Of a stretch of DNA of 63,304 nt, positions 1 through 63,304 are shown in pieces. The stretch is from the NCBI RefSeq assembly GCF_001661595.2, contig NZ_LYPF02000029.1:1-63304 (forward strand). The letters are read 5' to 3'. The translations under genes were made by a program, and so were the position numbers. The notes under the pieces are model-generated. The model did not search any database, was not told where the DNA came from, and was given only the letters and a program-made list of their open reading frames with translations. This stretch comes from Crocinitomix algicola. GTDB lineage: Bacteria > Bacteroidota > Bacteroidia > Flavobacteriales_D > Crocinitomicaceae. The first letter of the stretch is position 1. Each line of letters opens with the position of its first letter.

Positions 1-21
1 TGGTAAGATTGCGGACAACCC
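1..21 (-). repeat. Short interspersed motif, copy 1 (minus orientation)
   Basis: On the plus strand this reads TGGTAAGATTGCGGACAACC followed by C, the reverse complement of the motif that recurs through the window. It lies at the window edge, so a partner copy or RNA element may lie outside. Confidence 0.8.
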
Positions 22-85
22 TATAAATCACCATATGTCACGCAAAATAAATCTTGTCTTATTTACTCGATTATAATAATCTCCT

Positions 86-109
86 TAGAGTTTTATAAAA
101 TCAACTCTA
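86..109 (-). terminator. Weak hairpin after the sorting-domain gene
   Basis: Arms TAGAGTT and AACTCTA (10-nt loop) directly follow the stop codon of the minus-strand gene that ends at 110. There is no clear U-tract, so termination is uncertain. Confidence 0.35.
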
Positions 110-964
110 TTATTTGCGATAGACCACTTTCTTATTATAGACTCTATTCCCAACAAACAGCGCAATTATATACGTTCCATTAACTAAATCATGGGAAAGT
201 GACACCTCTTTATTGTAGCTCCCCTCTAACTCTTTCCCATAATCTTTTTGTAATATCAACCTTCCTGTCATATCCTGAATATTCAACACAATTTTATCTG
301 CTGAAGACAACACATAGTTTACATGAACAATATTTGCTTCTTCATTAATATAAGCGGATAAAGGAGAAGGTTTATCCCGTTCAAAAACACTCGCTTCTGC
401 ATCCGCGCTGATATCTTTGGAACCTAAAAATATTTCGTCCCCAGAACTTGCCCCATTATTATTCGCTTTATTTATTGCAAAATACGCCGTAACGGTGCCC
501 ATATCAATTTCTGGCGCAACCCATTGAAAAGACCAAGTTTCCATCCCAAGCGAAGCTGAGTGCCGAACATATTCCCGACCACCAAAAGCCGTTACACTGG
601 TATTTTCGCCGGCAATAAATTCTCCTGCTTTTTCATCATCCTCATTCAAAATTGTTAGTTCAAAACCATTTTTTGGTCCTTCAGGCGTTGTTATTGTAGC
701 ATTATAGGTTTGCCCTGGTATATAATTAGGTTCACCTTCAAAATTTAAAAAAGCTAATCCTTCTGCTGACATGGTTGACCCAGAATGGCAGGATGTACAA
801 TTTGATTCACCTGGCGCACCTGTTCTTCCTGCAGGAGGATTTGCAGAACTCTGCACAAGTTCAAAACCATCAACATGATATTTTTGAATGGAATTAGTTT
901 TAGATAAAAAGGAGTAAAATGCAATGGTTAAGCCCATTGCTGCAAATAAGTAGATTTTTTTCAT
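110..964 (-). CDS. Secreted CxxCH protein with choice-of-anchor-like region and T9SS sorting domain
   Basis: A 284-residue secreted protein. Residues 1-20 form a hydrophobic signal peptide. A C-T-S-C-H motif at residues 56-60 follows a G-A-P-G-E segment, which resembles the Bacteroidota 'choice-of-anchor V' family and may bind one c-type haem. The middle is beta-rich, like a Reelin-type fold. The last ~80 residues have the form of a type A T9SS C-terminal sorting domain, with a 'GRL' strand, an 'L.NGTYI' turn and a terminal 'K.VV.RK'. The protein is therefore expected to cross the outer membrane and be surface-anchored or released. It is last in a minus-strand run after a DUF5777 barrel and a dihaem cytochrome. 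Haem binding is inferred from the motif only. Confidence 0.75.
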   Translation of the reverse strand: MKKIYLFAAMGLTIAFYSFLSKTNSIQKYHVDGFELVQSSANPPAGRTGAPGESNCTSCHSGSTMSAEGLAFLNFEGEPNYIPGQTYNATITTPEGPKNGFELTILNEDDEKAGEFIAGENTSVTAFGGREYVRHSASLGMETWSFQWVAPEIDMGTVTAYFAINKANNNGASSGDEIFLGSKDISADAEASVFERDKPSPLSAYINEEANIVHVNYVLSSADKIVLNIQDMTGRLILQKDYGKELEGSYNKEVSLSHDLVNGTYIIALFVGNRVYNKKVVYRK

Positions 965-968
965 ATTC

Positions 969-993
969 AGCGTTTTATATATTATTTAACGCT
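969..993 (-). promoter_or_regulatory. Inverted repeat in the leader of the CxxCH gene
   Basis: AGCGTT and AACGCT arms flank a 13-nt AT-rich loop and end about 5 nt before the ATG at 964. The hairpin could mask the ribosome-binding region or be an operator. No function can be assigned. Confidence 0.3.
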
Positions 994-1046
994 CTACGAT
1001 TAAAAAGGTTTGGTAACACAATAAATCGTCATTGACAATCAATGCT

Positions 1047-1922
1047 TTACAATTTAAACTTTCGATTAATTGAAAAACCAAATCGCCATTGTCCATCTAA
1101 CCAATTAGAAGTGGTGTAGGGAATAAATAAATTTTCATTCAAAGCTCTTGCGTTTGAAAAATTTAAAATAAACGAATGACCACCTGTTAAAATCTCTAAT
1201 CCAAAACTCAATGGATCCTGGTAGACCTCATCTAACTGTGAAGGTCTATTAATTACGTAATTATATTCAGCTAGAAATCCAAATGTTTTAGTCACTCTCA
1301 ACCGACCACTTAAACCAGCAAAAAATAAACCATTAACATCAACAAAATCAACGAAATTACGGTGATTATATCCTCCATTCAACTGAACAGTAAATCGTTC
1401 TCCGAATTTTCTAGTCAATAATAATTGGTTGGTGAATGATAGCCGATGTATGAATGTTGGATAAGATAGAATTGAACTTTCATCATCAATTGCCTTTTTA
1501 TAGGGGAGCATGAGAGAGCTTACAAAAACTGCGGTTAAGGGACTCCCTTCATTAGCTTGCTGGACAATTCTATATTTAGCATAACCATCCACAACTCCAC
1601 TTATTAAACCAACCCCTTTGTTCCGACCGACACCTATGTCCAATTGTTCCAACAGCCCATACTCAAATGCTATTCTAACATCTGCCAAATCATCAAAACC
1701 ATAAAAATTTTCTAATCCACCTGAAGCACCCGCAATATCACCAAATTTATGTGCAATAATGACCTCTAGAGATCTGTACGGAATCATCTCAACGGAATGA
1801 TTCGACAAGACTCGTGTACCTGAAAAGTTCTCGGTGACAAAATCTCTATCCTGTCCAAAACCATTATTTCCTATAAACGATATGCCCCCTAAAAAAATAA
1901 AGAAGTAGATAATTAGTTTCAT
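1047..1922 (-). CDS. DUF5777 family outer-membrane beta-barrel protein
   Basis: A 291-residue protein with an N-terminal signal peptide (about residues 1-23, ending near 'NGFGQ'). It continues as alternating amphipathic strands ending in K-F-K-L, as in an outer-membrane barrel. The N-terminal segment 'NHSVEMIPYRSLEVIIAHKF', followed by 'FYGFDDLADVRIAFEYGL', is typical of the DUF5777 family. Its start overlaps the stop of the upstream cytochrome gene as ATGA (1919-1922), which suggests translational coupling. Family members often sit beside cytochrome-type or YceI-type genes, and their function is unknown. The context suggests an outer-membrane partner of the two CxxCH proteins around it. Confidence 0.75.
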   Translation of the reverse strand: MKLIIYFFIFLGGISFIGNNGFGQDRDFVTENFSGTRVLSNHSVEMIPYRSLEVIIAHKFGDIAGASGGLENFYGFDDLADVRIAFEYGLLEQLDIGVGRNKGVGLISGVVDGYAKYRIVQQANEGSPLTAVFVSSLMLPYKKAIDDESSILSYPTFIHRLSFTNQLLLTRKFGERFTVQLNGGYNHRNFVDFVDVNGLFFAGLSGRLRVTKTFGFLAEYNYVINRPSQLDEVYQDPLSFGLEILTGGHSFILNFSNARALNENLFIPYTTSNWLDGQWRFGFSINRKFKL

Positions 1923-2950
1923 TTTTTAATTCCCGTTTTTATGTAATAGAGCAAGTCTAGCATTTGCTCTTCACTTAATTTTTCAAAACTGTACATTGGC
2001 ATATATTGCTTTCGTCCACTCATTGCATAAGTCCCGTATCTTGTTATATGTGGAACCGCCAAATTATTATACTTATCTTTTTTACGGTGTAAATAATTAA
2101 GAGAAAGATTAGAATTGCTCAATGTAAAGTTTGTAATTCCCTTTTCTGCATCATGGCAATGCAAGCAACCTTTTGTGTAAACATATCTACCATTCTCATA
2201 GTTTGGAGTATAACCTGGAATTTCAGGAATTTTATTTGTCCCAAAATGCGCTCTATTTGCCTGATTATATTTACCTTTTAACTGTGCCAAGGCTTTATGT
2301 TTATCCGTATCTAAATGCTTTAAAAACTGTTTTAATTCAATTGCTGTAAAATTCAAATCTTCTATTTTCAATTGAATTGACTTATAATAATGTAAAACAG
2401 ACCTAATTTCCCAGCTCTCCATTGGTCTACCTTGAGAGCATTGGGTTGCACATAGTTGAATTGCGTTAACCAGAGAATCTCTGGCAGGATATACCAAATC
2501 TCCATATTTTTTCAAATAATCATCATTGTACCAAGTTGACTTATTGTACATACCATAAAAAGTAGAAGCTGGCAAATACGGAATATCATGCAATTTTCCA
2601 TATTTCAAAACAGCATCCGGCGATTCGTCCGACGGATCTTCGCTTTCCATGACTAAATTATGGCAATCAGTACAAACAAAATACTTCGAAATCCTTGTAT
2701 TGGAACCATCCAATAGAGCTCCATAACGTATCATCTCCTCTCCCATTCGCGCTGAATCTAAGTCTAATTTTTCAATGTAATGATTGGGATATTCGGAACC
2801 ACTCAACAATAACGCATCCTCAACGGTTTGGGGAAGACGAACATTATTCGATACTTGATAAGAACCAATGCGACCTTCTTCTTTTATAAAACTGAATCCG
2901 GTAACGAGGATCAAAAAAAATAAAGTAAATTGCAAAAAAATCTTCGACAT
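1919..2950 (-). CDS. Dihaem c-type cytochrome, SoxA-like
   Basis: Starting at the ATG at 2950, this encodes about 343 residues; a GTG six bases upstream would add two. The N-terminus is a signal peptide or anchor. There are two CxxCH haem motifs, C-T-D-C-H near residue 93 and C-L-H-C-H near residue 263. Between them is a 'CATQCSQGRPMESWE' segment resembling the second domain of SoxA-type cytochromes. The C-terminal 'MPMYSFEKLSEEQ' carries likely axial methionines. It should be periplasmic or lipid-face exposed and transfer electrons. No sox genes are visible here, so a thiosulfate-oxidation role cannot be claimed. It is first of three genes, overlaps the next by 4 nt, and is divergent from recG with only 48 bp between starts. 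Confidence 0.75.
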   Translation of the reverse strand: MSKIFLQFTLFFLILVTGFSFIKEEGRIGSYQVSNNVRLPQTVEDALLLSGSEYPNHYIEKLDLDSARMGEEMIRYGALLDGSNTRISKYFVCTDCHNLVMESEDPSDESPDAVLKYGKLHDIPYLPASTFYGMYNKSTWYNDDYLKKYGDLVYPARDSLVNAIQLCATQCSQGRPMESWEIRSVLHYYKSIQLKIEDLNFTAIELKQFLKHLDTDKHKALAQLKGKYNQANRAHFGTNKIPEIPGYTPNYENGRYVYTKGCLHCHDAEKGITNFTLSNSNLSLNYLHRKKDKYNNLAVPHITRYGTYAMSGRKQYMPMYSFEKLSEEQMLDLLYYIKTGIKK

Positions 2951-2998
2951 TGTCACGATAAATATTCTCTTAAATTAATTATTTTTTTCAATCTGAGA

Positions 2999-5098
2999 AT
3001 GGCAGAACTACTTTCCACCCCCATAGAATACCTCAAAGGAATTGGTCCTAAACGTGGCGCAACACTTAGAAAAGAGCTGAATATCAGTAAATATGGGGAC
3101 TTACTTTATTATTTCCCCTTTCGATACATTGACCGATCAACCTTTCACGAAATAAAGGAAATTCCTTATTTAAAAGGAGCTGTTCAATTAAAAGGCAAAA
3201 TAATTTCCGGAAGAGAAATTGGTAGTGGTAGAGGAAAAAGGTATGAAGCCGTGTTTACTGACGGAACGGGTAGAATAAATTTAGTTTGGTTTAAAGGAAT
3301 CAATTGGATTAAATCAAAAATAACACCTAATTCAACGATCATTGTTTGGGGAAAGCCCACACAATATGGAAGTAAGCTAAATATTTCACATCCCGAACTA
3401 GAGTTCATTGATCCAGCTAAACCTATTGAAAAAGGACTTCAACCGGTATATCATAGTGGAGAAAAACTGCAAAAAGCTGGATTTAACTCCAAAGGAATTG
3501 AACGAGTAATAAGCAATTTATTACCCACAATAAAAAATCAAATAAAGGAAGATTTACCTCAATGGATTATTCATGACCTCGGTTTAATGAAAAAGGAAGA
3601 GGCCGTTTACAAAATACATCTGCCAGATAATGAAGATGAGGCAAAGCGCGCTTCATTTAGATTGAAATTTCAAGAGTTATTCTACCTTCAATTGGAATTA
3701 TTAATAAGAAAACAGATCGTTCAAAAAAAAATAAAGGGGTTTACTTTTGGTGAGATTGGAGCACCATTCAATACGTTCTATGAAAACCACATTCCTTTTG
3801 AATTGACAAACGCTCAAAAAAGAGTAATCAGAGAAATTAGAAAAGACTTAAGTTCAGGCATTCATATGAACCGGTTACTACAAGGTGATGTAGGCAGCGG
3901 TAAAACACTTGTCGCACTGATGGTAATGTTAATTGCGATTGGCAACGGATATCAAACCTGTATTATGGCTCCAACCGCCATCCTAGCGACCCAGCATTTT
4001 CAGACAATAAACGATATGTTAAGTGAAATGGACATTAAGGTATCTTTATTGATTGGCGCTACAAAAAAATCCGAACGGAATGTCTTGCACGAGCAATTGC
4101 AGCAAGGTGAAATTGATATTTTGGTCGGTACCCATGCTTTGTTAGAAGATAATGTGGTTTACAAAAACCTTGGGTTAGCAATAATAGATGAGCAACATCG
4201 TTTTGGAGTTGCGCAACGATCAAAACTTTGGAAAAAAAACCTCTTGCCACCTCATCAACTTGTGATGACAGCAACCCCAATTCCTCGGACCCTTGCACTT
4301 ACCTTTTATGGAGATCTCGACGTCTCAGTAATTGACGAATTACCGCCGGGTAGGAAAGAAATTCAAACAAGTCATCGTTACGAATCTTCTCGCCTACGTG
4401 TGTTTAAATTTATTGAAGAACAAATTAAAATTGGTCGACAGATTTACATCGTCTACCCGTTGATTGACGAATCTGAAAAACTAGATTACAAAAATTTGAT
4501 GGACGGTTATGAAGCAATAACAAAACGATTTCCATTGCCCGAATATAAGGTAAGTATCGTTCATGGTAAAATGACTCCTGAAGATAAAGATTATGAAATG
4601 CAATTATTTGCTGCAGGAAAAACAAATATAATGGTAGCCACCACTGTAATTGAAGTTGGTGTTAATGTTCCAAACGCCAGTGTAATGATAATTGAGAGTG
4701 CTGAAAAGTTCGGTTTATCTCAGCTACATCAGTTGAGGGGGAGAGTTGGTCGTGGAGCCGACCAGTCCTATTGTATTCTTATGAGTGGATACAAGCTCAG
4801 TGAAAATGCAAAAAAAAGATTAAATACGATGTGTGAGACCAACGATGGTTTTAAAATTTCTGAAGTTGACCTTAAACTAAGAGGACCTGGAGATATAATG
4901 GGCACACAGCAAAGTGGAATTCTTAATTTAAAAATTTCAGATTTAGCGAAGGACAATCAAATTGTACAAATTGCAAGAGACAAAGCAATAGCATTATTGG
5001 AAAAAGATCCTAAATTTGAAAATGAAGAACATCAGTATCTAGGCAAAAAATTAAAAGCTATTATCCAATCAAAACCTAACTGGAGTCGAATTAGTTAA
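2999..5098 (+). CDS. recG: ATP-dependent DNA helicase RecG
   Basis: From the ATG at 2999 this encodes 699 residues, the usual RecG size. An upstream in-frame extension to 2930 lacks homology and would overlap the divergent cytochrome gene. The N-terminal wedge domain includes an OB-fold and opens with 'TPIEYLKGIGPKRG'. Helicase motifs follow in order: Walker A 'GDVGSGKT', 'DEQHRFG' (DExH box), 'TATPIPRT', and motif VI 'QLRGRVGRG'. RecG remodels stalled forks and branched DNA (fork regression, Holliday-junction migration). It is a stand-alone gene followed by a small secreted protein. Confidence 0.97.
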   Translation: MAELLSTPIEYLKGIGPKRGATLRKELNISKYGDLLYYFPFRYIDRSTFHEIKEIPYLKGAVQLKGKIISGREIGSGRGKRYEAVFTDGTGRINLVWFKGINWIKSKITPNSTIIVWGKPTQYGSKLNISHPELEFIDPAKPIEKGLQPVYHSGEKLQKAGFNSKGIERVISNLLPTIKNQIKEDLPQWIIHDLGLMKKEEAVYKIHLPDNEDEAKRASFRLKFQELFYLQLELLIRKQIVQKKIKGFTFGEIGAPFNTFYENHIPFELTNAQKRVIREIRKDLSSGIHMNRLLQGDVGSGKTLVALMVMLIAIGNGYQTCIMAPTAILATQHFQTINDMLSEMDIKVSLLIGATKKSERNVLHEQLQQGEIDILVGTHALLEDNVVYKNLGLAIIDEQHRFGVAQRSKLWKKNLLPPHQLVMTATPIPRTLALTFYGDLDVSVIDELPPGRKEIQTSHRYESSRLRVFKFIEEQIKIGRQIYIVYPLIDESEKLDYKNLMDGYEAITKRFPLPEYKVSIVHGKMTPEDKDYEMQLFAAGKTNIMVATTVIEVGVNVPNASVMIIESAEKFGLSQLHQLRGRVGRGADQSYCILMSGYKLSENAKKRLNTMCETNDGFKISEVDLKLRGPGDIMGTQQSGILNLKISDLAKDNQIVQIARDKAIALLEKDPKFENEEHQYLGKKLKAIIQSKPNWSRIS

Positions 5099-5134
5099 AC
5101 TACTCAGCCTAAAATTAAATAAAAAAGGAAGTTG

Positions 5135-5467
5135 ATGAATAAAATATTAACACTCGCTGTTTTGCTATTCTCTAGTGGATGGGCCCTAAGCCAGGTTGAA
5201 GGACCAGTAATGGATGATCAACGCATAGTCACTGATAGTATTTCATATCAAATAAAGGCGAGTTCAGCCGGCATTCTTGTTTTTGACATTGCCGTGGATA
5301 ACAATGGCAATGTAACATCATGCACCCTAAACAGAGATTCTTCAACTCATAAGAGTATGAAGTCGGCATATGAAGCAAAAAACAGAATTTTAATGAATTT
5401 AAAATTTGAAAAAGGAACAAAATTCCCAGTTCATCACCAAGGAAGAGTCATTATAACTGCACAATAG
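5135..5467 (+). CDS. Small secreted protein with TonB C-terminal-like fold
   Basis: A 110-residue protein from the ATG at 5135, preceded by an AAAAAGGAAG ribosome-binding region; the TTG one codon upstream is unlikely to be the start. A signal peptide ends near 'ALSQ'. The rest resembles the TonB C-terminal module: 'G.LVFDIAVDNNGNVTSC' followed by a helix and a 'MNLKF' strand. It lacks the proline-rich linker and membrane anchor of a true TonB, so it is probably a periplasmic or outer-membrane-associated protein of unknown role. The assignment rests on strand pattern only. Confidence 0.55.
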   Translation: MNKILTLAVLLFSSGWALSQVEGPVMDDQRIVTDSISYQIKASSAGILVFDIAVDNNGNVTSCTLNRDSSTHKSMKSAYEAKNRILMNLKFEKGTKFPVHHQGRVIITAQ

Positions 5468-5468
5468 G

Positions 5469-6089
5469 TTATTCAGTACCCATCAAATCCTCGTAATAGA
5501 TTTTTATTTCTGCCGTGTCTCTCAAAAAGTCTACCTTTCCTATTTCTATTCTATGGATTTCCAACCCTGTTCGATCTTGCAAATCAGCCAATAAAATTTC
5601 ATAGTTCTCTGGTTTAATATTCTGAATTTTCTCGTATGTAATCGTTTTATCCACTTCATTGCTTTGTAACCACCAATTTTCCATAACAAAAACGATAAAC
5701 CAAACAATACCATTAATAAACAGGAGCTCTATATAACTCAGCTTCCCTGCTAATGCATTTATAACTGCCAACCCAATCACAAGGAAGAGATATGTCATCT
5801 CCCTAATCCTCATAGGATTAGTTCGATACCTTATAATGCCAAAAATTGCAAATAAACCAAGCCCCATTCCGACTTCCATTTCGAATTTTTTAAGTGCGAA
5901 GCAAATAAAAAATGAAATAACGGAAATCATATAAAAAGTGAATAGGTAGTTTTTACGGGGGGTTTTTTTGTAATAAACATACCTGATAATCACAGTTAAA
6001 AAGAGAAAATTTATTGTAAACCGTATCATTAATTTCCAAAGGTCATCATCAAAAACCTTCATTCCTAAAAATGAGAAATCACTATCCAT
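5469..6089 (-). CDS. DUF4956 family membrane protein
   Basis: About 206 residues from the ATG at 6089; a TTG at 6101 would overlap the upstream gene. Four hydrophobic segments are followed by a soluble C-terminal domain. The core 'GLFAIFGIIRYRTNPMRIRE' is the hallmark of DUF4956, usually found next to VTC-domain polyphosphate polymerases, as here. The C-terminal domain ('DRTGLEIHRIEIGKVDFLRD') resembles a small alpha/beta domain facing the cytoplasm. It is the second gene of a two-gene operon with the polymerase. A role in polyphosphate transport or regulation is inferred from this recurrent pairing, not demonstrated. Confidence 0.85.
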   Translation of the reverse strand: MDSDFSFLGMKVFDDDLWKLMIRFTINFLFLTVIIRYVYYKKTPRKNYLFTFYMISVISFFICFALKKFEMEVGMGLGLFAIFGIIRYRTNPMRIREMTYLFLVIGLAVINALAGKLSYIELLFINGIVWFIVFVMENWWLQSNEVDKTITYEKIQNIKPENYEILLADLQDRTGLEIHRIEIGKVDFLRDTAEIKIYYEDLMGTE

Positions 6090-6093
6090 ATAA

Positions 6094-6852
6094 TTATTCA
6101 ATTAATTTTTCTATTGTTCTAATTTTGTCCTTAAAGTTGTTGTATTTCAAATTGGGGTATATTCCTAATGCGCCGATACAGTATTTACTCATACTGTGCT
6201 CACGGATCAGATTCTCTTTCATTAAGTTATAAAAAACACTATTCCTATTTGCATATTCTTGTTTAAGTTCGGCAACAACAATATCCGAATAGTTAATAAC
6301 CTTCTTTTCCCATTTAAAGTTTAAGTCTAAGTCTAATGTCAGTCGTTCATTGTCTGAATTACTCACTAAGGTAATACGTCTAAACTTGTTCCAAAGTTTC
6401 GCTTCCAGTGGTATTGCTTCACCGATAGCCGCTTCTATATAAGCATTTGATTTTTCACTAAGTTCGAGTTGAAAATCTGAAAGGCTTATTCTGTTTTTCA
6501 ACGTTCGACCTTTGTATTTATTTTTAATTTCCAAGAAAAATAGGTCAGACTCTTGGTAATTTCTAATTCTTACTTTATATCTATTGCCCTTACCGTTATG
6601 ATGGTCTAGATAGAACTGAAAGTTCTGTGTATCAAAATAAAGGGTATTGTAGGTAGAAGCCGAGACCCCTTCAATTGTTAAAACTCTATAGCTAGGCGAT
6701 AATTTTTTTAAAAAAACAGCTAAATCCGACCGTTTAAACACGAACTTGGTATCGTTCCTATTCATCAATCGTACCTCATCCATTTCAGCCAAAGAAATTG
6801 GCTTAAAACCCTTTAACGCATTTAAATCAAGGTATGAAGACTGGTTTATCAT
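6094..6852 (-). CDS. VTC-domain polyphosphate polymerase
   Basis: 252 residues matching the VTC catalytic core, a triphosphate tunnel fold that makes polyphosphate from ATP. Visible landmarks are 'NRNDTKFVF' near residue 33, 'YFDT', the basic strand 'RYKVRIRNY', 'EIKNKYKGRTLKNRI', 'AELKQEYANR' and 'SMSKYCIG'. These supply the tunnel arginines and lysines and the metal-binding glutamates. There is no SPX domain, as usual in bacteria. The gene overlaps or abuts DUF4956 downstream. The 5' side is a 509-bp region carrying RNA element A and two short motifs. Confidence 0.85.
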   Translation of the reverse strand: MINQSSYLDLNALKGFKPISLAEMDEVRLMNRNDTKFVFKRSDLAVFLKKLSPSYRVLTIEGVSASTYNTLYFDTQNFQFYLDHHNGKGNRYKVRIRNYQESDLFFLEIKNKYKGRTLKNRISLSDFQLELSEKSNAYIEAAIGEAIPLEAKLWNKFRRITLVSNSDNERLTLDLDLNFKWEKKVINYSDIVVAELKQEYANRNSVFYNLMKENLIREHSMSKYCIGALGIYPNLKYNNFKDKIRTIEKLIE

Positions 6853-6969
6853 CAGGGGTCAAAAGTAATTTATTTTATTGAGAATTGTTATACATTAACA
6901 GATTATGAAAGATGAAATAAATAGTTGTCCATAATAAAAAAAAGAGCAAAATAGAATAAGCAAAATATT

Positions 6970-7114
6970 GCGTTAGGGATTGGCGCAATTGTTTAAGCTC
7001 TCCTCTTGTTTGCCGTCTGACACGGACAGACAAGAGGAAGCGAGTGCAGAAAGCCCGACCACCGCACCAATATGTTCTTCAAATTTCACTGAAGTTATAG
7101 CGGTGGGAACGCCC
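6970..7114 (+). ncRNA. Structured RNA element, copy A
   Basis: A 145-nt copy. It begins GCGTTAGGGATTGGCGCAAT and ends GGGAACGCCC, so GCGTT and AACGC can close the element. Hairpin 1 uses CCTCTTGT/ACAAGAGG. The conserved block AAGCGAGTGCAGAAAGCCCG follows. Hairpin 2 uses CCACCGC/GCGGTGG. The other four copies use different stem sequences in both hairpins but still pair. It may correspond to a catalogued Bacteroidota motif such as Flavo-1, which could not be checked here. Confidence 0.75.
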
Positions 7115-7157
7115 AGAAATAAACACATTGTATTATTTAATAAATCAACCTAATTTA

Positions 7158-7178
7158 TGGTTGTCCGCAATTGTACCA
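7158..7178 (+). repeat. Short interspersed motif, copy 2
   Basis: GGTTGTCCGCAATTGTACCA preceded by T. It is 44 bp downstream of RNA element A and paired with the copy at 7286 (128 bp start to start). Confidence 0.85.
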
Positions 7179-7285
7179 CCAAATTCTAGCAAACAAAATG
7201 CCTTATGCATCTGGGACTTGTTTTAAAAAAATCTGACTGTTATTAATATTGCCTATCTTAAAATATTAAAAAAGTCATACTTTTA

Positions 7286-7306
7286 TGGTTGTCCGTAATC
7301 GTACCA
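7286..7306 (+). repeat. Short interspersed motif, copy 3
   Basis: GGTTGTCCGTAATCGTACCA preceded by T; one substitution in the core. It lies 56 bp before the cdd start. Confidence 0.85.
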
Positions 7307-7361
7307 CAAAGCATTGCGACCACATTAATGATTTAGACCTTCAATAAACGAAACTTCAACT

Positions 7362-7841
7362 ATGGGCTCAAACCGAATAGAAATTTTTTATGATTCATAT
7401 CATTTAGATGATATTGTGGAAGAAGATTTAAGATCTCAAATTCTATCAACCATTGCTTTTGCTGATAATGCCTATGCCCCTTATTCTAAATTTAAAGTTA
7501 GTGCCATTATTCGTCTTGAAAATGGACTATTAGTTAAAGGTGCAAATGTTGAAAATGCCTCCTACCCAGTTTCTAATTGCGCTGAAAGGAATGTGTTATC
7601 CCATACTACAACAAATTACCCCAAAGAAACTATAGCATCCATTTGTATTTACGCCGACAAAAACTTAAAAAAACCGGTACCGCCCTGTGGCCTGTGTCGG
7701 CAAACCTTGTTAGAAATTGAAAATAGACAAGATTCTCCGATTAAAGTTTATCTCGTAACCAAGTCTAAAAAGATTGTGGAATTTCATCAAGCAAAAGATT
7801 TATTACCTTTTAGTTTTGACGCTACTTTTTTAGCTGAATAA
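7362..7841 (+). CDS. cdd: Cytidine deaminase
   Basis: A 159-residue cytosolic zinc enzyme that deaminates cytidine and deoxycytidine to uridine and deoxyuridine in pyrimidine salvage. The catalytic signature is complete: C73-A-E75, with E75 as proton shuttle, and P-C109-G-L-C112-R-Q, with the three cysteines holding zinc. 'FKVSAI' and 'GANVENASYP' form the nucleoside pocket. The length fits the homotetrameric class. It is monocistronic and faces the DUF4919 gene convergently, with stop codons almost touching. Confidence 0.95.
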   Translation: MGSNRIEIFYDSYHLDDIVEEDLRSQILSTIAFADNAYAPYSKFKVSAIIRLENGLLVKGANVENASYPVSNCAERNVLSHTTTNYPKETIASICIYADKNLKKPVPPCGLCRQTLLEIENRQDSPIKVYLVTKSKKIVEFHQAKDLLPFSFDATFLAE

Positions 7842-7842
7842 C

Positions 7843-8562
7843 TTATTCATCTTCATCGGGCAAAGGTTCTGCTCTAGGTAATTCAGATTGATTAAACGAC
7901 TTGGACAAATTAGAAAGGGGCATTCGTGCATTAAAATAGAGCTCTTTTATTCTGGTTTTACGCGGCTGCTCGCTTTTTGAAAAAACAAGTAAATCACACA
8001 CCCCTATTAAATCTTGATGCACCACTTTTAAACCCAGGTCTTTTGCAATTAAATACTCATCATCAACAGACACAACAACAAACCCAGATTCGCAATTATG
8101 TCCTGTACCACTGGCATAGATTACTTCTAAAAATGAAACATAAATGTTTGCAAACACAATTGCTTTTTCCGTTTGTCCATTTTTACCATAGAGATAAGTT
8201 AATTGAAGTATAACGTCTAGATTAATTGGATTTTCATAAAAAACAGCTAATCCTATATTTAACAAAGAATCACCCGTTTTTTCAGCATCTAGGGCATTAT
8301 TAAATTGAACCTCTTTTTCTGTTGCTCCATAAGGATGATAATTCTCTTGAAAAACACTACCATAGTATAAGTATCTGAATTCATCAGCGGTTAAATTCGT
8401 ATCCAACTTTAACAATCGATTAATTAAGTTGGGGTAGAAATACCGTGAATTTGAATCATTGATTGAGTCATTTATTACGTCAAAGTCAATTTTTGATAGC
8501 TGTTGAGAAAACGATATACCTCTTGTTGTGAGCATAAGTAAACAAAGAATTAGCTTTGACAT
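7843..8562 (-). CDS. Secreted DUF4919-family protein
   Basis: 239 residues with an N-terminal signal peptide (about residues 1-19, 'GISFSQQ'). The 'RYFYPNLINRLLKLDTNLTADEFRYLYYGSVFQENYHPYG' region, split here by 'LLKLDTNLTADE', is characteristic of DUF4919, a Bacteroidota family of unknown function. Later helices ('YLYGKNGQTEKAIVFANIY') look TPR-like. The C-terminal tail is acidic (PDEDE). Monocistronic, convergent with cdd. No function can be assigned. Confidence 0.7.
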   Translation of the reverse strand: MSKLILCLLMLTTRGISFSQQLSKIDFDVINDSINDSNSRYFYPNLINRLLKLDTNLTADEFRYLYYGSVFQENYHPYGATEKEVQFNNALDAEKTGDSLLNIGLAVFYENPINLDVILQLTYLYGKNGQTEKAIVFANIYVSFLEVIYASGTGHNCESGFVVVSVDDEYLIAKDLGLKVVHQDLIGVCDLLVFSKSEQPRKTRIKELYFNARMPLSNLSKSFNQSELPRAEPLPDEDE

Positions 8563-8766
8563 TTCAGCAATTTTAAAGGATTAAAGACACCAATAAAAGT
8601 AACAATATACCAAAGAGTTACAGCTATTAAGATAATTTATTTGATATTTCATATCATTATTTCGTTTTTACATCGACCAACTGTGATAATTCAAGCAAAA
8701 TAAATAAAACAAGATAGATACTTATCGATTAAATTTAATCATCGAAAATATTTCAAAATAATCATT

Positions 8767-8774
8767 TATATTTG
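8767..8774 (+). promoter_or_regulatory. -7 box of the pdhA promoter
   Basis: TATATTTG matches the Bacteroidota -7 consensus TAnnTTTG. It overlaps the TTG at 8772 that opens the longer ORF, so translation must begin downstream, at the ATG at 8802. No good -33 TTG was found at the expected spacing. Confidence 0.6.
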
Positions 8775-8801
8775 TCCATTAAATTAAGTAAAAACGGGAT
8801 T

Positions 8802-9857
8802 ATGGCGACAAAACGTGCTGCAACCAAAAAGACCTCTAGTTCGACAAGAAAAAGTGGAGGAACAAAGTTTTCAAAGGAGACTTATATCAAGTGGTATAAG
8901 GACATGCTTTTGATAAGAAAGTTTGAAGAAAAAATCTCACAATTATATATACAACAAAAATTCGGTGGATTTTTGCACGTTTATATTGGACAAGAAGCCG
9001 TTGCTGTTGGAGCAGTTTCTGCCACAAAGGAGGGTGACAAACATATCACTGCGTATCGCGATCACGGACACCCTATAGCTTTGGGAACAGACCCTAGAGT
9101 ATTGGCTGCAGAGTTGTATGGAAAAATTACAGGCTGTTCGAAAGGAAAAGGTGGATCAATGCACTTTTTTGATGTAGAAAAAGGATTCTACGGAGGACAT
9201 GGGATTGTAGGGGCTCAAATTCCAATGGGAGCAGGATTAGCATTTGCGGAAAAATATAAAGGCACGGATAATGTAGCATTATGTTCGTTTGGTGACGGTG
9301 CCGCTCGTCAAGGTGCACTCCATGAAACTTTTAATATGGCGATGACGTGGAAGTTACCATGTATTTTTATTATTGAAAATAATAATTATGCGATGGGAAC
9401 GTCTGTAGAGCGTACTACTAATGTGACAGATATGTCAAAAATAGGAGCGTCGTATGAAATGCCTTCGTTTGTTGTGGATGGCATGAAACCAGAAAATGTT
9501 CATGAAGCGATTGAAGAAGCTGCTGCAAGAGCAAGAAGAGGTGATGGCCCAACGCTATTAGACATAAGAACCTATCGATACAAAGGGCACTCAATGTCAG
9601 ATCCACAAAAATATAGAACGAAAGACGAAGTCGCAGAATGGCAAGCTAAAGATCCTATTGAACATGTTCTTGGTGTAATTAAGGAAAATAAATTCTTAAG
9701 TGAAAAAGAAATTAAGGAAATTGATGAATGGGTGAAAAAGGAAGTTGCCGAATCAATTAAATTCGCAGAAGAATCACCATTACCTGAACCAGAAGAATTA
9801 TACAAAGACGTTTATAAACAAGATGACTACCCTTACGTAAAGGAATTTTTAGCATAA
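8802..9857 (+). CDS. pdhA: Pyruvate dehydrogenase E1 component, alpha subunit
   Basis: 351 residues from the ATG at 8802. It decarboxylates pyruvate with thiamine diphosphate and passes the acetyl group to the lipoyl arm of E2. The diphosphate-binding motif runs from G164-D165-G166 to N193-N194-N195. 'YRDHGHP' and 'RYKGHSMSDP' are the usual E1-alpha loops, the latter carrying the phosphorylation-loop serine position of mitochondrial homologues. The N-terminal ~20 residues are a Lys/Ala/Ser-rich tail (TKKTSSSTRK) that may help bind E2. pdhC follows 79 bp downstream. The E1 beta and E3 genes are not in this window. Confidence 0.95.
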   Translation: MATKRAATKKTSSSTRKSGGTKFSKETYIKWYKDMLLIRKFEEKISQLYIQQKFGGFLHVYIGQEAVAVGAVSATKEGDKHITAYRDHGHPIALGTDPRVLAAELYGKITGCSKGKGGSMHFFDVEKGFYGGHGIVGAQIPMGAGLAFAEKYKGTDNVALCSFGDGAARQGALHETFNMAMTWKLPCIFIIENNNYAMGTSVERTTNVTDMSKIGASYEMPSFVVDGMKPENVHEAIEEAAARARRGDGPTLLDIRTYRYKGHSMSDPQKYRTKDEVAEWQAKDPIEHVLGVIKENKFLSEKEIKEIDEWVKKEVAESIKFAEESPLPEPEELYKDVYKQDDYPYVKEFLA

Positions 9858-9936
9858 GAATTAATAAATGGACTGTATCGTCCGAAAACAAATTAACATC
9901 CAAATTAGTGCAGGCTAATTAAAGAAATAAGAAATT

Positions 9937-11190
9937 ATGGCTGAAATCGTAAGAATGCCCAAATTATCAGACACCATGACAGAAGGTGTTGTTGCAGAAT
10001 GGCATAAAAAAGTTGGTGACACAGTTTCAGAAGGAGACTTACTCGCAGACATTGAGACTGATAAAGCGACCATGGAATTTGAATCGTTTTATGACGGTGT
10101 ATTATTACACATTGGTGTTGAAAAAGGAGCTGCAGCTCCCGTGAATGATATCCTTGCCGTAATAGGAGAAAAGGGCGAAGATATTGAGAGTATTTTAAAT
10201 GATGCTGCCAGTGAAACTACTCAACAAGAAGACAAAAAAGTTGAAGAAAGCAAACCCGCTAAAGAAACGTCGGCTCCAGAACCCGTGACCGATACAAAGC
10301 CTTCAACAAAAGAAACAACAACATCAGTTTCAACAACTGGCGGAAGAATTTTTGCATCTCCTTTAGCGAAAAGCATGGCTGAAGAAAAAGGCATTGACCT
10401 CGCCATGGTAAAAGGAACAGGAGAAAACAATCGCATTGTTAAAAAGGATATAGAAAACTATACACCTGGAGCCTCTGTTAGTCCAGGTAGTGTTATAACT
10501 GCTGGTGTTGAATCATATCGTGACGAGCCATTATCTCAAATGAGGAAAGCAATTGCTCGAACCTTGACGGCATCAAAGTTTTCAGCACCACACTTCTACT
10601 TAAAAATGGAAGTTGATATGGATAATGCCATCGCAGCTAGAAAAGCAATTAATGAAGATGAAGGAGTAAAAATATCCTTCAATGATATGGTTGTAAAAGC
10701 AGTTGCCAGTGCCTTACGTAAAAATCCTAAAGTAAATGCCGATTGGATTGGTGATGCAATTCGTTACAACGACCATATCCATATTGGAGTTGCAGTCGCT
10801 GTAGACGAAGGACTTTTGGTTCCTGTTGTTAAGCATACAGATACTAAAGGTTTTGCACAAATTGGAGCTGAAATAAAAGAGCTCGCTCAGAAGGCTAGAA
10901 CTAAAAAAATTCAACCTCAAGAAATGGAAGGCGGTACATTTGCAATTTCAAACTTGGGAATGTATGGTATTGAAGATTTTACTTCAATTATCAATCCTCC
11001 AAATGGCTGTATTCTTTCTGTAGGCCAAATCAAACAAACTCCGGTAATCAAAAATGGTCAAATAGTTCCAGGAAACATCATGAAACTTAGTCTTTCGTGT
11101 GATCATCGTGTTGTTGATGGAGCTGTTGGATCCGCGTTTTTACAAGATGTTAAAAAGCTTTTAGAGAATCCAGTTAAAATGATTGTCTAA
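9937..11190 (+). CDS. pdhC: Pyruvate dehydrogenase E2, dihydrolipoamide acetyltransferase
   Basis: A 417-residue E2 core protein with one lipoyl domain (residues 1-80, lipoyl lysine K43 in 'TDKATMEF'). A Glu/Lys/Thr/Pro-rich flexible linker follows to about residue 120. The peripheral-subunit-binding domain is at about 122-160 ('FASPLAKSMAEEKGID'). The catalytic acetyltransferase domain ends with 'CDHRVVDGA' (H390 and D394, the active-site pair). It transfers acetyl from lipoate to CoA. It forms an operon with pdhA and ends at a strong terminator. Confidence 0.95.
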   Translation: MAEIVRMPKLSDTMTEGVVAEWHKKVGDTVSEGDLLADIETDKATMEFESFYDGVLLHIGVEKGAAAPVNDILAVIGEKGEDIESILNDAASETTQQEDKKVEESKPAKETSAPEPVTDTKPSTKETTTSVSTTGGRIFASPLAKSMAEEKGIDLAMVKGTGENNRIVKKDIENYTPGASVSPGSVITAGVESYRDEPLSQMRKAIARTLTASKFSAPHFYLKMEVDMDNAIAARKAINEDEGVKISFNDMVVKAVASALRKNPKVNADWIGDAIRYNDHIHIGVAVAVDEGLLVPVVKHTDTKGFAQIGAEIKELAQKARTKKIQPQEMEGGTFAISNLGMYGIEDFTSIINPPNGCILSVGQIKQTPVIKNGQIVPGNIMKLSLSCDHRVVDGAVGSAFLQDVKKLLENPVKMIV

Positions 11191-11213
11191 ACAAAACTTA
11201 TTTATATTAAACG

Positions 11214-11246
11214 TACCCAGTCAATTCCGACTGGGTATTTTTTTTT
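11214..11246 (+). terminator. Rho-independent terminator after pdhC
   Basis: A 9-bp stem, TACCCAGTC/GACTGGGTA, with a 6-nt loop is followed by nine T residues. It ends at the stop codon of the convergent OmpA-like gene. Confidence 0.9.
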
Positions 11247-11917
11247 TAATCTAGCACAACAACCTCAGTCCGTCTATTTAAAGCCCTACCCTCTATTGTA
11301 TTATTCGATGCTATTGGTTTTTCCTCTCCGAATCCTTTTGCCTGTAACCTCTCTTTAGCAATTCCTGAAATTATCAAATATTCAACAACAGCCTCAGCTC
11401 GACTTTGAGAAAGAGCTAGGTTATCAGATTCCAGACCAACATTATCTGTATGTCCTCCAATTTCAATTTTTAAATGAGGCTTTAAATTGAGGAAGCTAAC
11501 CAAATCTTCTAGAACTAAATAAGAATCGCTCGTTATTACAGACTCTCCAGTTTGAAAATGTAAATCACTCAATGTAAATGACGATTCCTCTTCAAATTGA
11601 ATGATAATGTTTACATTATTATAAACTTCATTCTTCGTCAATCTCGGGATTTCGATTGAACTATAATCTTTAACTAAACCAACACTACGTAATCGAATAT
11701 TATAAACCCCTGGCGGTAAACCCACCTTAAACTTTCCCAATGAATTAGAAATACCGTTATACAATTCGCCGGACGTGGTATTGAAAAACTGTACTTGTGC
11801 CCCGCGAATTGGGTTATCTTCAAAATCAGAGACAAAAACATTCGCTTCAGCCTTGTCTTGCGCGCGAATCGACAATAAGATACCTAAACAAAACATAGTT
11901 ATAAAATATTTAAACAT
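11246..11917 (-). CDS. OmpA-family protein with carboxypeptidase-regulatory-like domain
   Basis: About 223 residues from the ATG at 11917; a TTG three codons upstream is less likely. A signal peptide ends at 'IRAQ'. Residues ~25-105 form a beta-sandwich like the carboxypeptidase D regulatory-like domain ('VFVSDFEDNPIRGAQVQFFN'). The C-terminal ~110 residues are an OmpA/MotB peptidoglycan-binding domain with 'IEIGGHTDNVG', 'LSQSRAEAVVEYLI' and 'GFGEEKPIASN'. It should tether the outer membrane or a surface structure to peptidoglycan. The pairing of these domains is common in Bacteroidota. Confidence 0.85.
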   Translation of the reverse strand: MFKYFITMFCLGILLSIRAQDKAEANVFVSDFEDNPIRGAQVQFFNTTSGELYNGISNSLGKFKVGLPPGVYNIRLRSVGLVKDYSSIEIPRLTKNEVYNNVNIIIQFEEESSFTLSDLHFQTGESVITSDSYLVLEDLVSFLNLKPHLKIEIGGHTDNVGLESDNLALSQSRAEAVVEYLIISGIAKERLQAKGFGEEKPIASNNTIEGRALNRRTEVVVLD

Positions 11918-11989
11918 TGTAATCAAATTTTGGTTTAACTAATACATGTAAAATTGTAGAAAAGGTAACTAAACATCCAAGCTATTTCT

Positions 11990-12010
11990 TGATTGTCCGC
12001 AATCTTACCA
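11990..12010 (+). repeat. Short interspersed motif, copy 4
   Basis: GATTGTCCGCAATCTTACCA preceded by T. The next copy starts 79 bp downstream. Confidence 0.85.
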
Positions 12011-12068
12011 GTAAAGTTATATTGGTTGATCTGATATAATAGGTATGCTACCTTAAACTGGAAAAATA

Positions 12069-12089
12069 TGATTGTCCGCAATCGTACCA
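12069..12089 (+). repeat. Short interspersed motif, copy 5
   Basis: GATTGTCCGCAATCGTACCA preceded by T. The next clear copy is 154 bp downstream, about twice the 77-79 bp period. Confidence 0.85.
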
Positions 12090-12151
12090 CTAAAATTGTT
12101 TTATGCCTATTAAGTGTCGATTTGATTTCCTTTTGGTATTTTTTGGAAGAT

Positions 12152-12172
12152 TGGTTTTCACCAACTTGACCA
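12152..12172 (+). repeat. Possible degenerate short motif
   Basis: TGGTTTTCACCAACTTGACC followed by A keeps the TGGTT and ACCA ends and the 21-bp length but has lost the core. It sits midway between copies 5 and 6, where a 77-79 bp period predicts one. Confidence 0.35.
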
Positions 12173-12222
12173 TTAAAATAGTATCAGTTAGAATGATAGG
12201 GGTACCATAGGTTGGGAAAATA

Positions 12223-12243
12223 CGGTTGTCCGCAATGATACCA
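12223..12243 (+). repeat. Short interspersed motif, copy 6
   Basis: GGTTGTCCGCAATGATACCA preceded by C. It lies 28 bp upstream of RNA element B. Confidence 0.85.
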
Positions 12244-12271
12244 CTAAACCATCAATGTGCATGTATAAGTC

Positions 12272-12414
12272 GCGTTAGGGATTGACGCAATTGTTTGAGC
12301 TCTCCGATTTTCCGCCCGACACAAACGGGAAGGAAAGAGGAAGCGAGTGCAAAAAGCCCGGCCCTGTCTACAATCAATATAAAAAACTGGAAAACGATGA
12401 ACAGGGCAACGCCC
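12272..12414 (+). ncRNA. Structured RNA element, copy B
   Basis: A 143-nt copy. It starts GCGTTAGGGATTGACGCAAT and ends GGGCAACGCCC. Hairpin 1 pairs TTTCC and CCCG with CGGG and GGAAA. The conserved AAGCGAGTGCAAAAAGCCCG block follows. Hairpin 2 pairs CCCTGT with ACAGGG. Both stems differ in sequence from copy A while pairing is kept. Confidence 0.75.
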
Positions 12415-12449
12415 AAAAAAACAAAATTAAAATCTAGGGTTTGAAGTAA

Positions 12450-12486
12450 AAACAAAAAACTCAAGCCCATAAGAACTTGAGTTTTT
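12450..12486 (-). terminator. Rho-independent terminator after fabD
   Basis: An 11-bp stem, AAAAACTCAAG/CTTGAGTTTTT, with a U-rich run on the minus strand, 18 bp beyond the fabD stop codon. Confidence 0.8.
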
Positions 12487-12504
12487 AAGAATTTATTAAG
12501 TATT

Positions 12505-13386
12505 TTAAATTGTTGCGCTTGATGTAGTAAATTTACGATCTATCTTTTTAAACAAACCTTGTAAAACTTTACCCGGTCCAACTTCTACAATCTCTTCACA
12601 CCCATCAGTTATCATGTTTCGCATTGTTTGCGTCCATTTAACAGGCGCGGTTAATTGTGCTATTAAATTCTCTTTTATTTCATTCGGATCGATAACGGCC
12701 GTGGCCGGTACATTTTGATAAACTGGACAAATTGGTTGGTTAAACTCCGTCGAAGCAATAGCCGCGGCTAATTCTTCTCTTGCAGGCTCCATTAACGGAG
12801 AATGGAATGCTCCACCAACAGGTAACTTCAATGCTCTTCTTGCTCCGGCTTCTGTTAGTTTTTCGCATGCTATATCAATTGCTTCAATAGCCCCAGAAAT
12901 CACTAATTGTCCTGGGCAATTATAGTTTGCTGCCACAACTACACCTTCCACTTCTTGGCAAACCTTTTCAACTACCTCATCATCTAGTCCTAGTATTGCA
13001 GCCATCGTTGACGGCTCTTTTTCACAGGCCTTTTGCATCGCCAGAGCTCTTTGAGAAACAAGTTTTAAACCATCTTCAAAAGTCAAGACATTATTTGCGA
13101 CTAATGCAGATAATTCTCCTAACGAATGACCAGCAACCATCTTGGGAGTAAAATTATCCCCTAATACCTTAGCAAGAATTACAGAATGTAAGAATATCGC
13201 TGGTTGAGTTACTTTTGTTTGTTTCAGATCTTCTTCGGTACCTTCAAACATTATATCAGTAATTCTAAACCCTAAAATTTCGTTTGCTCTTTCAAATAAT
13301 TCTTTTGCCAATTCGGAATTTTCATAGAGATCCTTACCCATTCCTACAAATTGTGCTCCTTGTCCAGGAAAAACATACGCCTTCAT
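12505..13386 (-). CDS. fabD: Malonyl-CoA:acyl-carrier-protein transacylase
   Basis: A 293-residue cytosolic enzyme that moves malonyl groups from CoA to acyl carrier protein, supplying chain extender for fatty-acid synthesis. It shows the N-terminal 'FPGQGAQFVGMG', the nucleophile elbow G-H-S88-L-G, and the catalytic histidine in 'GGAFH195SPLM'. Full family length. It is monocistronic, with its own terminator. Confidence 0.95.
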   Translation of the reverse strand: MKAYVFPGQGAQFVGMGKDLYENSELAKELFERANEILGFRITDIMFEGTEEDLKQTKVTQPAIFLHSVILAKVLGDNFTPKMVAGHSLGELSALVANNVLTFEDGLKLVSQRALAMQKACEKEPSTMAAILGLDDEVVEKVCQEVEGVVVAANYNCPGQLVISGAIEAIDIACEKLTEAGARRALKLPVGGAFHSPLMEPAREELAAAIASTEFNQPICPVYQNVPATAVIDPNEIKENLIAQLTAPVKWTQTMRNMITDGCEEIVEVGPGKVLQGLFKKIDRKFTTSSATI

Positions 13387-13519
13387 AATTCAATTTTTTG
13401 CTAGTTTTCAGCCAAAGTTAATGTAAAAAATAAATATCCCTATTCAAAACAAGTTCCCTATCAATAACCATGTGATAGTGAATGTAATAAAGGGAAATTT
13501 TAAATCCATGCTGAATTTC

Positions 13520-13564
13520 TCTAAAACATCGTATGAAAAAATCATACGAAAGTATTGCTTTAGA
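13520..13564. promoter_or_regulatory. Nested palindrome (cruciform or operator candidate)
   Basis: Inner arms TCGTATGA/TCATACGA are perfect and separated by AAAAA (13529-13549). Outer arms TCTAAA (13520-13525) and TTTAGA (13559-13564) also match. No U-tract follows on either strand, so an operator or structured leader is more likely than a terminator. Confidence 0.4.
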
Positions 13565-13603
13565 ACATCTATTTTCAACTTATTAAAATGCTGCGCTTAT
13601 CGA

Positions 13604-13633
13604 TTGGTAAAATTGCGGACAACCATAAATTTG
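13604..13633 (+). promoter_or_regulatory. Predicted promoter of the SPFH gene, overlapping a short motif
   Basis: TTG at 13604-13606, a 19-bp spacer, then TAAATTTG at 13626-13633 fit TTG-N19-TAnnTTTG. The spacer is almost exactly the minus-oriented short motif. Confidence 0.55.
13605..13625 (-). repeat. Short interspersed motif, copy 7 (minus orientation)
   Basis: Plus strand TGGTAAAATTGCGGACAACC followed by A. It is not paired with another clear copy. Confidence 0.85.
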
Positions 13634-13634
13634 T

Positions 13635-13665
13635 TTAGCAATTAATTAAAACACTTGTCTGCTAA
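13635..13665 (+). promoter_or_regulatory. Inverted repeat in the predicted SPFH leader
   Basis: TTAGCA and TGCTAA arms are separated by 19 nt, just downstream of the predicted start of transcription. Possible operator; weak evidence. Confidence 0.25.
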
Positions 13666-13764
13666 GTAATTTAGTAGAGATATTAACTTTTTTAGTATAT
13701 TTAGTTCTATGTTGTAAATGCAACTTACTATGTTTAACTCGAGTCATACTCACAAAATCAAATT

Positions 13765-14715
13765 ATGGAAGAGAATTTAATTCCTATAGCTATAATAGCG
13801 GGCTTAACACTATTACTTCTCATTAAATCAATAATTCTTGTCCCTGAGAAAAAAATATTTGTAATTCAACGATTAGGTAAATTTCAGCGCATGGCCATGC
13901 CTGGGTTTGGAATGATTATTCCTTTTATTGACCAAAAGGTGGGTGTTATTAATATGCGGGTACAGCAATTAGATGTTGATGTTGAAACTAAAACTAGGGA
14001 TGATGTTTTTGTGCATTTAAGAGTATCAGTGCAGTTTCAGGTTATGAATGATAAAATTTTCGAAGCGCATTATTCTCTGGATAATCATAGACATCAAATT
14101 GCGTCATACATTTTTGATGATGTTCGAGCAGAGGTTCCAAAAATGGAATTAGACGATGTTTTTGCTAAAAAAGATGACATTGCACGCGCGGTTCGTCAAA
14201 ACCTGTCTGACTCAATGTTAGAATATGGATATAGCATAGTAAAGGCACTTATTACAGATATTGATCCTGATGCGAAGGTTAAAGAATCGATGAATAGAAT
14301 TAACGCAGCGAAACGCGATAAAGAAGCCACTATGGAAAATGCTGAAGCGAATAAAATCACGGTTGTCAAGGCTGCCGAAGCTGATGCGGAGTCAAAACGA
14401 TTATCTGGTGAAGGTATTGCACAACAAAGATTAGAAATAGTGAGAGGTTTTAAAGAGTCTGTAGAAGATTTTCAAAAGTCACTTAAAAACATTACACATG
14501 AAGAAGTGATGCAATTTGTTTTGTTAACTCAATACTTTGATACCTTAAATAATATTGGACAAAACGGTAAAAACACTTCAATTTTAATTCCTCATTCGCC
14601 AAGTGCGATGGCTGACTTTCAACAGCAAATAATCAATGGTACATTAATCGGTAAGAAATTAGAAGAGGCAAGTGATGATGATGATGATACCACATCTTCT
14701 AGCAGCCTAAAATAA
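13765..14715 (+). CDS. SPFH/band 7 (stomatin-like) membrane protein
   Basis: 316 residues. An N-terminal transmembrane helix (residues ~5-25) leads into the SPFH domain 'VPEKKIFVIQRLGKFQ...PGFGMIIPFIDQKV', then a helix rich in Ala/Glu ('AEANKITVVKAAEADAESKR') that drives oligomerisation. The C-terminus has an aspartate run encoded by GAT repeats and a serine tail. Family members scaffold membrane microdomains and often regulate FtsH-type proteases or pair with NfeD, but no nfeD gene is adjacent. The gene ends in a clear terminator. Confidence 0.9.
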   Translation: MEENLIPIAIIAGLTLLLLIKSIILVPEKKIFVIQRLGKFQRMAMPGFGMIIPFIDQKVGVINMRVQQLDVDVETKTRDDVFVHLRVSVQFQVMNDKIFEAHYSLDNHRHQIASYIFDDVRAEVPKMELDDVFAKKDDIARAVRQNLSDSMLEYGYSIVKALITDIDPDAKVKESMNRINAAKRDKEATMENAEANKITVVKAAEADAESKRLSGEGIAQQRLEIVRGFKESVEDFQKSLKNITHEEVMQFVLLTQYFDTLNNIGQNGKNTSILIPHSPSAMADFQQQIINGTLIGKKLEEASDDDDDTTSSSSLK

Positions 14716-14730
14716 TCAGTCTAACACTCA

Positions 14731-14759
14731 ACACCTTGTTTTATGCAAGGTGTTTTTTT
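14731..14759 (+). terminator. Rho-independent terminator after the SPFH gene
   Basis: ACACCTTG/CAAGGTGT stem followed by a T-run. It contains the ATG at 14743 that would open the next ORF, which argues against that start. Confidence 0.85.
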
Positions 14760-14766
14760 ATCCTCT

Positions 14767-15798
14767 ATGCCCCAACAGCTGAACCTTATATTATATATTT
14801 TGCTCATCTCTCAAGTTGGTATTACCCAGAATCCGCAAGAAAATAACAGTGGTATAAGGATCATGTTTTACAACGTAGAGAATTTATTTTACCCAATAGA
14901 TGACCCAAACAAAGCTGACGATGAATTCACACAAGAAGGTTTGCGTTATTGGTCCTTTAAAAGATACAATGAAAAGATTAACAATATTGGTAAGGTAGCT
15001 CTAGCCATAGGAGAATGGGATCCTCCTGCTGTTATTGGATTATGTGAAATAGAAAATATTGAATGTCTGGAGGACCTTATATACCAGTCGCCCTTAAAAA
15101 AATACGAATATGAGATAGCATTTTTTGAGTCGGATGATAATAGAGGGATAGATGTCGCGATGTTATATCGACCTAAACTATTTCAACTCATATATTCGGA
15201 ACCCATTAAACTAAAGTTTCCTGATCAAGACAGTAGGCCTACAAGAGATATTTTATACGTAAAAGGAATTGCCAACTATGACACTTTGCATCTATTTGTA
15301 AACCATTGGCCTTCGAGATATGGCGGTCATCTTGCAACGCTCCCAAAAAGGAACTTTGCTGCTCAAGTCTTACGCTCTAAAATCGACTCAATTTCACAGT
15401 CAAATAAAAACTCAAATATTCTTGCTATGGGAGACTTTAATGATCATCCTACAGATGAAAGTATGTCACAAATTTTACATGCAAGAAAACTCACTTCAGA
15501 AATTACTAACGACGATTTATTGAATACAATTTGGCAATATGAATTTAAAAAAGGAACGCACAAATACCAGTACGAATGGGGAATTTTAGATCAATTTCTA
15601 ATCAATCAAACGTTATTAGACTCAACGAATAAACTTTACACTACCTTGACAGACTCACGAATATTTGAGTCAGATTTTTTGTTAGAAGATGACAAAGATG
15701 GCATAGGGAAACGCCCAAAAAGAACCTATATTGGATTCAAGTATTACGGAGGTTATTCCGACCATCTTCCCATATACATAGACCTACATTATAAATAA
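14767..15798 (+). CDS. Secreted endonuclease/exonuclease/phosphatase-family protein
   Basis: 343 residues from the ATG at 14767; the ATG at 14743 lies inside the preceding terminator hairpin. A signal peptide ends near 'QVGITQ'. The fold signature is complete: 'MFYNVENLFYP' at the N-terminus, 'GLCEIEN' (metal-binding Glu), 'VNHWPSRYGG' (catalytic His), 'MGDFNDHP' (Asp, Asn) and a final 'YSDHLPIYID' (catalytic His). Members are DNases or phosphodiesterases. A secreted nuclease that scavenges phosphate or nucleotides is plausible but unproven. It is convergent with the next gene across a shared terminator. Confidence 0.85.
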   Translation: MPQQLNLILYILLISQVGITQNPQENNSGIRIMFYNVENLFYPIDDPNKADDEFTQEGLRYWSFKRYNEKINNIGKVALAIGEWDPPAVIGLCEIENIECLEDLIYQSPLKKYEYEIAFFESDDNRGIDVAMLYRPKLFQLIYSEPIKLKFPDQDSRPTRDILYVKGIANYDTLHLFVNHWPSRYGGHLATLPKRNFAAQVLRSKIDSISQSNKNSNILAMGDFNDHPTDESMSQILHARKLTSEITNDDLLNTIWQYEFKKGTHKYQYEWGILDQFLINQTLLDSTNKLYTTLTDSRIFESDFLLEDDKDGIGKRPKRTYIGFKYYGGYSDHLPIYIDLHYK

Positions 15799-15825
15799 AA
15801 AACGCCTCAATATTGAAGCGTTTTT
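15797..15825. terminator. Bidirectional terminator
   Basis: AAAAACGC and GCGTTTTT arms around a short CTCAATATTGAA hairpin, placed between two convergent genes with A- and T-runs on both sides. Confidence 0.8.
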
Positions 15826-15850
15826 CTAATCAAAATTTTATTAAAATTAA

Positions 15851-16273
15851 TTAGAAATCTCCAGGGCCACCAACCGTTTTATACTTCTTTTGTTCGGGCT
15901 TCAATTTCTCAACGAAAATCACATAAAAATGTTGATTTTCTTCATTAATAATTTCTTCTGAAATACCATTTCTCACTCCCGGTGATCGACCTTGTGTATT
16001 AACCAGTTTCATGTCCATTAATTCATATGTACCATCTTCATATTGCAAGAATACAGACACAACTCTCCCATTTTCAACTCTTGCTTTACCAGACACACAC
16101 CAAGACTCACCATTTTCGATGAAACTCACATAAACTTTTCGATGCATATCATCAGAAACTGCAAATGATCCTCTTTTTTCAAATGCTGCTTGCCACTGTT
16201 CTAAACAACCTGTTTGTGCGTACATATTTGCATAGAATAATGAGAAAAATAGAAGTAAAATTGTTCTTTTCAT
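15851..16273 (-). CDS. Small secreted protein of unknown function
   Basis: About 140 residues from the ATG at 16273 (M-K-R-T-I-L-L); the longer ORF start adds ten residues without signal-peptide character. A signal peptide ends at 'MYAQ'. The mature part is beta-rich with two cysteines ('TGCLEQW', 'SWCVSG') that could form a disulphide. No family was recognised. Monocistronic. Confidence 0.6.
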   Translation of the reverse strand: MKRTILLLFFSLFYANMYAQTGCLEQWQAAFEKRGSFAVSDDMHRKVYVSFIENGESWCVSGKARVENGRVVSVFLQYEDGTYELMDMKLVNTQGRSPGVRNGISEEIINEENQHFYVIFVEKLKPEQKKYKTVGGPGDF

Positions 16274-16342
16274 AAAATAAATATTGTTATTACTGACAAT
16301 CAATCTCCCAAATATAAGAGAAGTTTAACAAATGAAGGGAAA

Positions 16343-16369
16343 TTGATCAATACATTTTTGTTACATTTG
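16343..16369 (+). promoter_or_regulatory. Predicted gmhA promoter
   Basis: TTG at 16343-16345, a 16-bp spacer and TACATTTG at 16362-16369 fit the Bacteroidota promoter form, ending 17 bp before the ATG. Confidence 0.6.
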
Positions 16370-16386
16370 GTGAAACTTCAATACAG

Positions 16387-16962
16387 ATGAGTAGTAAACA
16401 AATAGCAGACCATTTTTTAGAGGCCCAGGATATACTGAAGCAATTCATTGAAAATCAAGACAATTTTATTAAAATCAAAGAAGCCGGCGACCGAATAATT
16501 TCGGCGATTAAAAATGGGGGAAAAGTTATATCTTGTGGAAATGGAGGGTCGATGAGTGATGCTATGCATTTTGCAGAAGAAATGACAGGTAGATTTAGAG
16601 AAAATCGATCACCATTACCGGCAATTGCCATTTCTGACCCTTCTCATATTTCATGTATTTCTAATGACTATGGATATGATTTCATTTTTTCCCGTTTTGT
16701 GGAAAGTATTGGTTCTTCATCAGATGTATTGCTGGCTATTTCAACCAGTGGAAACTCTCAAAATGTTATCAACGCTATTGAGAAGGCTCGTGATAAGGGA
16801 ATGTTTGTTGTAGGGTTAACTGGAAAAGACGGTGGCAAATTAGCAAAATTAGTCGATATAGAGTTAAGAGCACCTATGAGTAAATGGGCCGATAGAGTTC
16901 AAGAAATACACATCAAGATTATTCATTCGCTAATCCACTATATTGAAGAAAACATTGGCTAA
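16387..16962 (+). CDS. gmhA: Sedoheptulose 7-phosphate isomerase
   Basis: A 191-residue SIS-domain protein that converts sedoheptulose 7-phosphate to glycero-manno-heptose 7-phosphate, the first step of ADP-heptose synthesis for lipopolysaccharide core. It shows '[20 protein letters not shown]' (phosphate-binding serines), '[10 protein letters not shown]' and the C-terminal '[16 protein letters not shown]' with the metal-binding histidines of the family. Full length. Other heptose genes are not nearby. Confidence 0.93.
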
Positions 16963-17250
16963 TTATTTACTTTTTTTCTTTTTTGCTGCTCTAATCTTCA
17001 ACAATAAAACACCTAAAATTCCACCAATTATTGCAGAGGATAAAATGACGTAAATTATCCTAACTCGAAAATTCATGTTTAAAAATTCTATCTCAATTCG
17101 ATTAGAATTTTGAACAACAAATGTAATCAACAATATAGCTAATAAGGTTAGGAAAATAATTCTCAAACGTTGTTTGAGTGTAATCTTACCTTGTCCAGAT
17201 GAATCTTTTTTTTCATCTTTAATCTGTTCCGATTTTTGTGATTCCATCAT
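16963..17250 (-). CDS. LapA-like (DUF1049) small membrane protein
   Basis: 95 residues: a charged N-terminus, two transmembrane helices ('LRIIFLTLLAILLITFVVQN', then about 'VRIIYVILSSAIIGGILGVL') and a lysine-rich tail. The 'VVQNSNRIEIEFLNMNF' segment matches the LapA/DUF1049 family, linked in enterobacteria to lipopolysaccharide assembly and LpxC control. A second Met codon follows the first directly, so the start may be one codon shorter. Convergent with gmhA, stop codon adjacent. Confidence 0.75.
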   Translation of the reverse strand: MMESQKSEQIKDEKKDSSGQGKITLKQRLRIIFLTLLAILLITFVVQNSNRIEIEFLNMNFRVRIIYVILSSAIIGGILGVLLLKIRAAKKKKSK

Positions 17251-17346
17251 TTGTTCTTTAGATTAACTAATGTATGAAAAAACTTCGTTATGGTGTTCAG
17301 TTTAAAAGAAATGATTATTTTTCACGATTATTTTATCGTCATTATT

Positions 17347-17376
17347 TTGATTAAAAAATAATCTTACCTATATTTG
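17347..17376 (+). promoter_or_regulatory. Predicted yifB promoter
   Basis: TTG at 17347-17349, a 19-bp spacer and TATATTTG at 17369-17376: a near-ideal Bacteroidota promoter, 33 bp before the ATG. Confidence 0.75.
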
Positions 17377-17408
17377 TAATTCAACCCCAAAACTTAAATT
17401 AATCTTTT

Positions 17409-18944
17409 ATGTTGGTCAAGACATACGGTTTCGCCGTTTATGGGATTGAAGCAATTCCAATCACCATCGAAACAAATATTAGTAATGGGATTAACTTTTT
17501 CTTGGTTGGATTACCAGATAGTGCTGTTAAAGAAAGTCATCAACGAATTAAAGCTGCGTTTGCAAATACAGGTTTAAAATTTCCTCGTAAAGAGATAACC
17601 ATCAACATGGCTCCAGCAGACATTCGTAAAGAGGGATCTTCATACGATCTATCAATAGCTATGGGAATCTTGGCGGCGAGTAAACAAATTAATATAGAAA
17701 ACATTGAAAAATATGTTATCATGGGCGAATTATCTCTCGATGGTGGATTGCGACCAATAAAAGGTGTATTATCAATGGCTATAAGAGCTAAAGAGATGGG
17801 GTTTAAAGGTTTTATTTTACCCAAACAAAACGAGCAAGAAGCCTCAATTGTTGAAGGTATTAAGATATTTGGTGTTGAAACAATACAAGAAGTTGTATCC
17901 TATATCAACGGAGATATACAATTAGTTCCTGCAACTTTTAAATCAGATGAGAGTGCAATACATACCGAAGAATTTGCAATTGATTTTTCGGATGTTAAAG
18001 GACAAGAGAATGTAAAAAGAGCGCTAGAAATTGCTGCATGTGGCGGGCATAACATTTTGTTAGTAGGGCCTCCGGGATCAGGTAAAACAATGTTAGCGAA
18101 ACGACTACCTTCAATTCTTCCTCCTTTAACGATTGATGAAGCCTTAGAAACCACCAAGATTCATTCTGTCGCCGGTCTAGTAGGTGAGAACAATGGGTTA
18201 TTAACCACAAGACCTTTTAGAAGTCCGCATCATACAGCATCCGATGTGGCATTAGTTGGTGGAGGACCAAACCCAAAACCTGGGGAAATTTCACTTGCTC
18301 ATAATGGCATCTTATTTTTAGATGAGTTACCTGAATACAAACGTCAAGCGCTCGAGGTTATGCGGCAACCACTTGAAGACCGTGTTGTATCCATTTCGAG
18401 AGCAAAAATGACCGTTGACTATCCAGCTGGCTTTATGCTTGTTGCTTCAATGAACCCTTCACCCTCCGGAAATTTTTATGATCCAAATGATCCCAAATCA
18501 GACCCTGAATATATCGTCAAAAGGTATATGAATAAAATTTCCGGACCTTTAATGGATAGAATTGATTTACACATTGAGGTTCCTGCTGTTCCCTTTGAGC
18601 AACTTTCCTGTAAATCAAAAGGAGAAACAAGCGAAACGATTAGGAATAGAGTCGTTAAAACCAGAAAAATTCAGGAGCTACGCTTTAGTAAAATTCCGTC
18701 AATTCATTACAATGCACAACTGTTGCCAAAACAAATTGAAAACTACTGTCAAATAGATCAAACTAGTCATGAAATCCTAAAAAAGGCGATGGAAAAAATG
18801 GGATTAAGCGCAAGATCTTATGCTAGAATTTTAAAAGTCTCACGAACAATTGCAGACATGGAAAACTCAGAGCAAATAAATGCTAAACATATCGCAGAAG
18901 CAATTCAGTTTAGAAGTTTAGATCGAGGTTTGAATATAGAGTGA
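17409..18944 (+). CDS. yifB: YifB/ComM family AAA ATPase
   Basis: 511 residues. The N-terminal Lon-like ChlI domain ('GLPDSAVKESHQRIKAAFAN') is followed by an AAA+ Mg-chelatase-like domain with Walker A 'GPPGSGKT', Walker B 'ILFLDELPE', sensor 'SMNPSPSG' and a C-terminal helical domain ('GLSARSYARILKVSRTIADM'). ComM is a hexameric helicase that extends branch migration during natural transformation in Vibrio. The same role is plausible here but not tested. Stand-alone gene with its own promoter. Confidence 0.92.
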   Translation: MLVKTYGFAVYGIEAIPITIETNISNGINFFLVGLPDSAVKESHQRIKAAFANTGLKFPRKEITINMAPADIRKEGSSYDLSIAMGILAASKQINIENIEKYVIMGELSLDGGLRPIKGVLSMAIRAKEMGFKGFILPKQNEQEASIVEGIKIFGVETIQEVVSYINGDIQLVPATFKSDESAIHTEEFAIDFSDVKGQENVKRALEIAACGGHNILLVGPPGSGKTMLAKRLPSILPPLTIDEALETTKIHSVAGLVGENNGLLTTRPFRSPHHTASDVALVGGGPNPKPGEISLAHNGILFLDELPEYKRQALEVMRQPLEDRVVSISRAKMTVDYPAGFMLVASMNPSPSGNFYDPNDPKSDPEYIVKRYMNKISGPLMDRIDLHIEVPAVPFEQLSCKSKGETSETIRNRVVKTRKIQELRFSKIPSIHYNAQLLPKQIENYCQIDQTSHEILKKAMEKMGLSARSYARILKVSRTIADMENSEQINAKHIAEAIQFRSLDRGLNIE

Positions 18945-19004
18945 TACTAAGTAGGGACTTAGGAAAAATTGGCTTAGAAATTTTGAACTATTAATTTTCC
19001 AACG

Positions 19005-19895
19005 ATGCTTTTAAAAGAATTTTATAAAAAATATTGCGATGAACGCACATGTAAGCTTCATTACAAAAGATTGAGAGAACAAAACGGAATTTATTGCAAA
19101 AGATGTTCAGGAACTAAACATTATTGGCTTAAATCAAAAGAGCAGTGGCAATGCAAATCATGTAAATTTAGAACTACACTGCGGAGTGGAACTGTCATGG
19201 AAAGCAGTAATTTACCTTTTCATTTATGGTATCAAACATTCTACTTATTAACCACAACTAAAAAATCTATATCAACCTGTGAAATACAACGTAAATTAGG
19301 GTTAAAAAGGTATGAGCCAGCCTGGTATATGGTGCATAAAATCCGAAGAATAATGTCTAAAATTAATGAAATAGAACAATATTCTAGCGATCAACCTTAT
19401 GATGAGTTATATCTTACGCGTTTTAATCAACCGGAGAAATCAGGAGTCCAAAACAATCAATTTAGAAGGAAGAAGGGACATTATGGAATTTTAATGACGA
19501 GCTGTCTGAATGAAAGATCTAAAACCAACATTTTGGATAAAATTAGATTGTTAGCAGTAGATCAACCCAACGAATATTCCATAAAAAAGGTAAGTATTGG
19601 TAAAGTCTACCAAACAGAAAATTACCGAAATTTCAAAATTTTGAATCCATTAGAAAACAATATTAATTTTGGAACCTTCCCAAAGTCGCCGAGGAAGTCA
19701 CCTTGGATAAACACTATAATACGTAACTTCAAAATTATTTTAAGAGGAATTCACCACCATATATCACCCAAATTGAGTCAATTATATTATGATGAATATT
19801 GCTTTAAATATAATCATAGGCATACTTCCGAGCCTTTGAAAACTGTGATGCGATTTGGTGTACTAACATACTGGTACGATTGCGGACAACCATGA
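19005..19895 (+). CDS. IS1595-type transposase-derived protein, catalytic residues apparently lost
   Basis: 296 residues. The N-terminal zinc ribbon (C31/C34 and C50/C53) and helical DNA-binding region ('SSNLPFHLWYQTFYLLTTTK', 'STCEIQRKLGL', 'YEPAWYMVHKIRR') match IS1595/ISXO2 transposases. The C-terminal 'GIHHHISPKLSQLYYDEYCF' then 'KYNHRH' matches the end of their DDE domain. The expected catalytic acids are not visible: 'ELYLTRFNQP' replaces E-x-D-E-T-x-x-G, and no D or E sits at the second and third sites ('IGKVYQTENYRNF', 'KSPWINTIIRNFK'). The frame is intact over 891 bp. The last seven codons (W-Y-D-C-G-Q-P) are a copy of the short intergenic motif, which leads directly into the TGA. 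No flanking inverted repeats were seen. It is either a decaying relic or a domesticated DNA-binding protein. Confidence 0.7.
   Translation: MLLKEFYKKYCDERTCKLHYKRLREQNGIYCKRCSGTKHYWLKSKEQWQCKSCKFRTTLRSGTVMESSNLPFHLWYQTFYLLTTTKKSISTCEIQRKLGLKRYEPAWYMVHKIRRIMSKINEIEQYSSDQPYDELYLTRFNQPEKSGVQNNQFRRKKGHYGILMTSCLNERSKTNILDKIRLLAVDQPNEYSIKKVSIGKVYQTENYRNFKILNPLENNINFGTFPKSPRKSPWINTIIRNFKIILRGIHHHISPKLSQLYYDEYCFKYNHRHTSEPLKTVMRFGVLTYWYDCGQP
19872..19892 (-). repeat. Short interspersed motif, copy 8 (inside the transposase-derived CDS)
   Basis: Plus strand TGGTACGATTGCGGACAACC followed by A. It encodes the last seven residues of the CDS, and TGA follows at once. It is the only copy within a coding region. 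Confidence 0.9.
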
Positions 19896-19986
19896 AGTAT
19901 CTCTTTAAGAAATCTTAAAAAGATTATCGAAAATAAGGTTACTTTTGCATTCAAAAAACATAAACATATAAAGGTAAAATGTAGAA

Positions 19987-20006
19987 TGGTATCAAATTTG
20001 CCACCA
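19987..20006 (-). repeat. Possible degenerate short motif
   Basis: TGGTATCAAATTTGCCACCA keeps the ends but not the core. It starts 115 bp after copy 8 in the same orientation, close to the 113-128 bp pair spacing seen elsewhere. Confidence 0.35.
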
Positions 20007-20163
20007 TACATAAATCGTACAAAGGCTATTAGATTTTTAACAGAATCTCTTTGTTTTGATGTAGATTAAACTATCTTTATTGACTATTGATTGTGAATTA
20101 TTCGAAGAATTGATGTCAACATAGATTTTACTTTTTTGTATATTTACTAGTAAACCAACATTT

Positions 20164-20973
20164 ATGGATAAAAGATCGGTACTTGTACCTCACGATTTTA
20201 CAGCAGTTGCTGACAATGCTGTTTCATACGCGATTAAACTTGCAAAATCAATTCGGGCGAATGTCGATTTATTGCACGTCATAAAGGATAAAAAAGAGCG
20301 GGCTAAAGCTGAGTCTAAATTTCAGTCTATCATATCTAATATATCTGAGAAGCCGCAAGATGTCGATATTAATTACCACATTAAAACAGGATCTATTTAT
20401 ACAGACATAGCTGATACGGCAGCCGGTTTAAAATCTACATTAATCATCATGGGGACTCATGGTCCTAAGGGAATGCAAAAATTATTTGGAAGTTTTGCCC
20501 TAAAAGTGATTACCAGTACGCACGTTCCTTTTTTAATTGTGCAAGAAGAGTTTACGGGTATTGATATGAGCAAAATTGTGGTTCCGATTGACGAATCTCA
20601 AGAGAGTTTACAAATAGAACAAGTAGCTACGGGTCTGGCTGAAATTCTTAAATCAGAGGTTCATGTAGTTTCTGAGAAGAAAATTGATAGTAATTTGAAG
20701 TTAAAGGTGGCTGTTCATAGCGGGCTAATTACTAAACAACTTAAAGCAAAAAATATACCATATCAAACTAAAATTCTTGACAAGAAAAAAGGTTATGCGC
20801 AAGATATAGTTCGATATACCACAGGAATTGGAGCTAATTTAATTGCTTTTGCATATCATTCTGATCGTTTAATACCTCAATTAGATACGTTTGCGCAGAG
20901 TTTAATCACTAACAAAGACGGTGTACCTGTATTAGTACTTAATTCTAAAGAAGCTGGTAATTATTTCTTTTAA
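20164..20973 (+). CDS. Tandem-domain universal stress protein
   Basis: 269 residues made of two UspA-like domains. Domain 1 (~1-140) is canonical: 'LVPHDFTAVADNAVSYAIKL' then the nucleotide-binding loop 'GTHGPKGMQKLFGSFALKVI' and 'VPFLIVQ'. Domain 2 (~145-269) begins 'KIVVPIDESQES' but has lost the G-x-x-G loop. Such two-domain cytosolic proteins help survival under starvation or stress. Monocistronic, with a terminator shared with dnaJ. Confidence 0.88.
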   Translation: MDKRSVLVPHDFTAVADNAVSYAIKLAKSIRANVDLLHVIKDKKERAKAESKFQSIISNISEKPQDVDINYHIKTGSIYTDIADTAAGLKSTLIIMGTHGPKGMQKLFGSFALKVITSTHVPFLIVQEEFTGIDMSKIVVPIDESQESLQIEQVATGLAEILKSEVHVVSEKKIDSNLKLKVAVHSGLITKQLKAKNIPYQTKILDKKKGYAQDIVRYTTGIGANLIAFAYHSDRLIPQLDTFAQSLITNKDGVPVLVLNSKEAGNYFF

Positions 20974-20994
20974 GAATTTAATCCATATTTGAAC

Positions 20995-21030
20995 ACAAAA
21001 AAACCATGGCTTGAACCATGGTTTTTTTGT
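20995..21030. terminator. Bidirectional terminator between usp and dnaJ
   Basis: ACAAAAAAACCATGG and CCATGGTTTTTTTGT arms with a 6-nt loop provide A- and T-runs on both sides for the two convergent genes. Confidence 0.9.
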
Positions 21031-21052
21031 ATAATTAATCAACGTGTTCGGA

Positions 21053-22174
21053 TTAACTATTGAAAAAGTTTTTCATTTTATCAAAAAACCCCTCTTCTTT
21101 CCCACCAGGGTTAGGCTTAAAGTTATCTGAGTCCCTTAATTTTTCCAACAAATCCTTTTCATCCCCTGAAACTTTTTTAGGAGTCCAAACATTTAAATGA
21201 ACGAGTAAGTCTCCGCTACCATATCCTTGAACACTCGGCAATCCTTTACCTCTTAAACGAAGCATTTTTCCACTTTGCGTTCCAGGTTCAATTTTAATTT
21301 TTGCTTTACCTTCAACTAACGGAACCTCAATAGATGCACCAAGAACAGCATCAATAAAGCTCACGTAGGCTTCGTAATGCAAATTATTCCCTTCTCTCTG
21401 TAATTGATCGTGTTTTTCCTCCTCAATTACAACTAATAAATCTCCTGGAACTCCCTCAAAAGGACCTGCATTCCCTTTTCCACTCACTTTCAATTGCATC
21501 CCTTCTTCTACTCCAGCAGGAATTTTAATTTCAACTACTTCTTCACTTCGTTTCAATCCCTGTGAATCCGCCCCAGCCGGTTTTTTATCAATTATTTTAC
21601 CTGTTCCATGACATGTATGACAAGTTGATTGCGTTTGCATGGCTCCCAGCATTGTCTGTGTAACACGCATAACCCGACCTTGGCCATTACAAGTTGAGCA
21701 AGTACTGTAAGTTACGCCTTCCGCATTAACTAGTTTATTAACTTTTATTTTCTTTGTAACACCGTTTGCCACTTCCTTAAGACCGAGCTTAATTTTGATT
21801 CGCAAATCGGACCCTCGAGCGACTCTAGACCCACCAGAACCTCTGCGTCCACCTCCGAAGGAACTACCAAAGATATCTCCGAACTGATCAAAAATATCTT
21901 CCATATTCATCCCTCCGAATCCGCCTCCTCTTCCTTGTGAAGCTCCGCCTACGCCTTGGTGTCCAAATTGGTCGTATCTTGCCCTTTTATTTTGATCACT
22001 CAGGACCTCGTATGCTTCAGCAGCTTCTTTAAACTTTTCCTCAGCAACTTTATCATCTGGGTTTTTATCTGGATGGAATTTTAAGGCAATTTTTCTATAA
22101 GCCTTTTTAATTTCCTTTTCATCAGCATTTCTCTCAACCCCTAGTATATCGTAATAATCTCTTTTTTCACTCAT
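21053..22174 (-). CDS. dnaJ: Chaperone DnaJ with half of the usual zinc-finger domain
   Basis: 373 residues. The J domain has HPD at residues 34-36, then a Gly/Phe-rich linker (about 75-118). The cysteine-rich domain has only two CxxCxGxG motifs (C159/C162 and C185/C188) rather than four. By position and by the conserved '[14 protein letters not shown]' between them, these are motifs 2 and 3, so zinc site II remains and zinc site I is missing. The substrate-binding C-terminal domains are complete ('[18 protein letters not shown]'). It delivers unfolded proteins to DnaK and stimulates ATP hydrolysis. Operon grpE-dnaJ, gap 18 bp. Similar short forms probably exist in other Bacteroidota. Confidence 0.95.
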
Positions 22175-22192
22175 TCCAATACTCTTTCAATC

Positions 22193-22765
22193 TTATTGTC
22201 CTACTACTACTTTTGCGTATCTCAACACTTTCCCTCGCAGATTATAACCTCTTTCAATTACATCAACAATTTTCCCTTTATCCTCCTCATTTTCAACGGG
22301 AATATTCGTAATTGCCTCATGTTTATCCGCATCAAAAATATCTCCTTTACAATCCATAGCTTCGAGTCCTTTATTCTTTAAAGTTGAAGAGAATTTATTG
22401 TAGATGAGTTTAAACCCTTCTCTTAAACTATCGATATCATCAACTTTTTCATTATTGGAGATGGCACGTTCAAAATCATCTAAGGTCCCAATTAAATCAG
22501 TCATCAAAGCACCATTCGCTGTACTAATAATATCGGCCTTTTCTTTAATCGTTCTCTTTCTAAAGTTATCGAAATCCGAATAAAGTCTCACGTATTTATT
22601 ATTTAACTCAGCAAACTTTTCCTCCAAACTAGGCTCCGCTTTCTCTTCATGGTTATTATCAGTGCTCTCACCAGCATTATCTAGTTCTTCTTGAGTTGCT
22701 TCATTATTTAAATCCTCTTGCAGCTCTTCGTTAGTTGCATTTGTTGTATTTTCCTTTTCAGACAT
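22193..22765 (-). CDS. grpE: Nucleotide exchange factor GrpE
   Basis: 190 residues. The N-terminal ~55 residues are acidic and Asn/Glu-rich. A long coiled coil ('LNNKYVRLYSDFDNFRKRTI') follows, then the beta-wing domain with 'FDADKHEAITNIP' and 'VIERGYNLRGKVLRYAKVVV', the GrpE signature. It releases ADP from DnaK. First gene of grpE-dnaJ. No CIRCE operator was found upstream. Confidence 0.95.
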   Translation of the reverse strand: MSEKENTTNATNEELQEDLNNEATQEELDNAGESTDNNHEEKAEPSLEEKFAELNNKYVRLYSDFDNFRKRTIKEKADIISTANGALMTDLIGTLDDFERAISNNEKVDDIDSLREGFKLIYNKFSSTLKNKGLEAMDCKGDIFDADKHEAITNIPVENEEDKGKIVDVIERGYNLRGKVLRYAKVVVGQ

Positions 22766-22895
22766 TCTTCTAATCTTTTTTTATCCCTCAGCAAAAAAAC
22801 TGCCATTTTAATTTGTAGGACATTCTGTCACTAAACATTAGAAATTCTTTTAAGTATGAGTGGCAAATTGTCTAAAACATGACAAGATTTACAGA

Positions 22896-24521
22896 TTATC
22901 GATTCAATTTCATTTTATCCGTGATTCCTTTGCTTTTAGCATAGGTAGTTAAACTATAAATGAACATTGCAATTGCTAAGAACATAGAGATCCTACCTAT
23001 TACGTCACCATATCTCACAAAAAAAGTTATTTCATTATTCTTCTGTAATGTAATGTTCAACGCTCCTTCAACATCCCATTTGAGTTCATCGATTATATCA
23101 CCCTTCTGATCAATTCCGCAAGATATACCTGTATTTGCGGAACGGGCCACACTTCTTCTATTTTCGATCGCCCTAATTTGGGAGAAGGATCGATGTTGCT
23201 TATAGCCAGGCGTATCTCCCCACCACCCGTCATTTGTTATAACGCATAGAATTTCAGCTCCTCTTGCGGTGAAATATGACACGTAGTCTCCATAAACAGA
23301 TTCGTAACAAATTAGCGGTGCATACATCGTTTCATTTGCAGTAAAATTGATAGGTTCTTCCCCTAATCCAATCATCGCAGATGTTCCTCCTAATTCAACC
23401 GAATACTGTTTTAACCCAGGGAACCAAGATAGAAACGGAACTTTTTCTGCTCCTAGAACAGGTTTAGCCTTATGATAAATTTGTGTTTTTTCATTTGGAT
23501 CAATTAAAAACGCTGAATTATAGGATTCGAACCATATATCTTGTCCATTTAACTTACGTGCTGCCAAAGAATTTTCATGCGAAAACAATTGATAAGAATC
23601 AGCGCCTATCAACATTTTCAAATTTGGAAACTCCCCCAAAAAACGTTTAATTTCATGCATTATTGGCTCTTGTTCCAATTTAGTCTCGTCAACACGTGCC
23701 GAAATTGCAGTTTCCGGACAAAGGATCAAATCAGTATGCTTGTCAATTTTACTTTCAGCTAACGAAAGCATCAATGAAAGTTGTTCTGGAAAAGGTGTGA
23801 AAAACTTCTCTGTATAAGCATCTAGATTTGGTTGAACTATAACAATATCCACCGGTTCACCTTTTTCGGTATGCGAGTAGTACATAATTATTGAACTAAC
23901 AATTGGCAAAAATAAAACCAGGCCTCCAATTAAAAAGATTGGTGCTTGTATTCTCCAAGACTCACCACGCAAAAAACGATTTCGAATTAGAAAATAAAAG
24001 GAAATATTTGCGAGTAGCACCCATAAAGAACCTCCTGTTACTCCAAAAAACTCATACCATTGGATGAGCCACGGCTGGCTTCCAAATATATGCCCAAAAC
24101 TTAGCCAAGGCCAAGAAAGTTCCCAAAAGTAATGCGCATATTCAAAGGACAACCAAAAAACAACCAATGCCAACAATCCTTTGTTTTCTCCTAAAAATCG
24201 AGCTATAAAACCAAAAAAGAAGAAAGGAATTGTCATTAGTAATGAATTACTAAAAACCGCCATATACATGCCTCCTTCAGAAGCCTTATAAATCCACCAA
24301 GTAGTAATAAAATTAAATAAAACGAAGTAAAGGTAGTTTAGTCCAAAACGTTTAAAAAAACGAAATTTATTCGGTTTATTTAGCTCTAAGTTTATTATGA
24401 TTAAGGGCACAAAACCTATAAATGACAGAAAGAAAAGGCCTCCCGTAAAAGGGAAACTTACCCCCATTAGAGTTCCTCCAATTACAGCTAATAGCGAAAG
24501 GTGAAGAGTTTTTAGTTCCAT
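22896..24521 (-). CDS. lnt: Apolipoprotein N-acyltransferase
   Basis: 541 residues. About six to seven transmembrane helices fill the N-terminal half, followed by a periplasmic nitrilase-like domain and a final C-terminal helix. The catalytic triad is visible: E270 in 'CPETAISA', K351 in 'YHKAKPVLGAEKVPF' and C405 in 'ICYESVYGD'. It adds the third acyl chain to the N-terminal cysteine of lipoproteins such as GldK. Divergent from the acyltransferase across an intergenic island. Confidence 0.94.
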   Translation of the reverse strand: MELKTLHLSLLAVIGGTLMGVSFPFTGGLFFLSFIGFVPLIIINLELNKPNKFRFFKRFGLNYLYFVLFNFITTWWIYKASEGGMYMAVFSNSLLMTIPFFFFGFIARFLGENKGLLALVVFWLSFEYAHYFWELSWPWLSFGHIFGSQPWLIQWYEFFGVTGGSLWVLLANISFYFLIRNRFLRGESWRIQAPIFLIGGLVLFLPIVSSIIMYYSHTEKGEPVDIVIVQPNLDAYTEKFFTPFPEQLSLMLSLAESKIDKHTDLILCPETAISARVDETKLEQEPIMHEIKRFLGEFPNLKMLIGADSYQLFSHENSLAARKLNGQDIWFESYNSAFLIDPNEKTQIYHKAKPVLGAEKVPFLSWFPGLKQYSVELGGTSAMIGLGEEPINFTANETMYAPLICYESVYGDYVSYFTARGAEILCVITNDGWWGDTPGYKQHRSFSQIRAIENRRSVARSANTGISCGIDQKGDIIDELKWDVEGALNITLQKNNEITFFVRYGDVIGRISMFLAIAMFIYSLTTYAKSKGITDKMKLNR

Positions 24522-24636
24522 TCGGTAAAGTTAATTCTTTTTCAAGAAGAAAGATTGCAAACAATTACTGTAGCGTGAATTTAATGTAAAATTGATTTAA
24601 AGCATAGATTCACAATTAAATGAACATTAATTTTTG

Positions 24637-24657
24637 CGGTTGTCCGCAATCATACCA
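24637..24657 (+). repeat. Short interspersed motif, copy 9
   Basis: GGTTGTCCGCAATCATACCA preceded by C. Paired with copy 10, 113 bp downstream. Confidence 0.85.
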
Positions 24658-24749
24658 CCAACGATTATAAAACTATATATACATCACTAAGAGTGATAAA
24701 AAATTCACTATAAAGTATAAGCACCTGTACTTAAAGAACAAGGATTTTA

Positions 24750-24770
24750 TGGTTATCCGTTATATTACCA
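24750..24770 (+). repeat. Short interspersed motif, copy 10 (diverged)
   Basis: GGTTATCCGTTATATTACCA preceded by T. It is the most diverged of the clear copies and lies 32 bp upstream of RNA element C. Confidence 0.7.
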
Positions 24771-24802
24771 TTGACTTATTAGGTTTAAATCTTGTTTCTT
24801 GT

Positions 24803-24936
24803 GCGTTAGGGATTGGCGCGATTGTTTGAGCTCTCTGTTTGTCCGTCTCAGACGGCCGAATAGAAGCGAGTGCAGAAAGCCCGCCCCATAATTTTCTATC
24901 TGTTATTCAAGTTCGAAAAAATTATGGGGAACGCCC
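24803..24936 (+). ncRNA. Structured RNA element, copy C
   Basis: A 134-nt copy. It starts GCGTTAGGGATTGGCGCGAT and ends GGGGAACGCCC. Hairpin 1 pairs CCGTCT with AGACGG. The conserved AAGCGAGTGCAGAAAGCCCG block follows. Hairpin 2 pairs CCCCATAATTTT with AAAATTATGGGG. Confidence 0.78.
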
Positions 24937-25056
24937 TTAGTTTTCATAAATATTTAATCAGTAAGCATTTTTTACGACTTTAAACGGTCTGTATTCACCT
25001 TTTAAAATGGTTTAATTATTTAAAAATCAACCTTATTTATATCGCAAAGTTTGTTG

Positions 25057-25077
25057 TGGTATGATTGCGGACAACCA
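25057..25077 (-). repeat. Short interspersed motif, copy 11 (minus orientation)
   Basis: Plus strand TGGTATGATTGCGGACAACC followed by A. It lies 120 bp downstream of RNA element C. Confidence 0.88.
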
Positions 25078-25093
25078 ATTTTTTTTATATTTG
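25065..25093 (+). promoter_or_regulatory. Predicted acyltransferase promoter using the short motif
   Basis: TTG at 25065-25067 lies inside the short motif. An 18-bp spacer leads to TATATTTG at 25086-25093, a match to TAnnTTTG, 38 bp before the ATG. Confidence 0.6.
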
Positions 25094-25131
25094 CTTGAAT
25101 AGACGACTAGTTTATCCACCGAAACCTACTT

Positions 25132-26250
25132 ATGCCCCGCAGTAAAAGACTACATTTTAAGGATATTAACGCGATTAAAGCGTTGGCCTTTATTCCTGTT
25201 TACCTTTTTAGTATCTTATTTTTAATTAATTCTCCTGAACGAGGTGTTTTGTATGATGCTGTAATGATCTTAAAAAACATGGTTTTTGGCAGTATAGATT
25301 TATTTTTCTTTATTTCGGCTTTTTTGATTACGTCTCATGCGCTTAGGGAATATAAATACCTGGATAAATTTTCTTTTAGGAATTTCATTATTCGTAGGGT
25401 GTTCAGAATAGCCATTGTGCTCATTATTGCTTTATCTTTTGCCTATTTTGTTCATCCCTGGCTTATTGAAGTTCTAGATCTGAAAATGCCTAACCTTACA
25501 TTCCCTTCTATTGAGCCTTTTTTACTCCTAGTTCCAAACTATTTTGCTGAATTTAACGGCGATCATTTATTGTATATATTGATTATTAGTTCGATTTACA
25601 TGTTTGTGCAATTTTTCATTGTTTGGGGCCTTGTGCTGCGATTTTTTAAGAAGCAACTCGTGCTGTTAGCATGTGCATTAATTGTAATAGGTCTTATTGC
25701 AAGAATCATACACTTTTTTAATGGATCAGCCTTTTTCTTAGACACCTTTTCATATGGCGTAATGATGGGGTTTGGTTCTTTAACCGCAAATATTGTTCGA
25801 AATGAAACCCCAATTTTTCATAAAATCAAAGAGCTTTCAAAACGTACAAACACAGTAGTGTATGTTGCAGGATTAGTATTGTTTTTGGGCACCTATATTC
25901 TTTGTGCAAACACAATTTTTATGGTATTTACGCCCCTATTACTTGCGCCATTCTTTTGTTTTTTAATCGTAGATCAAACTTTTGGGAAAAATTCGGTGAT
26001 TCAGTTTAAGAACATGAAAATACTTTCTCACATGGGAAAATTAAGTTATGGATTTATTGTTTACCAAGGGATTGTTGGTGTTCTGATAGTATTAGGAGTA
26101 TTATCGTTAGATTATCAACTCAATTCGATATTAATCGTTACTGTAATTGTAATTGGTGGATTTATAGCCTCTCTAATTGTCGCTGATATCAGCTTTAAGC
26201 TTTTTGAGAAACCGTTACAACGATTTAGACGTGAATTTAAAAAAGTATAA
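25132..26250 (+). CDS. Acyltransferase-3 family membrane protein
   Basis: 372 residues with about ten transmembrane helices and the layout of OafA-type acyltransferases: 'INAIKALAFIPVYLF' at the N-terminus, 'SIDLFFFISAFLITSHALRE' after it, then 'FIIRRVFRIAIV', and a basic C-terminus ('LFEKPLQRFRREFKKV'). Such enzymes O-acylate surface glycans. Two usual features differ: the first helix has K in place of the usual Arg and shows no His where the family has its catalytic 'YH'. The enzyme may therefore be divergent or inactive. Convergent with the ABC-F gene. Confidence 0.8.
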   Translation: MPRSKRLHFKDINAIKALAFIPVYLFSILFLINSPERGVLYDAVMILKNMVFGSIDLFFFISAFLITSHALREYKYLDKFSFRNFIIRRVFRIAIVLIIALSFAYFVHPWLIEVLDLKMPNLTFPSIEPFLLLVPNYFAEFNGDHLLYILIISSIYMFVQFFIVWGLVLRFFKKQLVLLACALIVIGLIARIIHFFNGSAFFLDTFSYGVMMGFGSLTANIVRNETPIFHKIKELSKRTNTVVYVAGLVLFLGTYILCANTIFMVFTPLLLAPFFCFLIVDQTFGKNSVIQFKNMKILSHMGKLSYGFIVYQGIVGVLIVLGVLSLDYQLNSILIVTVIVIGGFIASLIVADISFKLFEKPLQRFRREFKKV

Positions 26251-28179
26251 CTAAGACTTATAATCTTCTAGCTCTAATAAAGCGTTTTCCCAATTGGCCA
26301 TAGTTACTTCGAGCTCTTTCTCTAGCTCTTCAAATTCTTTAAGCATTTTTTTATATTCAGGCGTGTCTTCGTATGGCGTGACTTCAATTACTTTAGATTG
26401 ATTTTTAATTTTATGCTCAAGATCTTCAATACTTCTTTCATACTTCTTCACTTTATTGTTCAGCTTTTTTAGTTTTTGCTGTTCTTCTCTTGAAAGGTTT
26501 TGAGACGTTTCTTCTTTTTTCACTTCTTTCACAGCGACTTTTACAGCTGATTTTTTTTGCGCTTGAAGTTCTTCTTGGTTGATGCGCTCTAAAAACTCGT
26601 TCACTCCAAAATAGTGCGTCTTTATTCTACCATTTTGAATTTCCCAAATTTTATTACTTAAGCCGTCTAAAAATTCACGGTCATGCGATACTAAAAGTAA
26701 GGTACCTTCATAATTTTTAAGAGCTTCTTTTAATATGTCTTTACTTTGAATATCGAGGTGATTAGTAGGCTCATCCATGATCAAAAAGTTAAATTCTTGG
26801 AAAAGCAGTTTACAAATCGCTAATCTTGTTCGTTCCCCACCACTTAAAACTTTTACTTTCTTTTCGGAATCCTCTCCTGAAAATAAAAATGCGCCAAGTA
26901 TTGAGCGAATATCTTTACGCTTTTCACCTTTCGCAATATCATCAATCGTTTTAAAAACCGTTTTTTCACCATCTAATTTTTCGGCAGAATCTTGAGCAAA
27001 ATAGCCAATTGAAACATTATGACCGTACTCAATTGCACCCTCATATTTTGTCTCATTAGTGATACATTTTATAAGAGTTGATTTCCCGACACCATTTGGA
27101 CCTAACAGAGCAATTTTTTCACCTCTTCCGAGTACAACTTCTAGATTTTCAAAGATTTTCTTGTCTCCAAAAGACTTGTTTAAACCATTTAAATCGAGCA
27201 CCCTTTTTCCTGAAGGAGTTTCTAAAGTAAATCGTAAATTAAAAGCTCGACGTTCAATTGTATCTATTTCAATTCGGTCAACTTTATCTAATTTTTTGAT
27301 CAAACTTTGAGCAAATGAAGCCTTATTCGCTTTTGCTCGGTATTTATTTATTAGATCTTCTGTTCTTTTGATTTCTTTATCTTGATTCTTTTTAGCCTGA
27401 AGAGTTCGTTCCATTTCTTCGGCATGTAGTACTAGATACTTCGAGTAATTACATTTATAATCATACAAACGTTGATTGGCAATTTCGACAGTTCGATTGG
27501 TTACATTGTCCAAAAATCGTCTATCATGAGATATAAGGACTAATCCACCTTTAAAATTTTTCAAATAATTCTCCAACCACTGAATCGACACAATATCTAG
27601 GTGATTGGTCGGTTCATCAATTAATAAAACTTCAGGATCATTCACAAGCAACTTTGCTAACTCAACTCTCATTTGCCATCCTCCACTAAAACTTCCTATT
27701 TCATTATCAAATTCCTTTTGTTTAAAGCCAAGACCTTTTAGTACTAATTCAATTCTCTCAGCAAAAGAGTGAGCATCAAGTACCATTAATCGATCATTAA
27801 TTTCGGTCACTTCTTCAACTAAACTCAAATACGCTTCAGATTCATAATCTGTTCGTGTCGTCAGTTCATTGTTCACAAAGTCTAGCCGCTCGTTTAACCG
27901 AGTAATCTCTTGGTTGGAATTTTCAATGTAGGTTCTGACAGAGATGTCCTTTCTAATTTCAATATCCTGTGTGAGGTACCCCACTCTTACCTCTTTTTCA
28001 ATTATAACAGTTCCTTCAGAAGGTTGAATTTGTTTAGAAATCAAACCCAATAATGTTGATTTACCGACACCATTTTTACCAGTAAGACCAATTTTATCGC
28101 CGCGATCAATAAATAATGAAATGTCTTTGTATAAAAATCCTTGCGGCAAATGATACGATAATCCTCCTAATCTGACCAT
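26251..28179 (-). CDS. ABC-F family ATPase
   Basis: 642 residues with two ABC cassettes and no membrane helices. Walker A motifs are 'GKNGVGKST' and 'GPNGVGKST'. Signature motifs are 'FSGGWQMRVELAKLL' and 'LSGGERTRLAICKLL'. Walker B motifs are 'VLLIDEPTNHLD' and 'FLIMDEPTNHLD'. An interdomain linker is rich in K/R. The C-terminus is a predicted coiled coil ('KLNNKVKKYERSIEDLEHKI'), as in Uup/YdiF-type proteins. ABC-F proteins act on the ribosome to relieve stalling, and some bind branched DNA. It follows gldM2 across a long hairpin. Confidence 0.92.
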   Translation of the reverse strand: MVRLGGLSYHLPQGFLYKDISLFIDRGDKIGLTGKNGVGKSTLLGLISKQIQPSEGTVIIEKEVRVGYLTQDIEIRKDISVRTYIENSNQEITRLNERLDFVNNELTTRTDYESEAYLSLVEEVTEINDRLMVLDAHSFAERIELVLKGLGFKQKEFDNEIGSFSGGWQMRVELAKLLVNDPEVLLIDEPTNHLDIVSIQWLENYLKNFKGGLVLISHDRRFLDNVTNRTVEIANQRLYDYKCNYSKYLVLHAEEMERTLQAKKNQDKEIKRTEDLINKYRAKANKASFAQSLIKKLDKVDRIEIDTIERRAFNLRFTLETPSGKRVLDLNGLNKSFGDKKIFENLEVVLGRGEKIALLGPNGVGKSTLIKCITNETKYEGAIEYGHNVSIGYFAQDSAEKLDGEKTVFKTIDDIAKGEKRKDIRSILGAFLFSGEDSEKKVKVLSGGERTRLAICKLLFQEFNFLIMDEPTNHLDIQSKDILKEALKNYEGTLLLVSHDREFLDGLSNKIWEIQNGRIKTHYFGVNEFLERINQEELQAQKKSAVKVAVKEVKKEETSQNLSREEQQKLKKLNNKVKKYERSIEDLEHKIKNQSKVIEVTPYEDTPEYKKMLKEFEELEKELEVTMANWENALLELEDYKS

Positions 28180-28215
28180 GATAAAATAAATTGAAGCTGC
28201 AAAGGTAAAAGATTA

Positions 28216-28259
28216 ACCCGAATTAACGTTGGCAAATTTGCTCTTAACGTAATTCGGGT
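28216..28259 (-). terminator. Long hairpin between gldM2 and the ABC-F gene
   Basis: ACCCGAATTACGTT pairs with AACGTTAATTCGGGT with one bulged base. The minus-strand continuation is U-rich but not a perfect U-tract. Confidence 0.7.
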
Positions 28260-28277
28260 CTCCTGGTCTAATTTTAT

Positions 28278-29996
28278 TTATCGCACATTGAACACGAGTG
28301 GTGAAGCATTTTTTGTAACGCGAGACGGGTCTTTATATTTACAGGTTATGGTCACTCGTTTACCACAAGATTGTCTAAGAATTTGTAAGGCATCCTCATC
28401 TAAGCGCCCGCCATTTAAGACTTTTCCTTTCCTATACATCCCTTCAACTTCGACTTTTCCATCTATAATATCAAATACGACGCCTGCAATAGGTACCCCT
28501 GGATCGTATTTAAGAACAATTCTATTTTGAACACCAACACTAGAACACCCAGGACGTTGACCATTAGAAATTCCTCCTAAAAATATTTCCGGTCGTGGTA
28601 ATGGCCTTACATCAAAAGAATTAGTTGCGATTGTCACGATTGAACCATCTTTCTTTTCTCCTTTAACACTTATTGTAGCTTGACGAATCCCTGCGCCAAC
28701 CTTAACAAAGAACTTACCATTCCGCTTGATAATCTGACAACCACTACTAGCTGATATTGAGATTTTATCTTGAGAAAATCCTGATGCTGCCGCTTCAATT
28801 TCATTCTCATACCCACGATATAATAACCTAAGATTTGGTTGTGAAATCACTCCCATTGGCTGACCAACTGTATAATCAAAACTCCAAGGTTTCCATATAG
28901 TCTGATTACGTTCTTTTACACCAATTGCGCCTTTTACTCTATGAATTCCTGGAGCCGCCCCGGATAGATTAATTTTTCCACTTGCTGTTTGCCAGTTCTC
29001 TGGTAACGTATCTTCATCCATGCCCCATTTTAATGTATACACTTGATTAGAATCATAGGCTGCGATGAGCACTTTTAAGTCCATTGAATCACCCTGATTA
29101 ATATAACCACTTGGAGCAACGGCCATTGGTTCTATTTTATTGATTACATATATAGGCTCTTTTATCTTATTTAATAAATATTCAACCGCTAGTGCTTCTC
29201 CATTTTTAACATCAACTTTTAAACTGGTGAACATGGCTGCTGCCGCAACTAAAGGCGCATGGTTAAAAGTTGCTGACACCCAAGGCATTTCACGTTCTTC
29301 ACCCACATCATATAATTTATCTGGAATTGTTAAACTCCTATAAAAATGTGCAATTTTCGCAGTATCAATTGGGTTAGATGATTGAAGAGATTTAGATAGA
29401 TCAGTGTAGTTTTTAGGTGGATCAAATCTGTATTGTTTTCCGTTCTCACTGTAGTTAGCCATGATTGAGGCGATAGTGTCCCGGTAATTATGAATCTTAT
29501 CTCTAATCAAACGCCCCCTTTCTTTAGGGTTCAAAGGATCTGATCCTATAAATAGTTGAGTTGGGACATCATAATTGTCTTTTATCAGGATATCCTTTAA
29601 AGGCTTCAAGGTAACCTGATCATTGGACTTTTTTCCTTCAGGTCGTATAATCCAATCTTCCCCTTCTGCCGTTTTTATCATTTCATTGCACTCAGTCAGT
29701 AAGTAGTTAATGAGATTATTTGTTTTACTTTCAACAATCTTCGACTTATCCTGCCAAATTTGAAAGAATGAAATATCTCCCTTTTTCGCTTCAATTGACA
29801 TTCGTTTTAAGTCAAACGAAGAATAGTCCTCTTGAATCTTATTGTTGATAATAGTCGCGCTACCATCCAATTTATCGTTTATTGTCACAAATGCATTCAC
29901 CACTTCTTTGGTTACATTTAATGCTAGTAAAGCTGTTAAGACAAGGTACATCATTCCGATCATTTTTTGCCTTGAAGTTTCCTTTCCTCCTGCCAT
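28278..29996 (-). CDS. Second GldM-like T9SS motor protein
   Basis: 572 residues, similar along its whole length to the GldM at 32324-34048. It keeps the N-terminus 'MAGGKET.RQKMIGMMYLVL', including R9, known to matter for proton coupling, and the single membrane helix. The periplasmic part follows the same domain order, with matching blocks 'GYINQGDS', 'FDYTVGQPMGV', 'LYRGYENEIE' and 'LYLGGISNG'-type 'FLGGISNGQRPG'. It could form a second GldL-GldM motor or mixed motors, but no second gldL is present in this window. It is last in the gld region and separated from gldN2 by a terminator-like hairpin. Confidence 0.88.
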   Translation of the reverse strand: MAGGKETSRQKMIGMMYLVLTALLALNVTKEVVNAFVTINDKLDGSATIINNKIQEDYSSFDLKRMSIEAKKGDISFFQIWQDKSKIVESKTNNLINYLLTECNEMIKTAEGEDWIIRPEGKKSNDQVTLKPLKDILIKDNYDVPTQLFIGSDPLNPKERGRLIRDKIHNYRDTIASIMANYSENGKQYRFDPPKNYTDLSKSLQSSNPIDTAKIAHFYRSLTIPDKLYDVGEEREMPWVSATFNHAPLVAAAAMFTSLKVDVKNGEALAVEYLLNKIKEPIYVINKIEPMAVAPSGYINQGDSMDLKVLIAAYDSNQVYTLKWGMDEDTLPENWQTASGKINLSGAAPGIHRVKGAIGVKERNQTIWKPWSFDYTVGQPMGVISQPNLRLLYRGYENEIEAAASGFSQDKISISASSGCQIIKRNGKFFVKVGAGIRQATISVKGEKKDGSIVTIATNSFDVRPLPRPEIFLGGISNGQRPGCSSVGVQNRIVLKYDPGVPIAGVVFDIIDGKVEVEGMYRKGKVLNGGRLDEDALQILRQSCGKRVTITCKYKDPSRVTKNASPLVFNVR

Positions 29997-30071
29997 AATT
30001 TTTTGAGATTAATTAAGTCAACACTATTGTTGGTTCTTAATCAATCAATTCAGAATGTTGTGAATAGTAAC

Positions 30072-30100
30072 AAAAAAAGAGACACCTTTTCAGTATCTCT
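30072..30100 (-). terminator. Terminator between gldN2 and gldM2
   Basis: On the minus strand AGAGATAC pairs with GTGTCTCT (one G-U pair), followed by a run of U. Confidence 0.8.
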
Positions 30101-30124
30101 TTTAACAATAGCTTTATCGCATCT

Positions 30125-31120
30125 TTAATAAGCCCATAAATCGTGTTCAAATCTAGAAATTTCACTTTTAATTCGACCGGCCTCAATAAGGGCATCTACT
30201 CCCGCTTTATATTCGTCAACTTGCCTATTATAAATATTAGATTCCTTAATCGCGTAAGAATGAAACATCCGTTTCATGAACAGATCATCGAGAGACATCC
30301 GTTGTGCATCGTTCTTGCTATTCGCAACGAAATAATTTTGAAAAATGTACCTACATTGAGGAAAATACAACCAAAATAACTCCCTTGTACCCGTTATATT
30401 ACCATTTACATCTTTTTGATATACTACTGGTGCAATACCGATAATTCTTTTCTCCACCATTGACTTTTCTTTGTCGAAATACCAATCTTCCTTTAAAGTG
30501 TAGCTTATTATATCTTGAGAGTTAAACCAAGATGTGTCATTGGGCGGATAAATCACTTTCCATGAACCATCGTCTAATTGAATCATGCTATCAATTGTTG
30601 GGTCAAGCATCGAAGTAAGGGGAATAGCTTCTGGATCTACTATTTCATTACCTAAATATAGGAATATTGATTCTTTAAAACTTTCATCAGAATAAAAGGT
30701 ACCATCCGGAGTGGTAGGATATATTGGATATTTAAACGAATCACCATCTTTCCAACTTTCCCAATTAGGATTAAAAGGTGAATATAAAGTAAGATCTCCC
30801 GCTAAGACATGATGACGTATAATTGTCCAAAGACTCCAAATGCTTGTATACCTATTCCAACCAGCATAATCAACTTTATCTAATGGATAATACAGGGAGT
30901 GATTTATTTTTTGCCTTAAGTCTATCGAACTCCACATTCTTTTACTCCAAGTAACATCAGCTGCTCTAACATACTCATGTGGGATAACTTTTTTCGTTGG
31001 AATGTGTTCATCGATATAAACACCATCCAATACACCGTTATTAATGTAAATAGGGCCTCGCACGAATTGTGCTTCTGAAAGGAACGGCAAAAGCCCTAAG
31101 AATAGAATTAATTTTTTCAT
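30125..31120 (-). CDS. Second GldN-like protein (GldO type)
   Basis: 331 residues, similar throughout to the GldN at 31230-32234: 'RGPI', 'NNGVLDGVYI.EHIPTKKVI', 'ADVTWSKRMWS.IDLR', 'DLTLYSPFNPNWESWKDGD', 'FWLYFPQCRYIFQN' and the C-terminal 'FEHDLW.Y'. A signal peptide ends at 'SEAQ'. GldN forms a periplasmic ring with GldK under the outer membrane. In Flavobacterium johnsoniae a tandem gldN-gldO pair is known and partly redundant, which is the likely parallel. It has hairpins on both sides. Confidence 0.9.
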   Translation of the reverse strand: MKKLILFLGLLPFLSEAQFVRGPIYINNGVLDGVYIDEHIPTKKVIPHEYVRAADVTWSKRMWSSIDLRQKINHSLYYPLDKVDYAGWNRYTSIWSLWTIIRHHVLAGDLTLYSPFNPNWESWKDGDSFKYPIYPTTPDGTFYSDESFKESIFLYLGNEIVDPEAIPLTSMLDPTIDSMIQLDDGSWKVIYPPNDTSWFNSQDIISYTLKEDWYFDKEKSMVEKRIIGIAPVVYQKDVNGNITGTRELFWLYFPQCRYIFQNYFVANSKNDAQRMSLDDLFMKRMFHSYAIKESNIYNRQVDEYKAGVDALIEAGRIKSEISRFEHDLWAY

Positions 31121-31180
31121 GGTTTGAGGTTTTATTAATCATTGTTTATAAATAAAATACCAAACCATAGAATTGGTTAC

Positions 31181-31211
31181 AAAAAAAGGTCAACCGTTCT
31201 GGTTGACCTTT
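31181..31211 (-). terminator. Terminator between gldN and gldN2
   Basis: An 11-bp perfect stem, AAAGGTCAACC/GGTTGACCTTT, followed by a U-run on the minus strand. Confidence 0.88.
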
Positions 31212-31229
31212 ATATGATTTATAGTTTCT

Positions 31230-32234
31230 CTAATAACTCCAGAGATCGTGTTCGAAATTAAATATTTTCTCCTTTATTCTTTCTGACTCCAGTAGTGCAT
31301 CCACACCTGCTTTGTAGCTCTCCACATCTCTGTCGTACAAATTAGATTCTTTTACGACATAAGAATGGAACATTCGCTTCCAAAACAAATCATCAAATGA
31401 CATTCTTTGAGCATCGTTATTTCGACTTTGAACAAAGAAATTTTGGAATACATATCTACATTGTGGGAAATATAACCAGAAAAGCTCTCTGAAACCATCT
31501 ATATTACCGTTTCTATCTTTCCGATAAATTACTGGGGCAATACCAATTATTCTTCGATCGAGTACAGATCTTTCTTTATCAAAAAACCAATCTTCTTTGA
31601 TTCTGTACTGCACAATATCCTTAGAAGTAAACCATGAAGTATCGTTAGGAGGATAAACAGCTACATAATCACCTGTTGCAGGGTCAATGACAACACTATC
31701 TTCCTCTGGATACAACCAGCTTTTTAATGGTAAAGCTTCTGGATCAATATTTTCCGTACCGATGTAGATGAACATTTTTTCACGGAACTCCTTATCATTG
31801 AAATAATTTCCAGAAGGTGTTGTTGGTTCGATAGGATATTTAAACATATCACCATCCTTCCAGCTTTCCCAATCCGGATTAAAAGGTGAATACATTGTCA
31901 AATCACCTGACATCACATGATGTCTAATAATTGTCCATAAACTCCATCTTGTGGTATTCTTTTGCCACATACCCAATTGAAGCTCATCCATTGGGTAGTA
32001 AAGTGGGTGATTAAATTTTTCGCGTAAATCAATAACGCTCCAAACCCTTTTACTCCAAGTCACATCTGCCTCACGAACATACTCATAAGGAACAACTTTC
32101 TTGGTAGGGACGTGTTCTTTAATGTAAACTCCATCCAAAACACCTTTTGCAGGACTAGCAATTGGCCCTCTAATATCTTGAGCAAATCCAACCCCTACAC
32201 CTAACATCACTAAAGAAAAAAATAATCTTTTCAT
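31230..32234 (-). CDS. gldN: T9SS/gliding protein GldN
   Basis: 334 residues from the ATG at 32234; a GTG one codon upstream is the alternative. A signal peptide ends at 'GFAQ'. The mature protein shows GldN landmarks 'GVLDGVYIKEHVPTKKVVPY', 'WSKRVWSVIDLREKFNHPLY', 'SPFNPDWESWKDGD' and 'ELFWLYFPQCRYVFQNFF'. It binds GldK to form the periplasmic ring of the translocon. It follows gldM across an 89-bp gap with a hairpin. Confidence 0.95.
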   Translation of the reverse strand: MKRLFFSLVMLGVGVGFAQDIRGPIASPAKGVLDGVYIKEHVPTKKVVPYEYVREADVTWSKRVWSVIDLREKFNHPLYYPMDELQLGMWQKNTTRWSLWTIIRHHVMSGDLTMYSPFNPDWESWKDGDMFKYPIEPTTPSGNYFNDKEFREKMFIYIGTENIDPEALPLKSWLYPEEDSVVIDPATGDYVAVYPPNDTSWFTSKDIVQYRIKEDWFFDKERSVLDRRIIGIAPVIYRKDRNGNIDGFRELFWLYFPQCRYVFQNFFVQSRNNDAQRMSFDDLFWKRMFHSYVVKESNLYDRDVESYKAGVDALLESERIKEKIFNFEHDLWSY

Positions 32235-32269
32235 CACCTTACAGTTTATATTACACCATTATTTCCAAT

Positions 32270-32308
32270 AAAAACCGTGACTCAAAAATTAATCATTGCC
32301 ACGGTTTT
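32270..32308 (-). terminator. Hairpin between gldM and gldN
   Basis: AAAACCGTG pairs with CACGGTTTT around a 20-nt loop, with a U-run on the minus strand. It probably attenuates rather than fully stops transcription, as gldN has no clear promoter. Confidence 0.6.
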
Positions 32309-32323
32309 AATTTATACTTTTAT

Positions 32324-34048
32324 TTATCGTGTGGTAAATACTAATGAAGTACGTTTAGTTACATTATCTGGCCCTTTGTAATTTACCATAATTGTAACTT
32401 GCTTACCAGACGATTGAGCTAAAATTTGTTTAGCATTCGCATCTAGGTTACCACCTCTCGTAATTTTACCTTTTCTCATAATTCCGTCAACACTAACAGT
32501 ACCACTAACAATTGTAAAGGTTACCCCAGTTAACGGTACACTTTCATCGTATCGACAACTTAATCTACCTTGTGCTCTAACACTTGATAAACCTGGATTT
32601 GCACCATTACTAATTCCTCCTAAATATAGAGCCGGTGTAGGTAACGCTTTAACTTTAAATTTAAACGATCCTAAGTTTACCGAACCTCCATCATCTTTCT
32701 TACCATTTACGCTAATTGTCGCTTCTCTAACACCAGCACCAACTTTCGCGATATATTGGTTACCGCTTTTACTTATAGAACAACCGCTACCCGATAAGGT
32801 TACACGATCTGCAGGAAAACCTGAAGCTGTACCTTCGACTATATTGTTGTAACCACGGTAAAGAACACGCATTTCAGGTAAAGCTACAACACCCATTGGT
32901 TGTCCAACTGTATAGTCAAATTCCCACGGTTTAGGGACTTTAACACCACGTTGTTTTACATAAATTACACCTTTCACTTTGTGTAATCCAGGTTTCTCAC
33001 CAATTAAGCTAATAGAACCATCAGCATTTGTTGCTGGTTTCCAACCATCTTGATTTGACGTATCTGCATCTTGACCCCATTTCACATCAGGAGTTTCAGT
33101 TGAATCATAAGCCGCAATCATAACTCTTAAATTTAATGAGTCACCTTGGTTTATATAACCAGTGCTAGCAAATGCAAGTGGTTCAATTTTATTAAAATCA
33201 AATTCTTGAACATCAACTTTACTCAACAAAAATTCAGTTGCCATTGACTCAGAGTTCTTTACATCCAATTTAAGCGCTGTAAGCATCGCTGCTGCCGCAA
33301 CAATTGGTGCATGATCAAACATCACTGCTGGCCATTTGTGCGTTTCCTCTTCACCATGAATCTTTTGTGTGATTTCCTCTGGTAAATCTAATGAACGCAT
33401 GAAAGCTTTAATTTGAGCTGTATCCTGTGGATTAGCAGTCAATAAGGCTTCATCTAAATTAGCCAAATCTTCTGGCGCATCAAACGTATAATCTCCTTTT
33501 GGAGTTTTATATGTCGCCATAATTTTAGCCACTGCATTACGATATTCAATTACTTTTAATCGAATATCTAAACCTCTTTGCGCTGGTTTATCCGGGTTAC
33601 CACCTATAAATAGGTTTGTTGGAATGTCATAATTATCCATTCCCGTAATATCACTCAAAGGTTTTAATTTAGTTATATTTCCCTCTTCATCTTTTTCTTC
33701 TACCCAGTCCGCACCTTCAGAAATCTTAATCATTTCATTCGCTTCACCTAAAAGGTAACTTACTACTTCTGTAGTTAGCTTTTGAACTTCATAAGCTCTT
33801 TCTTGCCATACTTGTACTGTTTTAACATCACCACCCTGTGCTTTAACAGTTGTGATTTTTTTGTCAAAAGAAGAATAGTTCGATTGATTATTGTTATTAA
33901 TAATCTGTGCACTTCTATCTAATTTATCGTTGATCGTTACGAATGCAGCGATCACCTCTTTAGAAACGTTCAGTGCTAGAAGGGCAGTCAGTACGAGGTA
34001 CATCATACCGATCATCTTTTGTCTAGGGGTTTCTTTTCCTCCTGCCAT
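32324..34048 (-). CDS. gldM: T9SS/gliding motor protein GldM
   Basis: 574 residues. One N-terminal helix ('MMYLVLTALLALNVSKEV') is preceded by R9. A long periplasmic part of four domains ends near 'FTTR'. GldM dimers sit inside a GldL pentamer and are thought to turn proton flow into movement that powers T9SS export and gliding. It is 56 bp downstream of gldL. The near relative gldM2 is 2.3 kb downstream. Confidence 0.96.
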   Translation of the reverse strand: MAGGKETPRQKMIGMMYLVLTALLALNVSKEVIAAFVTINDKLDRSAQIINNNNQSNYSSFDKKITTVKAQGGDVKTVQVWQERAYEVQKLTTEVVSYLLGEANEMIKISEGADWVEEKDEEGNITKLKPLSDITGMDNYDIPTNLFIGGNPDKPAQRGLDIRLKVIEYRNAVAKIMATYKTPKGDYTFDAPEDLANLDEALLTANPQDTAQIKAFMRSLDLPEEITQKIHGEEETHKWPAVMFDHAPIVAAAAMLTALKLDVKNSESMATEFLLSKVDVQEFDFNKIEPLAFASTGYINQGDSLNLRVMIAAYDSTETPDVKWGQDADTSNQDGWKPATNADGSISLIGEKPGLHKVKGVIYVKQRGVKVPKPWEFDYTVGQPMGVVALPEMRVLYRGYNNIVEGTASGFPADRVTLSGSGCSISKSGNQYIAKVGAGVREATISVNGKKDDGGSVNLGSFKFKVKALPTPALYLGGISNGANPGLSSVRAQGRLSCRYDESVPLTGVTFTIVSGTVSVDGIMRKGKITRGGNLDANAKQILAQSSGKQVTIMVNYKGPDNVTKRTSLVFTTR

Positions 34049-34104
34049 GATTTATCTATTTTTTTGATTTAACATTAATTAATTTTGCATTATGGAAATG
34101 AAAA

Positions 34105-34956
34105 CTAATCTCTAGATATACTCATAGCTTTTAGCATATTACCGTAAACTTGGTTCAAATCAGTCAAGTTTTTAGATAACATTGCCATATTCTCTTTGTA
34201 CAATTTCGTATCTTCAACTGAATCACTTAAGTTAGACATCATTTCAGACACCTGACTTTGGAATTTCTCAGTAGTTTCTAAGTGTGCACTTGAACCTTTT
34301 AACTGCAATTCATATACATTATTTAATGCAGCCAAATTAGTCGATACTTTCGCCATTTGCTCTCCAAAAGAAGCACCTTCATCAGCAGTATTTGTTAATC
34401 CTAAGATAGACTCTGATGCTCTTTCGTAGGTTTGAGATAATCCTTTTACTTGTTCAGAAGCAGACTCCAAACTAGAAACATAATTATCTGTTGCTGCAGC
34501 AGCTCCAGAAACAGCTTTTAAACCTTCAGCGTTATCGCTTAATGTTCTAATACCATCTCCTAAACGATTCAATAAATCTGCATCAATTTTAGCTTCTTGT
34601 AGAAGGTCATCAAATTTTTCTGTAATTCCAGTCACGGTGCCGCCACCGCCACCGCCGCCACCGCCGTGGACTAATCCTGATTCACCTTTCTCATCTAAGT
34701 AAGCATGTAAATCAAAATCTTCATCATGTGCCAAAGCTAGTTCTGGATATACCAACTCCCACTTTGGATCTTCGTGTAATGGTTCGAATGCTGAGAAAAC
34801 GAAAATTATTGCCTCTGTTCCTAGACCTACAACTAGCATTGGTCCTGCACCTGGCCAGTGCATAATTTTAAAAAGGGCTCCGACGATTACTACTGCTGCA
34901 CCAATACCGTACAACTTCGCCATAAATAATTTCCATTTTTTAGTTCCTGGTCTCAT
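34105..34956 (-). CDS. gldL: T9SS/gliding motor protein GldL
   Basis: 283 residues. Two transmembrane helices (~15-33 and ~38-58) contain K30, H33 and E48 in 'LFKIMHWPGAGPM' and 'GLGTEAIIFVF', matching the charged residues known to be needed for proton coupling in other GldL proteins. A glycine run of nine residues (near 97-105, encoded by GGC/GGT repeats at about 34639-34669) links to a cytoplasmic helical domain. It is the stator of the GldLM motor and the only gldL in the window. Confidence 0.96.
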   Translation of the reverse strand: MRPGTKKWKLFMAKLYGIGAAVVIVGALFKIMHWPGAGPMLVVGLGTEAIIFVFSAFEPLHEDPKWELVYPELALAHDEDFDLHAYLDEKGESGLVHGGGGGGGGGTVTGITEKFDDLLQEAKIDADLLNRLGDGIRTLSDNAEGLKAVSGAAAATDNYVSSLESASEQVKGLSQTYERASESILGLTNTADEGASFGEQMAKVSTNLAALNNVYELQLKGSSAHLETTEKFQSQVSEMMSNLSDSVEDTKLYKENMAMLSKNLTDLNQVYGNMLKAMSISRD

Positions 34957-35009
34957 AGTTTCCTTGCTTTTAGTTTAACATTTATTTATTTGGTTATTTA
35001 TTTGATTGC

Positions 35010-36587
35010 TTACTGTAATTCGATATCCGAACGTAGCTCTTCGCCACCTTCATTTTCGAATGGATCACCGCCTCGTCCAATGTGTGTTTGTACACATCTG
35101 AAACCTACATAAGACTTAGCTGTATCTTGATACTCGTAAGTTCTTGTTCCTGTTTGCAGATAATACCCGATATCTTTCCAAGATCCTCCTCGTATAACTT
35201 TTCGTTTCATTGAAGGTGGATCCCAATCCATAGCGTGGTATCTATATTCCGGACTTAAATCATGTGTAAACTCATAGACTGATTCGTCAAATGCAGTCTC
35301 TGTCCATTCAGCTACATTTCCAGCCATACAATAAAGACCATATCCATTAGGATTGTAAGAATAAGCTTTTACCGTATAAAAACCACCATCGTCAAAATAT
35401 CTACCTCGCATGGGTTTAAAGTTCCCTAACATACATCCACCTGAGTTTCTGATATAAGGACCTCCCCAAGGATAAGGGCTATGTTTTAGATTTCCTCGAG
35501 CAGCGTATTCCCACTCCCCTTCGTTTGGCAATCTAAAATCTTGTACCCATAGTGAACCGACATTGTGTAACCAGCTGTTCAACTTTTGCGTTCTCCAAAT
35601 CGCGAATGCTTTTGCTTGCACCCAAGTTACACCTACCACAGGGTAATTGTCATAAGCTGGATGCCAGAAATACATATTCGTCATTGGATCGTTAAATGAA
35701 TAAGTAAAATCTCTTACCCAGCAAAGTGTATCTGGATAAACATTAATCACTTCATCAATAATAAAACGACTTCGATCTTCATGTGAACGTAAAGCATTGT
35801 TTTGACCTTTTTTATTGAAGTATCCTAAGTCTAAATCCTGTCCTACAGGCTCACCAGTGAACGGGTGTTCAGGATTCTTTAATGCTCTATGCTGAGGATC
35901 TAAAGATGGATTAGTTAAGTTACCTGCCGGCGTATAACCATTTCGAACGATATTTGGACGACCTTTACGGGCAGCTTCCTGTAGATCAATCCAATAATAT
36001 CTAAACTTCAATTTTCGTGTATCTATCTCTCTTCTTTTGTAAAAACGCTCATTAGGACGTAAATACATGTCTGAAATTAGTGGAATGATTTGCTCATCAT
36101 CGATTCCTTTAACACGCCATGAAAGTGAGAATAACTCTCTATTGATATAAGGTTCTGACGGGTCGAATTCTTTCCATTCCAGATTTACTTCATCATAGTA
36201 AATATCTGGATGATTTAACATGTCTCCAATAACCTCCTCATCAATACCATTACTTCCTGTAGGATCGGTATTCTCATATACTTTTTCTAAAAAGATTGAA
36301 TCTCTTACCCAGTATACAAACTCACGATATTCATTATTCGTAATCTCAGTTTGATCCATATACATTGCGTGAATTGACACAACGTGCGAACGTGACTGAT
36401 GCAAGAATGGAACATCTTCATCGCTACTTCCCATAGTGTAAGATCCCGAAGGGATATACACCATTCCTAGAGGAATCTCTGGAAAAAAGACTTTTCTTCC
36501 CTGCACTCCGAGCAAGTGCCCAGATCCCGAATTACAACTTGAAAACAAGAGCGTAATTCCAACTACAAAAACCATTAATTTTTTCAT
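35010..36587 (-). CDS. gldK: T9SS/gliding lipoprotein GldK
   Basis: 525 residues. The lipoprotein signal is 'MKKLMVFVVGITLLFSSC', with lipidation at C18. The body is a formylglycine-generating-enzyme-like (SUMF1) fold: 'SYTMGSSDEDVPF', 'DQTEITNNEYREFV', 'NYPVVGVTWVQAKAFAIWR', 'RLPNEGEWEYAARG', 'GNVAEWT' and 'KVIRGGSWKD'. It forms the periplasmic ring with GldN. Standard position after porP/sprF. Confidence 0.96.
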   Translation of the reverse strand: MKKLMVFVVGITLLFSSCNSGSGHLLGVQGRKVFFPEIPLGMVYIPSGSYTMGSSDEDVPFLHQSRSHVVSIHAMYMDQTEITNNEYREFVYWVRDSIFLEKVYENTDPTGSNGIDEEVIGDMLNHPDIYYDEVNLEWKEFDPSEPYINRELFSLSWRVKGIDDEQIIPLISDMYLRPNERFYKRREIDTRKLKFRYYWIDLQEAARKGRPNIVRNGYTPAGNLTNPSLDPQHRALKNPEHPFTGEPVGQDLDLGYFNKKGQNNALRSHEDRSRFIIDEVINVYPDTLCWVRDFTYSFNDPMTNMYFWHPAYDNYPVVGVTWVQAKAFAIWRTQKLNSWLHNVGSLWVQDFRLPNEGEWEYAARGNLKHSPYPWGGPYIRNSGGCMLGNFKPMRGRYFDDGGFYTVKAYSYNPNGYGLYCMAGNVAEWTETAFDESVYEFTHDLSPEYRYHAMDWDPPSMKRKVIRGGSWKDIGYYLQTGTRTYEYQDTAKSYVGFRCVQTHIGRGGDPFENEGGEELRSDIELQ

Positions 36588-36696
36588 GCTACCTTTGTTT
36601 TTTCTACCAATCTTTACCTTTCGACTATCAGGACTTAATAAGGGTTAGGTCTTCTATTAACGAGAGTAATTTAATTAGGTTACATTTTTTTTTGAA

Positions 36697-37686
36697 CTAT
36701 TGTAAAATAAACGGGTTACCATGTCTAGGCACTACCGGCTCTGGAGGGAACATACAATAATTCAACATTAACTCATGTGTTCCTTTACCGTAAGTATTTA
36801 ATGGGTTAGTCATGATATCAAAAGAGTATCCAAACTTCAACATATCTTGATTAACATTTGCTTTTGGCGAGAAACCATATCCAACCATTAAAGCAATTGC
36901 ATCAGAATAACGATAAGTTGCTCCACCCCAGAAATAAGAAGCGTTATTCATCCAATAATTAGCCAATACGTTTACATCAAAAACCATTGAAGCTCCATCG
37001 GCTTTTAACAACACACTTGGTTTTAAATCAAACTGATTTCTTGTACCAATCAACTCCTGCATATCCACAGTATAACCAGCCAAAACATAGTAATGACGAG
37101 CGACGCTAAAACTTACTTTAGATAAATCAGCAGGCGCTAAGTGAGTAGTTGATAAACCCACATAATACGGCAAGTTTTTTCCGTACCAAAACAAACCGAA
37201 GTTCATATCAAATCCTGTTGCTGCAACTTGGTTATTAATAGAACTAATTGCTGGATCCGCATCTGCAGGGGTCTGAGGAGGAACCCAATTCGGACTAAAA
37301 CCAACATTAATTAAGCCTAATCCAACACCACCACTTAATGTTCCATAATCAGTTGGATAATGATAAGCTCCATTCACTGTTAAGTTATTGCTTCTAGAAA
37401 ACCCAATAGCATCATTCATGAAAGACAAACCTACACCTATCGCACCTGGCCCCAACTGCACTTGCTGCAAATTCCCTTGAGCATTGAACAAGGTTGTATT
37501 CGGCGCGTCTTGTACTCGATCCCACTGATTTCTGTAAATCAACGTTCCGCAATATCCTCGCGTACCTGTTGTAGCAGGATTATACGACATGCGATCGAAC
37601 ATGTAATGTGTAAATTGTTTATCCTGCTGACCGTAAGCAAAACCTACTGACAAGCAACACAATACAAAAGATAAAACTCTCTTCAT
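36697..37686 (-). CDS. PorP/SprF family T9SS outer-membrane protein
   Basis: 329 residues with a signal peptide ending 'FAYGQ'. 'QDKQFTHYMFDRMSYNPATTG' is the family's N-terminal signature, followed by beta-barrel strands. Members bind the C-terminal domains of large adhesins or link the ring to the outer membrane. It is placed directly upstream of gldK, as in many Bacteroidota, with a 109-bp gap and no terminator. Confidence 0.93.
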   Translation of the reverse strand: MKRVLSFVLCCLSVGFAYGQQDKQFTHYMFDRMSYNPATTGTRGYCGTLIYRNQWDRVQDAPNTTLFNAQGNLQQVQLGPGAIGVGLSFMNDAIGFSRSNNLTVNGAYHYPTDYGTLSGGVGLGLINVGFSPNWVPPQTPADADPAISSINNQVAATGFDMNFGLFWYGKNLPYYVGLSTTHLAPADLSKVSFSVARHYYVLAGYTVDMQELIGTRNQFDLKPSVLLKADGASMVFDVNVLANYWMNNASYFWGGATYRYSDAIALMVGYGFSPKANVNQDMLKFGYSFDIMTNPLNTYGKGTHELMLNYCMFPPEPVVPRHGNPFILQ

Positions 37687-37811
37687 AAATTAGTTTTTTC
37701 TATACCATTTAATGCCGGAACACTCCAACAAGTGGCTAAAATAAATAAAAATTATTGAAAATTAGATTTTTTTCACAAAGTATTTTAAAATTATTTAACA
37801 CTCTAAATATA

Positions 37812-38975
37812 TTACACCAATTTTTTATAAGTTCTTAACCACAGATTAGGTAGTTCATTCTTTAAGGCGTTCTCATAATCCTCGTAATTACAAGGAACAA
37901 GCAGGTGTCTTTGCAACTTCATTCCTTCTAATTTGGGGTAAGGAACTTCGAGCCACCAACGATTACTTTTGTTGCTTTTGTAAAAAATAATCTCATCACG
38001 AAAATCATCTATATTCACACGATATTTTAAATATGCTGATTTAGAACCTATTGGGTAATCCTCTTTTCTCAAGTTATAACCCTCTATGAAATACCACAAC
38101 ATTTGTGACATTAAATTAATGTCGCTGTTATAATTCTGATCGTTTGGACTAAAATTAAACAAACCTAGACTGGTTAATTTATCACTTAAACCTGCATACC
38201 TTAAAATGCGGCATGCATCTTCACCATAGAAACCGTTAGGAAGATGACTACTATTACTTTTATAATCAGAAGAGCGAATTGCATTCATATCAAAACTTAA
38301 GATATCAGCATTTCGAAGGAGTGGTTCAACCATTTTCTCATTGGTATAAAATTCACCCAAACGATAAGCATCGAAATACAATTCTTCTAAGAGATCGAGT
38401 TCTTTTGTGTTCACGAGGTAAGATTGATATCCTAACAATGAAAAATTGAATAGATAATTTGGTTTATGAAGAACAATTTTATTGATCCAACTATCAGCGT
38501 AAATCCCTTCATCTGGATCTCCTAAATCGAGTGCGGCGTCTACAGCAATCAAATTAATCGTTTGCTCCAATTTTTCATAAGCCTGATAAACCGCATAGTT
38601 TAAATCTTGACTTCCACCGACAACAATTGGAAAAACCTCATGTTTGACCAGCTCGGTTACAACATCCTTTAAAGCAACATATGTATCTTGTACAGATTGA
38701 CCTGGTTTAATAACCCCCAAATCATAAATAGGAACATGCCAATGTCCCGGATAAAGTTGATAGAATGAGTTTTTAAACCCATCAATCCACTGGGTGTTTT
38801 CTTGATTTAAATCCGAGTTTCTATATTCAGGCACAGTGATAATAGCGATACTTTTGGACGCTATTGATTCAAATCCTGCAGTTTTACAATCTATGATTTG
38901 ATGGCCCAACTGTCCATCTTTAAAAACTATTTCTCTTTGGTCTGAATTGTTAAAGTAAATCCCCAAATCTTTCAT
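37812..38975 (-). CDS. Arginase-superfamily protein with altered metal ligands
   Basis: About 387 residues from the ATG at 38975; a GTG two codons upstream is the alternative. The arginase/formimidoylglutamase fold is recognisable, but metal-binding motifs are changed: 'GGSQD' (residues 120-124) stands where G-G-x-H-x is usual, 'DAALD' (146-150) replaces D-A-H-x-D, and 'SFDMNAIRSSD' replaces S-x-D-x-D-x-x-D-P. Two metal-binding histidines are therefore missing. Homologues beside topA and gld genes in Bacteroidota are often named formimidoylglutamase, but hydrolase activity is doubtful here. No histidine-utilisation genes are nearby. Confidence 0.8.
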   Translation of the reverse strand: MKDLGIYFNNSDQREIVFKDGQLGHQIIDCKTAGFESIASKSIAIITVPEYRNSDLNQENTQWIDGFKNSFYQLYPGHWHVPIYDLGVIKPGQSVQDTYVALKDVVTELVKHEVFPIVVGGSQDLNYAVYQAYEKLEQTINLIAVDAALDLGDPDEGIYADSWINKIVLHKPNYLFNFSLLGYQSYLVNTKELDLLEELYFDAYRLGEFYTNEKMVEPLLRNADILSFDMNAIRSSDYKSNSSHLPNGFYGEDACRILRYAGLSDKLTSLGLFNFSPNDQNYNSDINLMSQMLWYFIEGYNLRKEDYPIGSKSAYLKYRVNIDDFRDEIIFYKSNKSNRWWLEVPYPKLEGMKLQRHLLVPCNYEDYENALKNELPNLWLRTYKKLV

Positions 38976-39009
38976 TGGCACAATCTATTCGTTTAAATTG
39001 ATTGTGAAT

Positions 39010-41316
39010 TTACTTCTTTTTTGTTTTACGACGTGGTTTTGGTTGATTTTTTGAAATTTCTATGCACTCTTCGTAAGACAACTGTGCTGGCTCAACGTCT
39101 TTTGGTAATTTAAAATTTTTCTTACCAATTTTAAGGTACGCCCCATATCTTCCGTTTAACAGCTGCATCGTTTCATCCTCCGGAAATGTTTTTATCAACT
39201 TATTTCTGTCTTCTTCCCTTTTCTGCTCAATTAATTCTATGGCTCTATCAATCGTCATATTTTCAAGCGTATCACCATTCGCCTCTTTAATCGAAACAAA
39301 CAATTTTTGCAACTGAACATAAGGACCGAATCGACCTTTGTTAATTTTCACATCTTGACCTTCGTACTCACCAATAACTTTTGGAAACTTAAACAACTCC
39401 ATTGCTTCTTCTAGAGAAATAGTTTGGATGGATTGATCTTTTTGCAACGAAGCAAATTTTGGCTTTTCCTCATCATCCGACTCTCCTATTTGAACCATTG
39501 GACCAAAGCGACCAATTCTTGCATAAACATTCTTTCCAGACTTGGGATCAAGTCCTAACAACCTTTCTCCTGATGCCCTTTCTGAATTCTCGATAGTATC
39601 TTCAACTTTATCATGAAAAGGCCCATAAAATTCTGAAATCATTTTAGTCCATTGAACTAGACCGTTAGCAATATCATCAAATTCCTTTTCGACACTTGCG
39701 GTAAAGTTATAGTTCATCACTTGATCAAAATGTTCCATTAAGAACTCTGTCACAACCCGACCAATGTCTGTTGGCACCAATTTACCCTTATCACTACCCG
39801 TTTTTTCTTTTTTATTCAGCTCCTTAACACCATTTTTACCGAGTTCTACTACGCGATATTTTCTTTCTGTTCCTTCACGTTCTCCACGCTCAACATACCC
39901 TCTTTTCTGAATTGTAGAAATTGTAGGGGCATAAGTAGATGGTCGTCCAATGCCTAGCTCTTCCAATTTTTTAACCAAACTTGCCTCAACATAACGTGCT
40001 GGTGGACGAGAAAAACGTTCTGTGGAACTTATTAATTTCCGCACTAATACATCTCCTTCTGACATTGGCGGTAAAAGCCCTTCCATTTCATCTTCTTCTT
40101 CATCTATTTTTGATTCTAAATAAACTTTTAGAAAACCATCAAACAGTACAATTTCACCATTTGCTGAAAATTCTTTTCCTTGCGGAGCATCTATTTTAAT
40201 CGCCGTTCGTTCCAATTTCGCTTCTGCCATTTGCGAAGCAATTGAACGTTTCCAAATTAATTGATACAGTCGCGCTTCATCTGAATCTGCATTTACTTCA
40301 TGCAAGCTAAAATCAGTAGGCCTAATTGCCTCGTGCGCTTCTTGAGCAGAATTTGATTTATTTTTAAACTGTCTAAATTTAAAATACTCATTACCATATG
40401 CTGATTGAATCTCTTTCTTAGCTCCTTCTATAGCAGTTTCAGATAAATTCACTGAATCCGTTCTCATGTAAGTAATATGTCCGGCTTCATATAACCTCTG
40501 AGCTACCGACATTGTTCTTGATACTGAAAACCCCAATTTTAAACTAGCCTCCTGTTGCAAAGTTGAAGTTGTAAAAGGAGCGGCAGGATTCTTTTTAGCC
40601 GGTTTTTTGGTAATACTGTTTACCTTAAATGAATAACCATCACAATCCTCAACAAAGTTTTTGGCTTCTTCTATCGTTTGAAATTGGGCATTCAATTTTG
40701 CTTTAAGTGGAGATTTATCCACTAGAAACTCTGCATCCGTTCGGTAAAAACTTTCTGATTTAAACTTTTCAATTTCTTGCTCTCTTTCAACCACTAGACG
40801 AACTGCAACGGATTGAACTCGACCAGCTGAAAGTGAGGGCTTCACTTTTCGCCATAAAACTGGAGACAATTCAAAACCTACCAATCGATCTAACACACGT
40901 CTTGCTTGTTGTGCGTTCACCAAATCAACATCAATTTCGCGAGGATTTTCAATTGCGTTCAAAACCGCATTTTTAGTAATCTCATTAAAAGTAATTCGCT
41001 TGTAACCCTTTTTTTCTAGACCAAGAGCTTCTTTTAAATGCCATGAAATAGCCTCTCCTTCCCGGTCTTCATCGGACGCTAGCCAAACCGTTTCCACAGA
41101 TTTAACCATTTTCTTTAGTTCCGTTATTACTTTTTTCTTATCTGGAGAAACAATATACTTCGGTTCGAATCCATTCTCGATATCAATCGACCCATCACCT
41201 TTTGCTAAGTCTCTTACATGCCCATAACTTGACATTACAACAAAATCTTTCCCTAAATATTTTTCAATTGTCTTTGCTTTTGCGGGTGACTCGACAATAA
41301 CCAGATTCTTACTCAT
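39010..41316 (-). CDS. topA: DNA topoisomerase I
   Basis: 768 residues. The N-terminal Toprim domain ('LVIVESPAKAKTIEKYLG', 'LASDEDREGEAISWHL') and the type IA core with the catalytic tyrosine in 'TYMRTDS' are complete. C-terminal repeats 'YGPFHDK...', 'RIGRFGPMVQIG', 'INKGRFGPYVQL', 'LNGRYGAYLKIG' are the zinc-free form of the DNA-binding repeats. It relaxes negative supercoils. It has a lysine-rich tail and is likely co-transcribed with the arginase-like gene (34-bp gap). Confidence 0.97.
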   Translation of the reverse strand: MSKNLVIVESPAKAKTIEKYLGKDFVVMSSYGHVRDLAKGDGSIDIENGFEPKYIVSPDKKKVITELKKMVKSVETVWLASDEDREGEAISWHLKEALGLEKKGYKRITFNEITKNAVLNAIENPREIDVDLVNAQQARRVLDRLVGFELSPVLWRKVKPSLSAGRVQSVAVRLVVEREQEIEKFKSESFYRTDAEFLVDKSPLKAKLNAQFQTIEEAKNFVEDCDGYSFKVNSITKKPAKKNPAAPFTTSTLQQEASLKLGFSVSRTMSVAQRLYEAGHITYMRTDSVNLSETAIEGAKKEIQSAYGNEYFKFRQFKNKSNSAQEAHEAIRPTDFSLHEVNADSDEARLYQLIWKRSIASQMAEAKLERTAIKIDAPQGKEFSANGEIVLFDGFLKVYLESKIDEEEDEMEGLLPPMSEGDVLVRKLISSTERFSRPPARYVEASLVKKLEELGIGRPSTYAPTISTIQKRGYVERGEREGTERKYRVVELGKNGVKELNKKEKTGSDKGKLVPTDIGRVVTEFLMEHFDQVMNYNFTASVEKEFDDIANGLVQWTKMISEFYGPFHDKVEDTIENSERASGERLLGLDPKSGKNVYARIGRFGPMVQIGESDDEEKPKFASLQKDQSIQTISLEEAMELFKFPKVIGEYEGQDVKINKGRFGPYVQLQKLFVSIKEANGDTLENMTIDRAIELIEQKREEDRNKLIKTFPEDETMQLLNGRYGAYLKIGKKNFKLPKDVEPAQLSYEECIEISKNQPKPRRKTKKK

Positions 41317-41488
41317 AACAGTTTCGGTGTTCTTGAATTCAATAAAATATAAAAGCTTGGTTTGCGGTGGTAAAATTAGGAATGATATTTAAATTTTTAT
41401 TCAGTTTTTAACTTAAAATTGTTTTTGACACGTCTTATTATGAAATAATAAAAAAAATTAAAATCAAAAAAAATAGCGCTCTGCCATA

Positions 41489-41518
41489 TTGTCAGCGTTC
41501 TTTTTATAGCTAGATTTG
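41489..41518 (+). promoter_or_regulatory. Predicted miaB promoter
   Basis: TTG at 41489-41491, a 19-bp spacer and TAGATTTG at 41511-41518 fit the Bacteroidota consensus. The -7 box overlaps the TTG at 41516, so translation should begin at the ATG at 41558. Confidence 0.75.
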
Positions 41519-41557
41519 CATAAAAATTCAGCAATTAATTACGTGAAAGAATTGAAA

Positions 41558-42985
41558 ATGGAAGAAAAGATAATTGAAGAATCGAAGCAGGGAACAGCAA
41601 CTATGTTAGATAATGCTGTTGAGAATTCAGCGGGCAAAAAGCTTTATTTAGAAAGTTATGGATGCCAAATGAATTTTTCAGACAGTGAAATAGTTGCTTC
41701 AATTCTATCAGAGGAAGGTTATACAACTACCCGAAATTCAGAAGATGCTGATGTCATTTTGATGAACACATGTTCGATTCGAGAAAATGCTGAACAAAGA
41801 GTACGAAATAAATTAAGCCAATACAATAAACGTAAGAAACAAAACCCTTCGCTTGTGATTGGAGTGTTAGGCTGCATGGCAGAAAGACTTAAGAAAGATT
41901 TATTGGAGCAAGAAAAATTAGTTGATCTTGTTGCAGGTCCAGACGCATACCGTGACTTACCGAACTTGATTGACGATGTTGTTGGAGGTCAAAAGGCCGT
42001 AAATGTTTTATTATCACGCGAAGAGACCTATGCTGATATTGCTCCTGTAAGACTAGGAGAAGGAGGTGTCACAGCATTTATCTCAATTATGAGAGGGTGT
42101 GACAATATGTGTTCTTTCTGCGTTGTACCGTTTACAAGAGGTAGAGAAAGAAGTCGCGACCCAGAATCAATCGTTGCGGAGGCACAAGAACTATTTGATA
42201 AAGGTTATAGAGAAGTCACACTATTAGGCCAAAATGTTGATAGTTATAAATGGAACATTACCAAAAAAGGTGAAGTTATTGATGAAAGCAAGCCTGTGGT
42301 GACATTTGCAGGGTTATTAGAGAAAGTCGCTTTAGTCAACTCTGATTTACGTGTTAGGTTTTCGACATCACATCCAAAAGATATGACTGACGATGTTTTG
42401 CATACCATGGCGAAATATGAAAACCTTTGTAAATACATCCATTTACCCGTGCAATCTGGAAGTACCGATGTCTTAAAAAGAATGAACAGAGGGTATACGA
42501 GAGAATGGTATATGAATCGAATTAATGCCATTAAAACAATTCTACCGGGCACCTTTATCTCAACCGATATAATTACAGGATTTTGCGGTGAAACGGACGA
42601 AGACCATAAGGAAACATTAAGCTTAATGGAAGAGGTAGGATACGAATTCGCTTATATGTTCTTTTACTCGGAACGTCCTAAAACTTTGGCCGAGCGTAAA
42701 TTTGAAGATGACATTCCTGAGGAAACTAAAAAACAACGATTATACGAAGTGCAAGAACTTCAATCCAAATTATCTTATGCTGCAAATGAAAAGTTAGTAG
42801 GACAAGTGTGTAAAGTTTTGGTTGAAGGGACTTCGAAACGTTCGGAAGACTATGTATACGGTAGAAATTCGCAGAACGTGACCACTATCTTCCCTAAAAA
42901 CAACTATAAACCTGGCGACTATGTAAATGTAAAAATCACAGATTTTACTAGCGCAACAATAAAAGGAGTGCCAGTAGTCGAGTAA
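41558..42985 (+). CDS. miaB: tRNA-2-methylthio-N6-dimethylallyladenosine synthase
   Basis: 475 residues from the ATG at 41558. It methylthiolates i6A37 in tRNAs reading UNN codons, using two [4Fe-4S] clusters. Cluster 1 ligands are C36 ('[10 protein letters not shown]'), C72 and C106. The radical-SAM cluster is C181-x3-C185-x2-C188 ('CDNMCSFC'). The C-terminal TRAM domain ('[20 protein letters not shown]') binds tRNA. It is first of the miaB-secG run; the next gene starts 3 bp after the stop. Confidence 0.96.
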
Positions 42986-42988
42986 ATT

Positions 42989-44236
42989 ATGGACATTCAA
43001 CAAATAAAACAACGTTTTGGGATAATCGGCAATTCATCTGCCTTAAATCAAGCATTGAATATTGCGACACAAGTTGCCCCCACTGACATAAGTGTTTTAA
43101 TAACTGGTGAAAGCGGAACTGGTAAAGAAGTGATGCCTAAAGTTATCCATCAGTTGAGTGCGCGGAAACATGGCTCGTACATTGCTGTAAACTGCGGAGC
43201 AATTCCCGAAGGAACTATTGACAGTGAGCTTTTTGGACATGAAAAAGGATCATTTACAGGCGCCCATGACCAGCGTAAAGGTTATTTTGAAGTTGCTGAC
43301 AACGGTACAATTTTTTTAGATGAAGTTGCAGAATTACCGTTAACCACTCAAGTCCGTTTACTACGCGTATTAGAGACAGGTGAATTCATTCGCGTTGGTT
43401 CATCAAAACCTATTAAAACGAATGTTAGAATTATAGCTGCAACAAATGAAAATATGTTTGAAGCGATTCAAAACGGAAAGTTCAGAGAAGATTTGTTCTA
43501 TCGATTGAGTACAGTACCAATCAACCTTCCCCCATTAAGGCAACGCAAGGATGATATCCATTTACTCTTTCGCAAATTTGCATCAGATTTTGCTGAAAAA
43601 TATCGGATGCCTGCAATACGATTAACAGATGAAGCTATTCATATGTTGAACAATTATACTTGGCCAGGGAATATTCGACAGTTAAAAAACGTAACAGAGC
43701 AAATTTCGGTTGTGGAAAACACGCGTGATATTGATGCAGTTGTATTAAGAAATTATTTACCTGATTATAGTGCTACTAATTTGCCAGTACTTTCAAAACA
43801 AGATAAGAACAATGGTGATTTTAGCGAGCGTGACCTTTTGTACAAGGTACTTTTTGACATGAAAAATGACTTGAGTGAGTTAAAGAAAATGGTCATAAAC
43901 ATGTTAAAAACTGGAACAGACGAAATGAGTTCCGCTGAAAAGAACGAAATGATCGCCAAGCTATACGACACTAATTCCACCGCTTCAACAGCTAAGTTAT
44001 TAAGTGAACCTATCAGTTTTGAAGAAGACCCGGTAATCCATGACTCTAGCACATATGAAAATAGTTATGAAGAGCATGTAGAGGTTGAAGAGTCATTATC
44101 TCTTGAAGATCGAGAAAAAGAACTTATTCAGAAAGCACTTGAAAAGCATCGTGGTAAAAGAAAATATGCTGCGCAAGACCTAGGTATTTCTGAAAGAACC
44201 TTATACAGGAAAATTAAAGAGTATGATTTAAAATAA
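42989..44236 (+). CDS. Sigma-54-dependent activator without a sensor domain
   Basis: 415 residues. The AAA+ domain begins almost at the N-terminus (Walker A 'GESGTGKE' at 40-47), so no receiver or GAF domain is present. The sigma-54 contact loop reads G87-S-F-T-G-A rather than the usual GAFTGA. 'GTIFLDEVAELPL' is Walker B. A spacer of ~130 residues leads to a Fis-type HTH ('HRGKRKYAAQDLGISERTLY'). Activity must be set by abundance or partners. The same gene next to lptE and secG is common in Bacteroidota, and its targets are unknown. Confidence 0.9.
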   Translation: MDIQQIKQRFGIIGNSSALNQALNIATQVAPTDISVLITGESGTGKEVMPKVIHQLSARKHGSYIAVNCGAIPEGTIDSELFGHEKGSFTGAHDQRKGYFEVADNGTIFLDEVAELPLTTQVRLLRVLETGEFIRVGSSKPIKTNVRIIAATNENMFEAIQNGKFREDLFYRLSTVPINLPPLRQRKDDIHLLFRKFASDFAEKYRMPAIRLTDEAIHMLNNYTWPGNIRQLKNVTEQISVVENTRDIDAVVLRNYLPDYSATNLPVLSKQDKNNGDFSERDLLYKVLFDMKNDLSELKKMVINMLKTGTDEMSSAEKNEMIAKLYDTNSTASTAKLLSEPISFEEDPVIHDSSTYENSYEEHVEVEESLSLEDREKELIQKALEKHRGKRKYAAQDLGISERTLYRKIKEYDLK

Positions 44237-44262
44237 GGATTTGATTAATTCGTTTTAAAGCC

Positions 44263-44760
44263 ATGAAGATAAAATCGTTATACCTAATAGTATTCAGCTT
44301 TATAGTTTCTTGCGCATCGGTTGATTACGGCATGCTAGATGGAAGTATTGATGCCGAAACCTTTTCTGTTGAATTATTCGAAGAACAAGCTGCAAACGCA
44401 CCAGCCGGTTACGGTGCAACCTTCACGGATTTCTTGAAGGACTATATGATATCTAGAACAAAGCTAAATCTCTTAAATAAAGGCGCTGATATCGAAATTT
44501 ATGGTAAAATATCCTATTATAATACTTCCCCTGTTTCCGTTCAATCAGACAATGTTGCCGCAGTCAATCGGTTAACGGTGAAAATAGATGTAACTGTAAT
44601 AAACAATGTCAATGAAAATCAAAGTTTTGAATCTGTTTTCAGTCAAATATCAGACTTCGATTCAAATCAAGACTTGGCAAGTGTTCAGGATGAACTACTC
44701 GAAGATATTAATGGAAAACTATCACAAGACATCATTAACAAACTAACAAGTAATTGGTGA
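44263..44760 (+). CDS. lptE: LptE-like lipopolysaccharide assembly lipoprotein
   Basis: 165 residues. A lipoprotein signal 'LIVFSFIVSC' with lipidation at the Cys is followed by a two-layer fold typical of LptE ('FSVELFEEQAANAP', 'FTDFLKDYMISRTKLNLLNK', 'IEIYGKISYYNTSPVSVQ'). LptE plugs the LptD barrel that places lipopolysaccharide in the outer leaflet. Assignment relies on fold pattern and on the conserved neighbourhood. It overlaps the next gene by 4 nt (GTGA). Confidence 0.75.
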   Translation: MKIKSLYLIVFSFIVSCASVDYGMLDGSIDAETFSVELFEEQAANAPAGYGATFTDFLKDYMISRTKLNLLNKGADIEIYGKISYYNTSPVSVQSDNVAAVNRLTVKIDVTVINNVNENQSFESVFSQISDFDSNQDLASVQDELLEDINGKLSQDIINKLTSNW

Positions 44761-45866
44761 TTTCAGGAGAAGACATAGCAAAATATATTTCAAATCCGGC
44801 TGCAATTTCAGCCGCTCATGTACTTGAATTAGAAAAGCTACTCATTAAACACCCTTATTCGAGCAGTTTACATTTATTGTATTTGAAAGGACTGGCCTTG
44901 CACAATCACTTGAATTTTGAAGAGAAATTAAAGTCAACCGCCATTCATAGTGCAGATCGTGCACATTTGTATCAACTGATTCATTCGGGCGAAGGCGATG
45001 TAAACGACAACGAAACACCAATCGTTGAGAACACGTCAACAAATCTTCAAGAAAAAGAGCCAGAAACAATTATTGAAGCAACACGAGTTAAGGAATCGGT
45101 GATTCAACCTAACGAACAAACTGATGAACCGACTAGTCAACAACCTTCTGAGAACTTAATCCAAGAGAATGAAAAAACTGAAGATGAGCCTGAGCAACGA
45201 AATGAAGCTCACGTATCGATTGAACAAACTGTTGTTCCAGAAGAAAAGAATTTTGACGAACTAGATGTAGACATAATCAATGCAGCCATAGATCAAGCGT
45301 ATTTTGAAGAGCATCAATTGTCCGAAGAAGATGAAACCGATGCTGAAGAAAAAATCGCTACACATGTCTCAACTGAACAATCACCAGACAATGAAACAGG
45401 ATTAGCAGATAAAAACTCTACCAAAACGAATGAAAAAGAAATTTCTACTGAAAATCTATCGTTCACTGCTTGGCTAAAATACAAACAGAATAATCCTACA
45501 GCAAGTGCTGAACCTTCTGAAAAAGAACTTAAAACGGCACCATCTCACGAAAAAGTAAGTGAGGAGCCGCAAAAAAATAAAAAAACTAAATCTGAGATTG
45601 ACGCACTATTGGACAAGTTTATGAAGGAAGAACCAAGAATATCCAAGCCCATTAAAGAGTTCTACAACCCCGTTGATCACGCTAAAAAAAGCATAGAAGA
45701 AACAGACAATCTGGTAACAGAAACATTGGCAAAAATTCATGTCATGCAAAAGAATTATTCAAAAGCAATTACGGCTTATGAAAAATTAATTTTGCTATAT
45801 CCAGAAAAAAAGACTTTCTTTGCAAGTCAAATTGAAAAAATTAGAGAAGAAATAAAAAATAAATAA
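44757..45866 (+). CDS. Acidic low-complexity protein with C-terminal TPR-like segment
   Basis: About 369 residues. The likely start is the GTG at 44757, which overlaps the lptE stop (GTGA); a TTG one codon earlier is possible. The N-terminal ~70 residues are helical ('SAAHVLELEKLLIKHPYSSS'). The middle ~200 residues are Glu/Thr/Asn-rich and probably disordered. The C-terminus ('VTETLAKIHVMQKNYSKAIT', 'AYEKLILLYPEKK') resembles a tetratricopeptide repeat. No family function is known. Its fixed place between lptE and secG suggests a role in envelope biogenesis. Confidence 0.7.
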   Translation: MISGEDIAKYISNPAAISAAHVLELEKLLIKHPYSSSLHLLYLKGLALHNHLNFEEKLKSTAIHSADRAHLYQLIHSGEGDVNDNETPIVENTSTNLQEKEPETIIEATRVKESVIQPNEQTDEPTSQQPSENLIQENEKTEDEPEQRNEAHVSIEQTVVPEEKNFDELDVDIINAAIDQAYFEEHQLSEEDETDAEEKIATHVSTEQSPDNETGLADKNSTKTNEKEISTENLSFTAWLKYKQNNPTASAEPSEKELKTAPSHEKVSEEPQKNKKTKSEIDALLDKFMKEEPRISKPIKEFYNPVDHAKKSIEETDNLVTETLAKIHVMQKNYSKAITAYEKLILLYPEKKTFFASQIEKIREEIKNK

Positions 45867-45867
45867 A

Positions 45868-46206
45868 ATGGGAGGAATATTAACTGTAGTTATTCTAATA
45901 GCTTGTATCGCATTAATCTTATTTGTTTTGGTTCAAAACCCAAAAGGAGGAGGTTTAAACGCTGAATTTGGTTCGGCAGTTCAATTAGGAGGAGCCAAAA
46001 GAGCCACAGACATATTAGAAAAAGGAACATGGGGTATTGCCATTGCTATTGGTCTATTCTGCTTAATTTTAGCAGCTGGAGGAAATAGCGTAATAGAATC
46101 AAGTGCAGAGGGAGGAATAAAAACCGAAGCAGGAGCAATTGAAACTACTGCACCTGAGACTGCTCCTGGAGCAAATCCGTTACCGGAACCAGTACAGCAG
46201 CCATAA
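45868..46206 (+). CDS. secG: Preprotein translocase subunit SecG
   Basis: 112 residues with two transmembrane helices and the central 'LVQNPKGGGLNAEFGS' loop typical of SecG. It supports SecYEG export. The C-terminal ~30 residues are a Glu/Pro/Thr-rich tail, common in Bacteroidota SecG. It starts one base after the previous stop and ends the operon at a strong terminator. Confidence 0.93.
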   Translation: MGGILTVVILIACIALILFVLVQNPKGGGLNAEFGSAVQLGGAKRATDILEKGTWGIAIAIGLFCLILAAGGNSVIESSAEGGIKTEAGAIETTAPETAPGANPLPEPVQQP

Positions 46207-46230
46207 GATTCCTAAAAACACATTCTATAA

Positions 46231-46267
46231 AATGTCAGTATGTCACAACATGCTGACATTTTTTTTT
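46231..46267 (+). terminator. Terminator of the miaB-secG operon
   Basis: AATGTCAG pairs with CTGACATT around a 14-nt loop that can extend the stem, followed by a T-run. It separates secG from groES. Confidence 0.88.
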
Positions 46268-46381
46268 ACAACAACAATAAAATTCCGCAAAATTGACACA
46301 AAATTTGCCATGTTATTAATTGGCATAAAATATGACTAATTGGAGTGAAATAAAATAAAATTAATCGTAAAAAATATAATT

Positions 46382-46648
46382 ATGTTAAAACCATTAGCAG
46401 ATAGAGTTCTTATCGAAGCTGCGCCAGCAGAAGAGAAGACGGCTAGCGGAATTATAATTCCCGACACAGCCAAAGAAAAACCGTTAAAAGGTAAAGTAAT
46501 AGCAGTTGGACCTGGAAAAACGGACGAGCCGATGACGCTAAAAGTAGGTGACACAGTATTGTATGGACAATATTCTGGTACTGAAATCAAACTAGATGGT
46601 TCGAACTATTTAATTATGCGCGAGTCTGACGTATACGGAGTGCTTTAA
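46382..46648 (+). CDS. groES: Co-chaperonin GroES
   Basis: 88 residues with '[20 protein letters not shown]' and the mobile loop '[13 protein letters not shown]', which docks to GroEL. Heptameric lid of the chaperonin. The 5' region has no CIRCE-type inverted repeat. groEL follows 35 bp downstream. Confidence 0.97.
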
Positions 46649-46671
46649 TTAACGAGTATTAACACAATTAA

Positions 46672-48318
<1,647 letters not shown>

Positions 48319-48392
48319 AACTAGAATTGTTTTCTAGACGGTCCGTTTTTCCCACCTCAGCTGTGGATAGAACGGAACGGCAATATATAATG

Positions 48393-48430
48393 ATCCCGTC
48401 TCAAAATTATGAGGCGGGATTTTTCTTTTC
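48393..48430 (+). terminator. Terminator after groEL
   Basis: ATCCCGTCTC pairs with GAGGCGGGAT (one wobble pair) around an 8-nt loop, followed by TTTTTCTTTT. It is 75 bp beyond the stop and ends just 2 bp before RNA element D. Confidence 0.9.
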
Positions 48431-48431
48431 T

Positions 48432-48569
48432 GGGCGTTCCCATGTTTCCAGTAAGCTGTCAAAATATTGTATTGAAAACATGGTCAGGCTTTCCGCACTC
48501 GCTTCTGTCTGTCCGTCTGAGACGGACGAACAAACAGAGAGCTCAAACAATTACTTCAATCCTTAACGC
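48432..48569 (-). ncRNA. Structured RNA element, copy D (minus strand)
   Basis: A 138-nt copy on the minus strand. It starts GCGTTAAGGATTGAAGTAAT at 48569 and ends GGGAACGCCC at 48432. Hairpin 1 is built on CCGTC/GACGG. The conserved block reads AAGCGAGTGCGGAAAGCCTG. Hairpin 2 pairs CCATGTTTTC with GAAACATGG (one unpaired base). It lies between convergent groEL and the T9SS cargo gene, and no short motif is nearby. Confidence 0.78.
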
Positions 48570-48588
48570 AACTTCAAATTGCCTCAGG

Positions 48589-51500
48589 TTAGAAAATAAC
48601 CTTGAACACATGTAACGTTTCCTCTTCTCCGCTCAACCTCACAAAATATAAACCGTTTGATAAACCAAGATTCATATCGACCGATAAATTAGTTGAATTG
48701 TTAATCACTTGTTCTGTAATCAAACGTCCATTCGCATCAATTATCTGTGCTGATACAACGCTTTGGTTTAACGAATTTGAGATGTAGAACACATTGCTCA
48801 TACGATCCAAATACCCCTCGAAATTAGACATATTATCCTCTTCTATAGACAACACAGTTGGAGAAACAATAAAAGTTGTATCCAATAAACAATCGTTTGC
48901 ATCTTTAATTTCAACACTGTAATCACCTGCATCTAATCCAGTTAAACTACTTGTATTCTCACCACAATCCCATGTATAATCATAAGGTTCAACACCACCG
49001 GTCACAGCTACTTCAATTGCACCATCAGTTCCATCAAACTCATCAATAATCATTGCATCTACGGCGAGAGCACTCGGTTGATTAATCAAAATGCCAAACT
49101 CCGTTTGTCCACACAAATCATCATAATCTATCAATTCCAAAACATAAGCTCCTGAAGACAAACTATCAATTATTAGCGGATTAGCAGCGTCAAAATCACT
49201 AACCGTTTCACCCTCATAGGTAAGACTATAAACCACCATTTCTTCTCCTAAATCAATTTCTATCGAACCATTCTCTCCATTATGGCAAGTTACATTTTCT
49301 TTAAACGGGTACAATTCCCTTCCAATATGTAAATTGAAACGAGGGGCATAAGTTGAATCAACCATGTAAAACGTGAGCGGAGCCCCTTCTTCGACAGAAT
49401 AGAATTCTCCAGTATACACATCTTCAACCATCATGCACGGTACACCCAATTCAAAGATTTGATGAAAAGACAACTCATATTCTCCCGATTCAAAAACGAT
49501 AACACGCATAGGTAAAACCCAAGTTTCATTACCCTTATCAAAAGATTGTATTGCAAAATCTTGACCATCCTCATTCATTAATGACAATTGAGGTTGCGAT
49601 CCCCAACCACCGAACAAATCAAGCGCATCATAAGCATATTCCATTTCCAAACTAGCACCGTCAACATGTCTTAAAACAGCTTGATCTTCCTTATCAAAAC
49701 CATTAATTTTAACAGTCATACCAGCACTTAATTCGGTTGGTTCATAAAAAACTGCATCAACATTTGACTTAACTCCTTCCTTAACTGACAATTCTGGATC
49801 AGCTGCAATAGCTTGCACCCAAAATGACTGCTGAGACGCAATATATTTACTACCACCATTAACACCTGCTCCCGCTACATAAGCTGCGTATAGTTTTGTA
49901 TCTGGATCCTGAATATAAATAGCGTTTGCCATATTTGTTTTTACCCAATCAGCATCATCCCAGTTTATAGTGGAAGCGTAAGGATTTCCGACCAAATTCC
50001 ATCCATCTTCACTTGGCGTACCGGAAAAAGTATAAGTTACAGGAAGCGCGATATTTCCTTGATTTGCCGGTCCTGTTAAATCCACTTTAAAGGCATCCGT
50101 ACCGGTGATTGTATCCCCTGACCAAACTTGATAACCTTGTCCTACTTCAATAATCTGTTCAACACTTTCGCAAAACACGTATCCTTCACCTGGCGGGAGA
50201 GATTCATCATAAGAAGCAATTGAATTGAAGGGAAAAGAAGGATAATGAGCACCTTCAAATCCAGAAGTAGTAAAATCATCGAGGTACTGTTGAACTTTAG
50301 GGTTTTCAACTGCACTAGCAAAATATCTCCAATACGTTTCTCCCGCATCGATATAGCGTTCCATGGTAATATCACCTTCAATACTATTTTCAAAAGAACA
50401 ACCCGTTGCAATACTAGTATAAACAACTCCTGTAGTTGGATTTGGTCCATCTTCAAACAAAACATCCCCATCCTCATCTATAAGTGAGTAAGAGTTTTCA
50501 TTCTCATAAGACCCGCTAATATATTCCAACATCAACTCCCGGTCTTTCGAAATATGAAATGTTGCTGAAGAAGCTTCATCGTGGCAACGAATTTCAGTTA
50601 GTAACTCTCCGTCCTCATATATATTTAAACTTGCTCCATTCCAACCGTCACCATAGGTATCTTCCATATTAACCGTATAAACACAAGTCGTTTTAATCTC
50701 ATCAATTCTTCCAGTTTGAATCGCCGAAGAAGCGATTGTCAAACTATCATTTGTATATACAGTTCCTTTTTCTATTCTTAATGCGTTATTAATTGAAACC
50801 ATACGATTCGTTATTGAAAAACCTGAGGACGAATTTGATTTTAAATTGTAGAAACTAGTTGGCTCTGTCGCATTAATTTCATGTAAACCGGTACCATTAA
50901 AACTTACTTCTCCTCCCAAATCTGTGAAAGAACCGGAAACATTTAAATCGCCATAAATTTTTAATTCACTCCATTCAAGCATCACTAAGTCCCCTACTAC
51001 ACTTACATTCTTTCCTACCGCTATACCATTCACTTCTGGATAATTTAACAAGCCGCTAGGAATAAGCACATCCATTTCATTATTTGGCACACCAGCCGAC
51101 CAATTATCAGCATTAAACCAGTTAGAATTATCAGCGCCAGTCCAAACCGTTTCGTCTTGAAAAACAAATCGAATATGCGGCTTATAATTAACATTAAAAA
51201 CAGGATTTAAACTACATCCAGAGCCATACGCAAACCATCCACCATAATATTTATAACCTCTGCTAGATGAAAAGATCCTCACCTGACCAGAGTTGTCTGA
51301 ACCCTCAGGGATGGATGACCAACAAATTCTAATCACAATATTTTGACTTCCATTCCACTCAAATGGAGAGTCAAGCGTTAACATATCCCACCCACCAGCA
51401 TTTGGATGGTAACTATCAATAGTTTTAACAGTTGTAAACCCACCTGCAGAAACACCATTTGCATTAGCTGCAGAAGTATGTTTAATTTGAATTTCGTAAT

Positions 51501-51789
51501 CAGGTAAATTGTACACAGGTGCATTGGTCACAAAGAACCCCAATTGCGAGATTTCTCCTGCCCCTATTGCTCCAGCTGCTGTTAATTCCGCAGCGGTATA
51601 TACAATATAGGAAGCATTTCGTCGCTCACCGATATTTATTGGTGAGCTTTGCGTGATTGTGTTTGTAGCGGTGCCAGTTCCGATATCAACAATTTGCCCC
51701 ATAGAGGGTGCGGAAAAGAACATTATAAATAGAACTAAACTAAAGTTAAAACATTTGTCAACTTCTATATTTAAGCTTCTAATTTTCAT
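48589..51789 (-). CDS. Large T9SS cargo protein with SprB-like repeats
   Basis: 1066 residues. The signal peptide ends at 'PSMGQ'. An N-terminal beta-sandwich ('GERRNASYIVYTAAELTAAG') of a type common in T9SS-secreted proteins is followed by 'WTGADNSNWFNADNWSAGVP', seen before beta-helix segments. Repeats at about 835-985 ('VTCHNGENGSIEID', 'GVEPYDYTWDCGENTSSL', 'TGLDAGDYSVEIKDANDC') are SprB-like. The end is a type A sorting domain ('ANGRLITEQVIN', 'LSNGLYFVRLSGEEE'). It is probably surface-displayed, with adhesion as a likely role. Exported by the gld machinery of this window. Confidence 0.88.
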   Translation of the reverse strand: MKIRSLNIEVDKCFNFSLVLFIMFFSAPSMGQIVDIGTGTATNTITQSSPINIGERRNASYIVYTAAELTAAGAIGAGEISQLGFFVTNAPVYNLPDYEIQIKHTSAANANGVSAGGFTTVKTIDSYHPNAGGWDMLTLDSPFEWNGSQNIVIRICWSSIPEGSDNSGQVRIFSSSRGYKYYGGWFAYGSGCSLNPVFNVNYKPHIRFVFQDETVWTGADNSNWFNADNWSAGVPNNEMDVLIPSGLLNYPEVNGIAVGKNVSVVGDLVMLEWSELKIYGDLNVSGSFTDLGGEVSFNGTGLHEINATEPTSFYNLKSNSSSGFSITNRMVSINNALRIEKGTVYTNDSLTIASSAIQTGRIDEIKTTCVYTVNMEDTYGDGWNGASLNIYEDGELLTEIRCHDEASSATFHISKDRELMLEYISGSYENENSYSLIDEDGDVLFEDGPNPTTGVVYTSIATGCSFENSIEGDITMERYIDAGETYWRYFASAVENPKVQQYLDDFTTSGFEGAHYPSFPFNSIASYDESLPPGEGYVFCESVEQIIEVGQGYQVWSGDTITGTDAFKVDLTGPANQGNIALPVTYTFSGTPSEDGWNLVGNPYASTINWDDADWVKTNMANAIYIQDPDTKLYAAYVAGAGVNGGSKYIASQQSFWVQAIAADPELSVKEGVKSNVDAVFYEPTELSAGMTVKINGFDKEDQAVLRHVDGASLEMEYAYDALDLFGGWGSQPQLSLMNEDGQDFAIQSFDKGNETWVLPMRVIVFESGEYELSFHQIFELGVPCMMVEDVYTGEFYSVEEGAPLTFYMVDSTYAPRFNLHIGRELYPFKENVTCHNGENGSIEIDLGEEMVVYSLTYEGETVSDFDAANPLIIDSLSSGAYVLELIDYDDLCGQTEFGILINQPSALAVDAMIIDEFDGTDGAIEVAVTGGVEPYDYTWDCGENTSSLTGLDAGDYSVEIKDANDCLLDTTFIVSPTVLSIEEDNMSNFEGYLDRMSNVFYISNSLNQSVVSAQIIDANGRLITEQVINNSTNLSVDMNLGLSNGLYFVRLSGEEETLHVFKVIF

Positions 51790-51914
51790 GACGTTAGTTT
51801 TTCGTTTGTACTAATCTAGGTATATGTACCTACGAAGTACGTCATTATTCTTAGATGAATTTTATCAATTCGATTAAGCGACAAAAATGTTAGATTACAG
51901 GTAAATCCGATAGA

Positions 51915-51930
51915 ACTTGTACGAACAAGT
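51915..51930. promoter_or_regulatory. Small palindrome upstream of the T9SS cargo gene
   Basis: ACTTGT and ACAAGT arms separated by ACGA, 126 bp before the cargo start, in the gap after the response regulator. A possible operator; no further support. Confidence 0.25.
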
Positions 51931-51986
51931 ACGAATACACAAATCTGGCAGACAGTTTAATAAAAGAAACAAATCATATAAAACAC

Positions 51987-52400
51987 TTAGAACTTAAGTG
52001 CTGGAAAATATTTGAGAACTTTTTGTTTGAAGAGCTCTAACTCAATCGGTTTTTTCAAGAATTCGGAGGCCGTATATTGTTTATCAAAACTTTCGTAATC
52101 TCTCATTTGTTGCGAACTTGTTACCACAAAAACCACAGGTTCAAAACCATCATCATATTCATCAGCAACAGAATCGATGAACTCAAAACCATCAATAACG
52201 GGCATATTAATATCAAGCAAGATTAAATCCGGTAAACTTTGACTATCAGATGTGTTTAGGATGAAATTTAATGCCTCGGAAGAATTATCATAAATATCAA
52301 TGCGATCAAATAGATTGGAAGATTTTAACACTTCCTCTACTAAGAAAGCATCTACTTCAGAATCATCAACTAACATCACTGATATTTGTTCCTTACCCAT
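51987..52400 (-). CDS. Single-domain response regulator
   Basis: 137 residues forming only a receiver domain: acidic pair D12/D13, phospho-acceptor D63 in 'LILLDINMP', the Thr/Ser switch in 'VVTSS', and the lysine in 'EFLKKP'. No output domain, so it is CheY-like and acts through partners or as a relay. No histidine kinase is adjacent. It is in the same direction as the glycan cluster upstream, with an 89-bp gap. Confidence 0.9.
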   Translation of the reverse strand: MGKEQISVMLVDDSEVDAFLVEEVLKSSNLFDRIDIYDNSSEALNFILNTSDSQSLPDLILLDINMPVIDGFEFIDSVADEYDDGFEPVVFVVTSSQQMRDYESFDKQYTASEFLKKPIELELFKQKVLKYFPALKF

Positions 52401-52489
52401 TTTAACTTTTGTTTTTAAATTCCCGCAAATTTACTGACAATTTGAAACTTTCTTAAAAAAGTAAACGAAAGATTTAATTAAAAACAGTA

Positions 52490-53086
52490 TTAATTTAGAA
52501 TTCTTAAGAGTGTATTAATAATTAATTTACAATCCGTTAACACACTCCTTTCTTCTATATACTTTCGATTGAGCGCTAATTTTGCTGGCATTATTTCTTT
52601 AATATACGTATTATTTGGATCATTGGATTGGCCAAGAATTTTCTGTTCATCTATATATTCAAGAGAGGCATAATCTGTCAAACCAGGTTTTACGCGTAAT
52701 ACTTCTCGCTGTTCTGTTGAATAAAGCGCGACATATTTTGGAACTTCTGGTCGGGGACCTACAACAGACATATCCCCCTTTAAAATATTAAATAATTGAG
52801 GGATTTCATCAATTTTATATTTACGAATAAAACGTCCTACTGAAGTTACACGATTATCGTTACCGATTGTAATTTGACCTTGTTTATCTGCATTAACGCG
52901 CATGGACCGGAACTTATACAATTTAAATTCTACTCCATTTAAACCAACACGAATTTGTTTATAGAAAGGCCCTCCCTTACTATCAATTGAAATCCATAGC
53001 GCAATTATTAGCAAAATAGGACTCAATACTAGAAGTGCTATCAGCGAAGCTATAAAATCAAATATTCTTTTAAGAATGCTATACAT
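52490..53086 (-). CDS. Undecaprenyl-phosphate sugar-1-phosphate transferase
   Basis: 198 residues from the ATG at 53086, which overlaps the upstream stop as TGATG. It has one N-terminal membrane segment and the monotopic phosphoglycosyl transferase domain: 'KRIFDFIASLIALLVLSPIL', 'GPFYKQIRVGLNG', 'FKLYKFRSMR', 'KIDEIPQLFNILKGDMSVVG' and 'GPRPEVP'. It begins glycan assembly by moving a sugar phosphate onto the lipid carrier. Last gene of the four-gene glycan cluster. Confidence 0.92.
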   Translation of the reverse strand: MYSILKRIFDFIASLIALLVLSPILLIIALWISIDSKGGPFYKQIRVGLNGVEFKLYKFRSMRVNADKQGQITIGNDNRVTSVGRFIRKYKIDEIPQLFNILKGDMSVVGPRPEVPKYVALYSTEQREVLRVKPGLTDYASLEYIDEQKILGQSNDPNNTYIKEIMPAKLALNRKYIEERSVLTDCKLIINTLLRILN

Positions 53087-54303
53087 CAATTTAAAACTGT
53101 TTCAACGGCTTCAACTACTGCGCTTGTAACTTTAACCAAATCAGAATTTGAAAGTGAGAAATAAACTGGTAGTGTAATTTCATTCGAATATTTTGCATAC
53201 GCTATTGGATAATCCTCCATTTTATACCCTCTCGATTTGTATGCTGTGAGTAACGGTAATGGTTGGAAATGAACATTTACTGATACCATCCGGTCAAAAA
53301 CTCCTTTTATAATTTCATCTCGCTGTTCTTCGCTAATATTTTTAATCCGAAGCATATAGAGATGGTAAGACGATTCTGAATTCTCGACTTTAAAAGTTGG
53401 TCGGATAGCCCAGCTGTATTTTTCAAAAACGGATTCATAGTGTTTAAAAATAGCTTTTCTTCTTTCAAGGTTAGAGGCATAACGTTCAAGCTCAACCAAT
53501 CCAATGGCTGCTTGGATGTCCATCATATTGCATTTAAACCCTGGTTCAATTACATCATAGCGCCAATTTCCGCCGCCTGCTTTTGATTTCGCTAACGCAT
53601 CTTTAGACTGACCGTGTAACGATTTTATGTTCAGTTCTTGATAGATTTGTTCAACATCAAAACAAGCTCCTAAATTCATTGCGACTGCGCCTCCTTCGGC
53701 AGTAGTTAAATTCTTTACCGCATGAAATGAAAAGACGGCGACGTCAGTGACAGCTCCAACCTGCCGCCCTTTGTATTTTGCTCCAATACTGTGCGCTGCA
53801 TCAGCCATAACCAAAATTCGTCCAAGTTTAGTTTGATTTTCTGTTCTTGGCTGGAACATATTTAAAACAGACTCTTCCTTTACAAACTTCATCAGTTCGT
53901 CATAATCACAAGGCCATCCTCCTATATCAACGGGAATAATTGCTTTTGTTTTAGGGCTTACTGCAGCTTTGATTTTCTCCAAAGAAATGTTGAAGTCATC
54001 TTCATTGATATCCACCATGACAGGTGTTGCTCCACAATGCATTACCACATTTGCCGTCGCACAATAAGTATAGGCAGGTATAATTACTTCGTCACCCGGT
54101 TGAATTCCAAACCAACGCAACACGAGTTCCATTCCTGCGGTTGCCGAGTTTAGGCATATCACTTTTTCACATGTCAAATAGGTTGCCAGTTCATTTTCGA
54201 ATTGTTTAGTTTTCGGTCCTGTAGTGATCCAACCTGACAATAACACTTCAGCGACTTTATCTACAATTTTTTGATCAATCCGAGGTGGAGAAAACGGTAT
54301 CAT
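53086..54303 (-). CDS. DegT/DnrJ/EryC1 family sugar aminotransferase
   Basis: About 405 residues from the ATG at 54303; a TTG two codons upstream is unlikely. PLP fold with 'SGWITTGPKTKQFENELATY', 'NSATAGMELVLR', 'ADAAHSIGAKY' and the PLP lysine K197 in 'SFHAVKNLTTAEGG'. It makes an amino sugar for surface polysaccharide from a keto sugar nucleotide. The neighbouring sugar transferase is the likely user of its product, as in bacillosamine-type pathways. The exact sugar is unknown. Confidence 0.92.
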   Translation of the reverse strand: MIPFSPPRIDQKIVDKVAEVLLSGWITTGPKTKQFENELATYLTCEKVICLNSATAGMELVLRWFGIQPGDEVIIPAYTYCATANVVMHCGATPVMVDINEDDFNISLEKIKAAVSPKTKAIIPVDIGGWPCDYDELMKFVKEESVLNMFQPRTENQTKLGRILVMADAAHSIGAKYKGRQVGAVTDVAVFSFHAVKNLTTAEGGAVAMNLGACFDVEQIYQELNIKSLHGQSKDALAKSKAGGGNWRYDVIEPGFKCNMMDIQAAIGLVELERYASNLERRKAIFKHYESVFEKYSWAIRPTFKVENSESSYHLYMLRIKNISEEQRDEIIKGVFDRMVSVNVHFQPLPLLTAYKSRGYKMEDYPIAYAKYSNEITLPVYFSLSNSDLVKVTSAVVEAVETVLN

Positions 54304-54321
54304 AAACAAGTTTAAATAAAA

Positions 54322-55551
54322 TTAATTTTTGGTCTCTTTTTTCAGCAAATATTGGTAAAATTCTTCTACTATCGTAGAACGATTAAAATTAGCCGAAACG
54401 TAATTGCGCCCATTTTTGCCTTTTGCAACAACTTCACTTTTTTGATTGAGGATTGTATTGATTTGGGAAACTAAATCATCGACATTTTCAGGTTCGAAAT
54501 ACCAACCACAATTACCTTGATCAATAAATAACTCTTTTGCCTCCCCGTTCACCCCCAATAAAATAGGTTTTTCCATTGCTAAAATTTCAAAGATTTTTGA
54601 TGGAATTGCACCTTTAAACAACTCTAAATTCCTGAGTGGAACAATTGACACATCTATATCTTTAATTATACCAGCGATTTCTGTTCTACCAACAGCATCA
54701 GCAAAAATAACGTTATTGCAATTTAACGTCTTTTTTAGCCTTAGAAGTTCATCTTTTTGCGGACCGGAACCCATCAGCACAAATGAAATTTCTCTATTTT
54801 TCAGCTTTTCAGCAGCTTTAATAATAACTTCTAATCCTTGGGCATGCCCTAAAATCCCTCCATAAAAAAACAAAAGGTGATTTGAAGGAATTTGATATTT
54901 TTCTCGAAAGCCAACAGAAGAAATTTGAGTTGGTTGGTACCGATTTAAATCGACACCATTGGGTAACCAGAATACATCCCGATCGGGGAATCTTGTTTTT
55001 ATACTCTTGACAATTCCTTGCGTTTGACCAGTAATCAGATAAGAGTTTTTATAAATTTTCGCTTCTAGATTGTACGCTAGTTTAAGAAAAAACTTATTTG
55101 AAACCAAACCCATTTTCTCAGCACTTTCAGGCCATAAATCAGAAACATTAAAGATTAATTTTGCTGAAAGCTTTCGACTTAATCGCATAGCTGTGTATCC
55201 TAAAAAAAGAGGTGGTGATTCACAGAGAATATAATCATAATTTCCCAATTTTTTACCAAGGGAATAAGCTGAAAAAACAAATGAAAAATAGTTTAACAAC
55301 CTTTTAAAAATGCCTTTACTTTTGGTAACATAGATATTTGAACGGTAAATCTTTAGCCCTTCAATCATTTCTACCATTTTTTTCTTGCCTTCGTACTCTT
55401 TAAAAACCTCCATTTTAGGGTAGTTAGGCATTGCCGTAAGCACTTCTACATCCACGTTTTTATTTTTTAGTTGTAGAGCTAACTCAAACAACCTATTTTG
55501 AGGTGCACCTGTTTCGGGAGGAAAATATTGTGTTAAGATTAGTAATTTCAT
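54322..55551 (-). CDS. Glycosyltransferase family 4 (WbuB-like)
   Basis: 409 residues with a GT-B fold. The N-terminal 'ILTQYFPPETGAPQNRLFEL' and C-terminal 'FYGGILGHAQGLEVIIKAAE', 'VLMGSGPQKDELL' and 'PSKIFEILAMEKPILLG' form the acceptor and nucleotide-sugar sites typical of GT4. It transfers a sugar during polysaccharide assembly. It overlaps the ligase/polymerase gene by 4 nt at its start and lies 18 bp from the aminotransferase. Confidence 0.92.
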   Translation of the reverse strand: MKLLILTQYFPPETGAPQNRLFELALQLKNKNVDVEVLTAMPNYPKMEVFKEYEGKKKMVEMIEGLKIYRSNIYVTKSKGIFKRLLNYFSFVFSAYSLGKKLGNYDYILCESPPLFLGYTAMRLSRKLSAKLIFNVSDLWPESAEKMGLVSNKFFLKLAYNLEAKIYKNSYLITGQTQGIVKSIKTRFPDRDVFWLPNGVDLNRYQPTQISSVGFREKYQIPSNHLLFFYGGILGHAQGLEVIIKAAEKLKNREISFVLMGSGPQKDELLRLKKTLNCNNVIFADAVGRTEIAGIIKDIDVSIVPLRNLELFKGAIPSKIFEILAMEKPILLGVNGEAKELFIDQGNCGWYFEPENVDDLVSQINTILNQKSEVVAKGKNGRNYVSANFNRSTIVEEFYQYLLKKETKN

Positions 55552-56813
55552 TTGGTGTTTTCAGTTGTAGGTTTATTGTTATTCATTTGATCTAGCCAAA
55601 CCGTGGAAATAAACATGAAAAATACTATACCCCATTGACGTTCTAGGACTGATTCAAACAAACAAGCAAATGAAAAAAGTGCGATAATGGCAAGTAAGGA
55701 AAAATTATTTGACTTAAACCCCAAGTATCCCCAATAAAACAAAGAAGCAATCAAAAATAAACCACCTATAATTCCAATTGCAATAGACGTTTGCAGGTAT
55801 TGGCAATGCGGGTTTAGTTGACGTTCCGCATAAACATCCATCCCTTTATCGCGATAAGTTTGCATTAAAACGTCTCTCATATCCCCTGTTCCTACGCCGA
55901 ATGGATGCTTTTTTATAACTTCGGTACTTGTCATCCAAATTAGAATTCGTGAATCAATACTATTAATTTCATTTTTGGTTTTCTCGAAAAACTCTTCTGG
56001 GTTATTGAAATAGGAAGTCAGCTTTTCTTTCACTCCTTCATAGTCTGATTTTAAAAATGGCAAGGAATTAAAACTAATTAAAATTACACCCAATAAGCCA
56101 AGCGATCCGAACAAAGCAAGTTTATATTTTTTTCTTTGAATAGTATGTGCTAAAATAAGTACTGCGATCATGCCGATAAATCCAATCCACGGTCCTAATG
56201 AATAAAAGCGGTAAACCATGAAGAGTAGAACAAATGAAACAAATACCATCCCTATTTTACTCCATATTCCAGCGCTTATAAATGAAAAATTATACCACAT
56301 TAAAACAATTGCTGAAATCATGTAAAGCGCAAGGTAAGTTGGGTGCATATTAAATGCTAAACGCACCCCTTGATAACATTGGGGATAACCAAATTCTTGA
56401 AAACAAATATTAGCATAATAATAGCAGCAAGGAATGGCAACTAAGCAGCCTAAAACAAGGCTAAATGAAATTAATTTAAGTGGTAAACCTGAGCTTCGTT
56501 TGGTACTTCCGTATATCAAAGGAAATAAGAAAAAGGTCATTCTAGTTTCTATATCATGTCCGCCATAATTAAAATTAGAAGTAAAAAAGAGACCAATTAA
56601 ATAAAGACCAAACAAAATAGGCATTGGCCAATATTTTTTCTCAGGTAACTTTATTCCCACTTTAACCCAACTAAAAATAGCCACTAAACCAGACAAAAGA
56701 ATGAGTAGTACAACTACCTTTTGATTTAAAGGCAAGAAAAAGGCTATAAGTGCCGCCAAAACACCCAAAAAGCCCTCAAAATTTTTCTCTATTTTATTTC
56801 CAAATATTAACAC
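55548..56813 (-). CDS. O-antigen ligase/polymerase (Wzy/WaaL-like) membrane protein
   Basis: 421 residues with about ten transmembrane helices and a large periplasmic loop containing 'DSRILIWMTSTEVIKKHPFGVGTGD', split here by 'EVIK', then 'HCQYLQTSIAIGIIGGLFLI', the usual O-antigen ligase/polymerase pattern. The start is a GTG at 56813; no in-frame ATG is close. It would polymerise or ligate glycan on the periplasmic face. First gene of the cluster, transcribed out of an intergenic island. Confidence 0.88.
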   Translation of the reverse strand: MLIFGNKIEKNFEGFLGVLAALIAFFLPLNQKVVVLLILLSGLVAIFSWVKVGIKLPEKKYWPMPILFGLYLIGLFFTSNFNYGGHDIETRMTFFLFPLIYGSTKRSSGLPLKLISFSLVLGCLVAIPCCYYYANICFQEFGYPQCYQGVRLAFNMHPTYLALYMISAIVLMWYNFSFISAGIWSKIGMVFVSFVLLFMVYRFYSLGPWIGFIGMIAVLILAHTIQRKKYKLALFGSLGLLGVILISFNSLPFLKSDYEGVKEKLTSYFNNPEEFFEKTKNEINSIDSRILIWMTSTEVIKKHPFGVGTGDMRDVLMQTYRDKGMDVYAERQLNPHCQYLQTSIAIGIIGGLFLIASLFYWGYLGFKSNNFSLLAIIALFSFACLFESVLERQWGIVFFMFISTVWLDQMNNNKPTTENTK

Positions 56814-56943
56814 GGGGGTAAAAATAAGCTATATCAGCGGAACTAACGAATTAAAATTGGATTCGTGGGAATAATTCCTTCAGTTTTGATGACTATCGAA
56901 ATTCAAATTGGCCTTTTGAAACAGTCGTAATAAATGGAATATG

Positions 56944-56964
56944 TAGTTGTCCGTAATTGTACCA
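56944..56964 (+). repeat. Short interspersed motif, copy 12
   Basis: AGTTGTCCGTAATTGTACCA preceded by T. Paired with copy 13, 80 bp downstream. Confidence 0.82.
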
Positions 56965-57023
56965 CTAAATTTTTTGACGATTGAATCTATGAAGTTTGAG
57001 TGTACTTATAGTATGGTAACTAA

Positions 57024-57044
57024 TGGTTATCCGCAAAGATACCA
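57024..57044 (+). repeat. Short interspersed motif, copy 13
   Basis: GGTTATCCGCAAAGATACCA preceded by T. It lies 35 bp upstream of RNA element E. Confidence 0.82.
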
Positions 57045-57079
57045 CTATATGTAAAATGGTATTTTATTTTAAAATCTGC

Positions 57080-57200
57080 GCGTTAGGGATTGGAGCAATT
57101 GTTTGAGCTCTTTGTCCGTCCGTCTGAGACGGACGGAGGAACAAAAGCGAGTGTGTAAAGCCCGCCCCATTCGAAAAGCAATTTCGAATGGGGAACGCCC
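57080..57200 (+). ncRNA. Structured RNA element, copy E
   Basis: A 121-nt copy, the shortest. It starts GCGTTAGGGATTGGAGCAAT and ends GGGGAACGCCC. Hairpin 1 is a perfect 9-bp stem, CCGTCCGTC/GACGGACGG, with a 3-nt loop. The block AAGCGAGTGTGTAAAGCCCG follows. Hairpin 2 is a perfect 12-bp stem, CCCCATTCGAAA/TTTCGAATGGGG. Confidence 0.8.
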
Positions 57201-57372
57201 TACAAAACCCATCGAACGCATCAAAACTACCCTTACAGACTCACAAACAATCACTTACAAATATTTTTCTTTTTCTCTTCCTGTAAAACCCTTATTAAAT
57301 TTCCGAATTAATTTTCGGGATTTATAGGAGTGTGATAGTGATTTCTCTATCTTTATTAGAAAATAATTCGTT

Positions 57373-58452
57373 TTGAAAAAAATTATACTCATTCTTTTTG
57401 TTTTTGTGAGTTGTGTCAGTATCTCACAAGAAAATCAGCTGAAGTTAGATTATGCAACATTTGAAAAGTTTTCTGCTTTACCCCTTCATTGCATTCCAAC
57501 AGAGTATCCTTATAAATTAGGGCAAGTTATTTCAAGCGACGAAGACTTACGTTCACCAAGGGATTTACACCCTATTTTTTATGGTTGTTTTGATTGGCAC
57601 TCGGCCGTTCATGGCCATTGGTTATTGGCAAAAGCTAAATCAAAATTTCCGGATTCGGACTTGAGTAAAAGGATTACCGCATTATTCAACAAACAATTTA
57701 CAACCCAAAAAGTAAAGCGAGAATTGGATTATTTTGGAACCAAACTTAACGAATCTTTTGAACGAACATACGGTTGGGCCTGGTTGTTAAAATTACACGC
57801 AGAACTAAAGGCACTCCCTGAAAACAGCACGCATAAATGGAGTGATAAACTTCAACCACTTACGGACCATATTGTTAAGCTTTATATCGATTTTTTACCA
57901 AAGTTACTCTATCCGATTCGGGTTGGTGAGCACACAAATTCGGCATTTGGACTTTCTTTAGCACTCGATTATTCAAGATCTGTAAAGAATGAAAAATTTG
58001 AAAGTGCCATTATCGAAAGAGCCAAGTTTTTTTATCTACAAGACCAACATTGCCCATTGAGTTGGGAACCTAGTGGGTATGATTTTATTTCACCATGCTT
58101 ACAGGAGGCTGAATTAATGTCAAAAGTTTTACCTCAATCAGATTTCAGAAGTTGGTTAGCAGGTTTTTTACCACAAGTATTTGAAGGCAATTTTAATTTA
58201 AAACCGGGTAAAGTTGCGGACAGAACAGATGGTAAGCTCGTTCATTTAGATGGATTAAATTTTTCAAGGGCATGGTGTTTTTATACCATTGCAAAGAAAC
58301 TTCCTGAACTAAGGGAAAATTTCATTCAACTAGGAGACACTCATCTTTTGGCATCAATGAACCAGGTTGCCGAAAGTGACTATATGGGGAGTCATTGGTT
58401 GGCAAGCTTTTTAATCTATGCTTTAGAACGAAGAGAGGTTTTAATGAATTGA
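57373..58452 (+). CDS. DUF2891 family protein, likely secreted or lipidated
   Basis: 359 residues, apparently from a TTG start at 57373, because the signal peptide (K-K-I-I-L-I-L-F-V-F-V-S-C) begins immediately and no ATG is near. The Cys could be lipidated. The 'RDLHPIFYGCFDWHSAVHGHWLL' region (in two parts around 'CFDW') and 'FERTYGWAWLLKLHAEL' are DUF2891 hallmarks, a helical family with conserved His, Asp and Trp, possibly an alpha/alpha toroid. Function unknown. Convergent with the next gene. Confidence 0.8.
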   Translation: MKKIILILFVFVSCVSISQENQLKLDYATFEKFSALPLHCIPTEYPYKLGQVISSDEDLRSPRDLHPIFYGCFDWHSAVHGHWLLAKAKSKFPDSDLSKRITALFNKQFTTQKVKRELDYFGTKLNESFERTYGWAWLLKLHAELKALPENSTHKWSDKLQPLTDHIVKLYIDFLPKLLYPIRVGEHTNSAFGLSLALDYSRSVKNEKFESAIIERAKFFYLQDQHCPLSWEPSGYDFISPCLQEAELMSKVLPQSDFRSWLAGFLPQVFEGNFNLKPGKVADRTDGKLVHLDGLNFSRAWCFYTIAKKLPELRENFIQLGDTHLLASMNQVAESDYMGSHWLASFLIYALERREVLMN

Positions 58453-58453
58453 T

Positions 58454-59338
58454 TTAGTGAATACCATTTGGCATTTCGACAGAACGTTCAACATTTTCTG
58501 AAAAACCATCCGGAATTAAGGACATAACATGCAAGTATTCTTTTACTATTGGATGATTTTTTGATTGATCATCGATAATTATGATTTGTCCTTTATCATC
58601 AGAAGATTCTGGTTCGAAATAAGTAAACGATTTCAATTCTCTATCTTTTACATGAAACACCACTGTTTTTTTCGCCTCTCTCATTTCACCAAATGTTACA
58701 TCGGAGGGAAAAACCTCTAAAGAAGATAAACAACCCTTTTGATAGGCATACTTAATCAAATACTCTTCGGGTTTTCCATCCTGAGTTAATTGAAATTGTT
58801 TACGTGCCTTTATTAATAGTGTATCTGCGTTAAAAGTTACACTGCTTACAAATTGGTTATTTTCATCATACTCAAAATCAGTCCAATCAAATAACTGATC
58901 AGAGGTGTTAAATCGTTCAACTTTTGTTTGCATCCCATTTTTATAGGAATAACGATTTGAAATAAAAAGTAACCCACCGGTATTGTACCCTCGAACTCTT
59001 AAAAGTTGTCCAAAATCATCATATTCATAATCATAAGTATATTTTGAAACGAACGTACCACGCTGCGTAGTGGACTCTAATAAATGACCAAATTCGTTGT
59101 AAACAGAATATATTTCGCCTGCGTTGCCTTTAAACTTTAGAAGTTTCACGCTATCATTCTCATGATATTGAAATAATGAAACACCTACCTCTTTTTTTGT
59201 TTCATCATAAAAAGTAATTTTCGCAGGTTGTTTTTTAGCATTAAACAAGGTATCTGAATAGGACGTTTCAAAAGGATTGTATTGGGTGAAAGCCATCCCA
59301 TTAAATAACAACAACACGAATAAGGCAAACTGCTTCAT
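58454..59338 (-). CDS. Secreted YD-repeat-like protein
   Basis: 294 residues. The signal peptide ends near 'MAFTQ'. The body is a series of short strand repeats with Tyr-Asp or Tyr-Glu turns ('YSVYNEFGHLLESTTQRGTF', 'YEYDDFGQLLRVRGYNTGGL', 'FEYDENNQFVSSVTF'), as in RHS/YD-repeat or YwqK-like proteins. It is far too short for an RHS toxin cage. Function unknown. Stop codon is next to that of the DUF2891 gene. Confidence 0.65.
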   Translation of the reverse strand: MKQFALFVLLLFNGMAFTQYNPFETSYSDTLFNAKKQPAKITFYDETKKEVGVSLFQYHENDSVKLLKFKGNAGEIYSVYNEFGHLLESTTQRGTFVSKYTYDYEYDDFGQLLRVRGYNTGGLLFISNRYSYKNGMQTKVERFNTSDQLFDWTDFEYDENNQFVSSVTFNADTLLIKARKQFQLTQDGKPEEYLIKYAYQKGCLSSLEVFPSDVTFGEMREAKKTVVFHVKDRELKSFTYFEPESSDDKGQIIIIDDQSKNHPIVKEYLHVMSLIPDGFSENVERSVEMPNGIH

Positions 59339-59693
59339 ATTTCAAAAATAAGAAAACACATTAGTTAAACGGCATTTATAAACGTTGAATCTACAAACGG
59401 TAGTTCTTATTTGATAAAAGGTATTTTGACAATAACCGTTCTTAAACACCATTTAGTTTTTGCGATTCCTTGACAAGATTAATGCCAAAAAATAATGGCA
59501 AAATTCTCATACAAAAAATTGATTAGCTTAAAGAATATACTGATTTTTTTAAATAATGTTCGCATTTTAACGTTTAAATATCAAATTTTTAACCAAACAA
59601 CCTATTTTCGGTTACCTATTAAAGGACAAGACATTAATTAAAACCCAGCGCTTATATCAACAAAATTACTTCATTCACTTAATCTATTTAGAC
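59339..59693. other. 355-bp divergent intergenic region
   Basis: AT-rich. Apart from a small inverted repeat (GCCA and TGGC arms around AAAAAATAA, near 59483-59499) and TATTTTTG on the minus strand just before the start at 59338, nothing was recognised. No short motif or RNA element. Confidence 0.6.
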
Positions 59694-62270
59694 ATGAAAA
59701 GTTCATTTTTGTTTTTGTTGATTTTCACATCTTTACCCACATCTTTTGCCTTTAAAACAAGCGACCTACAATCCATAAAAGGAAGAGAGCAGGAAGTTAC
59801 AATACTCGACCTATCTAATCAAGCCCTCATTTCAATTCCAGAAGAAGTTTTAATGTGCAAAAATCTTGTAGAATTAGACGTATCCATGAACGGCATAGTT
59901 GAACTACCCATAGGTTTGGCAAAGCAGAAGAATTTAAAAATTTTAAACTTATCTGACAATGTTGGAGTAAGTATAACTGATTTAGACCATTTATTTGAAG
60001 CAGCTACATTTCAACTCACTGAGTTGTATCTCAACAATTGTGAATTAGGTTTTTTACCCCAGAACATTGGTCGCCAAAAAAACATTACTCGACTAGATGT
60101 GCAAGGGAATAAATTAAATAATTTGCCCTATCCAATTGTTCAGCTGGTTAAACTGGAGTATGTTGATTTATCGAATAATTTGATAACGGATATCAGTTGG
60201 CAAGTGAATCAATGGTGGCACTTACGATCGTTGGATGTTTCCGAAAATCCCAAATTAAAAACGGATGAATTGATATTTAGTCTGTCTGTGAAAGATCAAA
60301 TGGATTTTTTAGCGCTTAGCCATTTAAAAACATTACCCGTCGAATTTAAGCACCTAAATATTCATCATCTTTCAATAAGCAGGTCCACCTTAAAAACATT
60401 TCCACGCGTAGAAACCTCCACTGTAATAGAAAAACTTAGTTTTAACTATTGTCAATTTGAACAACCCGAAAAAACCGCTGAAATAATAGACAAATATGTT
60501 CATCCCCGTTATTTAAACTTGGACCATTCGAATTATTCGACCTTAAAAGCATTTTCTCTTATTGATGTTGATTCCATCAGTATAAAAAACAATGCACTTA
60601 CTAATTTAGATCCATTATTGGAAAAAAAAGAGCTAAAATGGTTGGATTGTAGAGCGAATAAAATCTCGATTGAAAACATAAAAAAATTTTCAAGTATAAA
60701 ACCTAATGTAGCCTTACTTTATAATGAACCCATTGAGGAGAAAATCGGCATTAACCCTCCTTTACCTTCACTTGTTCCTCAACCAACAACGAAAACATTC
60801 TCTTCATTAGAAAGTAATTTGTTGAGTATTGGTAGCTCTTCCATCACTGTTCCAAAAGAAGCTTTTATTGATAAAGACGGAAAAATTTATCGAGGTGAGG
60901 TTAAAATTGAGTATACTGAATTTATGGAGCCCGTTTCGATTTTATTGTCTGGAATAACCATGACATCAGATTCGGCTCGTGAAAACCTGTTCTTTTCATC
61001 AGGAGGAATGATTAACCTTGAGGCGTATGATCAAACCGGCAACCCACTTAAACTAAACGAAGATAAAACCATCGAAGTTAACATGATGAGTCCTAGTGCA
61101 AATACCGCCATGAATTTATATCAATTAAATGAAAATGGCAATTGGGAATACAATAAAAAGGACCTTGTAAACGAACCGTTTAAAATTGATCTTTCTAAAA
61201 TAGACTCTGCAGCGAATGCAGCGTTTTTAAACTTCAACAGAACGAAAATTCAAGTTGTTTCTAACCGTATAATTCCACATGTTAAAGGTAACAGTGAACA
61301 CCGTTCGCTTGAACTCACCTTTTCACGATTAATTACATTACCGAAATTAAAGAGCATTCGAACAGAAAAGAGAAAAATAACCGTTCGTAAACCCGAATTT
61401 GCAAGCAAATTTCTTGCATCACAAAAATACATTATCGATGGGAATTCAGATAGTATACAGTTCTATAAAGATTGGATAAAAAGGGTAAGCAAAGGGTTGA
61501 AAAAAAAATACAATCACTATAAGATGCGTCCCATGTCTAAAAAATATTTTGATGGACTCAATGTTATTCAAAACTTAAACATTCAGCATTCGGAAAAACA
61601 CGATCGTTTATATTTAAATTTTTTATATGAAGATTCAATAGTAAACATTCCCGTTACTTTGGCAACAAAAGCGGATGACATTAAAAGGAGAATTAAAAGT
61701 TTTAAATCATTTTCCAAACGTTACCGGTTTTACCAAAAGAAGGACGAAGCATTAAAAAGAAAAAGGAATCGTAAACTAAAACGCATCATCAAGCAACAGG
61801 AAATTGAAATTAAAAAATTGGCTCGAAAACTTGAAGAGCAAAGACAAAAACTCATTTTTGAGAACAAGGAACTTTTAAACAGCTCTGTAAATCAAACCAG
61901 TGTCCAACGAATATTTTCAATTACCGGTCTTGGTATTTGGAATTGTGATGTTCGATCTAGAATGGAGAGACCAACTGTAATTGCCAATAATTTCATTGGA
62001 GATGATGGTGTAGAAATTGAGGGTAAACCTACACAAATTAGTGTGCTTGATTTTGACAAGAATGGCGTAATTACGTTTAATAATTCATCCGCCTTTTTTG
62101 ATGCAGCATCAAAAAAAGTTGCCATCATGGTTTTTTTTAAAAATGATATGATTGGCATTCACAAATCGTGGAGTGCGCATAAAACAAACCCTAAAAAAAT
62201 AACGCTTGAAACATTTAATTCTAAAGCGATAACTGGTGATCAACTTATGGCCATGATTTATACCGAATGA
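59694..62270 (+). CDS. Secreted leucine-rich-repeat protein with beta domain and coiled coil
   Basis: 858 residues. The signal peptide ends near 'SFAF'. Residues ~30-330 are leucine-rich repeats ('LDVSMNGIVELPIGLAKQKN', 'LYLNNCELGFLPQNIGRQKN', 'LDVQGNKLNNLPYPIVQLVK'). Residues ~370-480 form a beta domain ('ITVPKEAFIDKDGKIYRGEV', 'YTEFMEPVSILLSGITM') that occurs in other Bacteroidota surface proteins. A very basic helical stretch at ~680-730 ('KRKRNRKLKRIIKQQ') is a likely coiled coil. The C-terminal part is unassigned and has no clear T9SS sorting domain. It overlaps the next gene by 4 nt (ATGA). Confidence 0.8.
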   Translation: MKSSFLFLLIFTSLPTSFAFKTSDLQSIKGREQEVTILDLSNQALISIPEEVLMCKNLVELDVSMNGIVELPIGLAKQKNLKILNLSDNVGVSITDLDHLFEAATFQLTELYLNNCELGFLPQNIGRQKNITRLDVQGNKLNNLPYPIVQLVKLEYVDLSNNLITDISWQVNQWWHLRSLDVSENPKLKTDELIFSLSVKDQMDFLALSHLKTLPVEFKHLNIHHLSISRSTLKTFPRVETSTVIEKLSFNYCQFEQPEKTAEIIDKYVHPRYLNLDHSNYSTLKAFSLIDVDSISIKNNALTNLDPLLEKKELKWLDCRANKISIENIKKFSSIKPNVALLYNEPIEEKIGINPPLPSLVPQPTTKTFSSLESNLLSIGSSSITVPKEAFIDKDGKIYRGEVKIEYTEFMEPVSILLSGITMTSDSARENLFFSSGGMINLEAYDQTGNPLKLNEDKTIEVNMMSPSANTAMNLYQLNENGNWEYNKKDLVNEPFKIDLSKIDSAANAAFLNFNRTKIQVVSNRIIPHVKGNSEHRSLELTFSRLITLPKLKSIRTEKRKITVRKPEFASKFLASQKYIIDGNSDSIQFYKDWIKRVSKGLKKKYNHYKMRPMSKKYFDGLNVIQNLNIQHSEKHDRLYLNFLYEDSIVNIPVTLATKADDIKRRIKSFKSFSKRYRFYQKKDEALKRKRNRKLKRIIKQQEIEIKKLARKLEEQRQKLIFENKELLNSSVNQTSVQRIFSITGLGIWNCDVRSRMERPTVIANNFIGDDGVEIEGKPTQISVLDFDKNGVITFNNSSAFFDAASKKVAIMVFFKNDMIGIHKSWSAHKTNPKKITLETFNSKAITGDQLMAMIYTE

Positions 62271-63052
62271 AAATAAATTCGACCATACTAATTTTACTTT
62301 TTGCTTTTAATGCTCGAGGGCAGAATAAGGTGTTTTTTGACCAACTGGATCGAACGGAGCGAAATGAGATTGTTTCACGAGTTCCAAATCGTTCGAAATT
62401 GTCTATTGTTGATTTTGATAAGAAAAATTATGCGTCCATTATAGTACACCAAATAAATGCGTATCGAAAAAAACGTGGGAGAAAAATATTTGAACAAGAC
62501 AGTGTTTTCAACCAAGTATGCAATACTTCAGTGAAACATTTACCGCGAAGTTTTTTTAAAGACAAAAAGAAAAGAAAAAAGTTAATACGGTATGTAGAAC
62601 GATCAATTAAGTATTTGAAAGGCGACTATAGGGTGTTCAATGCAATTATCTTTCAAGTAAACCTAACGAACCTAAAAAAACATCAAAATTTCCATTATTT
62701 AAGCAAAGATCAAAGTACAGAATTAAAACTTTTCTTTGGAAAAAGAATGAAGTTAGAAGACCTCAAAAACCCAAAAAAGAAAAAGCCAGAACCTGTTAAA
62801 GCAATAACAGAATTAGACTTTACGAAAGCCGTTATTACCAAAATTCAAAGCCAGAATACTATTTACAATTTACTTGCAAAAAATTTTTCTCATATCGGAT
62901 TGTATGTAAAAGTTGATGAATATTCGCTGCATCGAAAAAAAATTCCAACAGCATTTGCTATGGTTATAATTGGAGGCAAGCAGACTCAAGAATACAGTGT
63001 CCCCAAAGTTGAACAGAAGCAAGATGAAGACCCAACGATTATTTTAAAATAA
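62267..63052 (+). CDS. Secreted protein with degenerate CAP-like fold
   Basis: 261 residues. The signal peptide ends at 'NARGQ'. 'IIVHQINAYRKKRGRKIFEQ' near residue 58 resembles the opening helix of CAP/SCP domains, and 'HIGLYVKVDEYSLHRKK...TAFAMVIIGGKQ' resembles their closing strands, but the catalytic-site His and Glu pattern is not clear. The middle is Lys-rich. It is translationally coupled to the leucine-rich-repeat gene, so the two proteins may act together outside the cytoplasm. Family assignment is tentative. Confidence 0.6.
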   Translation: MKINSTILILLFAFNARGQNKVFFDQLDRTERNEIVSRVPNRSKLSIVDFDKKNYASIIVHQINAYRKKRGRKIFEQDSVFNQVCNTSVKHLPRSFFKDKKKRKKLIRYVERSIKYLKGDYRVFNAIIFQVNLTNLKKHQNFHYLSKDQSTELKLFFGKRMKLEDLKNPKKKKPEPVKAITELDFTKAVITKIQSQNTIYNLLAKNFSHIGLYVKVDEYSLHRKKIPTAFAMVIIGGKQTQEYSVPKVEQKQDEDPTIILK

Positions 63053-63199
63053 TTTCAAATTAGTATTCATTTTAATGAGGATAAAGCAGGTTTAAAGATT
63101 GACAATTTTTTGAGTTAAATCGATCTTTCTATAGATTAGATTGACTTATAAGAGTGCTACATCAACCATATTAATAGAATGCGATAAATGTTTATTATA

Positions 63200-63220
63200 T
63201 GGTTGTCCGCAATCGTACCA
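63200..63220 (+). repeat. Short interspersed motif, copy 14
   Basis: GGTTGTCCGCAATCGTACCA preceded by T: the consensus form. Paired with copy 15, 78 bp downstream. Confidence 0.9.
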
Positions 63221-63277
63221 CAAGAATATTTTTAGTAATAATCTGATGAATTGTTCAACATGTCAAGTCCAATATTA

Positions 63278-63298
63278 TGGTTATCCGCAATCATACCA
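63278..63298 (+). repeat. Short interspersed motif, copy 15
   Basis: GGTTATCCGCAATCATACCA preceded by T. It lies at the window end. In three other islands a plus pair or triplet is followed by an RNA element within 28-35 bp. Confidence 0.88.
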
Positions 63299-63304
63299 CA
63301 AAAT

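Follow-up and report, generated by a model that had tools for sequence, protein, structure and literature searches.

Intergenic repeats of Crocinitomix algicola as probable amplified ends of a decaying IS1595-like insertion sequence

Described systems and the present locus

Insertion sequences (ISs) of the IS1595 family, of which Merlin is the eukaryotic counterpart, are reported to duplicate 8 bp of target DNA, and the inverted repeats (IRs) of Merlin to start with GG and to be accompanied by target duplications of 8-9 bp (PMC8101967). The same source describes Merlin elements that contain internal tandem repeats, 52 and 163 bp in length; these elements are eukaryotic, and the available portion of the text does not call the repeats IR arrays. 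Solo-TIRs have been reported in prokaryotes, with an origin that is left unclear (PMC3004938). In Bacteroidota, the BrickBuilt MITE of Porphyromonas gingivalis is intergenic and associated with tandem repeats, which are 23 bp long and lie without spacers inside the element (PMC4596501). In the REP/RAYT system, a domesticated transposase, TnpA-REP, has its recognition sequence dispersed between genes; the protein is an HUH enzyme, and the REPs are palindromic (PMC8266576).

The window examined here, i.e. the whole analysed stretch of 63,304 nucleotides, is the entire contig C22 of the 3.72-Mb genome of Crocinitomix algicola (G000, in 44 contigs). Its repeated motif recalls IS1595 in that the related elements, which are ISs of about 1 kb with a single gene, encode a Zn ribbon and a DDE_Tnp_IS1595 domain, the IR tip is GG (G or A in relatives, GG not being the tip at every one of the 15 loci with both ends), and four relatives have target duplications of 8-10 bp. 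It differs from IS1595 in that the transposase of the window is without the second catalytic Asp and without a left IR, and in that the IRs form tandem solo arrays. MITEs and solo-TIRs are matched by non-coding IR carriers, a candidate one at 24638-25076 and others in the related genomes G099 (343-353 bp) and G143 (50-110 bp), whereas regular same-strand arrays of one IR, with spacers of 51-108 bp, and the tandem arrays of whole MITEs in G143 have a different layout. Unlike in BrickBuilt, the IR itself is repeated, with spacers; unlike in REP/RAYT, the protein is IS1595-like and the IRs are at most weakly palindromic. In its working the system resembles MITE/solo-IR biology, and its likeness to REP/RAYT is a formal one. 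Literature searches found no description of tandem IR arrays of IS1595 elements, and none of the three publications containing a piece of the motif appeared relevant by title. It is unusual for IS decay to leave tandem arrays of nothing but the IS end; multiplied IRs beside catalytically emptied transposases, seen in three genomes, offer an opportunity to test whether a DDE transposase can turn into a DNA-binding protein with a ready supply of sites.

Motif copies and the resident transposase gene

A preliminary description, made from the letters of the window, had listed 15 copies of the motif, all but one intergenic, and two degenerate candidates. All 15 places proved right (Table 1): 13 copies match the motif, with its core AT-GGTTGTCCGCAATCGTACCA-CWAA, at no more than 3 mismatches, against 0.00 expected (none in 100 dinucleotide shuffles), and two are weaker (24751, 5 mismatches, and 57025, 4 mismatches). 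The spacings of 78, 79, 80, 113, 128 and 154 bp given there were also correct, and only the starts of the plus-strand copies were one base low, the base before the 20-mer having been counted. A position-weight scan, with a matrix built from these same window copies and those on contigs C29 and C42, gave the 14 full-length copies 22.6-47.5 bits (copy 1-20, cut by the contig end, was unscored); the next score was 8.6, and the best in the reversed-sequence control 9.7. The candidate at 12153 (12152 in the earlier count) draws weak support from its spacing, scoring -1.3 at rank 16, below that control; the candidate at 19987, with 10 mismatches, is not supported. The IR copies are 87% alike. Fourteen of the 15 are wholly intergenic in a window that is 10.2% intergenic (89.8% coding, by a list of 52 frames), with p=2e-13 if copies are independent and p=9e-7 when counted by clusters (7 of 8), and four occupied gaps lie between divergent frames. 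No Rfam family matched the window at gathering scores.

Table 1. Features of the window, with positions counted from its first letter.
Position	Strand	Feature	Basis
1-20	-	IR copy at contig start; assembly breaks there	motif match
6970-7100, 12272-12400, 24803-24932, 48450-48569 (-), 57080-57200		second structured repeat	
7159-7178	+	IR copy, first of same-strand pair (128 bp)	motif match
7287-7306	+	IR copy, second of 7159 pair	motif match
11991-12010	+	IR copy, array of 3 (4 with degenerate 12153)	motif match, position-weight scan
12070-12089	+	IR copy, 11991 array	motif match
12153-12172	+	strongly decayed IR candidate at expected spacing, 11991 array	score -1.3, rank 16
12224-12243	+	IR copy, 11991 array	motif match
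12244-12272, 24771-24803, 57045-57080, ends of C29 and C42		links from IR array to structured repeat	
13605-13624	-	solo IR copy	motif match
19005-19895	+	open frame of an IS1595-like transposase (296 aa) without the second catalytic Asp	
19872-19891	-	right IR of transposase element, read as C-terminus WYDCGQP-stop	motif match
24638-25076	.	candidate non-autonomous element of 439 bp, bounded by outward-facing IRs identical at 20/20	motif matches
24638-24657	+	left IR of 439-bp candidate	motif match
24751-24770	+	degenerate IR copy, 113 bp past 24638	position-weight score 22.6
25057-25076	-	right IR of 439-bp candidate	motif match
56945-56964	+	IR copy, first of pair (80 bp)	motif match
57025-57044	+	IR copy, second of 56945 pair	4 mismatches; position-weight scan
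63201-63220	+	IR copy, array running off contig end	motif match
63279-63298	+	IR copy	preceding spacer matches C42 end at 20/22 bases

The excess holds for the whole genome, where 17 copies at no more than 3 mismatches (13 on C22, two at an end of C29 and two at an end of C42) stand against 0 for the reversed pattern. Motif arrays occupy four contig ends in the assembly, and C29 and C42 probably abut C22. The orientation of the end copies, together with the match of the spacer piece before 63279 to a C42-end spacer piece (Table 1), suggests the order C29-C22-C42 reversed, with the assembly breaking inside arrays; if the contigs adjoin, all copies are confined to about 65 kb of 3.7 Mb. A Pfam scan of the 40 main window frames, from whose matches we assigned gene names, found recG, cytidine deaminase, parts of pyruvate dehydrogenase, dnaJ, grpE, lnt, gldM and gldN, a sprF-like gene, topoisomerase, a miaB-like gene and groEL, a content that looks like core chromosome. 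In 28278-34048, two GldM-like genes (28278-29996 and 32324-34048) enclose a GldN-like gene (30125-31120) and a frame at 31230-32237; this frame has short repeats in common with the GldN-like gene, so the gliding gene pair is likely duplicated.

The right IR of the resident transposase gene is identical to the consensus motif and encodes the last residues of the protein. A left IR was looked for before 19005 and not found, while the right IR has the GG tip; the element is therefore not a complete IS. The Pfam scores of the protein lie under the curated cut-offs (24.5 of 27 and 20.9 of 25.4 bits), and among 14 aligned proteins the Zn ribbon is matched by all and the DDE domain (DDE_Tnp_IS1595) by 13, at E<=0.1. 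From the catalytic triad D-D-(E/N) the first D and the N are kept. The motif is very probably the terminal inverted repeat of an IS1595-like IS, which bears out the earlier suggestion of the ends of a small repeat element. The counter-possibility raised with it, that the copies are fragments of one known IS, also largely holds, with the reservation that we could not identify the element as any catalogued IS. The element of the window is an IS1595 derivative and, with the second catalytic Asp and the left end gone, is not filed as a functional member of the family. Having lost part of the catalytic core and the left end, the resident transposase probably no longer moves itself; its conserved N-terminal half suggests that it may still bind the arrays. 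A second transposase copy of the genome lies at C12:267187-268083, and a solo IR of the type of that copy at C12:302084-302103, 34 kb away.

The pair at 24638-25076 also encloses the extra internal IR at 24751, and has as target duplication only a shifted 7-bp AT-rich near-duplication, AATTTTT; it still looks like a MITE. For seven other plus-strand copies tested, no inverted mate better than 8 mismatches was seen within 1 kb.

Related elements, core loss and arrays in other genomes

Homologues of the transposase occur in 44 of 240 genomes of the family at E<=1e-10. Besides the locus in the window, 26 transposase loci were examined, duplicates of one locus being counted once, and at 15 of them an inverted IR pair of the same plan as the motif flanks the gene. 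These pairs are identical over 20 bases in L117, L128 and L133, and imperfect in L116, L114, L113, L068, L139, L132, L134, L138, L115, L123, L124 and L125. The other 11 loci (L118-L122, L126, L129, L131, L135-L137) have no convincing pair, and at five of them (L119, L131, L135-L137) a contig end truncates the locus. With the IR set as here, target duplications stand two bases outside it and measure 8 bp in L117 and L125 and 10 bp in L128 and L116; L132 has one of 6 bp and L134 one of 7 bp, shifted. None was seen in L115, in L124 (core intact), or in L113, L114, L068, L139 and L133; L123 and L138 stand at contig edges.

Twenty-one proteins were aligned for their catalytic positions and for a tree. 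The positions D, D and N are all present in 11 proteins, and 10 are core-degenerate: that of the window, the second copy of the same genome on C12, those of G016 and G027, five copies of G015 and one of G143. They lack one or more of the three residues, in most cases the second D; in L135 a D is aligned at that second position, and not at the first. All ten read as open frames, those of L135 and of the intact L119 running up to the end of a contig. A frameshift behind the missing catalytic Asp was rejected, as alignments to intact proteins stay in one frame, those of G143 being confined to the N-terminal part plus a short stretch near the C-terminus. At matched N-terminal identity of 0.40-0.60, core identity is 0.34 for intact pairs (sd 0.09; range 0.25-0.61; n=35), against 0.12 for intact-degenerate pairs (range 0.03-0.23; n=103) and 0.12 for degenerate pairs (range 0.04-0.28; n=37); judging from this difference, the predicted DNA-binding half is kept while the core has drifted. 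In the tree, which has 185 columns and several low supports, a clade of the window protein with those of C12, G016 and G027 (support 0.93) is separate from the G015 group, and this placement suggests that the core was lost more than once.

The degenerate pattern TGGTANNRTNGCGNACAACC, allowing no more than 1 mismatch, has matches in 19 of the 240 family genomes, and more than three only in the window genome (16) and in G015 (23), which is Crocinitomicaceae bacterium McLGI.31 of the same family. The other 17 genomes, with 1-3 matches, are treated as mostly noise, since the reversed-pattern control gives the same in many. None of eight same-genus genomes has the pattern at this threshold; G001 has one match at 3 mismatches, and eight left-end matches on eight contigs. 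A scan of a named genome collection, which may omit the window's own genome, returned nine stretches. Four are from McLGI.31 (15 exact matches); the remaining five have one match each, a number not far from the ~7.5 that chance would give by our own arithmetic from the information of the pattern. Viral contigs gave three single matches.

Tandem IRs are found in two other genomes, with units of 84-134 bp and in some cases directly at a transposase gene. The arrays of G015, with units of 84-124 bp, lie on four contigs, all between or beyond frames: on C108 between converging frames, on C175 and C125 between same-strand frames, and on C189 beyond the 3' end of a frame. Mean spacer identity within the array is 0.80-0.81 on C108 and C189, against 0.52 when shuffled, and 0.54-0.59, near the shuffled level, on C175 and C125; the best C175-C189 spacer pair is 79% identical. 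The two IRs of the C175 transposase match the array pattern with 1 and 2 mismatches, so that the IRs follow the local element, and on C39 three left IRs stand in a row directly before another transposase. In G143, of the same genus as G015, there are 34 matches to its own version of the IR (reversed control 3), a transposase on C246 that carries two IRs at its left end and two at its right, several MITEs of 50-110 bp, and two arrays in each of which about five MITE-like units follow one another in tandem. G099 has a dispersed MITE family of 343-353 bp, present in seven of ten stretches fetched; one more measures 110 bp and two are mateless, so that an inverted mate is found in eight, and no array was seen in the ten. 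Solo IRs in G061 were rejected, as an alignment of seven copies revealed a longer MITE-like family of ~350 bp with two truncated members. In G016 and G027 the IR pair of the local element is present, and the remaining matches, 1 and 4 weak ones, do not exceed the 5 and 8 given by the reversed control; the rule that a degenerate transposase implies arrays fails on these two genomes.

Origin of the arrays and competing explanations

We consider it highly likely that the copies in the window are the amplified ends of a decaying IS1595-like element, a variant of MITE/solo-IR biology. The resident element would have seeded the region with copies of its end and decayed thereafter. Most copies stand singly or in same-strand tandem, where ~80 bp is a frequent distance, and the tandems would have grown by local duplication, possibly through slippage or unequal recombination. 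IS ends are binding sites of the transposase. The transposase of the window would accordingly be expected to bind the IRs, and the arrays would mark its former or potential binding sites; the earlier proposal of protein-binding sites stands to this extent, while nothing points to a host regulator. That units are tandem duplicates is shown for two arrays of G015, with spacers 80% identical. For the window genome we infer such duplication of IR-plus-spacer units; the low similarity among its spacers, most of which are by now close to background (4 of 36 pairs at z>=3, the best at 4.6) while the IRs remain alike, counts against it, as do the two G015 arrays near the shuffled level. Conserved IRs with background spacers could reflect either selection on the ends or separate insertions of ends at similar distances. 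That all copies crowd into one region is unusual for transposition and counts against the preferred explanation, as do the left IR not found for the element of the window, its sub-cut-off Pfam scores, the relatives in which no target duplication was seen, and the array-less genomes G016 and G027. Neither the tandem-array form nor the loss of the transposase core had been foreseen in the preliminary description.

A core-degenerate transposase might instead have been domesticated as a putative DNA-binding protein that uses the tandem IR arrays as regulatory or chromosome-organising sites. The open frames of the ten degenerate proteins, their alignment to intact ones in a single frame (partial in G143), the drop in core identity at matched N-terminal identity, the well-kept IRs between near-background spacers, and the position of all copies around the transposase gene are in keeping with this; we nevertheless think it improbable, in view of the absence of the pattern, at no more than 1 mismatch, from eight same-genus genomes (with the single divergent match in G001), the array-less genomes G016 and G027 with their degenerate proteins, and the arrays of G015, of which one in four lies between converging and two in four between same-strand frames, so not generally at divergent promoters. 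A related and equally doubtful proposition is an undescribed class of transposase-derived systems, IS1595-like, with the core lost, the predicted DNA-binding half under selection, and tandem arrays of their own former IR between genes. If true, a partnership like that of REP/RAYT would have evolved independently from a DDE transposase, and the arrays would serve to regulate genes or organise the chromosome locally, or would be selfish and kept up by the protein.

That the motif is an operator, bound by an ordinary regulator of the neighbouring genes, is very improbable. The copies are intergenic, four occupied gaps separate divergent frames, and just after 25057-25076 stands TATATTTG, which we take to be promoter-like from the promoter consensus; but the adjoining genes are unrelated housekeeping genes, IS ends share the sequence plan of the motif, one G015 array lies between converging frames, and the absence of the pattern, at no more than 1 mismatch, from all eight same-genus genomes led us to reject operators conserved in the genus. 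Sites of site-specific recombination or cassettes, integron-like or dif-like, that would delimit gene blocks in the 63-kb region are still harder to credit: copies do stand at gene borders in both orientations, but the genome has just four tyrosine-recombinase matches, which lie on C4, C7 and C9, and none on C22, the gene content resembles core chromosome, and the sequences homologous to the motif form the ends of ISs, in part accompanied by target duplications. An integron attC array was rejected, there being no phage-integrase match on C22. A CRISPR array does not fit spacers that are ~80% alike in two of the four G015 arrays, and the scan of 40 window proteins gave a single match with a Cas name, to a sub-cut-off helicase domain of RecG. 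A link to RAYT was likewise rejected: Y1_Tnp matches occur in 13 of 18 genomes, both among those that have the motif and among those that do not, the two in this genome lie on C19 and C20, away from the motif, and no REP-like GTAG-hairpin was seen by eye in the IR.

A second, unrelated structured repeat of ~110-170 bp, with the plan GCGTTAGGGATTG...GAAGCGAGTGC...AAAGCCCG...GGAACGCCC and two variable hairpins by eye, is also present in the window (Table 1), where it has no Rfam match. Its 13-bp start has 16 exact occurrences genome-wide and 30 at no more than 1 mismatch, against 7 in the reversed control. At the starts of C9, C10, C14 and C20 (L039, L042, L044, L045) it follows what is presumably the 3' end of 5S rRNA; Rfam gave no 5S match on these short starts. 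In five places an IR array is followed, 28-49 bp further downstream, by the structured repeat in matching orientation. The link at 12244 and that on C29 have the same ending (ATAAGTCGCG), and IR arrays and structured repeat may have been copied together.
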